64,000 nt of DNA, from the NCBI RefSeq assembly GCF_900156655.1, contig NZ_FTOG01000010.1:1-64000 (forward strand), given 5' to 3'. Positions within the stretch are counted from its first letter, which is position 1; every line of letters begins with the position of its first letter. The translations under genes were made by a program, and so were the position numbers. This document shows, one piece after another, positions 1-64,000 of the stretch. Source of the DNA: Rhodobacter aestuarii. Its GTDB lineage: Bacteria; Pseudomonadota; Alphaproteobacteria; Rhodobacterales; Rhodobacteraceae. Below the pieces are notes generated by a model, which saw only the letters and a list, made by a program, of their open reading frames with translations, was not told the DNA's origin and ran no database searches.

Positions 1-240
1 GGGCGTCAGCAACGCTCCATCAGCGCGCATAGGCTGACCCAGGAGCGGCACAGGCAGACAGGCCAAGCTGCTCTAGCGGGGCTGATCAGTGGTCCATAGC
101 TCGCAGCTAGGGCTACCTGTGGCGATGCTATGGCGGCGAAGGGCTGGCCGATGACATGAATGAGGCCTAGGCAGCAGAGGCCACCAGCGCGACCAAACCA
201 CGTCATTGACGTGATCTATAGCTGATGTGATTGCGGGGTC

Positions 241-1116
241 TCAGAACCCGACGTCGTCGGCTTGGTGTTCATCTGCCGTTGTGACAGAGCCGCCGAGGGC
301 GTCCATCACCTTTTCCATCTCGTCAGCATCTTCGCTGAACTCGTCGACTTCACCATACAGGTATTCCATCATCGAGCGCAGCTTATGGCTTCCAATGGCG
401 CGTTGCAGGGCCTGAGCGGCCAACGCCTCATCCTTCCAAGGCATCCGTTCGAGCGCCTCCGATATCGCCTTGGACAGCCGTTCGATCTCGGCCAGGCGCT
501 CGGCATCGGTCAACTCGGGGCGGTCGTCGATGTCGGGCGCATTATCTCGGCGGTCTTTCCACCAAACGCCGCTTGGGGTCTTGCCCTCGATCTGCATGAC
601 CCGCCACCGCTTGCGCATCCGGTCAACGCTGGCTGTGCCGACGCCCGCCGCCTTCGACACTTTCGGCACCGACAGCCGCTTGCCAGGGAGCCGCACCAAC
701 TGCCAGGCCGCGTTCATCCGCTCGTCTTTGGTCAGCGGCAGGTTCTCCCGACTGTTGGCCGCTATCGCCGCCAGGAGGGCATCGCTACGGTCCCCATTCA
801 GGATTTTGGCTGGTATCAGCGCGCGGCGGCCCTTCACGCTGGCGTAGGCGTCCAGCCGATGGTGCCCGTCGAGGAGGACCAAGCGGCCCGTGGCCTTGCC
901 CCCGGCGTCAATCTCTTGCCACAGCAATATCGGGTCAAGATCGCCAAGGGTGCGCAGCAACTGGACCAGGGAGCGCAGATGGGTCTGATTGCTGCGGAGG
1001 TCGCGCAGGCAAAAAGTCTCGTCGACCGTGATATCCTGCGGCAGGACAAAACGCTCCGGGAGTTCTGCGCCTTCGAGGGCGGCGGCGACAGCGGGCATAA
1101 ATGCTTGGGAAGTCAT
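241..1116 (-). CDS. ParB-like nuclease-domain protein
   Basis: The protein has 291 residues with a ParB/sulfiredoxin-like N-terminal domain. The signature GHHRLDAY lies near residues 84-91, preceded by strands of the type seen in ParB N-terminal domains and in plasmid or phage ParB-like proteins. The middle part (about residues 140-170) is Lys/Arg rich and could hold a helix-turn-helix. The C-terminus is acidic. The start has a good ribosome site (AAGGAA) upstream. No ParA partner is visible, so a partition role is not shown; solitary ParB-like proteins in integrative elements are often regulators or nucleases. It lies in the same orientation as the integrase upstream of it, 333 bp away. The exact function is unknown. 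Confidence 0.75.
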   Translation of the reverse strand: MTSQAFMPAVAAALEGAELPERFVLPQDITVDETFCLRDLRSNQTHLRSLVQLLRTLGDLDPILLWQEIDAGGKATGRLVLLDGHHRLDAYASVKGRRALIPAKILNGDRSDALLAAIAANSRENLPLTKDERMNAAWQLVRLPGKRLSVPKVSKAAGVGTASVDRMRKRWRVMQIEGKTPSGVWWKDRRDNAPDIDDRPELTDAERLAEIERLSKAISEALERMPWKDEALAAQALQRAIGSHKLRSMMEYLYGEVDEFSEDADEMEKVMDALGGSVTTADEHQADDVGF

Positions 1117-1449
1117 GGGTTATTTCCTTGATGGCAACGCCTAGAAACCAGACCCACGTCGAAAAGGCGAGAGGCGAAGGTCATCTTCGATCTGGCAAAG
1201 TCGGCCCGATGCCGCCCGACAAGGTGGACTGTAGGCCTGTTGTCGGCGGGCCGCCGCCTGCGAGGTCAGCAGACCCAGTGGCGCTACGGTGCGCTGTGCT
1301 GGTCCTAGGGCAAAGTCTTTGGCTGATTGTCTTCGAGGGGACGGGCAATCTGTTAAAGCCACCAGGCACCGCTACGGGAACCGAAAGCGGCCCCGTCTGT
1401 CCAGCCTGACGTGTCTTATTTGGACACCCTGCGTCAGTGCTAGGCCGCG
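1117..1449. other. Intergenic stretch, no gene seen
   Basis: There are 333 bp between the integrase stop and the ParB-like gene. Short open frames exist on both strands, but none has a convincing start or ribosome site. No tRNA, strong hairpin or repeat was seen. Confidence 0.5.
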
Positions 1450-2994
1450 TCAGTCGTTTAGATCGTAGTGCGGCAGCGCCCATATCGCCTGCCACATGGC
1501 CTTGATCGTGACCTCGCCATAGTCGCTCGCAGCGCGCCCGTCGGAGTGCCCCTGGATGGCGTCACGGACTTCGAGGTCCATTCCCGTGTCACGGCCAACG
1601 GTCTTGAAGCGGTGCCGCCAGGCATGGTTCGGCTGGACTTCTGGGTCTGTGATGCCGACAACTTCGCGCACCCATTGGCCCACCTTAGCGCCTGCGCTCT
1701 GCGCTCGCTCCACAGGGTCGGCGGCTTTGCCACGAATGGGGGCGGTGGAGTAGAAGATCGGCCCCGCCGGAAGACCTTGCATCATTTTGTGCAGCCCTTG
1801 TTCGAGGAGCTGCGGGTGGATGGGTGCAAGCCTATACTTACGCGCCTTGACAGAACCTGCATCGGGCGTGATGCGCAGGCAGAGGACGCCATGCTCTTCG
1901 ATCAGGTCATTCGTGCGTAGCTGGGCAATCTCGGTGACCCGCGCCCCCGTGAAGGCGCAAATCCAGGGTATCCAGCGGATGGCGCGCTTGTTCTCGGTGG
2001 TACGCTGCCCAAGGCTTTCAGGGTCACGCAACGCTGCCCGGAGGATGGCCTTTGCCTCTTCATCGGTGAACCCTTTAGGGCGCGATTTCGTGGGCTTGGA
2101 GAAGCGCACCTTGATTGCCTGCGCGGGGTTTTCTTTCAGCTTCCGCTTTTCAACCGCGACCGCGAAGACCAGCTTCGCCACAGCGAGATACTTCTGGCTG
2201 ACCGTACGGGCACCAATGTTTTCCTTGTGGCGCAGGTGATCACACCAATCAGCGATGTTCTCGGGGGTGATTTCAGCGGCGTTGTCGTGGCCGAGATAAG
2301 AAACCAATTTCTCGATCTTCTTGCGGAAGTCGAGGACGGTGCGGGGGCTTTTCCCGTCCGCCAAATGGTCTCTCGCCCATGCTTCAAACAAATCGCTCAA
2401 TCGGGGGCCTTTGGCGGTCCCTTTGGGAGGTGTCGTCTCGGGCAGGTTCAAGGGAGGAAAGCGGTTCGCCTCCGGGTCGGGGCTGTAATCGCCAGCGGCG
2501 CGCTTACGCTGCTGCTCGGCCCATTGCATCCCGGAGCGGTGCAACTCCGCTATCAGGCGGGAGCGGCTGTAGTCGTCAGTGACCAAGCCGTGCGCTTCGA
2601 GCAACTTGTCCGCTTCGAGGCCGTACCATTGTTCAAGGCCTTCTGGGGTCGCGGCCTTCTTGTTCTGCAACTCGATAACGCGTTCCCAAATCGTGACTTC
2701 ACCTGGTTCCTTTTCGAGTGCCGCCATGCTGTCCCTATAGGCTTCACCGCTCAGGGCCACGATTTGGCGATGGGGCAGCGGCTCAGGGCGCTTGCGGAGC
2801 CTGTTCCAAGCCTTCGATTGCTCCTGGGCTGCCAGGGCGTGGCGGACTTTCGCCTCCTCCGGGTCTTTCGTTCCGAGGGATTTGCTGACTTCCGTTTTGC
2901 CGAAAACCGCCACCAAGTCGGAGGGCGTACGTTGCCGGAAGTAGTAGACACCAGTCTTGGGGTTCTTGTGCGGACGACTCATCGGAAGGACCAT
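1450..2994 (-). CDS. Tyrosine-type site-specific integrase (element A)
   Basis: This is a full-length phage-type integrase of 514 residues. The N-terminus (RPHKNPKTGVYYFRQRTP) matches the DUF6538-type arm-binding region of alphaproteobacterial integrases. A SAM-like core-binding domain follows at about 195-300 and a catalytic domain at about 310-500. The catalytic set is visible: Arg in FTGARVTEIAQLR, HxxR in HAWRHRFK, His in IQGHSDGR and a Tyr shortly after (ASDYGE). The start at 2994 has GAGG upstream; an internal Met four codons in is the alternative. It sits beside a tRNA-Thr-derived repeat and two 10-bp repeats, so it probably drives integration and excision of element A at tRNA-Thr. The family is clear; the target site is inferred from position. 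Confidence 0.93.
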   Translation of the reverse strand: MVLPMSRPHKNPKTGVYYFRQRTPSDLVAVFGKTEVSKSLGTKDPEEAKVRHALAAQEQSKAWNRLRKRPEPLPHRQIVALSGEAYRDSMAALEKEPGEVTIWERVIELQNKKAATPEGLEQWYGLEADKLLEAHGLVTDDYSRSRLIAELHRSGMQWAEQQRKRAAGDYSPDPEANRFPPLNLPETTPPKGTAKGPRLSDLFEAWARDHLADGKSPRTVLDFRKKIEKLVSYLGHDNAAEITPENIADWCDHLRHKENIGARTVSQKYLAVAKLVFAVAVEKRKLKENPAQAIKVRFSKPTKSRPKGFTDEEAKAILRAALRDPESLGQRTTENKRAIRWIPWICAFTGARVTEIAQLRTNDLIEEHGVLCLRITPDAGSVKARKYRLAPIHPQLLEQGLHKMMQGLPAGPIFYSTAPIRGKAADPVERAQSAGAKVGQWVREVVGITDPEVQPNHAWRHRFKTVGRDTGMDLEVRDAIQGHSDGRAASDYGEVTIKAMWQAIWALPHYDLND

Positions 2995-2995
2995 T

Positions 2996-3018
2996 GTGTA
3001 GAACCTCGGTGTAGAACC
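2996..3018. repeat. Tandem 10-bp repeats upstream of integrase A
   Basis: The sequence GTGTAGAACC occurs at 2996-3005 and again at 3009-3018, directly before the integrase A start codon. Short direct repeats at this place are typical integrase arm-type or excisionase sites and may also regulate the gene. Confidence 0.5.
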
Positions 3019-3074
3019 GAATTCAACTTAAGCCCTTGATAGCAGCCAACTTCTTGACATGTAAGAAGAAAATA

Positions 3075-3097
3075 TGGTGCTGCAAGAGAGGATTGAA
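3075..3097. repeat. Attachment-site repeat (copy of tRNA-Thr 3' end)
   Basis: These 23 bp are identical to 10928-10950, the CCA end, acceptor strand and part of the T-arm of the tRNA-Thr gene. The identity stops at 3098. A tRNA 3'-end duplication is the standard footprint of integrase-driven insertion. It marks the junction between element A and element B. Confidence 0.85.
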
Positions 3098-3172
3098 TTT
3101 TCGTCGTCTGCTCTCAAAATTTCGCATAACATACCGATATAAAATAGAAAAAGTGCATACGGAGAATTCGCG

Positions 3173-3215
3173 TTGGTACAGTCCCGTGGTGCAGGCATTG
3201 GTACAAAATACCAAC
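3173..3215. repeat. TTGGTACA arm-site-like repeats, left end of element B
   Basis: TTGGTACA lies at 3173-3180 and 3198-3205, and an inverted partial copy (TACCAAC) at 3209-3215. The same octamer occurs three times beside integrase B at the other end. This fits arm-type integrase binding sites. Confidence 0.6.
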
Positions 3216-3692
3216 GAATCGATACCTGCGTCAGCAGGCGATCACGGTGATTGAAAATGGCACATGGTTATCTAGGAGTTAGCTAGGATGACGTCCGAAG
3301 AACTCACCTATGGCACGCCCAAAGAAGTCCGACACCTTGACTGTCCGCACTGTTTTGCTCTCGATTGACCTGTATAGTATTAGTATAAATGAGCGGCTGT
3401 GCCCGGTGATCGATAAGGCTTAGGCCGTGGGTGAGACCGAGTTCTTTGTCACGCGTCAGATTATCCGAGCACCTTCACCGGCAGGCTTTCCACGGTCAAC
3501 TCCGCATTGATACTCTGTCTCTCGACGAGCATTGGCAGGACTGATGCTCTGGCGATCCTGTCCCGCCGAGACGGGCTGGGATCGCCGAGACCTCGTCGAA
3601 CGAAAAGACCGGCGATCCATTTTCTCGTTTAAACGCCTTAATTCGGCCCAAACTGATTTCTATGTCCGCTTCATCTAAGAGGAGAATTTCAC
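3216..3692. other. Intergenic, no gene seen
   Basis: Nothing convincingly coding was found between the arm-like repeats and the lipoprotein gene. The stretch contains the first copy of a 22-bp imperfect repeat (3281-3302). Confidence 0.5.
3281..3302. repeat. 22-bp imperfect repeat, copy 1
   Basis: This copy matches 4021-4042 at 20 of 22 positions and shares the core TCCGAAGAA. The two copies flank the small lipoprotein gene. Confidence 0.6.
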
Positions 3693-4022
3693 ATGAGACT
3701 TTCGTCGCTTGCTGTTTTGGCCTTGGTCGGTGTTTCGGCGGCTTGTGGGGTTGTAAACCCCAACACCTACGGTGCGCTTCTGCCCACAAATGAACCGGGG
3801 GTCATGCGGCTCAGCTTTGCCGTGTATGGGAACGCTTGGAAATGCGCGGGTATGGTCAATGCCAAGGATGCTCGACATGTGACTAGGCAAACGGTTCCGC
3901 TTCAATGCGTCGGCATGGCTCGGTCGGGGACGGCAACGGTGGAAACTGATCCTCGAACACAGTTCTCGAACATTACGTACAAGCTCGACAACGGGATCAG
4001 CGGGACGATGCTGTTCGACTAG
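3693..4022 (+). CDS. Small predicted lipoprotein, unknown function
   Basis: The protein has 109 residues. A signal peptide (MRLSSLAVLALVGVSAAC) ends in a lipobox-like SAAC, so Cys18 would be lipidated and the protein anchored in the membrane facing the periplasm. The -3 Ser makes the lipobox weaker than the usual Leu. The mature part has two more Cys (in KCAG and QCVG), which could form a disulfide. A strong ribosome site (AGAGGAG) precedes the ATG. I do not recognise the family. It stands alone in its orientation, between the two 22-bp repeats, inside the defence-type island. Confidence 0.7.
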   Translation: MRLSSLAVLALVGVSAACGVVNPNTYGALLPTNEPGVMRLSFAVYGNAWKCAGMVNAKDARHVTRQTVPLQCVGMARSGTATVETDPRTQFSNITYKLDNGISGTMLFD

Positions 4023-4042
4023 CTCGGATGACATCCGAAGAA
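4021..4042. repeat. 22-bp imperfect repeat, copy 2
   Basis: The second copy of the 3281-3302 repeat; it starts at the stop codon of the lipoprotein gene. The pair may mark a small cassette insertion or duplication. Confidence 0.6.
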
Positions 4043-4136
4043 GTCAGCCGCCGCAGAAAAAATCTGGGCTGAATGGCGCGGATGCTCACCTAGGAAAACT
4101 CGCTGACGGCAGCAACGACGGCGCCGTCGGCGATGT

Positions 4137-5246
4137 TCAGCTCTGCGAAGCAAGTTCCCTGTGAGTGATCCTATGGCAGTTAGCGCAAAGACACTGCAGC
4201 TCTTCCAAGTTGGTTTGGTGGCCTTCACGCATGTCCTTCACTTGGACGTGCGCGTGATGCACCTCGATACAGGCGTCCCCATTTATTCCGTATACCGCGA
4301 CCGGGTCCATGTTGCAGCGCTCGCAATAGAGACGGCCGTGTTCCCGGATGAATGCAGCCTTCTTCCTTTCTGACAACCCACGTGCTCGCTCTCGGCGAAA
4401 ATGCATCACAAGTCTGACGTCGCCTTCCTGCGCCGATCGGTCCGCTTCGTCTAGTGGAATATCGGAAAGCTCTTCGTGCAATTCGTCAGGATTAGGCCCA
4501 ACAAAGCCTTTTTCGACGATCTCAAATCCTGCTGCTTGGATTATCTGAAAGCAAGGCTGTTTCCATCCCGCTTTGAAATGCTCCGGGAATGTCTCGATGC
4601 CGAGCGCTTCCTCCAGCGCGAGCCCGAAAACCTTTTTGGGAGCGAGGAGCGTCCCGTCTTTTGCGACTACATCGTAGTCCTTAGAACCCGAAAAATTCGG
4701 GGCGTCTTCGCCGGTCAACAGGCGGGCTACCGCGTTTTCGACATTGTGGATGCTTACCTTTCTCTGTTCTTCCGCCGCCAGCGGCCTCAGACCACGTCTG
4801 CGCGTGCGCGCGGTCTCCCATTTCATGAGCACCAAAGCGGACCGCAAGCCCGACTGATCAAGGTTCCGCACACGAATACGCAACGCCTTCGTAGAATTGC
4901 CACCTCGCGTACCGGGCGCTTGCCCCCATCGACTTGCTCTCCGTCGGACTAGTGCCACTACAGCTTCGTCCGACATGCCGTTAAGTTCCGCAGCATTCGC
5001 TAGCAGACGTTTTTCTTCGGGCTTTTTCCGAGCAACCCTGCTGTCGAGAAATACGGCATCAATCGTGTGCTCGTCCGCGTACAGTCGTTCTATTATAGTC
5101 TGGAGGGCTTTCTCATAGTCTGTATTTCGCGCGGCTCGTCCGCCGGTCGCTCCACCCCGGCTTTGCAGGAGGACGTCGGATCCATCGAGTTCGATCTTTG
5201 CATCCAAATGCCCCTCCGAGCCAAACTCTGAGATGCAATAGATCAT
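4137..5246 (-). CDS. HNH endonuclease, probable ScoMcrA-type restriction protein
   Basis: The protein has 369 residues. The C-terminal 60 residues form a clear HNH nuclease: CERC, then EVHH about 20 residues on, an Asn-Leu-Glu-Glu stretch, and CANCH, giving the zinc-binding Cys pairs and the catalytic His. The middle part (about 200-265: KDYDVVAKDG, PKKVFGLALEEALG, FQIIQAAGFEI) resembles the N-terminal head domain seen in ScoMcrA-like modification-dependent restriction enzymes. The first 200 residues are not recognised. This suggests a type IV nuclease attacking modified foreign DNA. It is divergent from the OLD-type ATPase across a 324-bp gap. The HNH call is firm; the substrate is inference. 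Confidence 0.8.
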   Translation of the reverse strand: MIYCISEFGSEGHLDAKIELDGSDVLLQSRGGATGGRAARNTDYEKALQTIIERLYADEHTIDAVFLDSRVARKKPEEKRLLANAAELNGMSDEAVVALVRRRASRWGQAPGTRGGNSTKALRIRVRNLDQSGLRSALVLMKWETARTRRRGLRPLAAEEQRKVSIHNVENAVARLLTGEDAPNFSGSKDYDVVAKDGTLLAPKKVFGLALEEALGIETFPEHFKAGWKQPCFQIIQAAGFEIVEKGFVGPNPDELHEELSDIPLDEADRSAQEGDVRLVMHFRRERARGLSERKKAAFIREHGRLYCERCNMDPVAVYGINGDACIEVHHAHVQVKDMREGHQTNLEELQCLCANCHRITHRELASQS

Positions 5247-5570
5247 GATGCGCGCTCCCCTAGCGTCCGTGTCGCTTGAAGCCCAGCATGACAGAAATGG
5301 CGAACGCTCGGAAGCGGCCCAGTGCGGGCGATCAGCCCTCCCGGGGTCTGCAGACTAAGCGGTCATTCGATCGTGGTGTCTTGATGGGGCAAGGCGCATC
5401 GCTGCCCCTTTACCCTGCACAGCGTCGCGCCAAGAAACCGCGACACGGACGGAAGGACCAAGTTACACGTTAATGGGCTAGATCATCCAATCGCTAGACT
5501 GCTATGGACCTTGGCCTTTTCAATCGCTACTCATTTAGCAAGACCCGTGAATAAGGTGAGGTAGTCAAGT
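5247..5570. other. Divergent intergenic region between HNH and ATPase genes
   Basis: It must hold both promoters. A ribosome site (AAGGTGAGG) lies before the ATPase ATG. Open frames here lack support, and no strong palindrome was found. Confidence 0.5.
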
Positions 5571-7046
5571 ATGGATACCATATCGATCGAAGTGAAGCGT
5601 CTGAAGAATGTTGAGAACGCGTTTTTAGAATTTCCGCTCGTTAAAGGAACGAGTGTGATCGTTGGCGGCAATGGTTCAGGTAAAAGCACTTTACTATTAG
5701 CGCTTTCTCAAGCATTCATGCGGGGTTCCCTACGACAGTTGGACGACGATGATTTTGACCAGTCCTCCGAGGTAACGATATCGATCTCTGGTGATAAACG
5801 TGTATGGTCGCCTGACCCCCAAAAAGGCTGGTGGGCAAATGATGGCCGAAGGCTTAGAATTAACGGTATGTATGAAGGAAGCCTGTTCTACGGATCAAGG
5901 TTTCACGATTCACGCCTCGTGGACAACCTTCTAAAATCCGGCGACTTGAGTAAGGGCGATATTGTTGATGCGGATGACTATGTCAAAGACAAGTTGAGCT
6001 ACATCCTGCACGGCGCTCTCGGGAAATACGCAAACCTAAAGCGCCTCAAGAACAGGGATATTGCAAAGGGCTTGGGGCTAATAAATACGCCGTATTTCAA
6101 CGAAATTAATGGGAAGATCGTAAGCCAATATAGAATGAGTTCAGGCGAATGCCTGCTCATTACACTTCTACATTTTGTTTATAACGCCATTGTTCGCCGA
6201 TCCCTGCCCAAAAATGAGCTAATTCTTGCTTTGATTGACGAAATTGAGGTCGCACTGCACCCAATTGCGGTTTATAGATTTCTCGAGACAATAAATGAAC
6301 TCGCTGATTTAAGTGAAAACTTGATGGTCATTCTTACCTCTCACTCCCCGGAGGTTATTCGCAGGATTGAGCCAAAACGCATTTACAAAATTGAAAACGA
6401 CAACGGAAAGGTCTCTGCGGTTAACCCTGCATATCCCAGCTACGTTATCCGTGATGTTTATAAGCATGATGGATTCGATACTTTAATTTTAGTCGAGGAT
6501 ATCCTTGCTAAAATTATAGTTCAGCAGGCAATAGAAAAAAACAACCTCTCAAAAAGCAGATTAATTCATATTGTTCCTGCTGGCGGCTGGGAGAACGTGT
6601 TGCGACTGCACAGGGATCTACTCGCAGGAAATGTTCTTGGTCTTGATCGGCAAATATTTAGTGTGATTGATGGCGATGTAAAAGATTTAATTCCTGAGAC
6701 TTACAAGACGCTGCGCAAGATGTTCCTTCCGGTAGATAGTGTTGAGAAGTTTTTACTTGATGTTTGCGTGAGGGGCGCGAACAAGTCAGCGAAGACAATG
6801 ATCGGAGACAAGTATTTCACGATCAAATCGATTTCAGAGTTATCTGCGGAGCACGTTAAAGATTACCCAAATGGAACGACATCTGAAAGCAAGAAATTCT
6901 ACGCCAGATTGCTCAAAGACCTAAAATCAAGAGGAATCTCGGAAGAAGTATTTATCGAAAAACTTGCCACCGATCTACCTTCGGTAATCGACTTCTCAAA
7001 GTTCAGGGCCAGTCTGACTTCCGCGTTAGAGAAGGCCAAGCCCTGA
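5571..7046 (+). CDS. OLD-family ATPase with TOPRIM domain
   Basis: The protein has 491 residues. The ATPase motifs are Walker A GGNGSGKST (32-40), an ABC-like signature YRMSSGE (187-193), Walker B LILALIDEIE (217-226) and an H-loop TSHSPE (256-261). The C-terminal part shows a TOPRIM pattern: LILVED with Glu309, and VIDGD with Asp367 and Asp369. ATPase plus TOPRIM is the architecture of OLD (overcoming lysogenization defect) nucleases, which act in anti-phage defence alone or with partners such as GajB. No UvrD-like partner is present; the nearest gene is the divergent HNH nuclease. Base use is AT-rich against the rest of the window, a sign of transfer. The domain call is firm, the biological role inferred. 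Confidence 0.88.
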   Translation: MDTISIEVKRLKNVENAFLEFPLVKGTSVIVGGNGSGKSTLLLALSQAFMRGSLRQLDDDDFDQSSEVTISISGDKRVWSPDPQKGWWANDGRRLRINGMYEGSLFYGSRFHDSRLVDNLLKSGDLSKGDIVDADDYVKDKLSYILHGALGKYANLKRLKNRDIAKGLGLINTPYFNEINGKIVSQYRMSSGECLLITLLHFVYNAIVRRSLPKNELILALIDEIEVALHPIAVYRFLETINELADLSENLMVILTSHSPEVIRRIEPKRIYKIENDNGKVSAVNPAYPSYVIRDVYKHDGFDTLILVEDILAKIIVQQAIEKNNLSKSRLIHIVPAGGWENVLRLHRDLLAGNVLGLDRQIFSVIDGDVKDLIPETYKTLRKMFLPVDSVEKFLLDVCVRGANKSAKTMIGDKYFTIKSISELSAEHVKDYPNGTTSESKKFYARLLKDLKSRGISEEVFIEKLATDLPSVIDFSKFRASLTSALEKAKP

Positions 7047-7477
7047 GAAAATCTGAACAATAGTGAAACTGTTAGTGGATTAATTGTTTCATATGTTGTC
7101 AGATTTTGGTTCGACTACGTTACAGGCAAGGTTCCATGTGCCTCGTGAGCCTAGTGGACCGCTATCAGCTCGTACGATAAGGGCTTGCGAACGGATAGCA
7201 AATTCCGCAACCGGCGCGTCGCGAACAGCGGCTGTCGCCGGTTTCCGCAGTTGCAATACTGCAAGGTCACGGGCCGCTTCCCCGCCATAACCGACACTAT
7301 GCAACGCATTAAATTGCATGTCGCAAATGTAACATTGTGAATGGAGCGCGTTCTGCAACTCGCTAACGGCTACTGCACCGCTTCTCGGCCCCACCCCATA
7401 GCCCCCCTTTGGGTCCCTGAGCATGGAAGAACGTGTCCATGTGATGTTTAGCTGGAGAAGCTCGCTGACGCGGACTA
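7047..7477. other. Intergenic stretch, no firm gene
   Basis: There are 431 bp between two 3' ends. A 111-codon frame on the minus strand (7089-7424) has no ribosome site and no recognisable domain. I see no strong terminator. Confidence 0.4.
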
Positions 7478-8152
7478 TCAGACCGTCAGCCTGCGCCGCA
7501 CATTCGCCACGCTAGATGCGTGCCACATCCCGCCCCGAGCCGTCTTGATGCCGCGCCGATTCAGTTCCGCCGCGATAGCTGCAAGGGTAGCGTGACCCTG
7601 AGCTTCCACGTCTTGCAGCACGTCCGCGAGATCGTGGGCGCGCGTCAGCGCGGCTGCCTTCTGTGCCTCACAGGAAGCCCCATTACCCTTGCCTGCACGG
7701 CGCAGGGCTTCTGCCCCGTTCGGGTTGCCCAAGACCTGCCCACGGGCCTTAGCGGCTTTCAGCGCGGCTTTGGTGCGTTCGCTGATAGCGCGGGCTTCAT
7801 CCTGCGCCACAAGGGCGAGAATGCCAATGGTCAGGGGGGTGGCGGTGGGGCTGTCGCAGGCCACGAAGTCCACGCCCGACTCCTGTAAATTTAGAAGGAA
7901 AGCGGCATTCCGGCTCAGTCGGTCCAACTTCGCAATCACCAGCTTAGCGCCGGTCACGCGGGCCAACTTGAGGGCGGCTCGCAGTTGCGGGCGGGCGTTG
8001 TTCCGGCCCGACTCCACTTCGGTGAACGCGCCGACGATCTGGGCCGCGTTAGCGGCTGCATAGGCGGCAATCGCGGCTTCCTGAGCTTCCAGCCCAAGCC
8101 CGCTGCGCCCCTGCCGGTCGGTGGAAACGCGAGTATAGGTGACGATTTTCAC
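7478..8152 (-). CDS. Serine recombinase (resolvase/invertase)
   Basis: This small serine recombinase has 224 residues. The N-terminal catalytic domain starts KIVTYTRVSTDRQG, with the nucleophile Ser near residue 10. It continues with the conserved KLDRLSRN segment and the EARAISERTKAAL helix, and ends in a helix-turn-helix (TLAAIAAELNRRGIKTARGGMW). I chose the GTG start at 8152 because GGAGGG lies just upstream; a TTG in frame at 8167 is less likely. A 10-bp perfect inverted repeat lies immediately upstream, a probable crossover or operator site. The enzyme could resolve or invert DNA within element B. The family is certain; the substrate is inferred. Confidence 0.92.
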   Translation of the reverse strand: MKIVTYTRVSTDRQGRSGLGLEAQEAAIAAYAAANAAQIVGAFTEVESGRNNARPQLRAALKLARVTGAKLVIAKLDRLSRNAAFLLNLQESGVDFVACDSPTATPLTIGILALVAQDEARAISERTKAALKAAKARGQVLGNPNGAEALRRAGKGNGASCEAQKAAALTRAHDLADVLQDVEAQGHATLAAIAAELNRRGIKTARGGMWHASSVANVRRRLTV

Positions 8153-8166
8153 AGCGAATCCCTCCA

Positions 8167-8204
8167 ATACAAACTGGCGAAACGCCCGTTAGGTCAGTTT
8201 GTAT
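8167..8204. promoter_or_regulatory. Palindromic res-like site at the recombinase promoter
   Basis: ATACAAACTG (8167-8176) and CAGTTTGTAT (8195-8204) are perfect inverted copies with an 18-bp spacer, giving a 38-bp site 15 bp from the recombinase start codon. This fits the binding subsite of a resolvase that also represses its own gene. Confidence 0.65.
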
Positions 8205-8513
8205 ATCGGCTTCACTGCTGCGTCTATCTTGTTCGGCAACTGGAATCATGAACAACCAATTTCCATTGTTGGCGAAGTTTGGTGGCTCGCCTTTAGGCCA
8301 AGTGTAGCAATTGCCCGGGGGAAAGTTGCTCTCGCGCGGCTGCGCGGCGACTTAAGGGCACTTGGGAGAGCGAGCTGTGCCTGCCGATCTGGTGCGTACG
8401 AGATTACGATAGGTGCGGGGGCGCGGGAAAATAGATCGCGCGCCCGCGCCCGCTGACGCGGGGCGGAGCTAACGACAGGGGTGGGGAAAAACGGAACCGG
8501 GCTAAGAAAAGCG

Positions 8514-8563
8514 GAAGCCTTTACGACAGGCAGGGGAAAGGGGCGAAGCCTTCACGACAGGCA
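8514..8563. repeat. 19-bp direct repeats
   Basis: Copies at 8514-8532 and 8545-8563 match at 18 of 19 positions and start 31 bp apart, about three helical turns. Their core ACGACAGG occurs a third time at 8472-8479. A shared protein-binding site is likely. Confidence 0.6.
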
Positions 8564-8712
8564 CCGGATGAGGTGCAAGTAGAGAATAAGGGGTCTACAT
8601 TCATGTAAGCCTATGATTTGCAAGGATTTTACGACGGCATCTCAAGGGGTGTTCGAAGGGGAAAATGACGTCAATTTCCTACATCGTCGTAAGTGGTTGT
8701 TTTTAGGGGGAA

Positions 8713-8739
8713 AATGTAGGTAATGTAGATAATGTAGAT
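8713..8739. repeat. Three tandem 9-bp repeats (iteron-like)
   Basis: AATGTAGGT, AATGTAGAT and AATGTAGAT follow one another without gaps. The core word ATGTAG recurs in both orientations over the next few hundred bases. Confidence 0.6.
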
Positions 8740-9263
8740 AAAGTCCATCCTTATACAGGAGAAAAAGAAATATTTTTTACGCTCCCCCGCTAAGGGGCCA
8801 CTCGAAAAAGCGACCCCCTACTTTTCGCGCTCCGTGCGTGCGTGTGAAAAATATTTTCTTTTTATATATAAGGCCCAGACCCCCCATTCCTCTACATTTG
8901 CTACACTGATCCAGAATTTTTAAGCGATTTCAACGCCTTGTGCGGGTGTAGGAAAAAAGCGCCCCAGCACGCCACCCCGATTCGTTTCACTAATCGTTTA
9001 AAAACAACAGGTTAACAGGCCAAACGCGCCTCCAAAATGTACTTGAGAAAAATTTCCAACACACACGCCCCTTCCAGCTTTTTATCGTTTAAAACCAGCT
9101 ATTTGCGCGCATGTAGGCGGTAAATCTGTGCTTACGGTAACGTCGGCGTGAGGTTTCGTGAGCGTTTTTCGTGAGGGAATGTTCGCTGACGCGTTCGCTC
9201 ATCGCGGCGTTCGAGGCAAGTGCTTTTGAACTGATTGATCCGATAGGTAAGCTTGAATTCGCC

Positions 9264-10823
9264 TCATGCTTCTACGAATTTTGCAACTTGCTTCAGCGCT
9301 TCCAGCTTTTCGGTCAAAAGGTCGCTGCTCCCATATCTGGCTTCCGTAGCGTCTTCCCCGTCGAGCCGCCCCGCGATCAGCCGCCTGATTTCAGGGTCGA
9401 TCTTCGCGCGCCGCGCCGCATCGGTCCAGCTATGCCTCAGAGCATGAAACCCTTGGCCTTTGGTCTTGATCCCAAGTGGCGCGAGGACTTTGCGAGAGAA
9501 GCGCCCACCGTAAATCTCTGTCAGCCGCCCGCGTGAGTCCGGGGTCATTTCGCGCAAGGTCTTTTGGTGGCGCTTGTCGGTGTACTCTTCAAGGAAAAGC
9601 ATAGCCCCGCCCGCCTGACGGCGGCGCGCGACAAAGTCCAAGAAGCCCCTTTCGATACAGACCGGCGGAACAGGTATAACGCGCAAGGAATGCTCGTTCT
9701 TAACTTTCTGCACTTCATCTTCATCGGTGATCCGAAGGGCCGGGATATCGCCGCCGGTTAGAACATCTTCCACGAGCAGTTGCCCAAGTTCTTCCCGGCG
9801 CGCGCCTGAATAAGCTGACAGCATAGGAAGCCAGTGGTCGGCGGTGTCCGCGTGAGTGGTCGCGGCAACGTAGGCCAGAATAGCCTTCACTTGTTCGGGA
9901 GGGAAGCCCTTGCGCTTTTGCGTGCTTGCCTCTGCGATTTTTCCCTTCGGCTTGTCGATTTTGTATCCAACCCAAGGGTCCACAGTCAGCGCCCCCTTAT
10001 TCAATGCAAAAGCGGACAGGGCCTTTAGGTGATTGATCAGTCGTTCACGGACCTTGTAGCTTACCCGGTCAAGGTTCCCCTTTTGGGCAGCAGCAACGGC
10101 TGTGCGCATGGGCTTCTTGAGCCATTCGCGGGCGACTGGAAGGTCGCGGGCGGCGTCGTCAAACTCTGCTAGATGCGCCCTGCTCAGTTTGGCTAGCGGT
10201 TGGTCCCCATGAAATTCGATCCATCGGCGGACGGTGTATCGTACGCTTTCGGCGTTCTGGATGGTGTACTCCTTGGCGCGAATAAAGGCCTCAGCCAGTT
10301 CAGCAACCCCCGAAAGGTCGCCGCCCGGCACCTCTACTTTCTCTCCCAACGAGCGCAGCGTCTTGGCCTCGCGCCGTGCAATCCCCTCAAGGGCGGCTGA
10401 CGCCGCCCGGTGCTCTGCGGCTGCCAGTTCAATTTCCAGCGGGTCGGGCGGAAATTCCTCGGTATCCGTCATGGTGGACAGGTCACCCGCCGCAAGAAAG
10501 GCGCGCGCGGTCTGTGTGCTCTGAAAGGCCTCGAGAAGGCCTTCTAGCCCACCAGCGCGGTCATAGAGCGCCCGTTGATCCGGCGGCAGTTCCGCAAGGC
10601 GCGCGTTCACGTCCGCACTGCGTGCCGTTTCTTCCACTTGCTCGAGTAGTTGGGCACGGGCACGAATGACTTCATTCGCCGCGACCTTCGGGTCCGCCGT
10701 CTTGAGCGTGCCAGTCAGTAGCGCCCGGCCTTTATGCAAGTGGCGGATTTCCGGCGGAATCGAGATATTCAGGTGATAGGTGCCACCGCGTATCTTGGTG
10801 CCTGCAACCTTTGCCAATGCCAT
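9264..10823 (-). CDS. Tyrosine-type integrase (element B)
   Basis: The protein has 519 residues from the chosen ATG. The N-terminus (AKVAGTKIRGGTYHLNISIPPEIR) is the arm-binding type, followed by a core-binding domain at about 165-285 and a catalytic domain to the end. Catalytic residues visible are Arg in YSGARREELGQL, HxxR in HALRHSWTDAARR and Tyr in EARYGSSD. I prefer the ATG at 10823 (GGGGG upstream) to one 20 codons earlier, because the longer form would read through the TTGGTACA repeats. It lies about 105 bp from the 3' end of tRNA-Thr, the usual layout for a tRNA-targeting integrase, and probably inserts and excises element B. Confidence 0.93.
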   Translation of the reverse strand: MALAKVAGTKIRGGTYHLNISIPPEIRHLHKGRALLTGTLKTADPKVAANEVIRARAQLLEQVEETARSADVNARLAELPPDQRALYDRAGGLEGLLEAFQSTQTARAFLAAGDLSTMTDTEEFPPDPLEIELAAAEHRAASAALEGIARREAKTLRSLGEKVEVPGGDLSGVAELAEAFIRAKEYTIQNAESVRYTVRRWIEFHGDQPLAKLSRAHLAEFDDAARDLPVAREWLKKPMRTAVAAAQKGNLDRVSYKVRERLINHLKALSAFALNKGALTVDPWVGYKIDKPKGKIAEASTQKRKGFPPEQVKAILAYVAATTHADTADHWLPMLSAYSGARREELGQLLVEDVLTGGDIPALRITDEDEVQKVKNEHSLRVIPVPPVCIERGFLDFVARRRQAGGAMLFLEEYTDKRHQKTLREMTPDSRGRLTEIYGGRFSRKVLAPLGIKTKGQGFHALRHSWTDAARRAKIDPEIRRLIAGRLDGEDATEARYGSSDLLTEKLEALKQVAKFVEA

Positions 10824-10835
10824 GCTAGCCCCCGT

Positions 10836-10870
10836 TGTACCAATGCAGTCTTGGTACAAGAGTTGGTACA
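10836..10870. repeat. TTGGTACA arm-site-like repeats beside integrase B
   Basis: TTGGTACA occurs at 10851-10858 and 10863-10870, and inverted at 10836-10843. The same octamer is repeated at the far end of the element (3173-3215), as expected for integrase arm sites. Confidence 0.65.
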
Positions 10871-10927
10871 GTGCAATGGGCATAAACGCCCGAAAAGGCT
10901 AAGTTTTTGATTCCAAGGAAAACAAAA

Positions 10928-11002
<75 letters not shown>

Positions 11003-11115
11003 ACCCTTCGGCCTTCATCGACCGTGGCGGCGATGTAGACGACATCGCGAAGGCTTGCAAGCGCAAATTCGCACGCTCTCTCGACACATTTCATTCGGGC
11101 GGCTAGAGAAAGGCC

Positions 11116-11307
11116 ATGACAGAGGACACGACCCCAACCCCGCAAGGCAAAAATGCCCGCACAGCCGCCCCGCAAAGCCGTGAAGAAAGGCTTGCGGCGC
11201 AATTGCGTGCAAACCTGATGCGGCGCAAAGCACAGGCGCGGCAACGCGACGCGGCGGCGGGTGGTGTGGAAAATGAAGCCGAAAGCGGCTCGGAAGGAAA
11301 CCAGTAG
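11116..11307 (+). CDS. Small conserved protein upstream of murA
   Basis: A 63-residue, strongly basic protein with low complexity at both ends and a central helix ([23 protein letters not shown]). I recall similar small basic proteins upstream of murA in Rhodobacterales, where they are annotated as hypothetical. Its TAG stop overlaps the GTG start of murA by one base, so the two are almost certainly cotranscribed and translationally coupled. It has no known domain. The function is unknown. Confidence 0.75.
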
Positions 11308-12575
11308 TGGATAGCATCTTGGTGCGCGGCAACGGGCCGCTGAATGGGCAAATTCCGATTGCCGGGGCAAAGAACGCCTGCCTTGCGCTGATGCCGGCAA
11401 CGCTTTTGAGCGAAGAGCCGCTGACGCTGACCAATGCGCCACGGCTGTCTGACATTCGCACGATGACGCAGCTTTTGGCCTCGCTCGGGGCCGAGGTGAC
11501 AGCGCTGCAAGATGGCAAGGTGCTCGCCACCTCCTGCCATGGCGAGATTAACCCGGTCGCCGATTATGACATCGTGCGCAAAATGCGCGCCTCAAACCTT
11601 GTGCTCGGGCCGCTTTTGGCGCGACTGGGCCATGCGGTTGTATCCTTGCCCGGGGGCTGTGCGATTGGCGCGCGCCCAATGGATATTCACATTGATGCGC
11701 TGACCGCGCTTGGGGCCGAGATTGAACTCAAAGACGGCTACCTGCACGCGCAAGCGAAAGGTGGGCTGAAAGGCGCGGTGCATGAGATGCGCTTTGCCTC
11801 TGTCGGCGCGACCGAAAACTTCTTGATGGCGGCGGTTTTGGCCAAGGGTACATCGGTGCTCAAAAACGCCGCGCGCGAGCCTGAAATTGTTGATCTGGCG
11901 CAATGCCTACGGGCGATGGGCGCACAGATCGAGGGCGAAGGCACCTCGGACATTGTGATTGAGGGCGTGGACCGGCTGCATGGCGCGACCCATCCGGTGG
12001 TGACCGATCGGATCGAACTGGGCACCTATATGCTGGCGCCCGCGATTTGCGGCGGCGAGGTGGAATGTTTGGGCGGGCGAATCGCGCTTGTCGAAAGCTT
12101 TTGCGAAAAACTGGATGCCGCCGGGATTTCGGTGGAGGAAACCGCGCGCGGGCTGAAGGTGAAGCGCAAAAACGGGCGGATCAGGGCCGTTGACGTGGTG
12201 ACCGAACCCTTCCCCGGCTTCCCGACCGATTTGCAAGCGCAGATGATGGCGCTGTTGTGCACTGCCGAGGGGACATCGGTGCTGGAAGAGCGAATCTTTG
12301 AGAATCGCTTCATGCATGCCCCCGAATTGATGCGGATGGGCGCGAAGATCGAGGTTCATGGCGGTCATGCCACGGTGCATGGGGTCGAAAAACTTAAAGG
12401 CGCACCGGTGATGGCCACCGATCTGCGCGCTTCGGTCTCGCTGATTCTGGCGGGTTTGGCCGCAGAGGGGGAAACCGTGGTGAGCCGCGTCTACCACCTT
12501 GATCGCGGCTATGAACGGGTCGAAGACAAGCTTCGCGCCGTGGGGGCGCATATTGAACGGGTGAAAGAGTCATGA
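11307..12575 (+). CDS. murA: UDP-N-acetylglucosamine 1-carboxyvinyltransferase
   Basis: MurA carries out the first committed step of peptidoglycan synthesis in the cytoplasm, moving enolpyruvate from PEP to UDP-GlcNAc. The 422 residues are the normal length. Typical features are [10 protein letters not shown] near the N-terminus (Lys22 and Asn23 for substrate binding), the loop [13 protein letters not shown] with the active-site Cys118 (the Cys targeted by fosfomycin), and the second-domain motif TDLRASVSL near the end. The start is a GTG overlapping the stop of the small gene before it. It overlaps the following DUF2948 gene by four bases (ATGA). Confidence 0.97.
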
Positions 12576-13051
12576 GCCGGGATGCACGTTTTGCCGATGG
12601 CGGTGAGGCGCCGCTGAACCTGCGCGCCGAAAGTGCCGAGGATTTGGCCGTGATGGCGGCTTTGGTGCAAGATGCGGTGCTGCCTGTGTCTGAAATCCGC
12701 TATGAGCCCAAAGCGCGGCGGCTTTCGATGCTGCTCAACCGCTTCCGTTGGGAAGATAAGGCGCGGGCCGAGGCGGAAGGGCGCGCTTATGAGCGGGTTC
12801 AGGCGCTGTTTGTGATTTCCGATGTGCTCAAAGTCGCCTCGCAAGGCTTTGACCGGCGCGATTCTGATTTGGTGCTGTCGGTGCTCGATATCGCGTTTGA
12901 GCCCGGGGAAGAGGGCGCGGGGCGCGTGGTTTTGGTGCTGGCGGGCGATGGCGCCTTGGCGGCTGAGGTGGAATGTTTGGCGCTTGATCTGCGCGATGTG
13001 ACCCGGCCTTACGGGGCCGTTTCGGGGCAAGCGCCGCAGCACCCGGAATGA
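12572..13051 (+). CDS. DUF2948 family protein
   Basis: The protein has 159 residues and matches the DUF2948 family: [37 protein letters not shown] at the start, then NRFRWE, then [16 protein letters not shown]. The family is common in alphaproteobacteria, often next to murA or hisD, and has no established function. The ATG overlaps the murA stop and its own stop overlaps the next gene, so it sits in one tight operon. No signal peptide or membrane segment is present, so it should be cytoplasmic. Confidence 0.85.
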
Positions 13052-13521
13052 TCCGCCCCGCAACAGCGGAAGATTTGCCTGCGATGGCCGCGCTGATTGC
13101 GGCAGCGATCCGTGATCTGTGCCACGCCGATCACCACGGCCAGCCAAACCGGATGCGGCCGTGGATTGCCGCGAATGACAGCGCAGCCCTTGCCGCGCGG
13201 ATCAAAGACCCGGCACAGCGCCTTTTCGTTACGCAAGCGGCGGGGCTGGCGGCGGTTGGTGGGCTCGATTGGCGCGATCAGCCCGAGGGGCGCGGGCGGA
13301 TTAGCCTATTGTTTGTCGACCCCGCACAGCAGGGCAAGGGCCACGCGCGCACACTTTTGGCGGCTTTGGAGGCGGAGTTGCGGGCGCTTGGCCGCACGGA
13401 GGGGCGGCTCACCGCCACCAATACCGCGCGCGGATTTTACCTCTCTCAGGGCTGGACAGCTGACCCGGCGGCCAGTGGTGGCGCGCTTTTGGGGCACGCT
13501 TTGCAAAAGGCGCTGGCCTGA
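13048..13521 (+). CDS. GNAT-family acetyltransferase
   Basis: The protein has 157 residues with the acetyl-CoA binding motif of GNAT enzymes (RISLLFVDPAQQGKGHARTLLAALEAELRA, containing QxxGxG-like QQGKGHA). The N-terminal [16 protein letters not shown] is the usual first strand and helix. The substrate cannot be told from sequence. It begins inside the stop of the DUF2948 gene and lies in the murA-hisD operon, which gives no direct hint of its target. Confidence 0.85.
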   Translation: MIRPATAEDLPAMAALIAAAIRDLCHADHHGQPNRMRPWIAANDSAALAARIKDPAQRLFVTQAAGLAAVGGLDWRDQPEGRGRISLLFVDPAQQGKGHARTLLAALEAELRALGRTEGRLTATNTARGFYLSQGWTADPAASGGALLGHALQKALA

Positions 13522-13618
13522 GGCGTTTCGCGCGCGTTGAAATCCGGGGGCAAGGATGGGCCAACCCTTGCTCCGCGCCTTGCAACGCTCTATCCCGGAA
13601 CGGAACAAGGAGCCCGAG

Positions 13619-14932
13619 ATGCCGCATTTTCTTGCCACGACCGACGCCGATTTCGAGACCCGTTTCACCGCCCTTTTGGGGATGAAGCGCGAAGACAGCC
13701 CCGATGTCGATGCCACCGTGGCGGCGATTATTGCCGATGTGCGCGACCGTGGTGATGCGGCGGTGATCGACTATACCGCGAAATTTGATCGGCTGGCGCT
13801 CAGCCCGCAAACGATGGCTTTTTCCCGCGAAGAAATCACGGCAGAGGTGGCGAAGGTCAGTGCCGAGGAACGCGCGGCGCTTGAACTCGCAGCTGAGCGG
13901 ATTCGCGCCTATCACCTGCGGCAAATGCCGGTGATGGAAGAGCGCTGGACGGAAGAAAACGGCGCCGAGCTTGGCTGGCGTTGGTCGCCTGTTTCGGCAG
14001 CGGGGCTTTACGTGCCGGGCGGTTTGGCCTCCTACCCGTCTTCCGTTTTGATGAATGCGATCCCGGCGAAAGTCGCGGGGGTGGAACGCCTGGTGGTTGT
14101 CTGTCCGACGCCCGATGGCGCCGTGAACCCGCTGGTGCTGCTCGCAGCAGAGCTTTCTGGCGTGGATGCGGTTTATCGCATTGGCGGCGCGCAGGCGGTG
14201 GCCGCGCTTGCCTATGGCACCGATACGATTGCCCCGGTTGATAAAATCACCGGGCCGGGCAACGCTTTTGTGGCGGCGGCGAAGCGGCGCGTTTTTGGCC
14301 GCGTGGGCATTGATATGATCGCGGGTCCGTCGGAAATTTTGGTGATTGCCGATAGCACGGCCAACCCCGATTGGGTGGCGATTGATCTTTTGAGCCAAGC
14401 CGAACATGACCAATCCGCCCAAGCGCTGATCCTGACGCCCGATGCGGATTTTGCCCAGGCCGTGACCAAAGCGGTGGAAAAGCGCCTTGAAACGCTGGAG
14501 CGGCGCGAGATTGCGGGCCCGTCGTGGCGCGATTTTGGCACCGTTATCGTCACCCGCGATCTGGCCGAGGCGGCAATGCTGTCAAACCGCGTTGCGCCTG
14601 AACACCTCGAACTCTGCGTAGAAGACCCCGAGGCGCTTTCGGCGCAAATCACCCATGCCGGCGCGATTTTCTTGGGCACTTGGACGCCCGAAGCGATTGG
14701 CGATTACGTTGGCGGGCCGAACCACGTTTTGCCCACCGCCCGCTCGGCGCGGTTCTCCTCGGGCCTGTCGGTGCTGGATTTCCTTAAGCGCACCACTTTG
14801 GCGAAAATGACGCCCGAGGCCTTGCGGGCCATCGGCCCGGCGGCGGAGACGCTGGCGATTTCGGAAAGTCTTGAGGCGCACGGGCTATCGGTCCGCGCGC
14901 GGCTTGATGCGCTCAATGATGGGGGGGCCTGA
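13619..14932 (+). CDS. hisD: Histidinol dehydrogenase
   Basis: HisD oxidizes L-histidinol to L-histidine in two NAD-dependent steps, the last reactions of histidine synthesis. The protein has 437 residues from the ATG with AAGGAG upstream; an earlier in-frame ATG at 13556 lacks a ribosome site. Family motifs are present: the GLYVPGG segment, the glycine-rich KITGPGNAFVAAAKR and IDMIAGPSEIL, the EHLEL zinc/catalytic region, and PNHVLPT with the conserved His. It is followed, with one base of overlap, by the UPF0262 gene. Confidence 0.97.
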   Translation: MPHFLATTDADFETRFTALLGMKREDSPDVDATVAAIIADVRDRGDAAVIDYTAKFDRLALSPQTMAFSREEITAEVAKVSAEERAALELAAERIRAYHLRQMPVMEERWTEENGAELGWRWSPVSAAGLYVPGGLASYPSSVLMNAIPAKVAGVERLVVVCPTPDGAVNPLVLLAAELSGVDAVYRIGGAQAVAALAYGTDTIAPVDKITGPGNAFVAAAKRRVFGRVGIDMIAGPSEILVIADSTANPDWVAIDLLSQAEHDQSAQALILTPDADFAQAVTKAVEKRLETLERREIAGPSWRDFGTVIVTRDLAEAAMLSNRVAPEHLELCVEDPEALSAQITHAGAIFLGTWTPEAIGDYVGGPNHVLPTARSARFSSGLSVLDFLKRTTLAKMTPEALRAIGPAAETLAISESLEAHGLSVRARLDALNDGGA

Positions 14933-15411
14933 TGAACCGTATCTCTCGCATCGATCTGGATGATTCCGGCCTGCCTGCGCCGACGCCGCAAATTGAACAA
15001 GAACGCCGCGTGGCGATTTTTGACCTGCTCGAAGACAATAGCTGGACGCTGCCGGGGCGCGACGGGCAAACCGCCCCGCCCGGCCCCTACGCACTGACTT
15101 TGGCGGTGCGCGATGGGCGGCTTGTCTTTGATACATGCCTTGAAAACGGCGAGAAGGTGACTGAGTTCCACCTCAGCTTTGGTCCGTTCAAGCAGGTGGT
15201 GAAGGACTACTTCCAGATTTGTGAAAGCTATTTTGAGGCGGTCAAGAAACTGCCGCCGAGCCAGATCGAAGCGATTGATATGGCGCGCCGGGGCATTCAC
15301 AACGAAGGGGCGCGGGTGCTGCAAGAGCGCCTTGAGGGCAAAGCCGAGATCGACATCGATACCGCGCGGCGGCTCTTCACCCTTGTCTGCGTTCTGACCC
15401 CGGTAAGCTGA
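14932..15411 (+). CDS. UPF0262 family protein
   Basis: The protein has 159 residues and fits UPF0262: ISRIDLDDSG at the start, ERRVAIFDLLEDNSW, and the C-terminal run of conserved residues around FEAVKKLPPSQIEAIDMARRGIHNEGA. The family is restricted mostly to alphaproteobacteria and commonly lies between hisD and a low-molecular-weight phosphatase gene, as here. The function is unknown. Its start and stop each overlap a neighbour by one base, so it is part of the hisD transcription unit. Confidence 0.9.
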   Translation: MNRISRIDLDDSGLPAPTPQIEQERRVAIFDLLEDNSWTLPGRDGQTAPPGPYALTLAVRDGRLVFDTCLENGEKVTEFHLSFGPFKQVVKDYFQICESYFEAVKKLPPSQIEAIDMARRGIHNEGARVLQERLEGKAEIDIDTARRLFTLVCVLTPVS

Positions 15412-15866
15412 TGGCCAGCCTTCCCCATTCGGTCCTGTTTTGCTGCGATCACAATGCCACGCGCTCGCCGATGGCCGAAGGGATGATGAAAAAATTCTAT
15501 GGCCGCGAGGTTTATGTTCAATCGGTGGGGGTGAAGGCGGACCTTGATACAGATGGGTTCGCGATTGCGGTTTGTGCGGAAATTGGCGTGGACTTAGAGC
15601 GGCATCAGGCGCGCAGCTTCCATGAATTGCGCGAGATGGGCGATGATCTGAGCGGGTTTGACCTGATCGTCGCGCTCTCGCCCGCCTCCTATCACCAAGC
15701 GCTCGATCTAACGCGGTTCTACCACATTGAGGTTGAACACTGGATGATCATGGACCCGACCGGCCTGGGCGAGGGGCGCGACGTGCGGTTGGGCTATTAC
15801 CGCCAGACTCGCGACCAAATCCGCGATCACATCATTGAACGGTTTGGGGCGCCGCATCCGGCGTAA
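15411..15866 (+). CDS. Low-molecular-weight protein-tyrosine phosphatase family
   Basis: The protein has 151 residues. The phosphate loop is VLFCCDHNATRSPMAEG. It keeps the nucleophile Cys and the Arg five residues later (CDHNATR), but the second Cys of the usual CxxNxCRS loop is Thr. The Asp acid-loop region lies at MIMDPTGLGEG. The enzyme may dephosphorylate tyrosine or act on arsenate; the sequence does not decide. It is the last gene of the hisD unit and overlaps tail to tail with the HxlR regulator. Confidence 0.85.
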   Translation: MASLPHSVLFCCDHNATRSPMAEGMMKKFYGREVYVQSVGVKADLDTDGFAIAVCAEIGVDLERHQARSFHELREMGDDLSGFDLIVALSPASYHQALDLTRFYHIEVEHWMIMDPTGLGEGRDVRLGYYRQTRDQIRDHIIERFGAPHPA

Positions 15867-16206
15867 GCGCCAGCAGCTCGGGCAGATTTTTCTCAATCCA
15901 ATCGCTCAGCGCAAAGACGCGGGCAGAGATTTCGCGCCCTGCCGGGGTGAGAGTGTAATCCACGCGTGGCGGCACCTCGCCATAATCTTTGCGCAAAATC
16001 AGACCGTCGCCTTCAAGCACCTGCAGGGTCTGCGCCAGCATCCGCTCGGAAATGCCATCAATCCGGCGGCGCAATTGCGCAAAGCGCAGTGTTTCCTCGC
16101 GCAAAGCAATCAGCACCAGCCCGCCCCAACGCGAGGTTACATGCTGCAAAATCTGCCGCGAGGGGCAGGCGGCGGCGAAAACATCGCCCCGTGAAAAGTT
16201 CCGCAT
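15832..16206 (-). CDS. HxlR-family winged-helix regulator
   Basis: A small regulator of about 124 residues (up to 132 with an ATG at 16230). Typical HxlR features are ACPSRQILQHVTSRWGGLVLIAL, with a Cys near residue 14 that can act as a redox or electrophile sensor as in YodB/QorR, then RFAQLRRRIDGISERMLAQTLQVLEGDGLILRKDY (recognition helix and wing). It is divergent from the quinone oxidoreductase gene and probably represses it. The start codon is uncertain. Its last 35 bp overlap the end of the phosphatase gene on the other strand. Confidence 0.9.
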   Translation of the reverse strand: MRNFSRGDVFAAACPSRQILQHVTSRWGGLVLIALREETLRFAQLRRRIDGISERMLAQTLQVLEGDGLILRKDYGEVPPRVDYTLTPAGREISARVFALSDWIEKNLPELLALTPDAAPQTVQ

Positions 16207-16231
16207 CGTCTCTGCACCTTTCCTGTGCATG

Positions 16232-16266
16232 GGTAAGGCATACTTACATATATGTGGGTACTTACC
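16232..16266. promoter_or_regulatory. Candidate HxlR operator
   Basis: GGTAAG at 16232-16237 and CTTACC at 16261-16266 form inverted arms around a TACTTACATATATG stretch between the divergent hxlR-type and oxidoreductase genes. Position and symmetry suit repressor binding. Confidence 0.5.
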
Positions 16267-16319
16267 TTTTGTTAGCTTGCGTGACTATCTGTGGCAAGCA
16301 AATGATAAAGGAGATCGTC

Positions 16320-17153
16320 ATGACCATTGCTGTGACCGCCGCCACCGGCCAATTGGGCCAACTTGTTCTTGTTGCACTCAAAGCGCGCGGCGCCGCCCCC
16401 GTGGCCCTTGCGCGGAGCCCGGAAAAGGTAACCGGATATGAGGCGCGCACGTTTGATTACAACGCCCCCGATGCCGCCGCCCTTGCCGGGGTTGAGGTAC
16501 TGGTGCTGATTTCGTCGAATGATTTCAATGACCGTGCCGGCCAACACAAACGCGCCATTGCCGCCGCAAAAGAGGCGGGCGTAACGCGCGTGGTCTATAC
16601 CTCTGTGCTGAAGGGCGATGCCTCGCCGCTCACGCTTTTGGCGGCAGACCACATCGCGACCGAAGCCGCGCTAAAAGAAAGCGGGCTGCAATACACGCTT
16701 CTGCGCAATGGCTGGTATAGCGAAAACCTGACCGGCGCATTGGGGGCGGCCATTGAACATGGAGCAGTGATTGGGGCGGCCGGGGATGGCAAACTCGCCA
16801 CGGCGGCACGCGCGGATTATGCCGAAGCGGCCGCGGTCGCGGCGCTTGATGCGGCGCATGCGGGCAAAACCTATGAGCTTGCGGGCGATACCGCCTTCAC
16901 GATGGCGGAATTTGCCGCCGAGGTTGCGGCCCAATCCGGCAAACCGGTCAAATTCGTCAACCTGCCCGAAGCGGAATACGCCAAAGCGCTTGAAGGGTTT
17001 GGTGTGCCGACGTCCTTTGCGGAAACGCTCGCGCAATCGGATGAACGGGCGGGCAGTGCTGCGGGCCTCTTTGATGACAGCCACACGCTTTCCAGCCTGA
17101 TTGGTCGCCCAACGACGCCGATCGCGGAAACGATCCGCGCGGCGCTGGCCTGA
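16320..17153 (+). CDS. qorB: NAD(P)H:quinone oxidoreductase-like NmrA protein
   Basis: The protein has 277 residues from the ATG preceded by AAAGGAGAT. The N-terminal Rossmann motif AVTAATGQLGQLV (TGxxG) and the RSPEKV segment indicate NADPH binding. The rest matches the NmrA/QorB-type atypical short-chain dehydrogenases (YTSVLKGD, HIATEAALKESGLQYTLLRNGWYSEN). QorB-type enzymes reduce quinones and are commonly controlled by a divergent HxlR regulator such as QorR, as seen here. The symbol is by similarity; a plain SDR assignment is the alternative. Confidence 0.85.
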   Translation: MTIAVTAATGQLGQLVLVALKARGAAPVALARSPEKVTGYEARTFDYNAPDAAALAGVEVLVLISSNDFNDRAGQHKRAIAAAKEAGVTRVVYTSVLKGDASPLTLLAADHIATEAALKESGLQYTLLRNGWYSENLTGALGAAIEHGAVIGAAGDGKLATAARADYAEAAAVAALDAAHAGKTYELAGDTAFTMAEFAAEVAAQSGKPVKFVNLPEAEYAKALEGFGVPTSFAETLAQSDERAGSAAGLFDDSHTLSSLIGRPTTPIAETIRAALA

Positions 17154-17160
17154 AGAGCGA

Positions 17161-17191
17161 CGGCAAGACGGTTTTGAGCACCGTCTTGCCG
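17161..17191. terminator. Hairpin after the quinone oxidoreductase gene
   Basis: A 12-bp perfect stem (CGGCAAGACGGT/ACCGTCTTGCCG) with a 7-base loop starts 8 bp after the stop codon. The T-run after it is weak, so termination may be partial. Confidence 0.6.
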
Positions 17192-17255
17192 GTTCTGCGG
17201 TTTGACGACACCGGGGCGGCATGCCAATTTGCCCCAAAGTCAGAGAGGTTTCCCA

Positions 17256-17663
17256 ATGCCCCGTGCCGTCGCCCTTGCCACCATTTCCAGCTATTTCGAC
17301 GCTTTCAATCGCGGCGATACCACCGCGATGGAAGCGCTTGTGACCGAAGATTTTGAGCATCACGTCAACGAGGGTAAAATCCGCCGTGGGGTCGAGAAAT
17401 TCCGCGAATTTAACGCGCATATGACCCATTGCTACCGGGAAACCCTCACCGATGTGGTGGTGATGGCGAATGATGCAGGCACCCGCGCGGCCGCCGAGTT
17501 CGTTGTGAACGGGGCCTATTTGGCAACTGACGAAGGCCTGCCCGAGGCAAAGGGGCAAACCTATGTGCTGCCCGCAGGCACCTTTTTTACCTTGCGCGAC
17601 GGGCGCATTTCCCGCGTGACCACCTATTACAACTTGGCGGACTGGATCCGTCAGGTCAGCTGA
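17256..17663 (+). CDS. SnoaL-like / NTF2-fold protein
   Basis: The protein has 135 residues from the ATG preceded by AGAGAGG. It shows the ketosteroid-isomerase-like pattern: ISSYFDAFNRGDTTAMEALVTEDFEHHVNEG at the start and FFTLRDGRISRVTTYYNLADWIRQ at the end. The fold is used by polyketide cyclases, isomerases and many uncharacterised enzymes, so the reaction is unknown. The stop touches the start of the GNAT gene downstream, indicating cotranscription with the next two genes. Confidence 0.8.
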   Translation: MPRAVALATISSYFDAFNRGDTTAMEALVTEDFEHHVNEGKIRRGVEKFREFNAHMTHCYRETLTDVVVMANDAGTRAAAEFVVNGAYLATDEGLPEAKGQTYVLPAGTFFTLRDGRISRVTTYYNLADWIRQVS

Positions 17664-18244
17664 TGGAGGTTCGGGTTCTCACTGGCCCCGCTTTGGATGC
17701 CGCGCTCGACGATGTCGCGGCGCTGCGCATCGCGGTGTTTCGCGATTGGCCCTATATCTATGATGGCTCGCTCGACTATGAGCGGCGCTATCTGGAAAGC
17801 TATCGAAACTCTGAAAACGCGGTGGTTGTGGGGGCCTTTGATGGCGCGCGGCTGGTCGGCGCGGCCACTGGCACGCCGCTCGAAGACCATGCCGATGATT
17901 TCGCCGCGCCCTTTGCGGAGACGGGGCTGACGCTTGAAGAAGTGTTTTACTGCGCCGAATCGGTGCTGCTGCCAGACTATCGCGGGCGCGGGTTGGGCCA
18001 CGCTTTCTTTGACGCGCGCGAGGCGCATGGCCGCGCGCTTGGGCGCAGCTATTCCGCCTTTTGCTCGGTGATCCGGCCCGACGATCATCCGCTCAAACCC
18101 GCCACCTACCGCCCGCTCGATGCGTTTTGGCGCAAGCGCGGTTATGCCCCCATGCCGGGCGTTGTGGCGCATTTTCGCTGGACCGATCTGGGCGACAGCA
18201 CCCAAACTGAAAAGGCGCTGCAATTTTGGGGGAAGCCGCTGTGA
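17663..18244 (+). CDS. GNAT-family acetyltransferase
   Basis: The protein has 193 residues. The acetyl-CoA loop is in ESVLLPDYRGRGLGHAFFDARE (RGRGLG). The C-terminal part (YRPLDAFWRKRGYAPMPGVVAHFRWTDLGD) has the end strands common to GNATs that accompany carbon-nitrogen hydrolases. It overlaps the nitrilase-family gene by four bases, so the two may act in one pathway or form an acylation/amide-cleavage pair. The substrate is unknown. Confidence 0.85.
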   Translation: MEVRVLTGPALDAALDDVAALRIAVFRDWPYIYDGSLDYERRYLESYRNSENAVVVGAFDGARLVGAATGTPLEDHADDFAAPFAETGLTLEEVFYCAESVLLPDYRGRGLGHAFFDAREAHGRALGRSYSAFCSVIRPDDHPLKPATYRPLDAFWRKRGYAPMPGVVAHFRWTDLGDSTQTEKALQFWGKPL

Positions 18245-19146
18245 GACGCATCACCATTGCTTCTGCGGCTTATCCTCTGGATTGGCTCGCGGATTGGGCC
18301 GCTTATGAGGCGAAAATTCGCGCTTGGGTGCAAAGTGCCGCGCTCAAACAGGCCGATTTGCTGGTTTTTCCCGAATATGGCGCGATGGAGCTTGCCTCGC
18401 TTGGCGGGGCCGAGGTTGCGGCAGATTTGGAACGCGCGGTCGCCGAAGTCGCGCGCCATCACGATGCGATGGAACGGCTTTTTGAAGGGCTCGCGATCGA
18501 ATTTGGCCTTTATATCTTGGCTCCCTCTGGCCCGGTGGTCGAGGGGATGGTGCGGCGCAATCGGGCGGCGCTTTTTGGCCCCTCAGGCCGGATTGGGCAT
18601 CAAGACAAGGCAATCATGACGCGGTTTGAGCGTGAAGATTGGTTCATTGATGCCGGAGTTGAGGGGCTGCGCCTGTTTGACACGGGGCTTGGGCGGATCG
18701 CAGTGCTTATCTGTTATGACAGCGAATTTCCGCTGCTCGCGCGCGCGGTTTGCGAGGCGGGGGCAGAGCTTCTTCTGGTGCCAAGCTGCACCGATACGCG
18801 CGCGGGCTACCACCGCGTTCGCACCGGCGCACAGGCCCGCGCGCTTGAAAACCAATGCGTCTCGGTCCAGTCGGTGATTGTGGGGCAGGCTGCTTGGTGC
18901 CCTGCTGTCGATGAAAATCACGGTGCTGCAGCGCTTTATGCCCCCGCTGACGTGAATTGGTGCGACACGGGCGTGATCGCCGAAGGGGGCTATGACGAAC
19001 CCGGTTGGGTCACCGCCACGGTTGATCTGGAAGCGGTTGTCAAAGCCCGCACCGACGGCGAGGTGCTGACCTTCCGCCATTGGTCCGAACAGCCTATGCA
19101 AGCTGCGCATGTCCACCTTGTCATGGAAAACCCCCGCAAGGCTTGA
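18241..19146 (+). CDS. Carbon-nitrogen hydrolase (nitrilase superfamily)
   Basis: The protein has about 301 residues from a GTG preceded by GGGGGAAG. The catalytic triad of the superfamily is visible: Glu in LLVFPEYGAME, Lys in GHQDKAIMTRFE and Cys in VLICYDSEFP. It probably hydrolyses an amide or nitrile in the cytoplasm. The pairing with an overlapping GNAT gene recalls bacterial amidase/acetyltransferase pairs. The exact substrate cannot be named. An in-frame ATG five codons upstream is another possible start. Confidence 0.9.
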   Translation: MRRITIASAAYPLDWLADWAAYEAKIRAWVQSAALKQADLLVFPEYGAMELASLGGAEVAADLERAVAEVARHHDAMERLFEGLAIEFGLYILAPSGPVVEGMVRRNRAALFGPSGRIGHQDKAIMTRFEREDWFIDAGVEGLRLFDTGLGRIAVLICYDSEFPLLARAVCEAGAELLLVPSCTDTRAGYHRVRTGAQARALENQCVSVQSVIVGQAAWCPAVDENHGAAALYAPADVNWCDTGVIAEGGYDEPGWVTATVDLEAVVKARTDGEVLTFRHWSEQPMQAAHVHLVMENPRKA

Positions 19147-19224
19147 CATTGCGCTTGAATTTTTCCTGATCCGGGCGCATGTATCGCGCGCCCGCGATCG
19201 GCGGGTATCCCTAATGGAGTGACC

Positions 19225-19443
19225 ATGGCCAAGGAAGAAATGCTCGAATTCCCCGGCGTCGTGAAGGAACTCCTGCCGAACGCGACGTTCAAGGTCGAGC
19301 TGGAAAACGGCCATGAGATCATCGCGCATATGGCAGGCAAGATGCGGAAAAACCGCATCCGTGTTCTGGCTGGCGACCGGGTTCAGGTGGAAATGAACAC
19401 CTATGACCTGACGAAGGGTCGCATCAACTACCGGTTCAAGTGA
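19225..19443 (+). CDS. infA: Translation initiation factor IF-1
   Basis: The protein has 72 residues: [20 protein letters not shown], the S1/OB-fold motif [23 protein letters not shown], then [29 protein letters not shown], the expected complete IF-1. It sits in the A site of the 30S subunit during initiation. The ATG has GGAGTG upstream. A two-codon longer frame exists but lacks spacing. Its stop overlaps the GTG start of maf, a common alphaproteobacterial arrangement. Confidence 0.98.
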
Positions 19444-20015
19444 AGCTGATCTTAGGATCGGCCAGCCCCCGTCGGCGTGAGCTTCTGGCCCAATTGGGGC
19501 TAGAGCCCGCTGCGGTACGTGCCCCCGACATTGATGAAACGCCCGCCAAGGGCGAGCGCCCGCGCGATTATGTAGCGCGGATGGCGCGGGAAAAGGCGGC
19601 CATTCTGCCCTGCGCCGCCGATGAGGTGGTGATCTGCGCCGATACCACGGTGACCTGTGGCCGCCGGATCTTGGGCAAACCCGAAAATGAAAAAGAGGCG
19701 GCCGAGTTTTTGTGGCTGCTGTCTGGCCGACGCCACCATGTGCTAACGGCTGTTGCCGTGCGTTCCGCGACGGGACTGCGCGAGCGGCTGGTGGATACGG
19801 TGGTGAAATTCCGCCCGCTCTCGAATGCCGATGTGAACGGCTATCTTGCCAGCGGCGAATGGCGCGGTAAGGCGGGCGGCTATGCGATCCAAGGGTTGGG
19901 CGGCGCCTTTGTGCCGTGGATCCAAGGCTCGTTCAGCGCGGTTGTGGGGCTGCCCTTGGCCGAAACCGCTCTTTTGCTACAATCGGCGGGCATCGCGATG
20001 GGAGAAAGCGCATGA
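19440..20015 (+). CDS. maf: Maf-family nucleotide pyrophosphatase
   Basis: The protein has 191 residues from a GTG that overlaps the infA stop. The signature is [18 protein letters not shown] at the start, with the DIDET, ADTTV and GKP motifs and the late [28 protein letters not shown] region. Maf proteins hydrolyse non-canonical or selected NTPs to monophosphates. The position between infA and the RNase E/G gene is conserved in related bacteria. It overlaps the next gene by four bases. Confidence 0.95.
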
Positions 20016-21052
20016 AAGGCCGGGTCGTTGTTCTTGGCGAGGTAAAGGGGCTTGAGGCGGCCGCTTTGATGGTCGACGGGCGGCTTGAAGACCTGATCGT
20101 CGATGCCTCGGATGCGGTGGCTTTGGCGCCCGGAGCGATCTGTCGCGCCAAGGTTGAGCGGCAGATGAAGGGCCAAGGCGGCGTTTTCGTGCAGCTTCCG
20201 GGCAACGAAAAGGGCTTTCTGCGCGATGCCAAGGGGCTTTCGCCGGGGCAAAGCGTTTTGTGCCAAGTCTCGGGCGGGACAGAACCCGGCAAAGCACTGC
20301 CGGTCACCTTGCGGCTTTTGTTCAAGGGCCGCTACGGCATTGTCACCCCCGGTGCGCCGGGGCTCAATGTCTCGCGCCGGATCCGCGATGAAGAGACCCG
20401 CGACGGGCTTCAAGCGCTGGCAGGCGTGGTGATGGAAGGCTCCGATATGGGGCTGATCTTGCGCTCGGCTTGCGAAGGCACCGAAGAGGGCGAGATCGTC
20501 GAAGACCTTGCAGGCTTGCGGGATTTGGCCGAAGCCGTTTTGGGTGATAGCGAAGGCGCGCCGGAGCTTCTGGTGGATGCCCCCGGCCCCCACGAAGAAG
20601 CATGGCGCGACTGGGCCGACCCGGTGCCGGATGAAGTGGTCGAAGGGTTTGAGGCCCACGGCGTGCTAGAGGCGATCGACGCGGTTCTCTCGCCGCGCGT
20701 AGCGCTGCCGGGTGGCGGGCACATGATGATCGAGCCGACCCGCGCGCTGATTGCCGTGGATATCAATACCGGCAATGACACCTCGCCCGCCGCGAGCCTA
20801 AAAGCCAATATCGCCGCCGCGCGGGATTTGCCGCGCCAGTTGCGGCTGCGCGGCCTTGGTGGGCAGGTGGTGGTGGATTTTGCGCCGATGCCGAAAAAAG
20901 GCCGTGCCACGCTGGAGCAACAACTCCGCGCCGCCTTCAAGGGCGAAGCGGCGGAAACCAGCTTGGCCGGGTGGACACCGCTCGGCATGTATGAGCTTGT
21001 GCGCAAACGCGACCGGGTGGCGCTGGCGACGCTGATCGGTGGCGCGGCATGA
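20012..21052 (+). CDS. Ribonuclease E/G family protein
   Basis: The protein has 346 residues from the ATG overlapping the maf stop, shorter than typical RNase G (about 490) and E. It keeps the catalytic core end: [13 protein letters not shown], with the Asp residues that bind Mg2+, and the later [13 protein letters not shown], where the usual IDFIDM/R motif is changed. The zinc-link and C-terminal parts of RNase E are absent. It resembles the short RNase E/G-like proteins found between maf and yacG in Rhodobacterales, and may cleave RNA or only bind it. Confidence 0.85.
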
Positions 21053-21234
21053 GCTGCCCGATCTGCGGCAAAGACGCCGATCCGAAATATCGTCCCTTCT
21101 GTTCGAAGCGCTGTGCCGACATTGATTTGGCGCGCTGGCTCAATGGGTCTTATGTGATTCCGGGCCAAGCGCTTGAGGAAGATGACCCCGCGCGGGAGCG
21201 TGATCCCGACGACACGGGCGGGCTGCGACACTGA
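21049..21234 (+). CDS. yacG: DNA gyrase inhibitor YacG
   Basis: The protein has 61 residues with the four-Cys zinc site [29 protein letters not shown], followed by the short variable tail of the family. YacG binds GyrB and inhibits gyrase in E. coli. It overlaps the RNase E/G-family stop by four bases. The length and Cys spacing are normal. Confidence 0.95.
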
Positions 21235-21327
21235 TCTGATCGCGCGACGCAAAAATTCGCAAATACCCTCTGGACAGCCCCCGCGCCCTCGTCTAGTAAC
21301 CCCCCACCAACGCCGGAACGGCCCGGT

Positions 21328-21403
21328 GCCCAGATAGCTCAGTTGGTAGAGCAGCGGATTGAAAATCCGCGTGTCGCTGGTTCGATTCCGGCTCTGGGCA
21401 CCA
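21328..21403 (+). tRNA. tRNA-Phe(GAA)
   Basis: A 76-nt cloverleaf including encoded CCA. The acceptor GCCCAGA pairs with TCTGGGC, the D-arm is GCTC/GAGC, the anticodon loop carries GAA between GGATT and AATCC, and the T-loop is TTCGATT. The 3' side borders a stretch of integrase debris and short repeats, so it may be an old insertion site. Confidence 0.97.
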
Positions 21404-21469
21404 CTTAAACCCCCGAAAACAAATAAACTTTTGAAGAAGCCGCTGCAGGTCTATTGCGTAGCCCTCGTT

Positions 21470-21491
21470 CTGGGCTACATCTGGGCTACAT
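21470..21491. repeat. Tandem 11-bp repeats after tRNA-Phe
   Basis: CTGGGCTACAT occurs twice in a row, and its core is inverted (GTAGCCC) at 21458-21464. The placement about 65 bp from the tRNA 3' end suits integrase arm sites of a lost element. Confidence 0.5.
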
Positions 21492-21581
21492 TTCGTGTGC
21501 GCTTGATGTGATGCTTCGAGGCGGAGATTCTATGCGTGGGGTTGGCAAGGTGAAGGCCGCAACCCTTCCCTGAAATCCGAG

Positions 21582-21854
21582 ATGAAGCCCGCTCGCGACC
21601 GAATGCAGCACCGGAGAAGATCATTGAACGCACAGTCGCTAGCAAACGAAGTCTATCTGAAGGTCGAGGAAGTTGCCGCGCGCTACGGCGTCTCCATTGA
21701 CACGATTTATCGGTGGAAAAGAAACGGCGACTTCCCGAAAGCGCGAAAAATCGGTCCCGGCGTCACGCGCTGGCGACTGTCTGATCTGATCGAGCACGAA
21801 GCGAATATGCAAGCGTGCTTCGCAACGCACCTGAACATTCCTCATAACGAATGA
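21582..21854 (+). CDS. AlpA-like helix-turn-helix protein
   Basis: About 90 residues with a MerR/AlpA-type winged helix: YLKVEEVAARYGVSIDTIYRWKRNGDFPKARKIGPGVTRWRLSDLIEHEA. AlpA-like proteins act as excisionases or integrase-gene activators in integrative elements. The start codon is uncertain; the conserved part begins near residue 24, and a start closer to it is possible. It lies in the tRNA-Phe scar, where the integrase itself is broken. Confidence 0.7.
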   Translation: MKPARDRMQHRRRSLNAQSLANEVYLKVEEVAARYGVSIDTIYRWKRNGDFPKARKIGPGVTRWRLSDLIEHEANMQACFATHLNIPHNE

Positions 21855-22060
21855 TCACTCTGTGAGCGAGGGGCTCGCGCCCCTCCCCAGGGAATGGCTG
21901 AGGTCCAGCGTTCCGGCGCCCCATCCCTCATTTAGCGCTCGGTGCGCGCTTTATCCTTTCGCTCCAATCGCGGAAATGCTGGTCCCGTTGTCCCATGCTG
22001 TGAGGCAGGTTGTGCCTAGCGGCAGAAGACCCTCACCCTAGGATTGACCTCGCGCCCGCG

Positions 22061-23020
22061 TCAGGCCGTGCTTGCCATTTGACATAGGATTTCGAACATC
22101 ACCGAAGTCCCCAGCCACGCGGTCCCGCCCGTTGGGTCGAAAGGCGGTGACACCTCGACAAGATCGGCCCCGATGATGTTGACCCCATCAAGCAATCGGA
22201 CCACCTGCAGGGCTTGGTAGGAATTCGGCCCACCAATCTCGGGCGTGCCCGTGCCAGGCGCGAAGGCCGGGTCAATGAAGTCGATGTCATAAGACAGGTA
22301 GGTGGGCGCCGTGCCGACGATCTCGCGCGCCTCGGCCATGACGTCTTCCACACCGCGCTGGTGAAATTCTTCGATTGGGATCACCCGCACGCCAACGCTG
22401 GCGGCAAAGTCGCGGTCCTCGCTGTCATAGGTCGTGCCGCGAATGCCGATTTGCACAACCCGCTTGGGATCGAGCAGATTTTCCTCGATCGCGCGGCGGA
22501 AGGGCGTGCCGTGGGTATACATATTGCCGCCGAAATAGCTGTGAAACAGATCGGTGTGGCTGTCGAAATGGATCATGCCAAGCGGTGCCGCTTTGCCGAG
22601 TGCGCGCAGGATCGGCAGCGAATTGAGGTGATCACCCCCGGCGGTAAGCGGGCGGATGCCGTGGGCCATGATCCCCTCCATGAACCGGGTGATCCGTGCC
22701 ATCGCATCATGGATATCGGCCGGGTTGGGGGCAATGTCGCCCAGATCGGCGCAATTTATCGCCTCAAAGGGGCGCACCCCGGTCGCGCCATTTTGCGCGC
22801 GGATCATGGTGGAGCAATCGCGCAATTGCCGTGGCCCGTGACGCGGGCCGGGGCGGTTAGTGGTGCCAGAATCCCACGGGCTCCCGATCAGACCGATCTG
22901 CACCTCTTTCAGCCGAGGATCATCAAGCGCCACATAGGGCAGCCGCATAAAGGTGGGCACGCCCGCATATCGCGGCAGATCAAAGCCAGAAACCGGATGA
23001 AAGAAGGGATGGCTGGGCAT
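22061..23020 (-). CDS. Agmatinase/arginase-family ureohydrolase
   Basis: The protein has 319 residues from the ATG preceded by AGGAG. The dinuclear Mn ligands are in place: GGDH, HFDSHTD, and SYDIDFIDPAFAPGTGTPEIGG. The enzyme releases urea from a guanidino compound. Agmatine, guanidinobutyrate and guanidinopropionate are all possible; the family does not reveal which. The usual HFDAHTD has Ser in place of Ala. It stands alone within the tRNA-Phe scar and has no visible transporter or regulator beside it. Confidence 0.92.
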   Translation of the reverse strand: MPSHPFFHPVSGFDLPRYAGVPTFMRLPYVALDDPRLKEVQIGLIGSPWDSGTTNRPGPRHGPRQLRDCSTMIRAQNGATGVRPFEAINCADLGDIAPNPADIHDAMARITRFMEGIMAHGIRPLTAGGDHLNSLPILRALGKAAPLGMIHFDSHTDLFHSYFGGNMYTHGTPFRRAIEENLLDPKRVVQIGIRGTTYDSEDRDFAASVGVRVIPIEEFHQRGVEDVMAEAREIVGTAPTYLSYDIDFIDPAFAPGTGTPEIGGPNSYQALQVVRLLDGVNIIGADLVEVSPPFDPTGGTAWLGTSVMFEILCQMASTA

Positions 23021-23279
23021 GTTCGGCTCCTGTTGCATTATCGGGCTGCCACCGGCGCGTGTGGGGGCGGTGACAGCATTTGTTTGAGACGCTATGCGGG
23101 CGAGGAGAATTCCTCCACTGATGAAAGCACCGATAGGATCAAGCCGAGCGGGCAAGTGGCGCGTTTGCCGCCAATGTGCGCCGGGACTGCCCTGAAAGAG
23201 CGCAGATGAATGACGCGAACCCTGGGACCAGGTGGGACTGGTTTCGCGTCAGTCTGGTCAGAGATACCCCTCCGACGCC

Positions 23280-23447
23280 TCATCCCGCGTCCAGAAGTTC
23301 ACGCAGCTTGCGCACGCGTTCTGGTGTGATCTTCGGATCGCGCCCCGCACTGATCACCCGGATGAACTCGATCCACGCCTTTTCGTTTTCAGAAAGCTGG
23401 TCCCACTGTCCCAGTGGTCCCATCGGTGTGATGAAGAGATCGGTCAT
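23280..23447 (-). CDS. Small hypothetical protein (55 aa)
   Basis: The frame starts MTDLFITPMGPLGQWDQLSENEKAWIEF and ends KITPERVRKLRELLDAG. The composition looks protein-like, with two amphipathic helices, but the ribosome site is weak. I do not recognise a domain. It lies in the decayed segment between the ureohydrolase and the DUF262 fragment. Confidence 0.45.
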   Translation of the reverse strand: MTDLFITPMGPLGQWDQLSENEKAWIEFIRVISAGRDPKITPERVRKLRELLDAG

Positions 23448-23496
23448 TTGCCAAAGATGCCCCGCAGGGTGGTCCGCCCTCGCGCGGTCATGCGCG

Positions 23497-23942
23497 GATC
23501 GCCCTTCAACCACCTGATCGACCCCGACCCGGACCAGCTACTCCGTGTATCAATTGCTTACGGTTTCGGTCGTGGGCGTCTCAAGAGCGTTTATCAGATT
23601 CTCAGAGGCAAGGATGGTGAGACCGGCGAGTTCACCGTTTCGAAGCGCGACGCACAGTTCGAGGTGCTGAAGTCCGCGCAGGCCGAGGTGCTAGACCTGA
23701 CAAACTGGCATCAGTTTCTCAGCGCGATCGTCGGTGCGGGTTTCCGTAGCGCCGAGATGATTTCATCAAACAATGCGCTCCTTTATGCCTATGCGTTCTA
23801 TCTGCTCGGTCGAAAACGCTATGCTGTGCCTGAGCATGTGCTTCAGAAGCTTATCGGGCGATGGTTCTTTGCCACCTCGCTTACCGGGCGATACACGGGG
23901 TCTCCGGAAACTGTCATGGATGCCGACTTGGCCCGGCTATGA
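23497..23942 (+). pseudogene. C-terminal fragment of a DUF262-type protein
   Basis: About 145 codons resemble the C-terminal part of DUF262/GmrSD-like proteins: FEVLKSAQAEVLDLTNWHQFLSAIVGAGFRS, LLYAYAFYLLGRKRYAVPEHVLQKLIGRWFFATSLTGRYTGSPET. The N-terminal DUF262 domain with its DGQQR-type motif is missing, and no start codon with a ribosome site precedes the fragment. DUF262 proteins take part in modification-dependent restriction, so this may be the remains of an old defence gene. Confidence 0.55.
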
Positions 23943-23945
23943 GAC

Positions 23946-24657
23946 GTGTAAAATCGCCTATTCGCTGCGAACAAGATCAGCCAAAATTGCCGCCGCTCGT
24001 GCCAGACGCGCCGCCGATCAGCTGGATGAATACTGGTATCACTTACGCTCGCAGGATGCGGCCTTGCCGGGGATGCATCGGCTCCGTCTTGGCAATGTCG
24101 GGGCGTCCACTCAGCCGAGCGCGGCACCTGAGCCCGTGAGCGGCACGGCAAAACTCTCTGAGGCAGTCGGGATCTATCTCCGTCTTAAGGGCAAAGATCG
24201 CCCTGTGACCTTCCACAGAGGGGCTGAACGGTCCTGCGGCTACGTCATCGACGTTTGCGGCGACAAGGACCTCATGGCCTACACCAAGGCCGACGCGAAC
24301 CGTTTCCGCGATTCTTTGATGGAACGTGGTCTGACGGGCAGCAGTATCAGCCGGATCTTCGGGACGGTACGCTCCATTATCAACTTCGTGGCGAGTGAAT
24401 TGGGTGTCATAATGACCAACCCGTTCGGGAAGGTCTATTTTGACCGCTCGGCGGGCGTGAAGGACCGCAACCCCTTGCCTGATGACGCTTTGCGTAAGGT
24501 ACAAAGCGAATGCCAACACCTCGACGATGACCTACGCTGGCTGGTTAAGACCGACGCGTCAAAACGAGAACCTCCGTCCGCTCCGTTCCTCTGTGCGCCG
24601 ATGCCTTGGAGGCTGCGAAGGAAGCGGTCATGCGCCTTGGCTGGATGTATCCTCTAG
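23946..24657 (+). pseudogene. Truncated tyrosine integrase
   Basis: The frame keeps the core-binding domain of a DUF6538-type integrase (LSEAVGIYLRLKGK, FHRGAERSCGYVIDVCGDKDLMAYTKADANRFRDSLMERGLTGSSISRIFGTVRSIINFVASELGV). It loses similarity at about 24545 (DDDLRWLVKTD), just where the catalytic domain should begin. No R-HxxR-Y set follows. The N-terminus is also lost where the DUF262 fragment ends. It is a broken integrase, probably the one that once served the tRNA-Phe site. Confidence 0.7.
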
Positions 24658-24837
24658 CGACGAACCTCCCCGCTGATCCCACCGCTGAGCGGCACGGCAA
24701 AGCTCGCGGAACTCGCCAAGCGTGCTTGTCACATGCGCGCCCCAGGCGCCGCTTTGTCGCTCCCTCAATTGTCATTCCTGTTTGACATTTGGCGGAGTGG
24801 GGGAAATCCTGCCGCCAAATTGGCGCAGGAGGCAGGC

Positions 24838-25944
24838 ATGAAGATCGACGGAACCCATTATCGCACGATCTGGCAAGATGACGCGGGCGTGGTGCAGGTG
24901 ATTGATCAGCGTTGGCTGCCGCATGAATTGCGCATTGTGCCGCTGAAAACCCGCGCCGATTTTGTTGTGGCGATCCGCGATATGTGGGTGCGGGGCGCGC
25001 CGCTGATTGGGGCGGCGGCCGCTTGGGGCGTGGCCGTCGCGATGCAAGAAGACCCGTCCGATGCGGGTCTGACGGAAACTTGGGACGTGCTGCACGAAAC
25101 TCGCCCGACGGCGATCAACCTGCGTTGGGCTTTGGATGAAATGGAGCGTGTGCTGCGTCCGCTCGCCCCGGCCGAACGTGCCGAAGCCGCCGCCAAGCGC
25201 GCCGCAGAGATTTGTGATGAAGATGTGGAGATCAACCGCAATATCGGCCTGCATGGGCTTGAGATCATCAAAGCGATTGCCGCCAAGAAGCCCGGTCAAA
25301 CCGTCAATATTCTGACCCATTGTAACGCGGGTTGGCTTGCCACGGTCGATTGGGGCACAGCAACCTCGCCCATCTATCACGCGCATGAGGCGGGCATTCC
25401 GGTGCATGTGTTTGTGGATGAAACGCGCCCCCGCAACCAAGGCGCGCAACTCACCGCTTGGGAGCTCAATCACCACGGCATTCCGCATTCCTTGGTGGTG
25501 GATAACGCCGGTGGCCATTTCATGCAGCATGGCGAGGTGGATATGGTGATTGTGGGCACCGACCGTACCACCGCGCGCGGCGATGTTTGCAACAAGATCG
25601 GCACCTATCTGAAGGCGCTTGCGGCCAAGGCGAACGGTGTGCCGTTCTATGTAGCGCTTCCCTCGCCGACGATTGATTGGCGCGTGGATGATGGGGTGAA
25701 GGAAATCCCGATCGAAGAGCGCAATCAAGAAGAGGTCACTTTGGTGCAGGGCCGTGGGGCGGATGGTCAGATTGCCTTGGTGCAAATCTCGCCCGATGGC
25801 ACGCCCGCGCGCAACCCAGCCTTTGATGTGACGCCCGCCGAACTGGTGACAGGGCTCTTGACCGAGCGTGGTCTGTGCCCCGCCGACACCGCCGAGATGG
25901 AGAAGATGTTCTCTGATCTGAAATCGGCCATGTTGGCTGGCTGA
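24838..25944 (+). CDS. mtnA: S-methyl-5-thioribose-1-phosphate isomerase
   Basis: The protein has 368 residues from an ATG preceded by AGGAGG. Family marks are [26 protein letters not shown] with the catalytic Cys, [17 protein letters not shown] and [21 protein letters not shown] with the catalytic Asp. MtnA converts methylthioribose-1-phosphate to methylthioribulose-1-phosphate in methionine salvage or in the DHAP shunt for 5'-deoxynucleosides. No mtnK, mtnP or mtnBCD gene is nearby. A class II aldolase fusion follows 1.1 kb downstream, which would suit a DHAP-shunt reading, but they are split by a divergent regulator. Confidence 0.95.
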
Positions 25945-25985
25945 GCAAGCGATGGCCCGGCAGGCAGCCGGGCCTGATATCCATT

Positions 25986-26954
25986 TTACGCGGCCAACAG
26001 CGCCTCGGCCACGCGGGTCGAGGTGGCGATGTGGCTCACATAGCCGCCCTTGATCGCGGCAAGGCTTGGGGCGACTTTGTCGAGCCCCGGCACCACCAAT
26101 AGCCCCATCTCCAAGCCCACAAGGCGGGGCAGGGCGATGCCGATCATCCGCGCCTCAACAGGGCCCGCCATCGGTTGCCCCTCGGCATCAATGAAACGCC
26201 CGCAAATCACCCCCACCGCGCCGCGTGCGACTTGGGCGTCCAGTTCCTCGGGGCTGGCGAGCCCGCTTTCCACCACGTGGCTTTGCGCGGTGACCGTGCC
26301 TGCGGAAAACAGGAGCTTGTTTACGCCTTCCAGCGCATCCAGCTGCCGTTTCAAAATCGGCTCGGCGCGCAATTCGGCCGCCAGTTCTGCGCGGCTCAGG
26401 ATCGCGGGGGCATGAAGGTTCAGGCACCGCGCCCCAAGTCGTTGCGCGAGCCGGGTCGAGCAGGCTTCTGCCGTGAAGCCATAGGGCGTGGCCATTGACC
26501 CCACCAGTTGCAGCACCGTCAAATCTGCAATCGCGCGGGCTTCGACCTGTTCGGCCAGTTCAAAAACGGTCCGCCCCCAAGCCACGCCCAATCTGTCACC
26601 GGGGGCCAGCAAATCCGGCAGCCATTGCGCCGCGCCGCGCACCACACGCGCAAAGCTCTCTTCGGCCACGAGCCCGTCATCGGGCACGACCCATGCGCCC
26701 GCGAGCCCAAATTTCTCACGCAACTCTAAAGCCAGCCGATGCGTGGTAAAGGCAGGTGCCGCCAAGGTGATACGGATGAGCCCGGTTTCCCGCGCCTCTT
26801 GCAGGTAGTTCACCACCGTCGCGCGCGAGATCCCCAGCGCTTCTGCAATCTCCTGCTGGTTGCGGCCATCGTGGTAATACATCCACGCCACCTCAATCAC
26901 CGCATTCTCGCCGCTGACCCGCCCGAGACTGCGTCGTTTCGCGCCTGCTGCCAT
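25986..26954 (-). CDS. SorC/DeoR-type sugar-binding transcriptional regulator
   Basis: The protein has 322 residues from the ATG preceded by GGAGG. The N-terminal helix-turn-helix is AWMYYHDGRNQQEIAEALGISRATVVNYLQEARETGLIRI. The rest is the SorC C-terminal sugar-phosphate-binding domain (VAWGRTVFELAEQ, VLQLVGSM, GAVGVICGRFIDAEG). Members sense phosphorylated sugars. It is divergent from the aldolase/dehydrogenase gene and probably controls it. It converges with mtnA. Confidence 0.93.
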   Translation of the reverse strand: MAAGAKRRSLGRVSGENAVIEVAWMYYHDGRNQQEIAEALGISRATVVNYLQEARETGLIRITLAAPAFTTHRLALELREKFGLAGAWVVPDDGLVAEESFARVVRGAAQWLPDLLAPGDRLGVAWGRTVFELAEQVEARAIADLTVLQLVGSMATPYGFTAEACSTRLAQRLGARCLNLHAPAILSRAELAAELRAEPILKRQLDALEGVNKLLFSAGTVTAQSHVVESGLASPEELDAQVARGAVGVICGRFIDAEGQPMAGPVEARMIGIALPRLVGLEMGLLVVPGLDKVAPSLAAIKGGYVSHIATSTRVAEALLAA

Positions 26955-26977
26955 GGTCGCCCTCCGGTTTCGCCGTT

Positions 26978-26996
26978 TGACAAGAATAGGTGACAA
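26978..26996. promoter_or_regulatory. TGACAA repeats in the SorC/aldolase intergenic region
   Basis: TGACAA occurs at 26978-26983 and 26991-26996, 13 bp apart, between the divergent regulator and aldolase genes. It could be part of a promoter (TTTGACA) or an operator. The evidence is weak. Confidence 0.3.
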
Positions 26997-27041
26997 AAGT
27001 AAAGAAATCCAGCCGATATGCAGGTAAGCGAGGAGGTCCCG

Positions 27042-29078
27042 ATGATCCGCAATCTCTGGAGCGACGAGGCCGCGCGCGCGGCGGGCGAAGGTGATCTGGC
27101 GCAGCGGGTTTATAGCTCGCGGCTGATCGGGGCGGACCCGGATTTGGTGCTGCATGGCGGGGGCAATACCTCGGTCAAAACCACGGCGTTGGATTTGTTC
27201 GGTGAGCCTGTCGAGGTGCTGCATATCAAAGGCTCGGGCCACGATTTGGCGACGATTGGGGCCGATGGCCTGCCCGCCGTGCGGCTGGCACCGATGCTGG
27301 ACCTCAAAGCGCGCGACGCGGTGGCCGATGACGCTCTGGTCAAACTGCAACGGTTGAATTTGCTGGACCCGAGCGCGCCGAACCCTTCGGTTGAAATGCT
27401 ACTGCACGCGTGGATGCCGCATAAATTCGTCGATCACACCCATGCGACGCCCTTCCTAGTGCTGGCGAACCTGCCCGAGGTGGAGGCGGTGCTGCGCGAG
27501 CTTTTCGGGGATCGCATCGCGCTGGTGCCCTTTGTGAAGCCCGGGTTTGGGCTCGCCAAAGCGGCGGCGGCGGCTTTTGATGCGAACCCGGAGTGTGAGG
27601 GGCTTTTGCTGCACAACCACGGCCATTTCACCTGGGGGCCAGATGCAAAGGCGAGCTATACCCGCGTGATTGAGCATGCCAATATGGTTGAAGCTTGGCT
27701 GCAAGATCGTCGTCCCGCGCCGCTCAAACCCGCCGCGGCATTGCCGGTGGCGGAGGTCGCGCCGATGCTGGCCGCCTTGCGCGGGGCGCTGGCTACGTCT
27801 TTGCCCGGCGATGCGGCGCTTCCGGTGCTTGATTTGCGCGATGATGAGGATACCCGCGCCTTTTGCGCGCGCCCTGATCTGGAAGAACTGGCCGATCTGG
27901 GCGTGGCGACGCCCGACCATGTTATTCGCACCAAGGCAGAGGTTTTGGTGCTGCGCCGCGATGCGCAAACGCCCGAGGCGATGCGCGATGCTGTGGCCGC
28001 TTGGGGCGCCCGCTACGGCGCCTATTTCGAGGAAAACAAAGCCCGCTTCGGCGGCCCGGTCGAGATGCTCACGCCGCTGCCGGGGCTGTGCTGGCTTGAA
28101 GGCATTGGCGCTGTGGGCGTGGGGATGGATGCCAAAGCCGCGCGGATCGCGGCGGATATTGGCGACCAGTCGCGCCGGGTGAAGGCCGATGGCGCGGCGG
28201 CGGGCGGCTTTGCGTCAATCACCCCCGGTGATTTGTTCGACATGGAATATTGGCCGCTGGAACTTGCCAAGCTTGGTACCGCCAAACCCAAACCGCTTGC
28301 AGGCCGCGTGGTTTTGGTGACCGGGGGCGCGGGGGCAATTGGCATGGCCACGGCAGAGGCTTTTGCCGCCGAGGGCGCTTCGATCTTCATCGTCGATCGT
28401 CCCGGCGAGGTGCTCAATCAAGCGGTGGCGAAACTCGGCCGTGACGCGGGCGGCTATGGTTGTGACATCACTCAGCAAGGGGCCGCTGCCGAGGCCGTTG
28501 CCGCCTGTGCCAAGCGCTTTGGCGGGTTGGATATTCTGGTTTCAAACGCCGGAGCGGCGATCAATGGTGATATCGCCACGCTGGATGGTGCCGTGCTGCG
28601 CGGAAGTTTTGAACTCAACTTCTTCTCCCATCTGGCATTCGCGCAAGCCGCCATCGCGCTTTATCGCGCGCAAGTTGGCACGCGCGGCTGCCGGGGGGCG
28701 GAGCCGGGGCAGATCTTGTTCAACGTCTCGAAGCAGGCGGTGAACCCGGGCAAGGGTTTTGCGGCTTACGGCCTGCCCAAAGCCACGCTGTTCTTCCTGC
28801 TCAAGCAACTCACGCTCGAACACGGCGGCGAGGGCATTCGCGTCAATGGTATCAATGCCGACCGCATCCGCTCGGGCCTGCTTACGCCCGATATGATCGC
28901 GGCGCGGTCTGCCGCGCGGGGGCTCGACGAGGGCAGCTATATGGCGGGCAACTTGCTCAAGGCCGAGGTTGAGGCGCGCCATGTGGCCGAAGCCTTCGTG
29001 ATGCTGGCCAAAGCCGAGCGTACGACGGGCCATGTGATGACGGTGGATGGCGGCAATATCGAGGCGTCGCTGCGCTAA
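27042..29078 (+). CDS. Bifunctional class II aldolase / short-chain dehydrogenase
   Basis: The protein has 678 residues from an ATG preceded by GAGGAGG. The N-terminal half is a class II (zinc) aldolase: LHGGGNTSVK, MLLHAWMPHKFVDHTHATPF and LLLHNHGHFTWG carry the metal His residues. The C-terminal half is an SDR: VVLVTGGAGAIGMATAEAFAAEGA (TGxxxGIG-type) and YGLPK as the YxxxK pair. The RhaD/E-like fusion cleaves a ketose-1-phosphate to DHAP and an aldehyde, and the dehydrogenase then oxidizes or reduces that aldehyde. Rhamnulose-1-phosphate is the known substrate in some relatives; a 5-deoxy or methylthio sugar is possible given mtnA nearby. Confidence 0.92.
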   Translation: MIRNLWSDEAARAAGEGDLAQRVYSSRLIGADPDLVLHGGGNTSVKTTALDLFGEPVEVLHIKGSGHDLATIGADGLPAVRLAPMLDLKARDAVADDALVKLQRLNLLDPSAPNPSVEMLLHAWMPHKFVDHTHATPFLVLANLPEVEAVLRELFGDRIALVPFVKPGFGLAKAAAAAFDANPECEGLLLHNHGHFTWGPDAKASYTRVIEHANMVEAWLQDRRPAPLKPAAALPVAEVAPMLAALRGALATSLPGDAALPVLDLRDDEDTRAFCARPDLEELADLGVATPDHVIRTKAEVLVLRRDAQTPEAMRDAVAAWGARYGAYFEENKARFGGPVEMLTPLPGLCWLEGIGAVGVGMDAKAARIAADIGDQSRRVKADGAAAGGFASITPGDLFDMEYWPLELAKLGTAKPKPLAGRVVLVTGGAGAIGMATAEAFAAEGASIFIVDRPGEVLNQAVAKLGRDAGGYGCDITQQGAAAEAVAACAKRFGGLDILVSNAGAAINGDIATLDGAVLRGSFELNFFSHLAFAQAAIALYRAQVGTRGCRGAEPGQILFNVSKQAVNPGKGFAAYGLPKATLFFLLKQLTLEHGGEGIRVNGINADRIRSGLLTPDMIAARSAARGLDEGSYMAGNLLKAEVEARHVAEAFVMLAKAERTTGHVMTVDGGNIEASLR

Positions 29079-29090
29079 GCGCGGCGGCCC

Positions 29091-29900
29091 TCAGGTTGCG
29101 ATCAGAAGCTCAATCCCGCGGGCTTCGAATTCTTTGGCGTCTTTGTCGGAAATCCCGTCATCGGTGATGAAGGAATGCACCACCTCAAGCGCGCCCAGAC
29201 GCGTAAAAGAGCTTTTGTTGATCTTGGTGCTGTCGGCCACAAGATAGACATGAGAGGCTGCGCGGATCATCGCCTCTTTCAATTGCAAATCGGCAAAGCT
29301 GGGGTAGGTCAGCCCGGCGTCCAGCGCGACACCTGCGGTTGCCAAGAACAGCTTGCCTGCAAAGATGTTGCGGAAATATTCGACCGATTTATCCCCCGAA
29401 AGCGAAAGCGTCGGCGCCTTGAACTGCCCGCCCGGCATATGCACTGCCGTGCCCGGCACAGAACCCAAGATGATCGCGATGTTGAGCGCGTTGGTGATCA
29501 CCGTCAGGTTGCGCCGCGCCACAAGGCGGGTTGCGACCTCGGTCGTGGTCGTGCCCGCATCCAAAATGATGGTTTCGCCATCGCTTACAAGCCCAGCAGC
29601 CAGCGCCCCGATGCGGCGCTTCTTGTCCATATTTTCTTGATGATGCAGCACCAGCCCCTCGGCGGGTGAGGTGGGCGCATTCAAAAAAGCGCCGCCATGT
29701 TCGCGGGTGATGAACCCATCCGCTTCGAGCTTTTCCAAATCCTGCCGGATCGTGGCTTCGGAAACCTTGAACGCGGTTGCAAGGTCGCGCACGCGCGCCG
29801 ATCCCTCTTCCTCGATCCATTCCAGAATACGGCGACGGCGCGGTTCGGACAAAAGGCCCGCCTTGCTTTCATCGCGGATCTGGCTGGGTTTTAGGGGCAC
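29091..29900 (-). CDS. DeoR-family regulator of the sugar operons
   Basis: The protein has 269 residues. A DeoR helix-turn-helix at residues 20-75 (RRRRILEWIEEEGSARVRDLATAFKVSEATIRQDLEKLEADGFITREHGGA) is followed by the sensor domain with ILDAGTTTTEVA and NALNIA, typical for binding a sugar phosphate. It is the last gene on the minus strand after the ABC transporter genes, 88 bp downstream of the permease. A triplet of 10-bp repeats at 34486-34515 upstream of the isomerase gene is a plausible operator. Confidence 0.92.
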   Translation of the reverse strand: MPLKPSQIRDESKAGLLSEPRRRRILEWIEEEGSARVRDLATAFKVSEATIRQDLEKLEADGFITREHGGAFLNAPTSPAEGLVLHHQENMDKKRRIGALAAGLVSDGETIILDAGTTTTEVATRLVARRNLTVITNALNIAIILGSVPGTAVHMPGGQFKAPTLSLSGDKSVEYFRNIFAGKLFLATAGVALDAGLTYPSFADLQLKEAMIRAASHVYLVADSTKINKSSFTRLGALEVVHSFITDDGISDKDAKEFEARGIELLIAT

Positions 29901-29987
29901 GGGATCGCCTGTCGGTTGTGGTCTTTCGGGATATTGGGTCGGTCCATTCCCTTACGCGGGAAGGGCCGACCCGGTCAACGGGGCGCA

Positions 29988-31046
29988 TCAGCGCCCCGTG
30001 GCGGCCTCTTGTTGCAGGGCGACGCGCGCTTGCAGCTTGCTTTGCGCTTGGTCGATGACCACAGCAGCGACGATCACCAGCCCTTTGATCACGGTTTGCC
30101 AGAAGGAAGAGACCCCCATCATCACCAGACCATCCGCCAAGATCGAGATCACAAAGGCGCCGACAATCGTGCCCGAGATTTTACCGCGCCCACCCGAGAG
30201 CGAGGTGCCGCCCAGAACGGCTGCGGCGATGGCGTTAAGTTCGAAGGTTTCACCCGTGGCGGGGTGCGCCGCTTGCAGTTGCGAGGCGATGATCAGCCCC
30301 ACAAGCGCCGCGCAAAAGCCCGAGAACATATAGACAAAGAGCTTCACCCGGTCGACCTTCACGCCCGAAAGCGCTGCGCCCCGCTCGTTGCCGCCCACCG
30401 CGTAGATGTGGCGGCCCAAAGGGGTGCGTTTCGCGATATAGGCCGCGATCAGCCCGACGACGATCAGCATCCAAATCAGGACCGGCAGCCCCAAAAACGT
30501 GCCCGCGCCAATCAGCGGGAAGGTGTCAGAGCCATATTCGGCATTGCCCGCCAAGTTCGGGAAGGTGCGCCCGCCCGAGGACAGCAGTGCCGCACCGCGC
30601 GCGATATAAAGCGTGCCAAGGGTGGCGATGAAGGGTGCAACGTTGAGCTTTGTGATCAATATCCCATTGATCCAGCCCACAAATATCCCGACACACATCA
30701 CCAAAAGGGCGATTTCAACGGTGTTGAACTGGATCGACCAGCCAAGGCCGGGGTCGATGCCGTGTAGGATCAACCAGCCAGAGACCATAGCCGTCAGGCC
30801 CACGGTGGAGCCGACCGAGAGGTCGATCCCCCCAGTGATGATGACGAAGGTCATGCCAATGGCCAAAAAGGCCGTCAGCGCAGCGTGTTTCGCGACGATC
30901 ACGGTATTGGCGAGCGACAGGAAGTTCGGCGCCATGATTGCGAAATAGCCAAACACCAGAAGCAACGCCACATAGGTGCGGGCTTGCAAGAACGTCAGCA
31001 GGATCGACGAGCCTTGCGCGTCTTTGGTTGCGGGAACGGCAGTCAT
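29988..31046 (-). CDS. Sugar ABC transporter permease (RbsC-like)
   Basis: The protein has 352 residues and about ten hydrophobic segments. The family motif is GGIDLSVGSTVGLTAMVSGWLI near residues 70-90, and later YAVGGNERGAALSGVKVDRVKLFVYMFSGFCAALVGLIIASQLQAAHP. It is one of the BPD_transp_2-type permeases of ribose-class importers and would form a homodimer in the inner membrane, since no second permease is encoded. It overlaps the ATPase gene by four bases. Confidence 0.93.
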   Translation of the reverse strand: MTAVPATKDAQGSSILLTFLQARTYVALLLVFGYFAIMAPNFLSLANTVIVAKHAALTAFLAIGMTFVIITGGIDLSVGSTVGLTAMVSGWLILHGIDPGLGWSIQFNTVEIALLVMCVGIFVGWINGILITKLNVAPFIATLGTLYIARGAALLSSGGRTFPNLAGNAEYGSDTFPLIGAGTFLGLPVLIWMLIVVGLIAAYIAKRTPLGRHIYAVGGNERGAALSGVKVDRVKLFVYMFSGFCAALVGLIIASQLQAAHPATGETFELNAIAAAVLGGTSLSGGRGKISGTIVGAFVISILADGLVMMGVSSFWQTVIKGLVIVAAVVIDQAQSKLQARVALQQEAATGR

Positions 31047-32578
31047 TCGGCGGCTTCCTTCGAAACTTGCGCATTGGGGGTTGTGGCAGAAATCACCTGT
31101 GCGGCATCGGTGCCGGAGGGGAATTCGCCTGTCACACGGCCTTGCGCCATGACAATGATACGGTCGGACAGGGCGAGCACCTCATCAAGGTCAGAGGTGA
31201 CGAACAAAATGCCCAGACCTTCGGCGGCGAGGCGGCGCATGGTGCGGAACACCTCGGCCTTGGCACCGATGTCGATGCCCCGCGAAGGTTCATCCATCAA
31301 CAGCACCTTCGGCCCGGTCATCAGCGCTTTGCCGATCACCACCTTTTGTTGGTTGCCGCCCGAAAGCGAAGAGACCGGATTTTCCGGGCTTGCGACCTTG
31401 ATCGTGAGACGTTTGATGAAGTCGCGCGCGGTTTGCGCCTCTTTTTTCAGATCAAGGTGGAAAAGCTTGGTGAAGACGGGCAGCGAAGACAGCGTCAGGT
31501 TTTCCCGGATCGCCATGATCTGGATAAGGCCATCGCGTTTGCGGTCTTCAGGGATCAGCGCGATGCCGCGCGCAATCCGGCCCGGCACGTCGCGTTCGAC
31601 AAGCGGTTTGCCTTCCACCCAGAACTTGCCGGTGGAATGCGGATGCTGTGCCATCACGCATTCCAAGAACTCAGACCGGCCTGCGCCCATCAGCCCGTAA
31701 AGGCCAACAATCTCGCCCGCGCGGATCGAGAGCGACACATGGTCGACCGTGAAACCGCCGCCGATGCGGGGCAGGGTGATCTCTTCGGCGCGGAAAATCT
31801 CTGGCCCAAATTCGGTCACTTCGGTGCGGCCATATTCTTTCGACGACGAACCGATCATCGCTTGCACGATCCACGGAATATCCACGCCCTCCATCGAGCG
31901 CGCGCCCGTGATCGTGCCGTCGCGCAAAACGGTGATGTAATCGCCGACCCGGATCAGTTCTTCGAGCCGATGCGAGATGTAGACGATGCCAACCCCTTGG
32001 GCTTTCAGCTCGTCAATCACCCGGAACAGAACTTCCACTTCCGCCGCAGAAAGCGCCGAGGTGGGTTCATCCAAGATTAGGATTTTTGCTTTCAGCGCCA
32101 ACGCTTTGGCAATTTCAACAATCTGCTGTTGGCCGATGCGCAGGGTGCCCAAGATCGTATCTGGGGCGATCGGCTGTTCAAGCCGCTCCATCAGCTTGCG
32201 GGCTTCCTCGCGTTGCGTTTCAGTGTCGATATCTATGCCCGCGCGGGTGCGCTCATGGCCGATAAAGATGTTTTCCGCCACGCTCAGGTTCGGAAACAGG
32301 TTCAGCTCCTGAAACACGATCCCAATGCCTGCGGCGACCGCATCGGCCTTGTCGCGGAAATGCATTTCGCGGCCATTCATGGTGATGACGCCTTCGGTCA
32401 TCTCTTCCACGCCCGCGATCAGTTTCATCAGCGTCGATTTGCCGGCGCCATTTTCCCCCACAAGCACGTTCACCGCGCCCATGCGCAGATCGAAATCCAC
32501 GCCTTTCAGCGCGCGGGTGCCGGGGTAAACCTTGACGCCGCCCCGGATCGACAGCCCGATCGGGTGCGCTTCTGTCAT
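31043..32578 (-). CDS. Sugar ABC transporter ATP-binding protein (RbsA-like)
   Basis: The protein has 511 residues with two ABC domains in tandem, the normal form for ribose-class importers. The first has GENGAGKST, the signature LRIGQQQIVEIAKAL and Walker B ILILDEPTSAL. The second has the degenerate Walker A-like GLYGLMGAGRSEF, the signature LSGGNQQKVVIGKAL and VLLMDEPSRGID. It powers uptake through the permease encoded by the next gene and overlaps the DUF2291 gene by four bases. Confidence 0.95.
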   Translation of the reverse strand: MTEAHPIGLSIRGGVKVYPGTRALKGVDFDLRMGAVNVLVGENGAGKSTLMKLIAGVEEMTEGVITMNGREMHFRDKADAVAAGIGIVFQELNLFPNLSVAENIFIGHERTRAGIDIDTETQREEARKLMERLEQPIAPDTILGTLRIGQQQIVEIAKALALKAKILILDEPTSALSAAEVEVLFRVIDELKAQGVGIVYISHRLEELIRVGDYITVLRDGTITGARSMEGVDIPWIVQAMIGSSSKEYGRTEVTEFGPEIFRAEEITLPRIGGGFTVDHVSLSIRAGEIVGLYGLMGAGRSEFLECVMAQHPHSTGKFWVEGKPLVERDVPGRIARGIALIPEDRKRDGLIQIMAIRENLTLSSLPVFTKLFHLDLKKEAQTARDFIKRLTIKVASPENPVSSLSGGNQQKVVIGKALMTGPKVLLMDEPSRGIDIGAKAEVFRTMRRLAAEGLGILFVTSDLDEVLALSDRIIVMAQGRVTGEFPSGTDAAQVISATTPNAQVSKEAAE

Positions 32579-33222
32579 GGCATCACCTCAAGCGCCACAG
32601 GCGTCACAAGCCATTTGTCTTTGGCGGATTTGAGCGGCACGACACCGGTAAAGCCCACAGTTTTGCCGATCAGATCGCCCTCTGGGATCGTTAGGCTCCC
32701 AGAGGCGCGGTCATTGAGCGCGCGGCCCAGTTTCGCAAATTCGATCTGGTCGCGGAACGAGGTGAAATCATAGAGCTTGGGCGCGACATCGCGCAGTGCA
32801 GAGCCGCGCACCACCGGGCCAAGCTGCAACACGACATCCGCAGTGCCATCGGCATCGACATCCAGATCAAGCGTGCGCGCGCGGCTGTCAAGCTTGCTCG
32901 CCACAACGGTGCCTGTGTCTTTGAGCGCAAAGTTTACCGGCGCGCCCGCGCCTGCGCCCGAAGCGCCATGCTCTGCCGTTGCAGCGGCGAAATCGGCCGC
33001 AATCTGGCCGCGCAGCGTGGCAACCGATTGGGCCTTGGCCGCGATATGCGGCAGAAGTTCTGTGTCATAGCTGGAGGCCAATAGGGCCTCGATCCGCGCC
33101 GCGTCCCCACTTGCATCGGCGGCGGGGGTGGCATCATTTTCGGCCGTGTCGGGCACGATCTTGCAGCCCGAAAGCGCCATGGCCGAAGCCAGGCACAGGG
33201 CCGTCACGGTAACAAATTTCAT
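32575..33222 (-). CDS. DUF2291 family lipoprotein
   Basis: The protein has 215 residues with a lipoprotein signal (MKFVTVTALCLASAMALSGC, lipobox LSGC). The rest fits DUF2291, a family found in many ribose-type ABC transporter operons between the binding protein and the ATPase, as here. Its role is not established; it may help substrate capture or anchor the binding protein at the membrane. It is cotranscribed with the transporter genes. Confidence 0.9.
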   Translation of the reverse strand: MKFVTVTALCLASAMALSGCKIVPDTAENDATPAADASGDAARIEALLASSYDTELLPHIAAKAQSVATLRGQIAADFAAATAEHGASGAGAGAPVNFALKDTGTVVASKLDSRARTLDLDVDADGTADVVLQLGPVVRGSALRDVAPKLYDFTSFRDQIEFAKLGRALNDRASGSLTIPEGDLIGKTVGFTGVVPLKSAKDKWLVTPVALEVMP

Positions 33223-33242
33223 GGCCTTGGTCCCGGTAGACT

Positions 33243-33270
33243 CCGGCGCGCCAAGGGGTTGGCGCGCCGG
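33243..33270. terminator. Hairpin between binding-protein and DUF2291 genes
   Basis: A perfect 12-bp stem with a GGGG loop lies in the 61-bp gap after the binding-protein gene. Such hairpins usually protect the highly expressed binding-protein mRNA and reduce read-through to the membrane components. Confidence 0.6.
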
Positions 33271-33283
33271 TCATTTCAGCGGA

Positions 33284-34528
<1,245 letters not shown>

Positions 34529-34573
34529 CTACGGGTTCCCGCGAATGTCGGCCGCGAGGCCAGGAGGAGAGAC

Positions 34574-36040
34574 ATGAGCCTGAACATCCACCGCAAGGTG
34601 ACCTTTGGCGTTGTCATTGGCAGCCGCGCCTTTTTTAGTCCCGCGCCCTGCAAAGATGCGCGCGACGAAGTGCTGGCGCAGCTTGAAAAAATCGGTGTGA
34701 ACGCGGTGATTTTGCCGTTTGAGGCCACCGCGAACGGGGCCGTTCAGTCGATTGCGGATGCCGAGCTTTATGCGCGCCATTTCAAAGCGCACCGTGACGA
34801 GATCGACGGTCTGGTGATTTGTTTGCCAAACTTTGGCGACGAGATTGCCGTGGCCGAACTGGTCAACCGCGCCAAGCTGAATGTGCCGATCTTGTTGCAA
34901 GCCTCGAATGACGAGATCGACAAGGTCGATGTGCATTCGCGCCGCGATGCGTTTTGCGGCAAGCTCTCGGTGTCGAACAACTTTTGGCAATATGGCGTGC
35001 CCTTTACCGAAACCACGACCCACACCTGCGATGTGGGCGGGGCGGAGTTTGGGGCGGATTTGGAGCGTTTCGCCCGTGTGTGCCGCACCGTGCGCGGCCT
35101 GCGCAACGCGCGCATCGGCGCGATTGGCGCGCGCACCAGCCCGTTCCAAACCATGCGGTTTTCCGAAAAGCTTTTGCAAGCAAGCGGCATGACCGTTGTG
35201 ACTGCCGACCTTTCCGAACTGCTGGCGGCGGCGGGCGCGATTGCCGATGACGATGCCGATCTGGCGGTGAAGCTTGAGAAGCTGAAAAGCTACGGCAAAA
35301 TCTCGGCCCATATCCAGCAAAGCCAAATCGTCAAACAGGCGAAATGGACGCTCGCCGTGAACCGCTGGATCGCGGAAAACGGCTGCGATGCCTCGGCCAT
35401 TCAGTGCTGGCGGAGCTTGCAAGACAATTTCGGCTGCGCGACCTGCGTGACCATGTCGATGATGGGCGAGGAATTGATGCCCTCGGCCTGCGAGGTCGAT
35501 GTGATCGGCGCCGTTTCCATGTATGCGCTGGCGCTGGCCTCTGGTCAGCCATCCGCGCTTCTCGATTGGAACAATAACTACGGCTATGAGCCCGATAAAT
35601 GCGTTTGCACGCATTGCGGCAACTACCCGAAAAGCTTCTTGGGCACGACGCCGGAGATTGGCGAGTTGGACGTTTTGGGCGAAAGCCTTGGTCGGTCCAA
35701 TTGCTTTGGCGCGGTCAAAGGCAAGGTGCAGCCCGGCCCGATGACCTATTTCCGGCTCTCGACCGATGACCGCAACGGCACGCTAAAATGCTATCTGGGC
35801 GAGGGGGATTTCACCGCAGATCCGTTTGGCATGGATGGCGGCATTGCCGTCGCGCAGGTGCCGCAGTTGCGCAAACTGATGAAATTCGCCAGCCATAACG
35901 GCTTTGAACATCACGTCGCGATGGTGCGTGGCCATGTGGCCGATGTGCTCAACGAGGCCGTGGTGCGCTACCTCGGCTGGCCGATCTATCACCACGGGGG
36001 CGAACCAGAGCCGCAGCTCTTCATCCCCCACCGTTTCTGA
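34574..36040 (+). CDS. L-fucose/L-arabinose isomerase-like protein
   Basis: The protein has 488 residues from an ATG preceded by AGGAGGAG. It fits the L-fucose isomerase-like superfamily: an N-terminal Rossmann-type half (ILPFEATANGAVQSI, DGLVICLPNFGDE) and a C-terminal half with metal-ligand candidates in EVDVIGAVSMYALALASG, LDWNNNY and HVAMVRGHVADVL. It is expected to interconvert an aldose and a ketose. Several Cys pairs (CVCTHCGNYP) are unusual for the family and might bind a metal. It heads an operon with split transketolase genes, so its product is likely a ketose for the transketolase. Confidence 0.85.
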   Translation: MSLNIHRKVTFGVVIGSRAFFSPAPCKDARDEVLAQLEKIGVNAVILPFEATANGAVQSIADAELYARHFKAHRDEIDGLVICLPNFGDEIAVAELVNRAKLNVPILLQASNDEIDKVDVHSRRDAFCGKLSVSNNFWQYGVPFTETTTHTCDVGGAEFGADLERFARVCRTVRGLRNARIGAIGARTSPFQTMRFSEKLLQASGMTVVTADLSELLAAAGAIADDDADLAVKLEKLKSYGKISAHIQQSQIVKQAKWTLAVNRWIAENGCDASAIQCWRSLQDNFGCATCVTMSMMGEELMPSACEVDVIGAVSMYALALASGQPSALLDWNNNYGYEPDKCVCTHCGNYPKSFLGTTPEIGELDVLGESLGRSNCFGAVKGKVQPGPMTYFRLSTDDRNGTLKCYLGEGDFTADPFGMDGGIAVAQVPQLRKLMKFASHNGFEHHVAMVRGHVADVLNEAVVRYLGWPIYHHGGEPEPQLFIPHRF

Positions 36041-36050
36041 CGAGGATACC

Positions 36051-36875
36051 ATGACCCCGAAACCCGAAACCGTGGAGCTGATCCGCGAGAAAGCGCTGTG
36101 GATGCGCCGGACCGCGTTTGGCATGGTCCACAAAGCGCAGCTTGGGCATCCGGGCGGCGATTTCTCTGCCATCGACATTCTGGCAACGCTGTACTTTGGC
36201 GTGATGCGCTACGACAGCGCCCGCCCGCAATGGGAAGACCGCGACCGTTTCGTGATGTCGAAAGGCCATGCCACGGGGGCGCTTTACACGGCGCTTTGCG
36301 CGGCGGGCTATTTCCCGGAAAGCTGGCTGCAAACCTATATGCAGCCGCGCTCGATGCTGAACGGCCACCCGAACCGCAACTATCTGCCCGGCGTGGAAAC
36401 CAACACTGGCCCCTTGGGGCATGGTTTCCCGGTGGCGACCGGCATTGCGATTGCGGGCCAGTTGACGGGCGCGGAGTATCGCACCTTCGTGCTGACCGGG
36501 GATGGCGAGCAGCAAGAGGGCTCGAACTGGGAAGCGGCGATGACCGCGAGTTTCCGCAAGCTCGAAAACCTGACGCTGATCATTGACCGCAACCGTCTGC
36601 AACAGGGCCAATCGACCGAGGTGACCTCGGGCATGGATCCGATGGATGACAAATACCGTGCCTTTGGCTTTGAGGTCGCGATGGTGGATGGCCATGACGT
36701 TGGCGCGCTGCTTGAGGTGCTGTCCGCGAGCCCCAAAGGTCGTGGCAAGCCGCTGTGTGTGATTGCGAATACCGTTAAGGGCAAAGGGGTCTCCTTCATG
36801 GAGAACCAAGCGAAATGGCACCATGCCGTGCCTGATGATGCGCTTTATGCCCAAGCGATGAAGGAGTTGGTGTGA
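36051..36875 (+). CDS. Transketolase, N-terminal (TPP-binding) subunit
   Basis: The protein has 274 residues. The thiamine diphosphate motif GDGEQQEGSNWEA through NLTLIIDRN is intact. HKAQLGHPGGDFSAIDILATLYF and SKGHATGALYTALC are the usual early motifs. Only the first domain of transketolase is present, so it must pair with the product of the next gene. Split transketolases of this kind are often dedicated to special sugars rather than to the core pentose phosphate pathway. It has GAGG upstream and overlaps the next ORF by one base. Confidence 0.93.
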   Translation: MTPKPETVELIREKALWMRRTAFGMVHKAQLGHPGGDFSAIDILATLYFGVMRYDSARPQWEDRDRFVMSKGHATGALYTALCAAGYFPESWLQTYMQPRSMLNGHPNRNYLPGVETNTGPLGHGFPVATGIAIAGQLTGAEYRTFVLTGDGEQQEGSNWEAAMTASFRKLENLTLIIDRNRLQQGQSTEVTSGMDPMDDKYRAFGFEVAMVDGHDVGALLEVLSASPKGRGKPLCVIANTVKGKGVSFMENQAKWHHAVPDDALYAQAMKELV

Positions 36876-37837
36876 TGGCCCATGATGGACCCGTGAGCGC
36901 TGGCCTGCATGATTGCCGCAATGCTTGGGTGGAAACACTGGAAGCTTTGGCCGCCGAAGACGAACGCATCGTGGCGGTGGTGAACGATTCCACCGGCTCG
37001 TCGAAACTGGGCGGGTTTCAAAAGAAATTCCCCGATCGGCTGATCAATGTCGGCATTGCCGAGCAGTTGATGGTTGGCGTGGGGGCCGGGCTTGCCAATG
37101 GCGGGCGTATTCCCTTTGTTTCGGCGGCCTCTTGCTTCCTGACCGGGCGTTCGCTTGAGCAGGTGAAGGCCGATGTGGCTTATGCCAATTTCAACGTCAA
37201 ACTTGTGGGCCAATCCTCCGGCGTGGCCTATGGCGAGTTGGGCGCAACGCACCATTCGATCGAAGACTTTGCTTGGTTGCGCCCGCTCACCAATATCACC
37301 GTGATCGCCCCCGCCGACGCATGGGAAACGGCGGAGGCGGTGAAATGGGCCGCCGCGCATGAGGGGCCGGTCTATCTGCGGCTTTCGCGGATGCCAGTGC
37401 CGAACCTTGATGTGCCTGGGCGCGTGTTCACGGCCGGTAAGGCCGAACTGGTCCGCTCGGGCAGCGATGTGACGGTGATTGCTTGCGGTACCACGGTGCA
37501 TCTGGCGGCGGAAGCGGCGGATAAACTGGCGGATAAAGGGCTTTCGGTGAGGGTTCTGAACATGGCGACGATCAACCCGCTGGATGAGGCGGCGGTGCTT
37601 GCCGCTGCACGCGAAACCGGGGCGATTGTCACGGTCGAAGAAGCCTCGGTCCGGGGCGGTTTGGGCGGGGCTGTGGCCGAACTGACGGCAGGCGAATGCC
37701 CGGTGCCGGTTGAGCGGCTCGGCTTCCCGGGCTTTGTGCCCACAGGCTCGACCGAATGGCTGTTTGAGGAGTTTGGCCTTTCCGTGCCGGGCATCAGCGC
37801 CGCAGTGCGTAAGGTGCTTGACCGGGTAAAACGCTAA
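36875..37837 (+). CDS. Transketolase, C-terminal subunit
   Basis: The protein has 320 residues from the ATG preceded by AAGGAG (a GTG one codon earlier is also open). It contains the pyrimidine-binding domain (NVGIAEQLMVGVGAGLANGGRIPFVSA, with the catalytic Glu in IAEQ, and GELGATHHSIEDFAWLR) and the C-terminal domain (VIACGTTVHLAAEAADKLADKG, IVTVEEASVRGGLGGAVAEL). Together with the preceding subunit it makes a complete enzyme that moves a two-carbon unit between sugars. Confidence 0.93.
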   Translation: MAHDGPVSAGLHDCRNAWVETLEALAAEDERIVAVVNDSTGSSKLGGFQKKFPDRLINVGIAEQLMVGVGAGLANGGRIPFVSAASCFLTGRSLEQVKADVAYANFNVKLVGQSSGVAYGELGATHHSIEDFAWLRPLTNITVIAPADAWETAEAVKWAAAHEGPVYLRLSRMPVPNLDVPGRVFTAGKAELVRSGSDVTVIACGTTVHLAAEAADKLADKGLSVRVLNMATINPLDEAAVLAAARETGAIVTVEEASVRGGLGGAVAELTAGECPVPVERLGFPGFVPTGSTEWLFEEFGLSVPGISAAVRKVLDRVKR

Positions 37838-37913
37838 GAAATCGCGCGGCCCCCCCCCGCGCGCTGACCTCGGGGTAGCATTCTCCTCCCTCGCTGCCTC
37901 AAGGCCGAAGTCG

Positions 37914-37941
37914 CCGCCCGCCTCCCTCCCGGGGCGGGCGG
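37914..37941. terminator. Terminator between transketolase and fucU-type genes
   Basis: A 9-bp perfect GC stem (CCGCCCGCC/GGCGGGCGG) is followed by TGCTCCTTTT. It lies between convergent genes and may serve both directions. Confidence 0.65.
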
Positions 37942-37956
37942 TGCTCCTTTTGGGGG

Positions 37957-38391
37957 TTATTCGGGGCGGATCACGCCCTTTTTCAAGATCAAGCAGCCAT
38001 AAAGCCGGGTCTCGCCCGTCGCGACAATGGCAAAGGCTTTTTTCGAGCGATCATAGAAATCGAACCGCTCAACCCGGCCCAGTTTCGCCTCCGGCCCTTC
38101 ATGCTTGGCCAAAATCTCACGGAAATCGGCAAAAATCGGTTGTTCGGCATCGGGGTCGCCGACCACTTCCATATGGAAGGCCGCCTCGGGCACAAAGTCA
38201 TCGAGCGGCATCACCGACAAAATCGCATCCATCACCCGCGTGGCCGTAAGCCCCGGCAGACGGATCAGTTCTTGCGCGCAGCTTTCCGCCGGAAAGTTGG
38301 CATCCACAATGACGATCTCGTCGCCGTGGCCCATCGCACGCAGCGTATAAAGCAGGTCTGCCGTCAGGATCGGGTCGATGTTCTTGAGCAT
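37957..38391 (-). CDS. fucU: RbsD/FucU-family sugar mutarotase
   Basis: The protein has 144 residues. MLKNIDPILTADLLYTLRAMGHGDEIVIVDANFPAES is the classic start of FucU, with the catalytic His in GHGDE and Asp in VDANFP. Members catalyse anomer exchange of L-fucose or ribose. It fits functionally with the fucose-isomerase-like gene on the other strand. It lies 77 bp downstream of cbbO in the same direction, so some read-through from the cbb operon is possible, but its role belongs with the sugar cluster. Confidence 0.9.
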   Translation of the reverse strand: MLKNIDPILTADLLYTLRAMGHGDEIVIVDANFPAESCAQELIRLPGLTATRVMDAILSVMPLDDFVPEAAFHMEVVGDPDAEQPIFADFREILAKHEGPEAKLGRVERFDFYDRSKKAFAIVATGETRLYGCLILKKGVIRPE

Positions 38392-38468
38392 GGTTCTTCC
38401 TCGCTTTCGGGCGCCGCAACGGGGCCGCCCAAGGCGATGAAAGACCCGTGGGAGGGCGATTGCAAGGG

Positions 38469-40796
38469 CTAGCGGGTCAGCGCTGCGTAAAGCATCGGGA
38501 GCCGCTCAGGGAGCCGTTCGACCTTTTCCAATACCTGCACATTTTGCGCCCCGAAAATGCGGCCTGCATAGGCATCTGCGCCGGGGTCGAGCGTGAGGCA
38601 AAAGGGCGTCACGCCCTCGCGTCGCGCCGCCTCGACCGCCGCGCGGGAATCGGCGCGCAAGTAATGCGGGTCGCGCACGTCAATGTCAGAAGGGGCGCCA
38701 TCGGTCAGCACCAGCATCAGCTTTCGCGCGGCTTTCACGCGGGAAAGTTCCGCCGTCGCGTGCCGGATCGCGGTGCCCATGCGGGTGGAAAGCCTGCCCT
38801 CAGCCCCCATGATCCGCGCTTTGGGCCCGGTGCCCCAAGGCGTTTCGAAATCCTTGAGCCGGGTGTAGAACACATTCTCTCGCCCATCCGACTGAAAGCC
38901 ATGGATCGCAAATCGGTCGCCCACCCGGTCGATTGCTTGCGACAGGATCAGACAGGCCGATTGGGTCAGGCTCAACACCGTTTCACCGCCCGGCGCCGGG
39001 TCATTGGTAGATTCCGAAAGATCGAGCAGCACCAAAACGGCTGTGTCGCGGGTTTTGCGGATCACCCGCATCATCACGCGTGGGTCAGGTTCGCGCCCCA
39101 TGCGGATATCGCGCACCGCGCGGACTGCGGCCTCAAGGTCGATCTCATCGCCATCTTCCAGCTTGCGGATGCGCTGCGTGCCTTGCGGGCGCATAGCCTC
39201 CATCAAATGCCTTAATCGGTCTGAGGTCTTGCGATGCGCCTCCAAAATCGCCTCCGCCGCAGCCGCGTCGCCCGCTTTGGGGCGCATCTCGCGCAGGGTC
39301 GCCCAAGCCGGGCGGGCCATTTGCAGGCGGTGGTCAAACTCTTCATAGAGCACCGGCGGCGCGAGCGCGGGCTTGCCCTCGCGCGCATTGAAACTGGTAC
39401 CGTCATCGTCAAAGAACTCGGCCGATTGCACCCAAATTTCTTGCGCATCCTCGCCTGCGGTCTCGACCTCCACCTCATTCACCATCTCGCAGACCGAGAC
39501 ATAGCGGCGCGTTTGCGCGGGGGCGGTAAGAACCTCCCAGTCGATTTCCTCAAATTCCCAAAGCACCCGGTTGTCGCAGCGATAAGGGCACGATGGCTGA
39601 TCACGATGCGCGGAATAGGGCTGGTTGCGGAGCCGATTGGCAAGCGTCAGGCCAAGCGCCCGCGTGGCCTCGGGCTCGTGCAAATCCAGCGCGCTGAACT
39701 GCGCCAGAACACAGGCGGAAAGGTCGTCTTCTGCGGTGCCCGTCAGCAGCACGCGGGCAATGCGATCAAAGACCCCGGCAATGCCGCTCGCGGTTTGGCT
39801 GTGAAACCGCGCCCAAAGCCCGCGCAGATTTGGGAAGCGGCGGATTGCCAGCGCTTCGGCGCGGGCGTCTTCAATCAACCCGATGCAGGCAAGGTCCAGC
39901 GCGCCCAGCCCTTCGGCCAAAATCGGTGCGCGTAAAACGGCCAAATGTGCCGCCAGATGCGCGACTTGCGCGCGGTAGAGATCAAGCCCCGGTTCGCCGT
40001 GCCAATCATCCAAAGCATCGGGGAGATGCAGCATATGGCTTTCGGCAAAGGGGCGCAGCCCAGCACGGGTTTCAAAATCGCCCGCCGTGGGCACAAGCAC
40101 GAAATCGCGCCCCCAAAGTGCCCGCAAATACATGCCCAAGCGCCGCTGCACATCAACCAGCAGAACGCCTTTGCGCTCGGATTGCAGCACCGATTTGGAG
40201 GCGTCCGAGCCGAGTGCGAAATAAGCCTCTAGCGCGGGGGTATCGGTGCGATGCGCCTCGATCCCCCAGTCGGCCCAGCGGCGCAGGCCGCCAAGCGTGA
40301 GCACATCGAACAGCTCGCCCAGATGGTCAAGCATCGGGCGGATCGCGCGCGGCGCGCGGGCCAGCACATGTTCCAAGAACCGTAAGTAAGCCAGAAACAG
40401 CCCCGCATCGGCGAGCCGCTTTGCCGCCAAGGGCGCGGTTTCCAAGATCCGCTCGATCACCGCGCCAGAGGTGCGGGAGGCAAAGCCAAGGCAGGCGGTG
40501 GTGGTTTCGGCCAGAACATCCTCGCCCAGATCGCGCGCCACTTGCGGCATGGCAGTGGCGTAGGCCGCAATCGGCCCCGCACCGCGCCCCATTCGGTTGA
40601 GCGCATCTATCCCGCGCAACCATGTATCAAGCCCGCGCGGTGAAAGCCGCCGCCGTGCCTCGGGCAGCATTTGATCGAGGGCCTTCGCCGCCGGGTCCGG
40701 CAGGGAGAAGGGAAGGCCTGCATGATCGGCAGGAAGGCCCTCAAAGCCCAAAGCGGGCTTTTCAGAAGAAGGTGGCAACGGCTGCATCAAGTGCAT
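38469..40796 (-). CDS. cbbO: RuBisCO activase accessory subunit CbbO
   Basis: The protein has 775 residues. It ends in a von Willebrand A domain (about 580-775) with the MIDAS motif DLSES in [12 protein letters not shown] and a later Thr/Asp pair ([10 protein letters not shown]). CbbO acts as the adaptor that binds RuBisCO while the CbbQ hexamer pulls inhibitory sugar phosphates from the active site. The gene overlaps cbbQ by 35 bp, supporting translational coupling. A second Met three codons in is an equal start candidate. Confidence 0.93.
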
Positions 40797-41565
40797 CGCG
40801 CATATCCATATCGTCGGTGATCGGGCGGGTGATTGCCATCGTGCAGGCGGCCACCGGGGCCACGCCTTGGGCGATCAATTGCCCCGCATGCACGAGCATC
40901 CGGGTCGAGACGCCCTCATCCAGCCCGTGGCCTTTGAGGTTGCGCGCGCGGGCCCCGATCTCGACCAGTTTCTGGGCGGTGTCTTCACTCACCCCCGCCT
41001 CATGGGCGACAATCTCCACCTCTGCCGCAGCTTCGGGCCATGCAAAGTCGAGCGCACCAAAGCGTTGCTTGGTGGATTGCTTGAGGTCTTTCATCAGCGA
41101 TTGGTAGCCGGGGTTATAGCTGATCACGAGATGAAAATCTGGATGCGCTTTGAGCAATTCGCCCTTCTTTTCAAGCGGCAGCACGCGGCGGCCATCGGTG
41201 AGGGGGTGGATCGCAACGGTCGTGTCTTGCCGGGCCTCGACCACCTCATCAAGATAGCAAATCGCACCATGTCGCGCAGCAAAGGCGAGCGGGCCATCTT
41301 GCCAGCGGGTGCCATTGGCATCGAGCAAGAACCGCCCGACAAGGTCCGAGGCGGTCATGTCTTCGTTGCACGCCACGGTGACAAGCGGCTTGCCCAAGCG
41401 CCATGCCATATGTTCGACAAAGCGGGTTTTGCCGCAGCCAGTAGGGCCTTTAAGCATCACCGGCATCCGCGCAGCGTACGCGGCCTGAAACAGCGCAACC
41501 TCATCTGCGACCGGGCGATACCACGGCTCTGCCGCAACCAGATGGTCTTCGATCATATCCTTCAT
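40762..41565 (-). CDS. cbbQ: RuBisCO activase AAA+ subunit CbbQ
   Basis: The protein has 267 residues of the MoxR-type AAA+ class: Walker [11 protein letters not shown] near residues 40-49, Walker [12 protein letters not shown], the sensor region [11 protein letters not shown] and the C-terminal lid with [22 protein letters not shown]. It forms ring hexamers that remodel RuBisCO with CbbO. It lies 57 bp after cbbS behind a small hairpin, which would lower expression relative to the RuBisCO subunits. Confidence 0.96.
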
Positions 41566-41587
41566 CGCATCCTCCCCAGAAATGCGA

Positions 41588-41605
41588 CCCGCCGGGGCAG
41601 GCGGG
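41588..41605. terminator. Small hairpin between cbbS and cbbQ
   Basis: A 6-bp GC stem (CCCGCC/GGCGGG) with a 6-base loop lies in the cbbS-cbbQ gap. There is no T-run, so it probably acts as an attenuator or mRNA stabiliser. Confidence 0.4.
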
Positions 41606-41622
41606 CCGCGAGGTGCCGGGCG

Positions 41623-41979
41623 TCACACGGCGGCGCCGCGATAGACGACCATATTGGCACCTTGGCTTTGGGTGAAATTGTCATAGCCGATCAACCGGAC
41701 ATGATGGCCGGGGTTGGCATCGTGGCAGGCTTTCAACTCTGCCAAGATCGCATCAACATCGCTTTCGCCAAACATCGGCAGCTTCCACATATACCAGTAG
41801 GTGGCGCCCGCAAATTCGGGCTCGGTATGCTCAATCGCCGGGTTCCAGCCGTGTTTTACAATCCACTCCACCTGCTTGCGAATTTCGCCGTCATCCATCG
41901 GCGGCAGGTAGGAAAAGGTGCCCATCTTGCGGCTTTCGGGCGTGGAAAGGCGGGAGGGATAGTCTTGAACGGTGCTCAT
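41623..41979 (-). CDS. cbbS: RuBisCO small subunit (form IA)
   Basis: The protein has 118 residues. Features are the family's N-terminal [38 protein letters not shown], then [14 protein letters not shown] and the C-terminal [21 protein letters not shown]. The length and absence of a long betaA-betaB loop insertion fit form IA/IB small subunits rather than red-type form IC/ID with its C-terminal hairpin. It follows cbbL by 33 bp. Confidence 0.97.
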
Positions 41980-42012
41980 TTCGGGGTGTCCTTTTTGAGG
42001 AAGGGGGAGCGA

Positions 42013-43443
42013 TCAGCGGTGCTGCACGTCGAGCTTGTCGACGGTGTCGAACTCGAACTTGATCTCTTTCCACGTCTCCATTGCCACTTTCAGTTCGGGG
42101 CTGTGCTGGGCGGCTTTGGTCAGAATGTCTTTGCCTTCCTTCTCAAGTTGACGCCCCTCGTTACGCGCCTGCACGCAGGCCTCCAGCGCCACGCGGTTTG
42201 CCGCCGCGCCTGCCGCATTGCCCCAAGGGTGGCCGAGCGTGCCGCCCCCGAATTGCAAGACCGAGTCATTGCCAAAGATCGAAACCAGCGCGGGCATGTG
42301 CCAGACATGGATGCCCCCCGAGGCGACCGGGAAGACGCCGGGCATCGAGCCCCAATCTTGATCGAAGAAAATCCCCCGTTCGCGGTCTTCCGCCACGAAG
42401 CGGTCGCGCAGAAGGTCGATCCAACCGAGCGTGGCAGCACGGTCGCCCTCAAGCTTGCCGACCACGGTGCCCGAGTGTAGGTGATCGCCGCCCAAAAGGC
42501 GGAGCAGTTTCGCCAGCACCCGGAAATTGATGCCGTGGTTCGGGTTGCGGTCAATCACGGCATGCATGGCGCGGTGGACGTGCAACAGCATCCCGTTTTC
42601 GCGGCACCATTTGGACAGCGAATTATGCGCGGCCCAGCCAAGCGTGATGTAATCCGACATGATGATCGGCGTGCCAAGTTCCTTGGCAAATTCGGCGCGC
42701 TTGAACATATCTTCCACCGTCGGCGCGGTGACATTCATGTAATGGCCCTTGCGCTCGCCGGTCTCGGCTTCGGATTTGGTGATCGCTTCTTGGCAAAACA
42801 GGAACCGATCACGCCAGCGCATGAAGGGTTGCGAATTGACGTTCTCGTCGTCTTTCGTGAAGTCGAGCCCGCCGCGCAGGCATTCATAAACGGCGCGGCC
42901 ATAGTTCTTGGCGGAGAGGCCAAGCTTGGGTTTGATCGTGCAGCCCAAAAGCGGGCGGCCATATTTGTCCATCTTGTCGCGTTCAACCTGAATGCCATGC
43001 GGCGGGCCGAAACAGGTTTTCACGAACCAGATCGGGAAGCGCACATCTTCCAGCCGCAGCGAGCGCACCGCTTTGAACCCAAAGACATTGCCCACAAGCG
43101 AGGTGAAGACGTTGACGACCGAGCCTTCCTCGAACAGGTCTGCCGGGTAGGCGATGAAGGCGTAAAAGGCTTCGTCATGGCCGGGCACGTCTTCCACCCG
43201 ATAGGCGCGGCCTTTGTAATGATCGAGATCGGTCAGAAGGTCGGTCCAGACCGTGGTCCAAGTCCCGGTGGAGCTTTCCGCGGCGACGGCTGCTGCGGCC
43301 TCTTCACGGCTCACGCCCGCTTGCGGGATCACTTTGAACACCGCCAGAACGTCGGTGTCTTTCACCGTGTAATTCGGCTCCCAATAGGTGGCGCGGTAGT
43401 CTTTTACCCCGGCGTCATAGGTCTTTCTGGGCTGGGCATTCAT
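42013..43443 (-). CDS. cbbL: RuBisCO large subunit (form IA)
   Basis: The protein has 476 residues. Active-site elements are all present: TIKPKLG with Lys171, [24 protein letters not shown] with Lys197 for carbamylation, HVHRAMHAV, and loop 6 [11 protein letters not shown] with the mobile Lys. The N-terminal [15 protein letters not shown] and the CbbQ/CbbO partners indicate green-type form IA. With cbbS it makes the L8S8 enzyme that carboxylates ribulose-1,5-bisphosphate. No other Calvin-cycle gene (prk, fbp) is in the window. The carboxysome genes are absent, so it is a free cytosolic enzyme as far as can be seen. Confidence 0.98.
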
Positions 43444-43508
43444 TGGCGGGTCTCCTCCCCATGCGTTGGCTTGGGAGGAAGCTAGCGGCTTGCGAGACTA
43501 GGTAAAAA

Positions 43509-43548
43509 TGAATAGTTTTTAGGTATAGACTTTAGAAAAGGCTATTCA
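43509..43548. promoter_or_regulatory. CbbR binding region with perfect inverted repeat
   Basis: TGAATAG (43509-43515) and CTATTCA (43542-43548) are perfect inverted copies between the divergent cbbL and cbbR genes. The second arm includes the A of the cbbR ATG. Between them lies TTTTAGGTATAGACTTTAGAA, with LysR-type TNA elements. It fits control of cbbL and autoregulation of cbbR. Confidence 0.65.
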
Positions 43549-44438
43549 TGCGAGCGAGTTTACGGCAATTGCAGATCTTTGCGGCGGTGGCGCGGGAGCT
43601 TTCCTACACCCGCGCGGCGGAGGCTTTGCACCTGACCCAGCCCGCCGTTTTCACCCAAGTGCGCACGCTGGAAGAGCAAATCGGCGCGGCGCTGATCGAG
43701 CGGATCGGCAAGCGGCTTTACCTTACGCAGGCGGGGGAGGTGGTGCTGGCTTCCGCGCGCGAGATTTTGGGAGAGATCGACCGGATGGAGGCCCGCTTGG
43801 CCGAGGTGCAAGGGCTTTCCTCCGGCTCCTTGCGGCTCGCGGCTGTCTCCACTGCGCAATATGATGCGCCCACGCTTTTGGGCATCTTTTGCAAAAACCA
43901 TCCGGGGATTGAGGTTGCGCTGAAGGTCGGCAACCGGGGCGAATTGCTCGCGCGCTTCGCCGCGAATGAAGACGATCTTTACATCCTTGGCACCCCGCCC
44001 GAGGAGGTGGAGGCAGAGCATTTCGCCTTCGCGCAAAACCCGTTGGTGCTGCTGGCGCCGCCCGATCACCCGCTGGCAACAGCGCGTGCCATCGCGCCCG
44101 AGATGCTCGCCGAAGCCCCTTTTGTGATGCGTGAAAAGGGATCGGGCACGCGGATCGCGACCGAACGCTTCTTTGCCGCGCAGGGGCTTTCGCCGAAAGT
44201 GCGATTGGAACTTGGCGCCAATGCCGCGATCCGGCAGGCGGTGCGGGCGGGGCTCGGCATCGCGGTTTTGTCCCGCGCGACGGTGGAGGTAGAACTGGAA
44301 CTTGGGCGGCTCGTGGCGCTCGATGTTATTGGTTTTCCACTCAAACGTGCATGGCATGTGGCATGGCCGCGGGGCAAACGGCTTTCCCCGGCGGCGCAGG
44401 CCTTTTTGGATCAGCTCCGCGCCACAGCAGGGGCCTAA
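43548..44438 (+). CDS. cbbR: LysR-type regulator CbbR
   Basis: The protein has 296 residues. The N-terminal LysR helix-turn-helix is LRQLQIFAAVARELSYTRAAEALHLTQPAVFTQVRTLEEQIGAALIERIGKR. The effector domain (about 90-290) holds SLRLAAVSTAQYDAPTLLGIF and VMREKGSGTRIATERFF. CbbR activates the Calvin operon when signals such as RuBP or NADPH indicate need. The divergent placement beside cbbL makes the call firm. The ATG overlaps the inverted repeat, and I see no ribosome site, so translation may start leaderless or weakly. Confidence 0.95.
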   Translation: MRASLRQLQIFAAVARELSYTRAAEALHLTQPAVFTQVRTLEEQIGAALIERIGKRLYLTQAGEVVLASAREILGEIDRMEARLAEVQGLSSGSLRLAAVSTAQYDAPTLLGIFCKNHPGIEVALKVGNRGELLARFAANEDDLYILGTPPEEVEAEHFAFAQNPLVLLAPPDHPLATARAIAPEMLAEAPFVMREKGSGTRIATERFFAAQGLSPKVRLELGANAAIRQAVRAGLGIAVLSRATVEVELELGRLVALDVIGFPLKRAWHVAWPRGKRLSPAAQAFLDQLRATAGA

Positions 44439-44543
44439 TCCGCCGCAACCTTTGGTTGACAGTTTTGTCTTGTCACATGCTGCTTTCTGAATAACACTTG
44501 ACCTGCGGGAGGGGAGCCCGCTTAGGGAGGGAGGCCATCAGTT

Positions 44544-45683
44544 ATGACGGCCCATTTTATCACCGCTGCCTGTTTTCGGCAGACGGGCTATTCTGGTAAC
44601 CATCCGCTGGCCATTCCGCGCGTTGGAACGGTGGAGCGACTTTGCGAGGCGCTGGGCTGGTTTGGGCGCGGCCATGCGCCGCTTGAATGCTTGCCCGCCA
44701 GCCGGGCCGAGATTGCCCGGTTCCATCAACCCGATTATCTAGACGCGATCCAGCGGTCCGAGGCGGCTGGCCATGCCAGCAGCGAAGATCGCGCGCGCTA
44801 TCACATTGGCACTTTGGAAAACCCCGTTTTCGAGGGGCTTTGGCATCGTGCGGCGGTGTCTGTGGGGGGCGCGATGCTGGCGGCACGGCTTGCGCATCAA
44901 GGCGCGGTGGCCTTTCATCCCGGCGGCGGCACGCATCATGGGCTGCGCGGACGCGCGAGCGGCTTTTGCTTCCTCAATGATCCGGTTTTTGCAATCTTGA
45001 CGCTTCTCGATCTTGGTCGTTCGCGCGTCCTTTATGTCGATTTTGATGCCCACCATGGCGATGGCGTGGAACTGGCCTTTGCCAAAGATCCGCGCGTGAT
45101 GACGCTTTCCCTGCATGAGGCGGGTCGCTGGCCCTTTACCGGCGGGGCCGAAGATCAGGGGGAAACGCTTCGCAATTTGCCGCTTCCGCCGCGGCTCAAT
45201 GACACCGAATTCGACTGTGTTTTGGAAAAGGCTGTGCTGCCTGCCGCGCGCGACTTTGCTCCCGATGCGGTGGTGGTGACGGTGGGGGCGGATGCGCTTT
45301 TGGGTGACCCGCTTTCGTCGCTTGCTATTACCAACACCCGGCTTTGGGCCGCGACCGATGCAGTTTGTGCCTTGGCTTCGGCGCGGGTGGTTTTGGGCGG
45401 GGGGGGCTATAACCCTTGGACGCTGGGGCGCGCTTGGGCAGGGCTTTGGGCACGGCTTTCGGGGCAAGACATTCCTGCGCAACTGCCCAAAGCGGCGCGC
45501 AGCGTTTTAGAAAGTCTCGATTGCGATTTGGTCGAGCCTGAAGACCGCGCAGCGGTTTGGTTTGAACGCATCGCCGACCCGGAAAACCCCGGCCCGATCC
45601 GGCCGGAGGTCGAGGCGCTTGTTGCCGCCACCTGCGGCTTTTCCGCGACGATAGGAAGGAGGCTTCCATGCGTGACTGGATAG
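44544..45683 (+). CDS. Histone-deacetylase-family deacylase in the lipoate operon
   Basis: The protein has 379 residues. It has an intact HDAC-fold active site: His131-His132 in GGGTHHGLRGRASGFCFLND, the zinc ligands Asp168 and His170 in YVDFDAHHGDGVE, the third Asp in GADALLGDP, and the catalytic Tyr in LGGGGYNPWTLG. Bacterial members (AcuC, acetylpolyamine amidohydrolases) remove acyl groups from lysines or amines. It overlaps lipS1 by 16 bp, so it is translationally tied to lipoate assembly. A role as deacylase acting on a lipoylated or octanoylated lysine is attractive but is inference. An ordinary AcuC-like role is the alternative. Confidence 0.88.
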   Translation: MTAHFITAACFRQTGYSGNHPLAIPRVGTVERLCEALGWFGRGHAPLECLPASRAEIARFHQPDYLDAIQRSEAAGHASSEDRARYHIGTLENPVFEGLWHRAAVSVGGAMLAARLAHQGAVAFHPGGGTHHGLRGRASGFCFLNDPVFAILTLLDLGRSRVLYVDFDAHHGDGVELAFAKDPRVMTLSLHEAGRWPFTGGAEDQGETLRNLPLPPRLNDTEFDCVLEKAVLPAARDFAPDAVVVTVGADALLGDPLSSLAITNTRLWAATDAVCALASARVVLGGGGYNPWTLGRAWAGLWARLSGQDIPAQLPKAARSVLESLDCDLVEPEDRAAVWFERIADPENPGPIRPEVEALVAATCGFSATIGRRLPCVTG

Positions 45684-46702
45684 AGCGTTTGGGCGATATT
45701 GAGCCGCTGGAAGATGCGGTATTCGACGCTGGTTTGGTGGCCGAAATGCAGGCGCATGCCGCGCGCACACGCGCCCGACCCGTGCGCTTTTCCACGCCCA
45801 CATTCAAGGAATATGACAGCCAAGAGATCAAAGGCTGTGGCAAGAACGCTTTCCCGGCCTTTTCGATCACGGGCGGCGCCTGCGCGCTTGATTGCGATCA
45901 CTGTAAGGCGAAGATCCTTGAACCAATGATCCCGGCCACAAAGCCCGAGGAATTGGATCGCAAAGTCCGCGATCTGGTGATGTTGCAAGGTTTGCAGGGG
46001 TTTTTGCTCTCCGGCGGTTCGAACCGGCGCAATGAAATTCGCTATGATAAATTCTATCCGGTGATCGAGGGGCTGAAACGCGATTTCCCTGAGATGCGGA
46101 TCGCCATCCATACCGCGCTGACCGATGTGGCGGGCGCCAAAAGGATGGAGGCGGCGGGCGTCGATACGGCGATGATGGATGTGATCGGCGCGCAAGAAAC
46201 GATTGAGCAGGTCTATCATCTTCAGCGCCCGGTGGAGGATTTTGAGGCAACGCTTGCCGCGCTCAGCGCCACGAAAATGGAAATCTCGCCCCATATCGTG
46301 ATTGGGCTGCATTACGGGCAACTTTTGGGCGAAGAGCGCGCGCTGGAGATGGTTGCGCGCTATCCAACGAAGGCGCTTGTTTTGGTGGTGGTGATGCCGT
46401 TTTACGCAACGCCCGGCACCTTCGCCACCGTTCCCGCCGATGATGTGGGGCGCATCTTTTTGCGCGCGCGGCAGGTGCTGCCGGATCGCGATGTGCTTTT
46501 GGGCTGCGCGCGCCCTGCGGGGATGCATAAGCGTATCACCGATGCCTATGCGGTGATGGCGGGGCTGGATGGCATTGCCTTCCCGGCGGAGGGTGCGGTG
46601 GCGGTGGCCGATATGATTGGGCGACCTTGGGAGCAAGCCCATGCTTGCTGTTCGATCAAGCTCGGGCAGGGGGAAAGTCTGCGTGCGGGGTGCGCGGCAT
46701 GA
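45668..46702 (+). CDS. lipS1: Radical SAM lipoyl synthase component LipS1
   Basis: The protein has 344 residues. A radical SAM cluster motif, Cys72-x3-Cys76-x2-Cys79 (CALDCDHC), is followed by the partial barrel (GFLLSGGSNRRNEIRYDKFYPVIEGLKRDFPEM, AIHTALTDVAGAKRMEAAGVDTAMMDVIGAQETIEQVYHL). The C-terminus has an extra Cys pair (ACCSIKLGQGESLRAGC). LipS1 and LipS2 together insert the two sulfurs into octanoyl groups, replacing LipA. The order lipS1-lipT-lipS2-sLpl beside sHdr genes supports the name; swapping of the two LipS labels cannot be fully excluded. It overlaps lipT by four bases. Confidence 0.85.
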   Translation: MRDWIERLGDIEPLEDAVFDAGLVAEMQAHAARTRARPVRFSTPTFKEYDSQEIKGCGKNAFPAFSITGGACALDCDHCKAKILEPMIPATKPEELDRKVRDLVMLQGLQGFLLSGGSNRRNEIRYDKFYPVIEGLKRDFPEMRIAIHTALTDVAGAKRMEAAGVDTAMMDVIGAQETIEQVYHLQRPVEDFEATLAALSATKMEISPHIVIGLHYGQLLGEERALEMVARYPTKALVLVVVMPFYATPGTFATVPADDVGRIFLRARQVLPDRDVLLGCARPAGMHKRITDAYAVMAGLDGIAFPAEGAVAVADMIGRPWEQAHACCSIKLGQGESLRAGCAA

Positions 46703-47781
46703 GTGTGGATGTGCTGATTGTCGGGCTTGGCCCGGCGGGGGCATCTGCCGCAGCGGCGGCGGCACAGGCGGGGGCGCGGGTGCTGGCGGTAGATAAACGC
46801 GCCACACCGGGCCAGCCCGTGCAATGCGCTGAATTCGTGCCTGCGGCGCTCGCTTTGGAAACCCCCGCCGTGCGCGCTGCTGCGGTGCAAGAAATCGCCG
46901 CGATGGAGACGTATTTGACCGATGACCCGCTGCGCAGCGCGGGCTTTTCGGGCGTGATGATCGACCGCGCGCGCTTTGATGCGGCTCTGGTCGCGCAAGC
47001 CCTTAAGGCGGGCGCGGAACTTGTCTCTGGCTGTGCGCTTGTGGCGTTTACGGAGGATGGCGCTGCGCTTTTGGCCGATGGGCGCCGTTTTACTCCCCGT
47101 GTGGTGATCGGTGCCGATGGTCCGCGCTCAGCCGTCGGGCGGGCCGTTGGGTTGGTGAACCGCGATTTGTGCGAGGCGCGGCAAATCACCGTACCGCTGC
47201 GGGTCGCCCATGATGCGACCGATATTTTCCTCGCGCCCGAGATTGTCGGCGGCTATGGCTGGCTTTTTCCGCGCGGAGATGAGGCGAACCTTGGTCTTGG
47301 CGTGGCAGCACAGGCGCGCGGGAGCCTTAAGCCCCTGCTTGAGCAACTCCATCAAGAACTGATCGCCGAAGGTCGTGTGGGCACTCAGGCGCGCCGCTTG
47401 ATCGGGGGCACAATACCCGTGGGGGGCTTGGTTGGCCCGGTTGCGCGGCGTGGTGCGGCAACTGTTTTGCTGGCGGGCGATGCGGCGGGTCTGACCCATC
47501 CGATTACCGGCGCGGGGATCGCAACAGCGGTTCTTTCGGGCCGGATGGCGGGCGAGGCTGCTGCGCAAATGGCCGCCGGGAAGGCTGCGGCAGAGACGGA
47601 TTATGCTGAGGAAATCGAAGATCTGTTTGGCCCCTCGCTTACACTTGCGGTGCGCCGCCGCGCCGAATTGATGGCGCATTACGCGGCGGGCCGCCGCCCC
47701 GATGTGGCTGCTTTGCGCCGCGCGTGGATTGCTTGGCCCGAATACCGCACAGACCCCACCCGCGTGGAGGAGCTCGCATGA
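46699..47781 (+). CDS. lipT: FAD-dependent oxidoreductase LipT (geranylgeranyl-reductase-like)
   Basis: The protein has 360 residues. It has an N-terminal FAD motif VDVLIVGLGPAGASAAAAAAQAGARVLAVDKR, the middle VVIGADGPRSAVGRA, and the late GDAAGLTHPITGAGIATAVLSGRMAG typical of geranylgeranyl-reductase-like flavoproteins. In lipoate operons of sHdr organisms such a protein (LipT) is thought to supply electrons to the LipS enzymes. Start and stop both overlap neighbours by four bases (ATGA), so expression is coupled. An unrelated lipid or quinone reductase role would not explain this context. Confidence 0.87.
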   Translation: MSVDVLIVGLGPAGASAAAAAAQAGARVLAVDKRATPGQPVQCAEFVPAALALETPAVRAAAVQEIAAMETYLTDDPLRSAGFSGVMIDRARFDAALVAQALKAGAELVSGCALVAFTEDGAALLADGRRFTPRVVIGADGPRSAVGRAVGLVNRDLCEARQITVPLRVAHDATDIFLAPEIVGGYGWLFPRGDEANLGLGVAAQARGSLKPLLEQLHQELIAEGRVGTQARRLIGGTIPVGGLVGPVARRGAATVLLAGDAAGLTHPITGAGIATAVLSGRMAGEAAAQMAAGKAAAETDYAEEIEDLFGPSLTLAVRRRAELMAHYAAGRRPDVAALRRAWIAWPEYRTDPTRVEELA

Positions 47782-49058
47782 GTTGCACGAAATCCGAAAC
47801 CCCAGCCCAAGGCGTTGCCAGCGGCTTTAATGCGCCCGAAATTATGTTTCCGCGCGCCCCGGCGCCGACACCTGCTGGCATGAAAAACGGTGGTGCGGTG
47901 AAACAGGCGGGCCACGCGCCGCAGGGGCTTTACCGCCCAGATTATCGGGTGATGACGCCTGCCATGCGCTCGCCCGACTACGTGCAAATGTCGACCGCCG
48001 CCGCGATCACACTCGGGCTGGTGGAGGGGCAGATGTATAATTGTTCCTGCACGCGCTGTTTGAACCTGCTTTTGACCTATCCCGAGGGATGCCGGGCCAA
48101 TTGCGCCTATTGCGGGCTCGCGCGCCACCGCGAGGCCGAGCGCAATTATGCGGACCGCAACTTTATCCGCGTGGATTGGCCCGCCGTGCCGATGGCCGAG
48201 GTGGTGGACCGGATCGCGGCAGATGTCGAGAATACGCCCTTCCAACGCATGTGCATTTCCATGATCACGCATCCGAACTCAGATGCCGATACCGTAACGG
48301 TGCTGAAGACATGGACCGACCGGATCGACCCGGATCAAATCCCAATCTCGATCCTGTCGAACCCGACAACGATGACGCGTGAAGATGTTGTGCGGTTGCG
48401 GGATATGGGATCGGATATTTTTACCGTGGCGCTTGATGCTGCGACGCCGATGATCTTTGACCGCACGCGCGGCAAAGGCGTGCAATCGCCGCATTCTTGG
48501 GCGGGCTATTGGGAGGCGCTTGACTGGGCGCGCGATGTGTTCGGCCCGCAAAAGTTCGGCGCGCATCTGATCGTTGGCATGGGCGAGACCGAGGCCGAGA
48601 TGCTGGCCGTGGTGCAGCGCTTGGTCGATATGGGCGGGCACAGCCATATGTTTAGCTTCTACCCCGAACAGGGCAGCTTGATGGACCATCTGCCTGCCAC
48701 CCCGCGCGACCAATGGCGGCGTGTGCAACTGGGGCGCTATCTGATCGACTATTATGGGGTGCGGGTGGAACAGATGCGGTTTGATCATCTGGGTCGGGTG
48801 GCGGATTTTGGGCTGCCGCAATCGGAATTGGATGCGATCATTGATGCCGGGATCGCCTTTCGCACCTCCGGTTGCCCGGGCAAGTTTGCCGAAGATATTT
48901 CCGCCTGCGATCGGCCCTATGGCGACAGCCCGCCCTCGGACATCGCGTCTTACCCCTTTGCGCTGCGTCCGGTGGATATCAAACGGGTGCGCAGCCAGTT
49001 GAATATGGCGCGGGCCAACGAGAGCTATGAGCCGGGAGAGGAGTTCGAATATGACTAA
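47778..49058 (+). CDS. lipS2: Radical SAM lipoyl synthase component LipS2
   Basis: The protein has 426 residues. The radical SAM motif is Cys105-x3-Cys109-x2-Cys112 (CRANCAYC). A second cluster-like Cys set precedes it (NCSCTRC, residues 89-94). The barrel region has ISMITHPNSDADTVTVLKTW, DIFTVALDAATPMIFDRTRGKG and HLIVGMGETEAEML, similar to biotin-synthase-like enzymes. It partners LipS1 in sulfur insertion on protein-bound octanoyl groups. It overlaps lipT at the start and ends seven codons inside a frame that could extend the next gene, whose own ATG lies at 49051. Confidence 0.87.
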   Translation: MSCTKSETPAQGVASGFNAPEIMFPRAPAPTPAGMKNGGAVKQAGHAPQGLYRPDYRVMTPAMRSPDYVQMSTAAAITLGLVEGQMYNCSCTRCLNLLLTYPEGCRANCAYCGLARHREAERNYADRNFIRVDWPAVPMAEVVDRIAADVENTPFQRMCISMITHPNSDADTVTVLKTWTDRIDPDQIPISILSNPTTMTREDVVRLRDMGSDIFTVALDAATPMIFDRTRGKGVQSPHSWAGYWEALDWARDVFGPQKFGAHLIVGMGETEAEMLAVVQRLVDMGGHSHMFSFYPEQGSLMDHLPATPRDQWRRVQLGRYLIDYYGVRVEQMRFDHLGRVADFGLPQSELDAIIDAGIAFRTSGCPGKFAEDISACDRPYGDSPPSDIASYPFALRPVDIKRVRSQLNMARANESYEPGEEFEYD

Positions 49059-50133
49059 GCCTTTCCGCGTGATTGATACGGGGGTGCGGCCGGGCCGTGC
49101 GCAGATCGCTTTTGATCAGGCACTGATCGAGGCGCATAAGGCGGGCACCATCCCCGATACGATCCGTTTTTTGACCTTTCCGCCCACGGTTTTGGTGGGG
49201 CGGCATCAGGCGATTGGGCAGGAGTTGAACTTGCCCGCTTGCCGCGCCGCGGGGGTCGGGATTGGGCGGCGCGTCACGGGCGGCGGCGCGCTTTATTTGG
49301 ATGAAGGCCAGTTTGGTTGGGAATTGGTGTTTCACAAGCAAACCCTTGGCTTGCCCAGCTTGGGCGATGTGGCGCGTGAATTGTGCGAGGCAGCGGCTGA
49401 GGGGCTGCAAAGCCTAGGAATTGCCGCACGCTACCGCCCGCGCAATGACATTGAGGTGGAGGGGCGGAAGATCTCGGGCACCGGTGGGTTCTTCGACGGC
49501 GACACGATCTTTTATCAGGGCACGATCTTGCGCGATATGGATGGGGCGAAGATGGCGGGGCTGTTGAACATCCCCGCCGCCAAGCTCGCACGCCATGGGG
49601 CGCAAGCCGGGGCACAGCGGATCGTGACAATGACCGAACTGTTCAACGGTGCTCCGCCGCCCGAAGCCGAGGTGAAAGAGGCGCTCGTCGCGGCTTTTGC
49701 TAAGCGGCTTGGCATTGCGCCCTCTTGGGGGGCGATCACCGCTGAGGAAGAGGCACTGGCGCAAAAGTTCCATGACGAAGAGATCGGCACAGATGAGTTC
49801 GTCTACGGCATTGATGATCCGACCCGCGTGGCGGATGTGCTTTCGGGGACGCATGCCGGGGCGGGGGGCACAATTACCGCGCATCTGCGGCTTGAAGGCC
49901 CCGCGCATGACCGCATCCGCGAGGTGCTGTTCACGGGCGATTTCTTTGTTGCCCCGCCGCGGATCGTGCCGGATTTGGAGGCGTCTTTGCGCGGGGTCGA
50001 ACTTGCTGACGTGGAAAGCACCGTGGCGCAGTTTTTTGAAAACGCGCGAGCGGCGCTGATGTCCGCCCCCGGCAGCGATTTTGCGCGTGCGGTGCGCGTG
50101 GCGGCGGCGATGCGTCACGAACCCGCAGGCTAA
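49051..50133 (+). CDS. slpl: Lipoate:protein ligase sLpl(AB)
   Basis: The protein has 360 residues from an ATG preceded by GAGAGGAG. The ligase core has RRVTGGGALY (residues 73-82), RNDIEVEGRKISGTGGFF with the conserved Lys140, and FYQGTILRDMD. A C-terminal region of about 100 residues corresponds to the accessory LplB-type domain, giving a fused AB form. In the sHdr-associated pathway this enzyme loads octanoate or lipoate on LbpA, after which LipS1/LipS2 add sulfur. It ends four bases inside the LysR gene on the opposite strand. Confidence 0.9.
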   Translation: MTKPFRVIDTGVRPGRAQIAFDQALIEAHKAGTIPDTIRFLTFPPTVLVGRHQAIGQELNLPACRAAGVGIGRRVTGGGALYLDEGQFGWELVFHKQTLGLPSLGDVARELCEAAAEGLQSLGIAARYRPRNDIEVEGRKISGTGGFFDGDTIFYQGTILRDMDGAKMAGLLNIPAAKLARHGAQAGAQRIVTMTELFNGAPPPEAEVKEALVAAFAKRLGIAPSWGAITAEEEALAQKFHDEEIGTDEFVYGIDDPTRVADVLSGTHAGAGGTITAHLRLEGPAHDRIREVLFTGDFFVAPPRIVPDLEASLRGVELADVESTVAQFFENARAALMSAPGSDFARAVRVAAAMRHEPAG

Positions 50134-51011
50134 AGCCTCGGGTCTGGCAGGGCGAGGCGCAAAAAGGCCTTTGCCGCTTCTGTCAGGTGGCGTTCGGGGT
50201 GCATCAGCAGCCGGAAGTTGCGCGCGGCGGGCGGGGCCTCTAGCCGCACCAGCCGCCCATCGGCCAGTTCAGCCTCCACCGCGAGCCGCGAAATGAGCGT
50301 GGCGCCGCCACCTGCGATCACCGCTGAGCGCACCGCTTCATTTGAGGGGAATTCAAGCTTGCCACCGGGATTGGGCACGCCCATTTCGACCAACGCTTCA
50401 TCCATCCGCGCGCGGGTGCCAGAGCCTTCTTCGCGCATGATCCATGGGCCAGCGGCAAGAACGTCTTGGCTTGGGGCGCTTGCCGCCCAAGGGTGGCCGG
50501 GGGCAACGACCAGATACAGCTCATCTTCACCGAAGGGTTCATCGCTGAGGCCGGGGTGGGCGGCGCCGCCTTCGATAAAACCGAAATCGGCGGAAAGGGC
50601 GGCGACCTCATGGCCCACGGTTTCGGAATTGGCAGTCACCAGATCAAGCGCAATGCCGGGATAGGCCGCGTGAAAGCGCACAACGAGCGGCGGCAGCCAA
50701 TAGGTGGCAAGGGTTTGGCTTGCGGCAATGCGCAGGCTGCCCCGTGCAAGCCCGGCAAGATCATCCAGCACCCGTTCGGCGGCGGCGGCGCGTGCAAGCA
50801 CGGCACGCGCTTCGGGGACGAAAAGCTTGCCCGCATCCGTCAGTTTGATGCCGCGCCCGACCCGGTCAAAGAGCTTGGTGCCGTGGCGGGCTTCCAGTGC
50901 AGAAACGGCGGCAGAAACCGCCGATTGCGTCAGGTGCAAAGCTTCTGCGGCGCGGGTCACATGCTCGCGTTCTGCCACCGCCAGAAAGATGCGCAATTGC
51001 TCAAGGGTCAT
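50130..51011 (-). CDS. LysR-family regulator next to YeiH exporter
   Basis: The protein has 293 residues. The N-terminal LysR helix-turn-helix is LEQLRIFLAVAEREHVTRAAEALHLTQSAVSAAVSALEARHGTKLFDRVGRG. The effector domain has LARGSLRIAASQTLATYWLPPLVVRF and MREEGSGTRARMDEAL. It lies 9 bp after yeiH on the same strand, the same partnership as YeiE-YeiH in enterobacteria, where YeiE responds to sulfite. By position it is a candidate regulator of the exporter and possibly of the sulfur genes on both sides. It is tail to tail with sLpl. Confidence 0.92.
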   Translation of the reverse strand: MTLEQLRIFLAVAEREHVTRAAEALHLTQSAVSAAVSALEARHGTKLFDRVGRGIKLTDAGKLFVPEARAVLARAAAAERVLDDLAGLARGSLRIAASQTLATYWLPPLVVRFHAAYPGIALDLVTANSETVGHEVAALSADFGFIEGGAAHPGLSDEPFGEDELYLVVAPGHPWAASAPSQDVLAAGPWIMREEGSGTRARMDEALVEMGVPNPGGKLEFPSNEAVRSAVIAGGGATLISRLAVEAELADGRLVRLEAPPAARNFRLLMHPERHLTEAAKAFLRLALPDPRL

Positions 51012-51020
51012 GGCCCGAAG

Positions 51021-52010
51021 TTAAAAGAGCGAAGCGCCCATGACCAGTACGAAGGTCACACCGGCAATGAAGAGCGAAGCCACAAGGCCAAGCGCGAGCG
51101 GGCGCACCCCTTTGGCGCGCAGCCGGCCAACATCGGTTTGCAGCCCCATTGCGGCAAGCCCCATCGCCAACAGCACCTGCGTGACTGGGCCAGAAGCTTT
51201 GGTGACGAACTCGGGCACATAACCGGTGGAGGCCAGCCCAACCATGGCGATGAAGCCGATCACGAACCACGGAAACGGCGCGCGGCCAGAACTGCCCACG
51301 TGGCGCGCCATGATCAGGATCAGCGGTGCCAAAAGGGCAACCCGGGTCAGTTTGGCGATGGTGGCAAAAGCGGTCGCTTCCGGCCCGCCTTGCGCACCGG
51401 CGGCAACCACCTGCGCCACTTCGTGGATCGAGGCGCCTGCCCAAAGCCCATAATTATGCGCGCTCATCGACTGGCCGACCACCGGGTAAAGCACCATCGC
51501 GAGCGTGCCGAAAATGGTGACCGAGGCGATGGCATAGGCCACATCTTCATCGCTTTCGCGCCCAACGGCATTTGCCGCAAGCACGGCAGACGCCCCACAG
51601 ATCGAGGTGCCGGTGGCGATCAACCGCGTGAGCCCGGCTTCCACGCCCAGCCAGCGCCCGGCGGCCAGCGTGAAGAAATAGGTGGCAAAAAGCCCAATCA
51701 AGATCGTCGCAAGCCCCATGCCGCCGACCGATAGCACTTGCCCCAGCGTGAGTTGCAGACCCAGCGTCACAATGCCAGCGCGCAAGAGCCGCCGCAGCGA
51801 AAAGGCAAGCCCCGGCACAGCGCCTGCGGGCAAGCCGTAGGTGTTGCGCACGACAACGCCGATGACGATGGCGATGATCAGCGGGCTGAACATGGAAACC
51901 CCCGGCAGGATGCGCACGGCAAAGGCTGCCGCCACGATTGCCGCCACCAAGGAGACCCCGGGCCAGATCGAAATGCGTGGCTCGGCGGCCGGAACGGCGG
52001 TGGCAGTCAT
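51021..52010 (-). CDS. YeiH-family putative sulfate exporter
   Basis: The protein has 329 residues from an ATG preceded by AAGGAG, with about ten hydrophobic segments. It matches the UPF0324/YeiH family: IAIVIGVVVRNTYGLP, RAGIVTLGLQLTLGQVL, GTSICGASAVLAANAVG and AMGLAAMGLQTDVGRLRAKGVRPLALGL. The family is annotated as putative sulfate or sulfite exporters of the inner membrane. In the middle of an sHdr cluster, whose product is sulfite, export of sulfite or sulfate is a sensible role, though transport has not been shown for this protein. Confidence 0.9.
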   Translation of the reverse strand: MTATAVPAAEPRISIWPGVSLVAAIVAAAFAVRILPGVSMFSPLIIAIVIGVVVRNTYGLPAGAVPGLAFSLRRLLRAGIVTLGLQLTLGQVLSVGGMGLATILIGLFATYFFTLAAGRWLGVEAGLTRLIATGTSICGASAVLAANAVGRESDEDVAYAIASVTIFGTLAMVLYPVVGQSMSAHNYGLWAGASIHEVAQVVAAGAQGGPEATAFATIAKLTRVALLAPLILIMARHVGSSGRAPFPWFVIGFIAMVGLASTGYVPEFVTKASGPVTQVLLAMGLAAMGLQTDVGRLRAKGVRPLALGLVASLFIAGVTFVLVMGASLF

Positions 52011-52187
52011 GGCGGCTCCTTCGGGCTTGGCATCCGTGAGGGTGTTCAGATGCAAATAGCTTGATACGATTCCGTCATTCATAAAAGCGAAATGATATTA
52101 TTGAACTAATCGAAAAAAATGAACGAATGCGCCGCGCGTTGACTTGTGTGGTTTTCCTGCTCTGATCGAGGCAAAGGGGAGGATGCG

Positions 52188-52886
52188 ATGAAAACGATCT
52201 GGGTGATCCAGCATACGCAGGCCGAATACCTTGGCCTGATCGAAGACCATCTGGAGGGGCGGAACCTGCGGTTTCGCTATTTTCGCCCCTTTGTGGCCGG
52301 GGGCAGCTTGCCCGAGGGCACCGCCGCCGATGGGTTGATCCTCTTGGGGGCGGGGCCCTATGGCGTCGTTTCCGGGCATATCCTGCCCTCGCTTGGGCCC
52401 GAGTTGCGCTTGGCGCAGGCGTTTTTGCAGGCAGGCAAGCCCGTGGTGGGGTTTGGGCTGGGGGCGCTGATTCTGGCTGTGGCGGGGGGCGGCGGTGCCG
52501 AGGAAGCGCCGTTGCGATTCGAGGTTGCGGACGCAGAAATCACAGGGCTTGGGCCTGCCGCGCCGCAGCGAATGCCCTTGGCCTGCTATTTGCGCGATCG
52601 CCCTGTTTTGGGCCCCGGTATGGCCCCGGTGATGGCCGGATCGGAGGGTGAAATGCTGGGCTTCACGGTTGGGGAAAACAGCCTTGGCCTGCTTGGCCAT
52701 CCGGGGATGAAACGCGGCATGGCAGAAGATCTGATCATGGAATTTTCCGAAACGCCCGAGGCCACGGTGGAGGCGCTTGACGCGCTGGGCATGGCACAGC
52801 GCGAAATTGCCGAAAGCTTGGGTCCGTTCATGGTCGCGCTGATCGCGCAAACTGGCTGGATGTCGCCTTCTGCAACGCAGCGTTGA
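52188..52886 (+). CDS. Glutamine amidotransferase-like protein without catalytic Cys
   Basis: The protein has 232 residues from an ATG preceded by GGGGAGG. The class I GATase fold is recognisable: IWVIQHTQAEYLGLIEDHL, LILLGAGPYGV, GKPVVGFGLGALIL and GLLGHPGMKRGMAED. The nucleophile elbow reads GFGLG, with Gly90 where active enzymes have Cys (GICLG). The terminal HPE is HPG, with Gly173 for Glu. It therefore should not hydrolyse glutamine and may be a binding or structural protein. I recall amidotransferase-like genes near other sHdr clusters, but their role is open. It is divergent from yeiH, 177 bp away. Confidence 0.8.
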   Translation: MKTIWVIQHTQAEYLGLIEDHLEGRNLRFRYFRPFVAGGSLPEGTAADGLILLGAGPYGVVSGHILPSLGPELRLAQAFLQAGKPVVGFGLGALILAVAGGGGAEEAPLRFEVADAEITGLGPAAPQRMPLACYLRDRPVLGPGMAPVMAGSEGEMLGFTVGENSLGLLGHPGMKRGMAEDLIMEFSETPEATVEALDALGMAQREIAESLGPFMVALIAQTGWMSPSATQR

Positions 52887-52895
52887 AAAAATCTT

Positions 52896-52961
52896 TTGAC
52901 ATTCCAAAAATTACATCTGACGATTTAAGCATTCGAACGGTGTTGGGAGTGCTGTTCGAAT
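52896..52961. promoter_or_regulatory. Promoter and palindromic operator before the shdr operon
   Basis: A TTGACA hexamer at 52896-52901 is followed by a perfect inverted repeat, ATTCGAAC (52931-52938) and GTTCGAAT (52954-52961), spaced by 15 bp, about 40 bp before the DsrE start. The size and symmetry suit a dimeric repressor such as an ArsR-type sulfane-sulfur sensor, which controls other sHdr operons. No such gene is in the window. Confidence 0.55.
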
Positions 52962-53001
52962 ACTCCGATAAAATGTGGTCACGGTCGTTTGGGAGGGCGC
53001 C

Positions 53002-53382
53002 TTGGCGAGCAAGCTTATCATACTCATGGTCAATACAGATCCCCGCAATGGCGAGGAATTGGGGGCCCCGTTCTTTCAAGCCACGGTCGCCGCGGCAATG
53101 GATTACGAGGTCGATGTGGTGTGCACCGCCACGGCAGGGCGTTTGATGAAAAAGGGCGTGGCAGAAGGGCTTGTGGTCAAGGAAGGCTCGCCCAAAACGG
53201 TCTATGATTTCATCAAAGATGCGCATGAGGCAGGGGCCAAATTCTGGTGCTGTTCGCCCAATCTTGATCTCTTTGACATGACCCCCGAAGACCTGATCCC
53301 GGAATGTTCTGGGATCGTTGGCGGGGCCAAGGTGATCGAAGATATCATGGAAGATGACGACGCCAAGGTGCTGACTTACTAA
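53002..53382 (+). CDS. DsrE-family sulfur carrier protein
   Basis: The protein has 126 residues from a TTG preceded by GGGAGGG; an upstream ATG at 52975 has no ribosome site. The DsrE fold is seen in KLIILMVNTDPRNGEELGAPFFQATVAAAMDYEVDVVCTATAGRLM. Cys83-Cys84 (FWCCSPNL) and Cys102 are candidate sulfur-carrying residues. DsrE-type proteins pass sulfane sulfur together with TusA towards the sHdr complex. It lies 52 bp before shdrC1. The DsrE subtype is not assigned. Confidence 0.85.
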   Translation: MASKLIILMVNTDPRNGEELGAPFFQATVAAAMDYEVDVVCTATAGRLMKKGVAEGLVVKEGSPKTVYDFIKDAHEAGAKFWCCSPNLDLFDMTPEDLIPECSGIVGGAKVIEDIMEDDDAKVLTY

Positions 53383-53434
53383 GATTTTCTTGCGCTTTGT
53401 AAGAGGATTGCGCCAGCCTGGGGAGGGGCCAGCC

Positions 53435-54190
53435 ATGAATGCGCATACCAAGACGACACAACCTCAGATTGCAGACCCGGTCTCGGAAAAGCCGGTCGTG
53501 GCCTATGAAGAACTCGAAGAAATCTTCGACGATATTCGGGGCCATCCGCTTTACGATCACGAGATTCACGGCTGTCTGAATTGTGGGATTTGCACCGCCA
53601 CCTGCCCCTCGGCGCAGTATTATGATTATTCGCCGCGCGAGATTGTTCAGCTGCTTTGGACCGAAAATCTCGAGGGCATTTACGACGCGATGCATGAGAA
53701 AATTTGGGCCTGCGCGCAATGCTATACCTGTGCCGCGCGCTGCCCGTTTGAAAACTCGCCCGGTGGGCTGGTGATGATCATGCGCGAAGTGGCGATCAAA
53801 CATGAATTGCCCTCGGTGAAAGAGGTGCTGCGGCCATTTTCGCGCGTTCTGCTCAAGGTTGTGTCGACCGGTAACCAGTTGGCGCCGAACATGATTACCC
53901 GGGAAGCCTTTCCCGATTGGGGGCCGAATGTCGCGAAGGTCGATGCGCCGCTGATGGTGCTGCGCAAGGCGATCCCGATGCCGACGATGCACACGCTCGA
54001 CACAGCTTGGGAGGTGAACCTGCGCACCTCGGTCGAGCTTTATACGATTTGGGAGGCGACCGGGGTGCTCAAGCAGCTCGAACAGGTCGATGAGAACCTC
54101 TTCGACGTGGTCTCTGACGTGATGGAGGAGAAGCGCGACGAATGGGAGGAATGGCTCGAAGAGCAAGAAGAGGACGATGACGACGATTGA
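53435..54190 (+). CDS. shdrC1: sHdr complex iron-sulfur subunit C1
   Basis: The protein has 251 residues. Two 4Fe-4S motifs are complete: CLNCGICTATCP near residue 48 and CAQCYTCAARCP near residue 92. The C-terminal half is helical and ends in a very acidic tail (EEWLEEQEEDDDDD). HdrC subunits shuttle electrons between the FAD subunit and HdrB. It is the first core gene of the shdrC1B1AHC2B2 cluster. The ATG at 53435 has GGGGAGG upstream. It acts in the cytoplasm. Confidence 0.94.
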   Translation: MNAHTKTTQPQIADPVSEKPVVAYEELEEIFDDIRGHPLYDHEIHGCLNCGICTATCPSAQYYDYSPREIVQLLWTENLEGIYDAMHEKIWACAQCYTCAARCPFENSPGGLVMIMREVAIKHELPSVKEVLRPFSRVLLKVVSTGNQLAPNMITREAFPDWGPNVAKVDAPLMVLRKAIPMPTMHTLDTAWEVNLRTSVELYTIWEATGVLKQLEQVDENLFDVVSDVMEEKRDEWEEWLEEQEEDDDDD

Positions 54191-54249
54191 GCGTCGCCGC
54201 CACGCCCGTGGCGAAATGAGGCCCGCAGCTTTTGGGAGGAGTGCGGCAG

Positions 54250-55629
54250 ATGGCCAACGAGACCGAGGGGAAAGGCGCCTATAATGGCTTTGGCGCCGAT
54301 TGGGCCCCCACCAACTTGACCGAAAACGAGGCGCAGCGCGCCACCGATTGGGTCACACAAAAGATCGACAAGCGCTTCCTTCTGACCGGCAAAGACCGCA
54401 AAGAAGATGTGCGCGATATCATGTGGCAGCTTGAAAAAGAGGGTGAAATCGTCGTGCATCGGGTGGGGGATCATCACGCCCCCGAAATGGCGAAAACGCT
54501 TTACGGCTGGGACAAGAAGATCCCGACGACGAACCTTTGGCACCACAAGTCCTGCGGCCAATGCGGCAATATTCCGGGCTATCCTTCCTCGGTGCTGTGG
54601 ATCATGAACCAACTTGATCTGACGTACCTTGATGAGACGGATCAGACCTCTTGCACGGCATGGAATTACCACGGCTCGGGCATCGGCAATGTGGTTTCGC
54701 TGGCCGCCGTGTTCTTACGTAACATGCATCAGGCCTATGTGTCGGCGAAGGCGCAGGGGCTCCCAGAAGGCACCTATTACCCACTCATCCACTGCGGAAC
54801 ATCCTTCGGAAACTACAAAGAAATCAGGGGCTTTTTGCTGCATTCGGCAGAGCTGCGCGAAGAGGTCAAAAAGATCCTCGGCAAGCTGGGGCGGCTGGTG
54901 GATGGAAAGCTTCTGATCCCGGAAGAGATCGTCCATTACTCGGAATGGCTGCACGTCATGCGCCACCGGATCAAAGAGCGCCAGCAGATCGACGTGTCGA
55001 ACATCCGCACCACGGTGCACCCGGCCTGCCATGTCTATAAAATGGTGCCGGAAGACGTGATCTATGACGATACGGTGATGAATGGTGACCGGGTCGCGGT
55101 GACGACGGGGCTTTTGAATAGCCTTGGCACGCAGGTGATCGACTATTCCACGTGGTATGATTGCTGCGGATTTGGTTTCCGCCACATCATCGGCGAGCGT
55201 GAGTTTACCCGCTCCTATGCGATTGATCGCAAAATCAAGGTGGCGGTCGAAGAGGCGCGGTCAGATGTGATGATCGGCCATGACACCGGCTGCATCACCA
55301 CGCTCGATAAAAACCAGTGGATCGGCAAGGCGGTGGACAAGGTCTATGCGCTGCCGGTGATGGCCGATTGCCAGTTTGCGGCGCTGACGATGGGCGCGCA
55401 TCCCTACAAACTTGCCCAACTCCATTGGCACGCAAGCCCGTTCGAGGGGCTGCTCGAGAAAATGGGGATCGACTGGGAAAAGGCGAAGGCCGAGTTCGAG
55501 AGCTATCTCGAAGAGGTGAAAGAGGGCCGGATTGAGACGCTTTATGACCCCAAGCGCGCGATCACCTCAGGCCCCGGCTACGTCAAACCCCCGAAAAGCC
55601 TGCCCGAAAAAACCGAACAGGGAGCGTGA
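54250..55629 (+). CDS. shdrB1: sHdr complex subunit B1 (CCG domain)
   Basis: The protein has 459 residues from an ATG preceded by GGGAGGAG, longer than classic HdrB (about 300). The first Cys-rich part has CGQCGNIPGYPSS and DQTSCTAWNYHGSG. The second has HPACHVYK and DCCGFGFRH, but then DTGCITTLDKN, where a classic CCG domain has CxxC. Cluster ligation therefore probably differs from HdrB. HdrB-type subunits carry the non-cubane clusters that cleave disulfides; here they are thought to act on a lipoamide-bound sulfur. Confidence 0.92.
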   Translation: MANETEGKGAYNGFGADWAPTNLTENEAQRATDWVTQKIDKRFLLTGKDRKEDVRDIMWQLEKEGEIVVHRVGDHHAPEMAKTLYGWDKKIPTTNLWHHKSCGQCGNIPGYPSSVLWIMNQLDLTYLDETDQTSCTAWNYHGSGIGNVVSLAAVFLRNMHQAYVSAKAQGLPEGTYYPLIHCGTSFGNYKEIRGFLLHSAELREEVKKILGKLGRLVDGKLLIPEEIVHYSEWLHVMRHRIKERQQIDVSNIRTTVHPACHVYKMVPEDVIYDDTVMNGDRVAVTTGLLNSLGTQVIDYSTWYDCCGFGFRHIIGEREFTRSYAIDRKIKVAVEEARSDVMIGHDTGCITTLDKNQWIGKAVDKVYALPVMADCQFAALTMGAHPYKLAQLHWHASPFEGLLEKMGIDWEKAKAEFESYLEEVKEGRIETLYDPKRAITSGPGYVKPPKSLPEKTEQGA

Positions 55630-55632
55630 AGT

Positions 55633-56688
55633 ATGAGTGAGAAACCCATCCTGATCGTGGGCGGTGGCCCGGCGGGGCTTTCGGCGGCCCATGCGGTTGC
55701 GGCCTCGGGTCGGCAAGCGGTGATTGTGGAAAAGGCCGACCGTCTGGGCGGCGCGCCGATCTTGCAAGGCTATGCGAAACTCGTGCCGAGCCATGAATGG
55801 GCGAAAGATGCCATCGGCGGCATGGTCACGCGGGTGCAGCAAAACGCGAAGGTCACCGTGCACACCGGCGCGCAGGTGCAAAGCTTTGCGGGCGATCCGG
55901 GGAGCTTCGTTGCGACGCTGAAAGACGGCACGAAGATCGAGGCCGATGCGGCGATCTTGGCCACCGGCTTCACGCATTTCGACAGCCTCAACAAGCCGGA
56001 ATGGGGCTTTGGCACTTACCCGGATGTGGTGACCACGGTGCAGGTGGAGCAGATGATTTCCTCGGGCAAGGGCATCCGCTGCCCGTCCGATGGCCGTGTG
56101 CCCGACCGGGTGGCGATCTTGCTGTGCGTCGGCTCGCGCGACCGGCAGATTGGCCGCGAATGGTGCTCGAAAATCTGCTGCACAGTTTCGGCCAATATGG
56201 CGATGGAAATTCGCGAACTGAGCCCCAAAACCAACGTCTATATCTATTACATGGATATCCGCACCTTCGGGCTCTACGAGGGCGAGTTCTACTGGAAGAG
56301 CCAAGAAGAAGCGCGGGTCAAGTACATCAAGGCGCGGATCGCCGAGGTGACTTCGGACGGCAAGCGGCTTGTCGTGAAGGGCGAGGATACGCTGGTCAAG
56401 CGCCCGATCACCATTCCCTTCGACATGGTGGTGCACGCGATCGGTATGGACCCGAATGTCGATAACATGACCCTCGGCTCGGTCTTCGGCGTCAACCTCA
56501 ACCAATATGGCTATATCGGCAAGGCGGCAGCCTACACCACCACCGGCCAAACCTCGCGCCCCGGTGTTTATGTGTGTGGTGCGGCCTCTGGCCCGGAAAC
56601 GATTGACGATTCCATTGCGCAAGGCCAAGCGGCGGCGATTGCCGCGCTGTCGCGCCAAGGCGTGGGCATGGCACAGGCGGCAGAGTGA
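55633..56688 (+). CDS. shdrA: sHdr complex FAD subunit A
   Basis: The protein has 351 residues. The FAD-binding motif is ILIVGGGPAGLSAAHAVAASGRQAVIVEKADRLGG at the N-terminus. A 4Fe-4S motif follows in LLCVGSRDRQIGREWCSKICCTVSANMAMEI. The C-terminal FAD segment is GVYVCGAASGPETIDDSIAQGQAAA. It is shorter than methanogen HdrA, lacking extra ferredoxin domains, as expected for sHdrA. It follows shdrB1 by 3 bp and overlaps shdrH by four bases. Confidence 0.95.
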   Translation: MSEKPILIVGGGPAGLSAAHAVAASGRQAVIVEKADRLGGAPILQGYAKLVPSHEWAKDAIGGMVTRVQQNAKVTVHTGAQVQSFAGDPGSFVATLKDGTKIEADAAILATGFTHFDSLNKPEWGFGTYPDVVTTVQVEQMISSGKGIRCPSDGRVPDRVAILLCVGSRDRQIGREWCSKICCTVSANMAMEIRELSPKTNVYIYYMDIRTFGLYEGEFYWKSQEEARVKYIKARIAEVTSDGKRLVVKGEDTLVKRPITIPFDMVVHAIGMDPNVDNMTLGSVFGVNLNQYGYIGKAAAYTTTGQTSRPGVYVCGAASGPETIDDSIAQGQAAAIAALSRQGVGMAQAAE

Positions 56689-57578
56689 TGTTTGGCCGTA
56701 ATCGCAAACAGGCGGTGCTTGCCAAAGGCCCGGTGCTGGACCTTTCAGGGGATCGTTTGCGCCGCGCCTTCACCAATTTGGGCGAGTCCGCGCAGCCGAC
56801 CGGCGGGGTCAGCCGCTATATCACGGCACTGCATCTGAAATCGGCGCTTTTCAAAGAGCTGTTGGGGCAGTCTGCCACCGGGATCACCGAGACCGAATTC
56901 CTTGATTTGGCGGCCTTTATCGCGCCGGTGCGCCGTCGCATTGGTCCGGCGATTGCGCGGATCGGTATCGAAGAAATGGCCGCGCGGATTGAGGTGCTGT
57001 TGCACGGCGGTGGCACGGTGGAGGAGCGGCTGGCCCATTTCATGGCGAGCTTCCCGGATGGCAAGGAAATGCGTTGGGTGCGCGACCTTGGGGCGGAGCT
57101 TTTGCATTTCACCCAGCCCTCGGTCCCGCTGATGACGCGCTGGATCTGGGATGCGCGCGTTTCCACCGGAGTATTGCGTGAGATTTGGCATGCCGAAGAC
57201 GTCGATGCCGCAGAAATCACCGCGCCCGATGATCTGGCGACCTTCACCACCTTGCGTGCCGAGATTGACGGTTTTCTGGAAGGCGAAGGCGTCTACCGTG
57301 ACCGGCTTTGGATGACCGATCTGCTGATGGCGCATATCTATGCGGGCTATATCAATGATCGCGGCGGGCAATATCTGCGCAATGATTTCACGCAAGAAGG
57401 CGATCCGATGCTGCACACGCGCCGGATGCTGGGTCTTGATGCTGTGGATACCAAGACCGGGCGCACTCGACTGCGGTTGATTGATGGCTCCGCCCATGAA
57501 TTTGGCGGTTCGCTTTCCGCCCGTCTCGACCTGACCACCGCCGAAGACGCTCCGGAGGCTGCTGATGCCCATTCATGA
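56685..57578 (+). CDS. shdrH: sHdr cluster protein H
   Basis: The protein has 297 residues with no Cys-rich motif, no signal peptide and no clear enzyme signature. It is mostly helical (LHLKSALFKELLGQSATGITETEFLDLAAFIAPVRRRIGPAIARIGIEEMAARIEVLL). The conserved position between shdrA and shdrC2, and overlaps with both, identify it as sHdrH. The protein is always present in this system and its exact role is not known. Confidence 0.9.
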   Translation: MMFGRNRKQAVLAKGPVLDLSGDRLRRAFTNLGESAQPTGGVSRYITALHLKSALFKELLGQSATGITETEFLDLAAFIAPVRRRIGPAIARIGIEEMAARIEVLLHGGGTVEERLAHFMASFPDGKEMRWVRDLGAELLHFTQPSVPLMTRWIWDARVSTGVLREIWHAEDVDAAEITAPDDLATFTTLRAEIDGFLEGEGVYRDRLWMTDLLMAHIYAGYINDRGGQYLRNDFTQEGDPMLHTRRMLGLDAVDTKTGRTRLRLIDGSAHEFGGSLSARLDLTTAEDAPEAADAHS

Positions 57579-58311
57579 AAAGACCCTGATCCGGCCCGAG
57601 AACCTGGTGACCAATGATGAGTTGGTGATTGATGGCGTCGATGTCTCGGGCCATTGGTCCACCTTCATCAAGCCGCGCACGATCACCGATTATAACGAGG
57701 CGATGCAGGAGGAAATCGCGGCGCTGCCGGGGGGCGAGAACATCCACCGCTGCTGGCAATGCGGCTCTTGCACCAATTCCTGCACGATGAATGCGGTCAA
57801 CCCCGAGTTCAACCCGCGCTACTGGATTTACCTGATCCGGCAGGGGCTTGAGGAAGAACTGCTGCGCGACAAGGACATCATCTGGCAATGCGTGTCGTGC
57901 AACAAATGCACCTATGCCTGCCCGCGCGATGTGGTGCCCGAAGCGGTGATGAAAGCCACTGCGCATTGGCTGGAGTTGAAGGGCCATACCAGCGAAAGCC
58001 CGTCTTCGGTGTTCGACCGGGGCTTTACCGACAATGTGCTGAAGTCCGGCAAGATCGAGGAAGGCCATGTGCTGCGCATCTTCTTTTGGCGCACCGGGCA
58101 GCCGCTCGCGCCGCCGTGGCTGCGGGACCTGATCGCTGGCTTGGTGAAGAAATTCCCGGTCTTTTACTTGTTCAACCTGCTGAAAACGGCGGTGTTCCGG
58201 CCCAAAACGCGTGGCTGGGGCAAAACCGGCGTGGCGATTGAGGACTATGTGCGCGAACGCCATGCCGAACAGGCGCAGGCGCTTGGGCTTTCGGGCAAGG
58301 GGGGGCACTGA
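57565..58311 (+). CDS. shdrC2: sHdr complex iron-sulfur subunit C2
   Basis: The protein has 248 residues. Two cluster motifs lie in the first half: CWQCGSCTNSCTM, where the usual Pro after the fourth Cys is Thr, and CVSCNKCTYACP. The C-terminal half has a hydrophobic stretch (LIAGLVKKFPVFYLFNLLKTAVF) that could contact a membrane or partner. It pairs with shdrB2, whose ATG overlaps its stop. Confidence 0.94.
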   Translation: MPIHEKTLIRPENLVTNDELVIDGVDVSGHWSTFIKPRTITDYNEAMQEEIAALPGGENIHRCWQCGSCTNSCTMNAVNPEFNPRYWIYLIRQGLEEELLRDKDIIWQCVSCNKCTYACPRDVVPEAVMKATAHWLELKGHTSESPSSVFDRGFTDNVLKSGKIEEGHVLRIFFWRTGQPLAPPWLRDLIAGLVKKFPVFYLFNLLKTAVFRPKTRGWGKTGVAIEDYVRERHAEQAQALGLSGKGGH

Positions 58312-59249
58312 TGGCCAAAGATCTCAAGGAAAAGGATCTCAAACAGGTGGCCTATTATCCGGGCTGCGCGCTTGAGGGGACGGGGCACGCCTATAACCGT
58401 TCTACCAAGGCGGTGGGCAAGGCGCTTGGGCTTGAACTCGTTGAGGTGAAAGACTGGAACTGCTGCGGCGCGATGGAGGTAAAAAACATCGACCCGCAGG
58501 TGCAAACCTACCTTTCGGCGCGCAATCTGACGAAGACCGAAGAGATGGGCTTTAATGTGGTGATGGCGCCCTGCAACGGCTGCTATCACAACCTCAAAAA
58601 GGCCGAATACGATCTGGCGCAGAACCCACAGGCGGTGGAGGCGAACGAGCGTATCTCCGCCAAGGCGGGGCACCATGCCTATAGGCCCGGCGGCGTTGAA
58701 ACGATCCACGCGCTGGATTGGCTTAAACGTGCGGTGGGCGAGGAAGAATTGGCGCGCCGCACCGCAGGCAAGCTCAAGGGCATGAAGGTCGCGAATTACT
58801 ATGGCTGCATGTACACGCGCCCGCGCCACATCTTCCCCGAGAAAGATCAGGGCGAAGGTAGCGAGTCGACTTACGCGCCGCATTTCATGGATGATCTCTT
58901 GGCCTCTGCAGGCGCAGAGAACGTAGATTTTCCTCTGAAAACGGCCTGCTGCGGCGGCGCGCATGCAATGTCGGATGCCGATACCTCAACCCAATTGGTG
59001 CTCAATATCCTGACGACGGCGGAGGCCTGCGGGGCCGAAGTCATCGCTACCGAATGCCCGACCTGTCACACCAGTTTGGAAATCCATCAACTGCGTGCCG
59101 AGAAGCTTTTGGGCCGCAAGACCAATGTTAAAATCCTCTATTTCACGCAGCTTTTGGGCATGGCGCTAGGCCTTTCGCAGCGCAAGGTGGGGGTGGCCGA
59201 GAATATGGCCGATCCGCGCGCCTATTTGCGGGAAAAGGGGCTGAAGTGA
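58311..59249 (+). CDS. shdrB2: sHdr complex subunit B2 (two CCG domains)
   Basis: The protein has 312 residues. Two complete CCG domains are visible. The first is GCALEGTG, WNCCGAME and PCNGC. The second is YGCMY, TACCGGAH and CPTCH. They should hold two non-cubane 4Fe-4S clusters, the disulfide-cleaving type of HdrB. Unlike subunit B1, all ligands appear present, so B2 is the better candidate for the catalytic subunit. Confidence 0.95.
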   Translation: MAKDLKEKDLKQVAYYPGCALEGTGHAYNRSTKAVGKALGLELVEVKDWNCCGAMEVKNIDPQVQTYLSARNLTKTEEMGFNVVMAPCNGCYHNLKKAEYDLAQNPQAVEANERISAKAGHHAYRPGGVETIHALDWLKRAVGEEELARRTAGKLKGMKVANYYGCMYTRPRHIFPEKDQGEGSESTYAPHFMDDLLASAGAENVDFPLKTACCGGAHAMSDADTSTQLVLNILTTAEACGAEVIATECPTCHTSLEIHQLRAEKLLGRKTNVKILYFTQLLGMALGLSQRKVGVAENMADPRAYLREKGLK

Positions 59250-59662
59250 TGGACACGGTTTTCCCCGAAATTCTGGCCGAAATCGACGCGGGGCTTGAGG
59301 GGCGCGCTGAACTACCCTCGCCTGACGCGCTTTTAAAACGGGCTGAAGAGATTTTGGAAGCCTGGCTCGCGGCGCGTGGCGAAGTGCCCGAAGCGGGGGA
59401 GGTGGAGGGCTTTCGGCTGCTGGCGCTACACCGGCAGGGCTGCAAGGGCACACCCAGTTTTAACGCCTGTCGTGAGACCTGCCGCGAAATAGTATTTCGC
59501 AGAAACGTCACACTGGAATACGGTGAAGATACGGTCACCGCCCATCGATTGGAGGCGATGGTGGTGAAGCATTTGGCCCTCTTCGTCGGTGGTAAGCTTG
59601 AGCAGACGGGGCTGGGCGAATTTTGTTGTTCGTCACGTCCGTTGCATGCGGGCGTGGCCTGA
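59249..59662 (+). CDS. Conserved hypothetical protein between shdrB2 and lbpA
   Basis: The protein has 137 residues. Five Cys are spread as CKG, CRETC and a final FCCSSRP, six in all counting the pair, so metal or sulfur binding is possible. The middle (EIVFRRNVTLEYGEDTVTAHRLEAMVVKHLALFVGGKL) looks like an alpha/beta domain. I recognise it only by context: a hypothetical gene often sits here in sHdr-lbpA clusters. It overlaps the shdrB2 stop and is followed 13 bp later by lbpA. Confidence 0.75.
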   Translation: MDTVFPEILAEIDAGLEGRAELPSPDALLKRAEEILEAWLAARGEVPEAGEVEGFRLLALHRQGCKGTPSFNACRETCREIVFRRNVTLEYGEDTVTAHRLEAMVVKHLALFVGGKLEQTGLGEFCCSSRPLHAGVA

Positions 59663-59675
59663 GGAGGAAAAACAC

Positions 59676-60119
59676 ATGCCCATCGTGCGCGGATGTAACC
59701 TGCCCGACGAGCTTTTCTATGATGTGCCCAACAACCTTTGGTATCGTGCCGAGTCCGACGGCACCTATACCGTTGGGATGACGATGATCGCCACGGCCAT
59801 GGCCGGGGCGCTGGTGGCCTTTACGGCCAAAAAGGTCGGCAAGACGATTGATGCGGGCAAATCGGTCGCCACGGTTGAAAGCGGCAAATGGGTCGGCCCG
59901 GCAAAAATCGGGTTCCGCTCTGAAATTGTCGCCGTGAACGACGAACTGACCGGCAGCCCCAAGCTTGCCAATACCGACACTTATGGTGCGGGCTGGATGG
60001 TGCGGGTGAAGCCCGAAGACCCGGCCGCCGCTGCGGCGGTTTTGGTGCCGGGGTCAGAGGTCGCCGGGCCCTATGAGGCCAAGATGGAAGCCGATAACTT
60101 TGCCGGCTGCGCGGCCTGA
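59676..60119 (+). CDS. lbpA: Lipoate-binding protein LbpA (GcvH-like)
   Basis: The protein has 147 residues from an ATG preceded by AGGAGG. It is a lipoyl domain like glycine cleavage H protein: YTVGMTMIATAMAGALVAFTAKKVGKTIDAGKSVATVESGKWVGPAKIGFRSEIVAVNDEL. Lys71 in ESGKW is the lipoylation site. The late GAGWMVRVKPED is also GcvH-like. In sHdr organisms LbpA carries sulfur intermediates on its lipoamide and is essential for sulfur oxidation. The absence of glycine-cleavage genes here and the sHdr setting exclude a housekeeping GcvH. Confidence 0.95.
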   Translation: MPIVRGCNLPDELFYDVPNNLWYRAESDGTYTVGMTMIATAMAGALVAFTAKKVGKTIDAGKSVATVESGKWVGPAKIGFRSEIVAVNDELTGSPKLANTDTYGAGWMVRVKPEDPAAAAAVLVPGSEVAGPYEAKMEADNFAGCAA

Positions 60120-60130
60120 TTGATGTGAGT

Positions 60131-60167
60131 GTTTCCTCTCGGGCATGGGCTCGGGAGGATGTGAAAC
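60131..60167. other. Imperfect hairpin after lbpA
   Basis: CCTCTCG and CGGGAGG pair (one G-U) with outer GTTT/AAAC pairs and a bulge, 12 bp after the lbpA stop. It may stabilise or end the lbpA mRNA before the second DsrE gene. Confidence 0.4.
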
Positions 60168-60244
60168 GGGGCAGGGAGGCCCCGACCACCGGCCGACTTT
60201 GGCGGCGGGACGGGTGATGATTGCCCATGCTCAAGGGAGGGAGC

Positions 60245-60736
60245 ATGACGGATACAGAAACCAAATCCATGTCGATCATTGTCACCAAGGGCACGCTCGA
60301 CTGGGGCTACCCGCCGTTCATTCTGGCCACGACCGCGGCCGCGATGGGGCTAGAGGTGACGATGTTCTTCACCTTTTACGGGCTGACATTGCTCAAGAAA
60401 AAGCTCGACCTAAAGATCAACCCGCTGGGCAATGCGGCGATGGAAATGCCCATGGGCGGCATGCATATGGCGATGCCCAACATCGTGGCTGCGATGCCCG
60501 GCGCGACCGCGCTTACCACCACGATGATGAAGGATATGCTCAAGAAAAAGGGCGTCGCCTCGATCGAGGAGCTGCGCGAAATGGCGGTGGAGGCGGATGT
60601 GAAGATCATCGCCTGCCAGATGACCATGGACCTTTTTGAATACAAGAAAAGCGACATGATCGACGGGCTCGAACTGGGTGGCGCGGCCACTTGGGTCGAT
60701 GCCGCGACGCGCTGCGACATCAATCTTTACATCTGA
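60245..60736 (+). CDS. DsrE/DrsH-like sulfur transferase
   Basis: The protein has 163 residues from an ATG preceded by GGGAGGGAG. It fits the DsrE2/DsrE3-type family: SIIVTKGTLDWGYPPFILATTAAAMGLEVTMFFTFYGLTLLKK, then a Met-rich loop (AAMEMPMGGMHMAMPN). Cys124 in IIACQMTMDL and Cys157 near the end are candidate sulfur carriers. It is followed by tusA 11 bp later; DsrE-TusA pairs move sulfane sulfur as protein persulfide or thiosulfonate to oxidation systems. The N-terminal hydrophobic stretch is part of the fold rather than a clear membrane anchor. Confidence 0.9.
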   Translation: MTDTETKSMSIIVTKGTLDWGYPPFILATTAAAMGLEVTMFFTFYGLTLLKKKLDLKINPLGNAAMEMPMGGMHMAMPNIVAAMPGATALTTTMMKDMLKKKGVASIEELREMAVEADVKIIACQMTMDLFEYKKSDMIDGLELGGAATWVDAATRCDINLYI

Positions 60737-60747
60737 GGGAGGAACAG

Positions 60748-60975
60748 ATGATGGCTGATCAGGTGCTTGATGCAAAAGGGCTCAATTGCCCTTTGCCAAT
60801 CTTGCGGGCGAAAAAGGCGATCAAGGACATGACCGCCGGGCAGGTTCTTGAAATTCAGGCAACCGACCCCGGCGCGGTGAAGGATTTTGAAGCCTTCTGC
60901 CGCACCACCGGCAATGAAATGGTGGACCATCACATGGATGGCGGCACCTATGTGTTCAACATCCGGGTCAATTGA
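60748..60975 (+). CDS. tusA: Sulfur carrier protein TusA
   Basis: The protein has 75 residues. The family signature VLDAKGLNCPLPILRAKKAIKDM contains the sulfur-carrying Cys14 in the CPxP motif. TusA holds persulfide sulfur and exchanges it with rhodaneses and DsrE proteins. Two adjacent ATG codons follow GGGAGG; the first is given. It closes the sulfur operon and converges with the stress-protein gene, with only 3 bp between them. Confidence 0.96.
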   Translation: MMADQVLDAKGLNCPLPILRAKKAIKDMTAGQVLEIQATDPGAVKDFEAFCRTTGNEMVDHHMDGGTYVFNIRVN

Positions 60976-60978
60976 GCT

Positions 60979-61830
60979 TTAGCGAAACAGCACCACCGGC
61001 ACGCGGCAGGCGCGCATCGTGGCGGTGGTGGTTGACCCGATGAAGAGCGAACGAATGCGGGAATGGCCATAGGCGCCCATCACCAGCATGTCGTAGTTCT
61101 CTTCATCGACCATGCGCCCCAGCACGGCCTCAGGTTGGCCTTGGGTCAACGTGGTTTCGGCCACAATCCCCGCGGCGGCGAGCATGGCTTGCGCATCGCT
61201 GAGCCGCTTTTTGACGGCAGGTGAGTCGATGTCCACCGCGACCAGATGCACCGTCAGCCCGGTGTAAAGTGGGCTGCGGGCAATATGGTCCACCGCCTTG
61301 AGCGCGGAGACCCCGCCATCATGGGCGACCAAAATCCGCTCAATCGGCTTGAAGGCGCGGTTGGCTACCAGCACCGGCCCCCGGCAAGACCGCGAAATCC
61401 GCTCGAGGTTGGCGCCCAAATGCTCCATCGCCTGATCGGCCTCTTCGCCGCGCTTGCCAAGAACGATGCCGCGCGCCTCAGGCTCATAGTCCCCAACGAT
61501 TGAGACAAGATCGCCTTGCCGCAATTCGGTGGTCACATCTTGAATGCCCGCTGCTTCCAGCAAAGTCTTGGCATCTTCCAAAAGCGCGCGGCCTTGGACG
61601 CCCATCAACCGGGCGCGCTGCGCATCGAGCGCGGCGAGTTCATCCATCACGCCAGAGCGGCGGCCAAGCGGCGCGGGGGCGCCCACATCGGGCGGGATGA
61701 CGCCATTGGAGCGCAGCACATGCACCACCACAACGGGCGCGCCAGTGCGCTTTGCGATCCATGCCGCGTGGTCGCAGACGCTGGTGGCGTAAATCGACCC
61801 ATCGACGAATGCGATGACCTTGCCGCTCAT
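60979..61830 (-). CDS. Universal stress protein, two UspA domains
   Basis: The protein has 283 residues with two tandem UspA domains. The second keeps the ATP-binding loop GAYGHSRIRSLFIGSTT. The first begins KVIAFVDGSIYATSVCDHAAWIAKRTGAPVVVVHVL and has GKRGEEADQAMEHLGANLE, a weaker loop. Such proteins help cells survive stress through binding of ATP; the partner is unknown. It is convergent to tusA and not part of the sulfur operon. Confidence 0.93.
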   Translation of the reverse strand: MSGKVIAFVDGSIYATSVCDHAAWIAKRTGAPVVVVHVLRSNGVIPPDVGAPAPLGRRSGVMDELAALDAQRARLMGVQGRALLEDAKTLLEAAGIQDVTTELRQGDLVSIVGDYEPEARGIVLGKRGEEADQAMEHLGANLERISRSCRGPVLVANRAFKPIERILVAHDGGVSALKAVDHIARSPLYTGLTVHLVAVDIDSPAVKKRLSDAQAMLAAAGIVAETTLTQGQPEAVLGRMVDEENYDMLVMGAYGHSRIRSLFIGSTTTATMRACRVPVVLFR

Positions 61831-61922
61831 GCGCCCTCCCTCGGCGATCTGGCCTTTCCGGGGCCTTGAATAATTGGCGCTTATACCCGTTTGGCACCCC
61901 TCACAAGGATGCGCGCATAGGT

Positions 61923-62639
61923 TTAGAAATCAAGCGAGGCGTCGCTCGTTTCTTCGGCGAAATAGTCGTGGTTTTGCTGCAAAATCCGGTCGATTTGTTC
62001 TTTGATCCGGCTCAGGTGGGAGCGCATCGCCGCCGCCGCCGCTTCGGGCTCGCGGCCGCGCAGCGCGGCCAGAATCGCCACATGGTCTTCCCAAGCGGTG
62101 CGTGAGGCAAAGGACAGTGAAAGCATCCGCACCCGGTCCATGTGGCCCTTGTTTTCCGAGATCAATTCCCACGTAAACGCCAGATTCGCCCGCGCACAAA
62201 TCTCGTGGTGAAATGCATCGTCCAGCAGATGAAATCCGTTGCGATCATCCGCCTTGATCGCCACGTCTTGCTTTTCAATGATCTCCGCCAAGGTATCCAG
62301 ATCCGCCTCGCTCAGCCGGGGGGCGGCGGTGCGGATCGTCTCGACCTCAAGTGCGGTTCGGATGAAGCGCGCGCGCATCACCGCGGCGCCAGAAATCAGC
62401 GTGACCGTGGTCGCGCGTTGGGGGCGAATGAGCAAAAAACCAAGCTTTGACAAACGATAAAACGCATCGCGCACAGGTTGGCGCGACACGCCCATCGCTT
62501 TGGCGACCTCAATTTCAGAGATCTTGGCACCGGGTTTGAGTTCCAGCGACAAAACCTGTCGGTGCAGCTCTGCATAGACCTGATCGGCCACGGTTGTGGG
62601 GGCAAAATCGAGTTTCGGAAGTTGCAAAGCGTTGGTCAT
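61923..62639 (-). CDS. GntR-family (FCD) regulator, likely of uronate genes
   Basis: About 238 residues. The N-terminal winged helix is VADQVYAELHRQVLSLELKPGAKISEIEVAKAMGVSRQPVRDAFYRLSKLGFL. The C-terminal FCD domain carries metal-site His residues (DDAFHHEICARAN, WEDHVAILAALRGREPEAAAAAMRSHLS). It is divergent from uxaC and so a probable UxuR/ExuR-like regulator of hexuronate use. I prefer the Met at 62639 with AGGA upstream; starts up to 62651 are open. Confidence 0.92.
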   Translation of the reverse strand: MTNALQLPKLDFAPTTVADQVYAELHRQVLSLELKPGAKISEIEVAKAMGVSRQPVRDAFYRLSKLGFLLIRPQRATTVTLISGAAVMRARFIRTALEVETIRTAAPRLSEADLDTLAEIIEKQDVAIKADDRNGFHLLDDAFHHEICARANLAFTWELISENKGHMDRVRMLSLSFASRTAWEDHVAILAALRGREPEAAAAAMRSHLSRIKEQIDRILQQNHDYFAEETSDASLDF

Positions 62640-62666
62640 GTCCATCCTCATTGACGGCGCGGTTAT

Positions 62667-62680
62667 ACTAGCATATTAGT
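62667..62680. promoter_or_regulatory. Candidate GntR operator
   Basis: ACTA and TAGT form inverted arms around a 6-bp centre in an AT-rich stretch between the divergent regulator and uxaC. It fits the short palindromes bound by FCD-type GntR proteins. Confidence 0.45.
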
Positions 62681-62734
62681 TTATATCAGTGGCACAGTCC
62701 ACTGTCGGAATAACAAGAGAATGGGGGATGAACC

Positions 62735-64000
62735 ATGGCTCTGCTGGACGCTGACCGCCTGTTTCCGGTTGAAGAACGGGTGCGGGGCATGGCCCGGGCG
62801 CTTTACGACACCGTCAAAGATGCGCCGATTATCTCTCCCCATGGTCACACTGATCCCCGTTGGTTTGCTGAAAACGCAGCCTTTCCGGACCCCGCCCAAC
62901 TGTTTGTGACACCGGACCATTACGTGTTCCGCATGTTGCACAGCCAAGGCGTGAAACTGGAAAGCCTTGGCGTGCCGCGTGCCGATGGTGGCCCGGTGGA
63001 AACCGATGGCCGCACAATCTGGCGCCGCTTTGCCGAGCATTTCCACCTGCTGCGCGCAACGCCTTCGCGGATTTGGCTCGACCACGCTTTTGAAACCGTT
63101 TTCGGCCTTGATCAGCGGCTCAGCGCTGCGACCGCCGATATGTATTACGACCACATCGCCGAGTGCCTCGCCAAGCCCGAGTTCAGGCCGCGCGCGCTGT
63201 TCGAGCGGTTCAAGATCGACGTGATCGCGACCACCGAAAGCCCGCTGGATGACCTGAAATGGCACCGGATGATCCGCGAAAGCGGCTGGACGGGGCGGGT
63301 GATCACCGCCTATCGCCCTGACCCGGTGGTTGATCCGGACTTCGGTGGCTTTGTGCAAAACGTCGAACAGTTTTGCGCGATGGCGGGCGAAGATCCGGGC
63401 TCTTACGCGGGCTACTTGGCCGCGCACCGCAACCGGCGTGCCTATTTCAAGGAATTCGGCGCGACCTCCACAGACCACGGCCACCCGACAGCCACCACTC
63501 ACAACTTTGGCCCGCAAGAAGCTGCTGCGCTTTATGACCGGGTTATGTCGGGGCAGGCCGATGCCGCGGAGCGCGAGGCGTTCCGCGGACAGATGCTCAC
63601 CGAAATGGCGAAGATGTCGCTCGATGACGGGTTGGTGATGCAAATCCACCCCGGCGCCTTCCGCAACCATTCCGGTCCGGTGCTGGATCGTTTCGGCCGC
63701 GATAAGGGCTATGACATCCCCTCGCGCACCGATTACGTCACCGCGCTCAAGCCGCTGTTGGATGCGGTGGGCGAAGAGCCGAACCTGACGGTGATCTTGT
63801 TCACGCTCGATGAAACCACCTATGCGCGCGAATTGGCGCCGCTGGCGGGCGTTTACCCCTGCCTGCGTCTGGGGCCGCCGTGGTGGTTCCATGACAGCTA
63901 CGAGGGCATGTGGCGCTTCCGCCAAATGACCACCGAGACTGCGGGTCTTTATAACACCGTCGGTTTCAACGACGACACCCGCGCCTTTTGCTCGATCCCG
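62735..64000 (+). CDS. uxaC: Glucuronate/galacturonate isomerase, 3' end cut by window
   Basis: The visible 422 residues start MALLDADRLFPVEERVRGMARALYDTVKDAPIISPHGHTDPRWFAENAAF, with the HGHxD-type metal site. They continue through TTESPLDDLKWH, KEFGATSTDHGHPT and the late WWFHDSYEGMWRFRQMTTETAGLYNTVGFNDDTRAF, all typical of UxaC. It converts D-glucuronate to D-fructuronate and D-galacturonate to D-tagaturonate. Full UxaC is about 470 residues, so some 50 are missing past 64000. The ATG has GGGGGA upstream. Confidence 0.96.
   Translation, partial: MALLDADRLFPVEERVRGMARALYDTVKDAPIISPHGHTDPRWFAENAAFPDPAQLFVTPDHYVFRMLHSQGVKLESLGVPRADGGPVETDGRTIWRRFAEHFHLLRATPSRIWLDHAFETVFGLDQRLSAATADMYYDHIAECLAKPEFRPRALFERFKIDVIATTESPLDDLKWHRMIRESGWTGRVITAYRPDPVVDPDFGGFVQNVEQFCAMAGEDPGSYAGYLAAHRNRRAYFKEFGATSTDHGHPTATTHNFGPQEAAALYDRVMSGQADAAEREAFRGQMLTEMAKMSLDDGLVMQIHPGAFRNHSGPVLDRFGRDKGYDIPSRTDYVTALKPLLDAVGEEPNLTVILFTLDETTYARELAPLAGVYPCLRLGPPWWFHDSYEGMWRFRQMTTETAGLYNTVGFNDDTRAFCSIP

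Follow-up and report, generated by a model that had tools for sequence, protein, structure and literature searches.

Does the DNA analysed here, the first 64,000 nt of a Rhodobacter aestuarii contig ('the window'), carry a working sHdr–LbpA sulfur oxidation system with its own lipoate assembly, and what would such a system do in a bacterium from a group better known for Sox?

A complete type I sHdr–LbpA cluster

The system at 45668–60975 is a complete type I sHdr–LbpA set, a kind of system already known, with the gene order lipS1–lipT–lipS2–sLpl(AB), lipX, dsrE3, shdrC1B1AHC2B2, shdrI, lbpA, dsrE2, tusA (Table 1). An earlier sequence-only reading had proposed such a set. By open reading frames and Pfam/NCBIfam profile searches all genes that it named were found within the window, in the order given and with no internal stops; after sLpl(AB) it had missed three genes: LysR and yeiH on the minus strand, then lipX. 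The start that it gave, 44544, is that of an HDAC-family gene; lipS1 runs from 45668. The 'hypothetical' gene before lbpA does exist; by position it is the sHdrI of PMC11582611, as far as the available text of that paper describes it.

The motifs said to be intact are so: LipS1 and LipS2 keep their radical-SAM Cys triplets, LbpA its Lys71, and sHdrB2 the cysteines of its two CCG domains (C19/C51C52/C88xxC91 and C166/C213C214/C249xxC252). Following the type I definition in the available part of PMC11582611, shdrC1B1AHC2B2 are syntenic (53435–59249); C2 and B2 are separate frames, where type II has a fused shdrB3; and the associated LbpA has the lipoate lysine and is by sequence distinct from GcvH.

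We compared the cluster with loci fetched from named genomes for the best 80 of 528 confirmed matches, a set that leans to Alphaproteobacteria, includes several near-copies and has many loci ending at contig ends, genes beyond which were counted as absent. The nearest named loci among these 80 were Rhodobacter sp. TJ_12 and R. maris (sHdrB1 identity 98% and 94%), in agreement with the proposed Rhodobacter-type placing. The order C1–B1–A–H–C2–B2 recurs in 68 of the best 80 loci and the whole order lipX–dsrE3–C1–B1–A–H–C2–B2–I–lbpA–dsrE2–tusA in 41; thus a chance arrangement is excluded.

The dsrE3 product scored 24.8 bits against the DsrE2 model (cut-off 210). The sHdrH and sHdrI products matched no Pfam or NCBIfam family at E 0.001; the sHdrH model is helical (pLDDT 86.5), with no PDB structure matching at E ≤ 0.001 (best E 0.82), and for sHdrI a fold search gave a weak hint.

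Table 1. Features of the cluster and its flank in the window
Feature	Coordinates	Strand	Evidence and remarks
VWA protein, probably cbbO	38469–40796		VWA match
cbbQ	40762–41565		CbbQ_C; neighbouring CO2-fixation operon
cbbL, RuBisCO large subunit	42013–43443	−	PF00016 E 1.3e-136; NF003252 over cut-off
cbbR-like LysR regulator	43548–44438	+	best NCBIfam match CbbR NF045990, 268.9 bits (cut-off 450)
HDAC-family zinc deacylase gene	44544–45683	+	PF00850 E 1e-66; 16-base overlap with lipS1
lipS1, radical SAM lipoyl synthase part 1	45668–46702	+	NF053742 E 6.7e-55, 186.6 bits (cut-off 230)
lipT, FAD oxidoreductase	46699–47781	+	TIGR02032 191.2 bits, over cut-off 158.8; named by cluster position; start uncertain
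lipS2, radical SAM lipoyl synthase part 2	47778–49058	+	NF053743 E 5.5e-53, 180.3 bits (cut-off 270)
sLpl(AB), lipoate:protein ligase	49051–50133	+	PF21948 E 1.2e-41
LysR regulator, YeiE-like	50130–51011	−	best NCBIfam match YeiE 211.7 bits, under cut-off 480
yeiH, PSE-family exporter (candidate sulfite exporter)	51021–52082	−	PF03601 E 5.3e-72; TIGR00698 187.8 (cut-off 232.6)
lipX, class I glutamine-amidotransferase-like	52188–52886	+	NF005458 E 1.1e-13, under cut-off; residue tallies; PDB alignments
dsrE3-type sulfur transferase	52975–53382	+	PF13686, PF02635; 'E3' by position and literature; start GTG 52975 or TTG 53002
shdrC1	53435–54190	+	Fer4 and HdrC-like matches; two CxxCxxC motifs
shdrB1	54250–55629	+	CCG domain PF02754; 74–98% identity across best 80 of 528 loci
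shdrA, flavoprotein	55633–56688	+	HdrA2-like, 217 bits, well under cut-off 1100
shdrH	56688–57578	+	start uncertain, ORF opens at 56685
shdrC2	57565–58311	+	Fer4; two CxxCxxC motifs
shdrB2, two CCG domains	58311–59249	+	PF02754 E 1.7e-24, two stretches
shdrI	59246–59662	+	conserved Cys; named by position
lbpA, lipoate-binding protein, Lys71	59676–60119	+	PF01597 E 1e-29
dsrE2	60245–60736	+	NF047629 233 bits, over cut-off 210
tusA	60748–60975	+	PF01206 E 3e-22

The lipoate genes, LipX and the HDAC-family gene

The lipS1, lipS2 and sLpl(AB) genes lie together at 45668–50133, and a housekeeping LipA is also present in the genome. LipS1 and LipS2 stay under their curated NCBIfam cut-offs (Table 1); none of 398 genomes sampled from the phylum reached the LipS1 cut-off, which suggests that it is set too high for this branch. 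LipS1 matches at E ≤ 0.001 occurred in 69 of the 398; we counted the eight at E < 1e-50 and dropped the other 61 (next value 2e-11).

Residues were tallied on rows filtered by length and identity (LipX 75, LbpA 70, HDAC 15), among which second copies of fetched loci account for four, four and two rows. Of the glutamine amidotransferase triad, the catalytic Cys and Glu are missing from LipX in all 75 rows (71 loci): the Cys column holds G 60, E 14, N 1, and the Glu column G throughout, with the His kept in 72. This loss is a point beyond the known sHdr system, and it speaks against the published label of putative glutamine amidotransferase.

A second such point is the HDAC-like gene beside the cofactor genes. 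The literature found does not mention it; the word 'deacetylase' is absent from the available text of PMC10332631, PMC6067878 and PMC11582611. By sequence, the closest solved relative of its product is HDLP of Aquifex aeolicus (1c3p/1c3r; E 2.5e-67). The window copy has H131-H132, D168, H170, D250 and Y289, which we take to be the His dyad, the Asp/His/Asp zinc ligands and the Tyr of the family's zinc site; in the TJ_12 copy Gln replaces the first His of the dyad.

The presence of the gene tracks that of lipS1. Among the best 80 of 528 loci it is present in 11 of 22 with lipS1 (adjacent in nine) versus 1 of 58 without (p 7e-7, uncorrected for kinship), and we therefore rejected it as a general sHdr companion; the single match without lipS1 (locus L040) touches the locus end, its neighbour being out of view. 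In seven of the eight genomes with LipS1 at E < 1e-50, out of 398 sampled, it stands directly upstream of lipS1.

In a tree of 47 HDAC rows, 46 of them different (L045 = L137), a single split with 100/100 support parts linked copies from 24 unlinked ones, the latter being the unlinked members of the 29 best matches in the class outside own loci. 'Unlinked' here means without lipS1 within 1.5 kb on either side, a definition that links such as L092 and L095 (12 kb) escape; row L132 has a long branch and odd composition. The two groups differ at near-fixed positions: His125 in 21/21 linked versus 0/20 unlinked copies, Ala103 versus Pro, and Thr246 (19/21) versus Gln. The window group stands beside Solirhodobacter and Defluviimonas (97/90), unlike in the core and lipoate-module trees (43 and 17 rows, hand-picked from 81 loci), in what is an informal comparison. 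HDLP itself was considered as a member of the linked clade and rejected: when seven distant HDACs were added as outgroup to 21 linked and 20 unlinked rows, a FastTree tree put it outside both alphaproteobacterial clades (support 0.954 for the linked clade and 0.129 for the unlinked one).

What could the enzyme do? It may release or edit octanoyl or lipoyl groups on LbpA. One could speculate, tentatively, that the linked subfamily is a putative zinc-dependent lipoyl/octanoyl-lysine amidase dedicated to LbpA, with LipX as a non-catalytic partner; the predicted amidase may strip an unfinished or damaged cofactor, or may free octanoate or lipoate. The available text of PMC10332631 reports that the Thioalkalivibrio sLpl(AB) ligase takes free acids only; an amidase of this kind, if real, would explain where the ligase finds its substrate. 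Removal of lipoyl from lysine is the activity of the lipoamidases CobB and Sirt4, according to the available part of PMC5596343; these are NAD-dependent sirtuins, differing in fold and chemistry from the HDAC-like enzyme.

We give about an even chance to a simpler reading, in which the gene encodes an ordinary acetyl-lysine or acetyl-polyamine deacetylase unrelated to lipoate, kept by inheritance or for acetylation control of sulfur or carbon enzymes. Members of the family are widespread, with matches at E 1e-20 or better in 197 of 385 genomes of the class, and characterised bacterial relatives include deacetylases, as the available text of PMC11532494 has it. Half of the lipS1-bearing loci, 11 of 22 among the best 80 of 528 (many ending at contig ends), do without the gene, so it is dispensable for the pathway. 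Against an ordinary deacetylase stand the 100/100 branch, the residues specific to linked copies, and a linkage that tracks lipS1 rather than sHdr generally.

Sox genes, relatives and the role of the cluster

The sequence-only reading had called for a look at soxXYZ, soxCD and lipA elsewhere in the genome. Besides LipA we found a Sox locus that consists of soxXYZAB and lacks soxCD; its SoxX, Y, Z, A and B all scored over their NCBIfam cut-offs, and no SoxC-type protein was matched in the genome by TIGR04555 or by the fold PF00174, which did match in 9 of 14 control genomes. Judged on SoxC, the full Sox system is thus missing. Sulfite oxidase was likewise not found by PF00174, and AprA reached 23.6 bits where the cut-off is 641.75. 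That an sHdr cluster is notable in a group known for Sox therefore holds in part: Sox is present, but lacks SoxCD, and at least 17 of the best 80 of 528 sHdr records carry names placed in Rhodobacteraceae/Paracoccaceae. The available text of PMC13384644 already describes one MAG from the Rhodobacteraceae that has Hdr-like genes.

Among 18 genomes of the genus, SoxC was over cut-off in six, all SoxZ-positive and sHdr-negative; the two SoxZ-positive, SoxC-negative genomes were both sHdr-positive (Fisher p 0.036, from eight SoxZ genomes with related carriers, and leaving out below-cut-off matches of SoxC in four more genomes and of SoxZ in G009, E 7.7e-4). As sHdr and SoxC are split between genomes in this way, sHdr probably stands in for SoxCD. 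In the carrier G017, which gave no SoxZ match, sHdr cannot serve Sox-derived sulfur alone. Taken together, we consider it very probable that the cluster makes up for the missing SoxCD by oxidising sulfane sulfur to sulfite in the cytoplasm, with substrate and direction carried over by analogy from the Hyphomicrobium literature.

It is improbable that the cluster, though intact, is cryptic or only lately came in as a passenger, and plays no part in this strain's oxidation of sulfur. It is present in only 3 of the 18 genomes, and the flanks are separate in the four non-carriers examined (the cbb operon in G009, G011 and G014, the gntR side in G006), none of which showed an exact empty site, the two flanks being in different genomes. 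On the other hand, every lip–shdr gene has full or near full-length matches in two congeners (∼72–98% protein identity), the GC content of the cluster is like that of most of the window, and the cluster complements a Sox locus without soxCD.

We can practically dismiss a reductive, electron-bifurcating Hdr of the methanogen or sulfate-reducer kind with LbpA as GcvH, an outcome that the sequence-only reading had itself set against its proposal: the subunits have domains in common with HdrA, B and C, and A, B1 and C1 find their best NCBIfam match in methanogen Hdr models, with no sHdr model among the matches, but the scores are well under the equivalog cut-offs (HdrA2 217 vs 1100, HdrB 112 vs 450, HdrC 84.7 vs 270 bits; C2 and B2 likewise match Hdr models below cut-off), LbpA is under both GcvH cut-offs (100.9 vs 117; 68.3 vs 115.85 bits), a separate GcvH, over those cut-offs and 32% identical to LbpA, exists in the genome, and sulfur-transferase genes and sHdr gene order are conserved across loci. 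Lys71 of LbpA lies within ESGKW, a motif present in 70/70 aligned rows (66 loci).

The shdr–lbpA2 cluster of Hyphomicrobium denitrificans, as presented in the available texts of PMC6067878, PMC10332631 and PMC11582611, has the same type I core and lipS1–lipT–lipS2–slpl(AB)–lipX genes, and shares DsrE, TusA and sHdrI; sHdr there is fed from a Sox start in the periplasm, as it presumably is here. It differs in that a deacetylase is unmentioned, whereas here the HDAC-like gene stands at the head of the lipoate genes, and in that a RuBisCO (cbb) operon adjoins the cluster here. Both genomes have the yeiH–LysR pair, away from shdr by its locus numbers in H. denitrificans (Hden_0834/0835) and inside the cluster here.

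Closer relatives vary around the core. Rhodobacter sp. TJ_12 and R. maris JA276 have the same order from the HDAC gene to tusA, with cbbL–cbbR also on the contigs taken as theirs; a usp gene is absent in TJ_12. Rhodobacter sp. SW2 and Har01 have the same sHdr core (with cbbR–cbbL downstream of tusA in Har01), but their fetched stretches gave no matches to lipS1/T/S2 or HDAC; a ligase 32–36% identical to sLpl(AB), of LplA/B type in SW2, precedes lipX.

A proposed route and its meaning

In the proposed route, SoxXYZAB would split thiosulfate in the periplasm, leaving sulfane sulfur on SoxYZ; a YeeE-like SoxT would import it; TusA, DsrE2 and DsrE3 would pass it to LbpA-bound dihydrolipoamide; and the sHdr complex would oxidise the LbpA-bound sulfur to sulfite. 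LbpA would be charged by the dedicated sLpl(AB)–LipS1/S2(–LipT) route, separate from housekeeping LipA/GcvH, and the HDAC-like enzyme might take an octanoyl, lipoyl or wrong acyl group off the lysine, editing LbpA or supplying free acid to the ligase.

The sulfite would leave on demand. The divergent LysR–yeiH pair probably serves its export, by analogy with H. denitrificans, in which thiosulfate affects yeiH and the adjacent LysR gene more than any others (available text of PMC11582611); its position between sLpl(AB) and lipX supports the idea, already in print, that sulfite from the sHdr pathway is exported by YeiH. Against this, yeiH is near sHdr in only eight of the best 80 of 528 loci, and together with LysR in four.

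The HDAC-like gene hints that the dedicated lipoate route has a step so far overlooked, perhaps a supply of free octanoate or lipoate. With sHdr and SoxC in different genomes of one genus, and with a CO2-fixation operon next to the cluster, Rhodobacter offers a tractable setting, one suited to testing sHdr as a substitute for SoxCD.

The sHdr-LbpA gene set and its surroundings

Family searches recovered a complete type I sHdr-LbpA set that includes dedicated lipoate assembly genes. There were matches to LipS1, a GG-reductase-like FAD protein (named LipT by its position), LipS2, an LplA/B-type ligase, two DsrE-family proteins, HdrC/B/A-like subunits, a GcvH-like LbpA and TusA; sHdrH and sHdrI had no family match in these searches. 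The key residues are all in place: Lys71 in LbpA, the cysteines of both CCG domains in sHdrB2, and those of the radical-SAM motifs. The sequence-only reading had described an apparently complete cluster, and the family searches together with the intact motifs show that it is real. The test of placement among Hdr and GcvH proteins proposed there was run by profile scores: for sHdrA, B1 and C1 the methanogen Hdr models were the best NCBIfam matches, with scores far under cut-offs, and LbpA scored under both GcvH cut-offs, which a separate GcvH of the same genome (32% identity to LbpA) exceeds. Housekeeping LipA is present in the genome as well. LipS1 and LipS2 score below curated cut-offs; that for LipS1 was reached by none of 398 genomes of the phylum. 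The interpretation as an sHdr-LbpA system is sound, the system itself being already known. The named genes were all found; missing from the list were lipX and a divergent pair of a YeiE-like LysR gene and yeiH, while the gene taken for lipS1 at the start of the cluster encodes a histone-deacetylase (HDAC)-family protein.

Features of the window
Positions	Feature	Remarks
1450-11002	Stretch that looks like an integrated element	Low GC (2001-10000, about 51-55%)
1453-2994	DUF6538 protein	Weak phage-integrase matches
5571-7046	AAA/SMC-like ATPase	
9264-10883	DUF6538 protein	
10928-11002	tRNA-Thr gene	End of the low-GC stretch
27018-34255	Sugar-type ABC transporter genes; fused class II aldolase/short-chain dehydrogenase	Resembles a locus for sugar catabolism
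44544-45683	HDAC-family protein	
45668-60975	sHdr-LbpA set	
52188-52886	lipX	
56688-57578	sHdrH	All-helical confident model, pLDDT 86.5
59246-59662	sHdrI	Helical model, pLDDT 90

The model of sHdrH had no PDB match at E <= 0.001 and may represent an undescribed fold. In sHdrI, Cys78, Cys126 and Cys127 are invariant in 53 rows; its best PDB match, Sulfolobus P95883 (2q00; E 0.41, probability 0.98), is too weak for use.

For comparison we took 80 sHdr loci (L-handles), fetched by sHdrB1 from named genomes as the best of 528 confirmed matches. The six core genes are in order in 68 of them, and 41 keep the gene order all the way between lipX and tusA; many of the others end at contig ends. The closest named loci belong to Rhodobacter sp. 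TJ_12 (sHdrB1 98%) and R. maris JA276 (94%). Two metagenome-assembled genome (MAG) records, named Exiguobacterium profundum (L069) and Klebsiella pneumoniae (L091), carry proteobacterial-type sHdr loci (sHdrB1 91% and 74%) and are probably mislabelled bins. In Acidimangrovimonas sediminis (L040) a second dsrE3 copy (85%) lies upstream of lipX, and an HDAC-like gene is cut by the locus end.

Of 147 relatives searched, 6 have sHdrB1, one of them with a match no better than E 2.2e-4 at 22% identity; within the genus it was found in 3 of 18 genomes. A cbb operon and its regulator lie upstream of the sHdr-lip cluster, and the window shares its gene order between cbbL and tusA with two congeners. 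Three non-carriers have the cbb operon without sHdr, a fourth has the gntR flank, and none of the four has both together; since the flanks occur without it, the sHdr block is an accessory block. Nothing in the GC content points to recent import. RuBisCO large-subunit genes are also found near the sHdr clusters of Rhodobacter sp. Har01 (L019) and of two Mesorhizobium MAGs (L018, L021), in other positions and orientations; a RuBisCO gene beside sHdr is a recurring neighbourhood.

Lipoate module and LipX

Many sHdr loci, those of Rhodobacter sp. SW2 and Har01 among them, have a different ligase before lipX; lipS1, lipT and lipS2 were not seen in the fetched stretches of these loci. In the tree of core proteins the window's group stands beside loci of the SW2/Har01 type; in the lipoate-module tree it is next to L092 and L095, both far off in the core tree, and in the HDAC tree it is found beside Solirhodobacter and Defluviimonas instead. 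The differing places in the core and module trees suggest that the lipoate module, HDAC gene included, may have been swapped.

The lipX product is termed a 'putative glutamine amidotransferase' in the available text of PMC10332631. At the place of the amidotransferase Cys, none of 75 rows (71 loci) has Cys (G in 60, E in 14, N in 1); Gly occupies the Glu position in all 75, and 72 retain the His. Three amidotransferase-like proteins of solved structure have their own Cys at the Cys place in alignments with LipX, two of which are weak (E 0.004 and 0.016). Judged from the alignment, LipX seems to keep the amidotransferase fold; lacking Cys and Glu, it cannot be a standard Cys-Glu amidotransferase.

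The HDAC-like gene beside lipS1

An HDAC-like gene is visible in 11 of 22 sHdr loci with lipS1 versus 1 of 58 without it (p 7e-7, no kinship correction). In nine of the 11, lipS1 is its immediate neighbour and has the same orientation; the other two, L092 and L095, have the HDAC-like gene ~12 kb off on the opposite strand, between lbpA and dsrE2. Three loci (L177, L178 and L179, from G445, G273 and G367) have ~1.2 kb between the HDAC-like gene and lipS1, room for one more gene. In a second draw, which partly overlaps the 80 loci (G773 and L045, whose contigs are equally long, give identical proteins), 8 of 398 phylum genomes matched LipS1 with E under 1e-50; the HDAC gene was directly upstream in seven of these, own genome included, G473 being the exception. 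Ten linked genomes could be seen over 12-20 kb, and eight showed sHdr core genes; G811 had lbpA, dsrE and tusA with no clear core, and G159 was covered over 12 kb only.

In a tree of 23 linked copies and 24 unlinked ones (no lipS1 within 1.5 kb on either side) one split with support 100/100 separated the two sets, and none of 500 label shuffles came out as low; the linked clade was also recovered in a second tree, rooted with outgroups (support 0.954). Under the filter used, the sets differ at 15 positions, including His125, close to the His dyad of the active site, and Thr246, which precedes the zinc Asp. The aligned rows retain the catalytic residues, except in the TJ_12 copy (first His to Gln). 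By sequence, HDLP is the nearest relative of solved structure.

Thioalkalivibrio sLpl(AB) accepts free octanoate or lipoate as sole substrates, according to the available text of PMC10332631. An HDAC-like enzyme cleaving acyl-lysine could supply or recycle free acid for the ligase, or edit LbpA. Lipoyl-lysine cleavage exists in another fold, that of the sirtuin lipoamidases (PMC5596343, in part), and bacterial HDAC-fold deacylases have varied chain preferences, one being a weak de-decanoylase; the available text of PMC11532494, which describes them, has no word starting with 'lipo'. Under the name histone deacetylase, the open PubMed Central literature gave no paper joining the enzyme to lipS1 or to heterodisulfide reductase in sulfur oxidation; five papers that mention both sHdr and a deacetylase were on unrelated matters. 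That the protein is an ordinary deacetylase is as likely as a role in lipoate metabolism, or likelier.

Possible sulfite export and probable exchange with Sox

As far as the searches reach, what is new in this known system is the yeiH-LysR pair lying inside the cluster, the HDAC clade linked to the lip genes, the dead LipX site and a putative Sox/sHdr exchange in one genus. The yeiH-LysR pair sits between the ligase gene and the genes following it. Thiosulfate affected two genes of H. denitrificans more than any others, yeiH (526-fold) and the adjacent LysR gene, and sulfite export was suggested by the authors (PMC11582611, in the text available); the pair in the window fits such a role. Elsewhere the link is sporadic, yeiH being near sHdr in 8 of the 80 loci.

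The genome has one Sox locus, where a flavoprotein gene accompanies soxR-, S-, V-, W-, X-, Y-, Z-, A- and B-like genes. Profile scores exceed the cut-offs for SoxX, Y, Z, A and B; R, S, V, W and F were named from position and a look at the sequence. No soxC follows the Sox genes there. PF00174, the sulfite-dehydrogenase fold, matches nothing anywhere in the assembly (it is present in 9 of 14 control genomes); of sulfite-handling enzymes, AprA was not found in this genome either. In the 18 genus genomes, with below-cut-off matches (to SoxZ in G009 and to SoxC in four others) left out of the counts, SoxZ is over cut-off in eight and SoxC in six, all six with SoxZ and none with sHdr. The only two with SoxZ and no SoxC, G000 and G004, are both sHdr carriers (Fisher's exact test on the eight, p 0.036, no kinship correction). 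The third carrier, G017, has no SoxZ match, so its sulfur supply would come by another way. The best reading of this distribution is that sHdr replaces SoxCD and takes on the sulfane sulfur otherwise oxidised by it, as has been proposed for Hyphomicrobium (PMC11582611).
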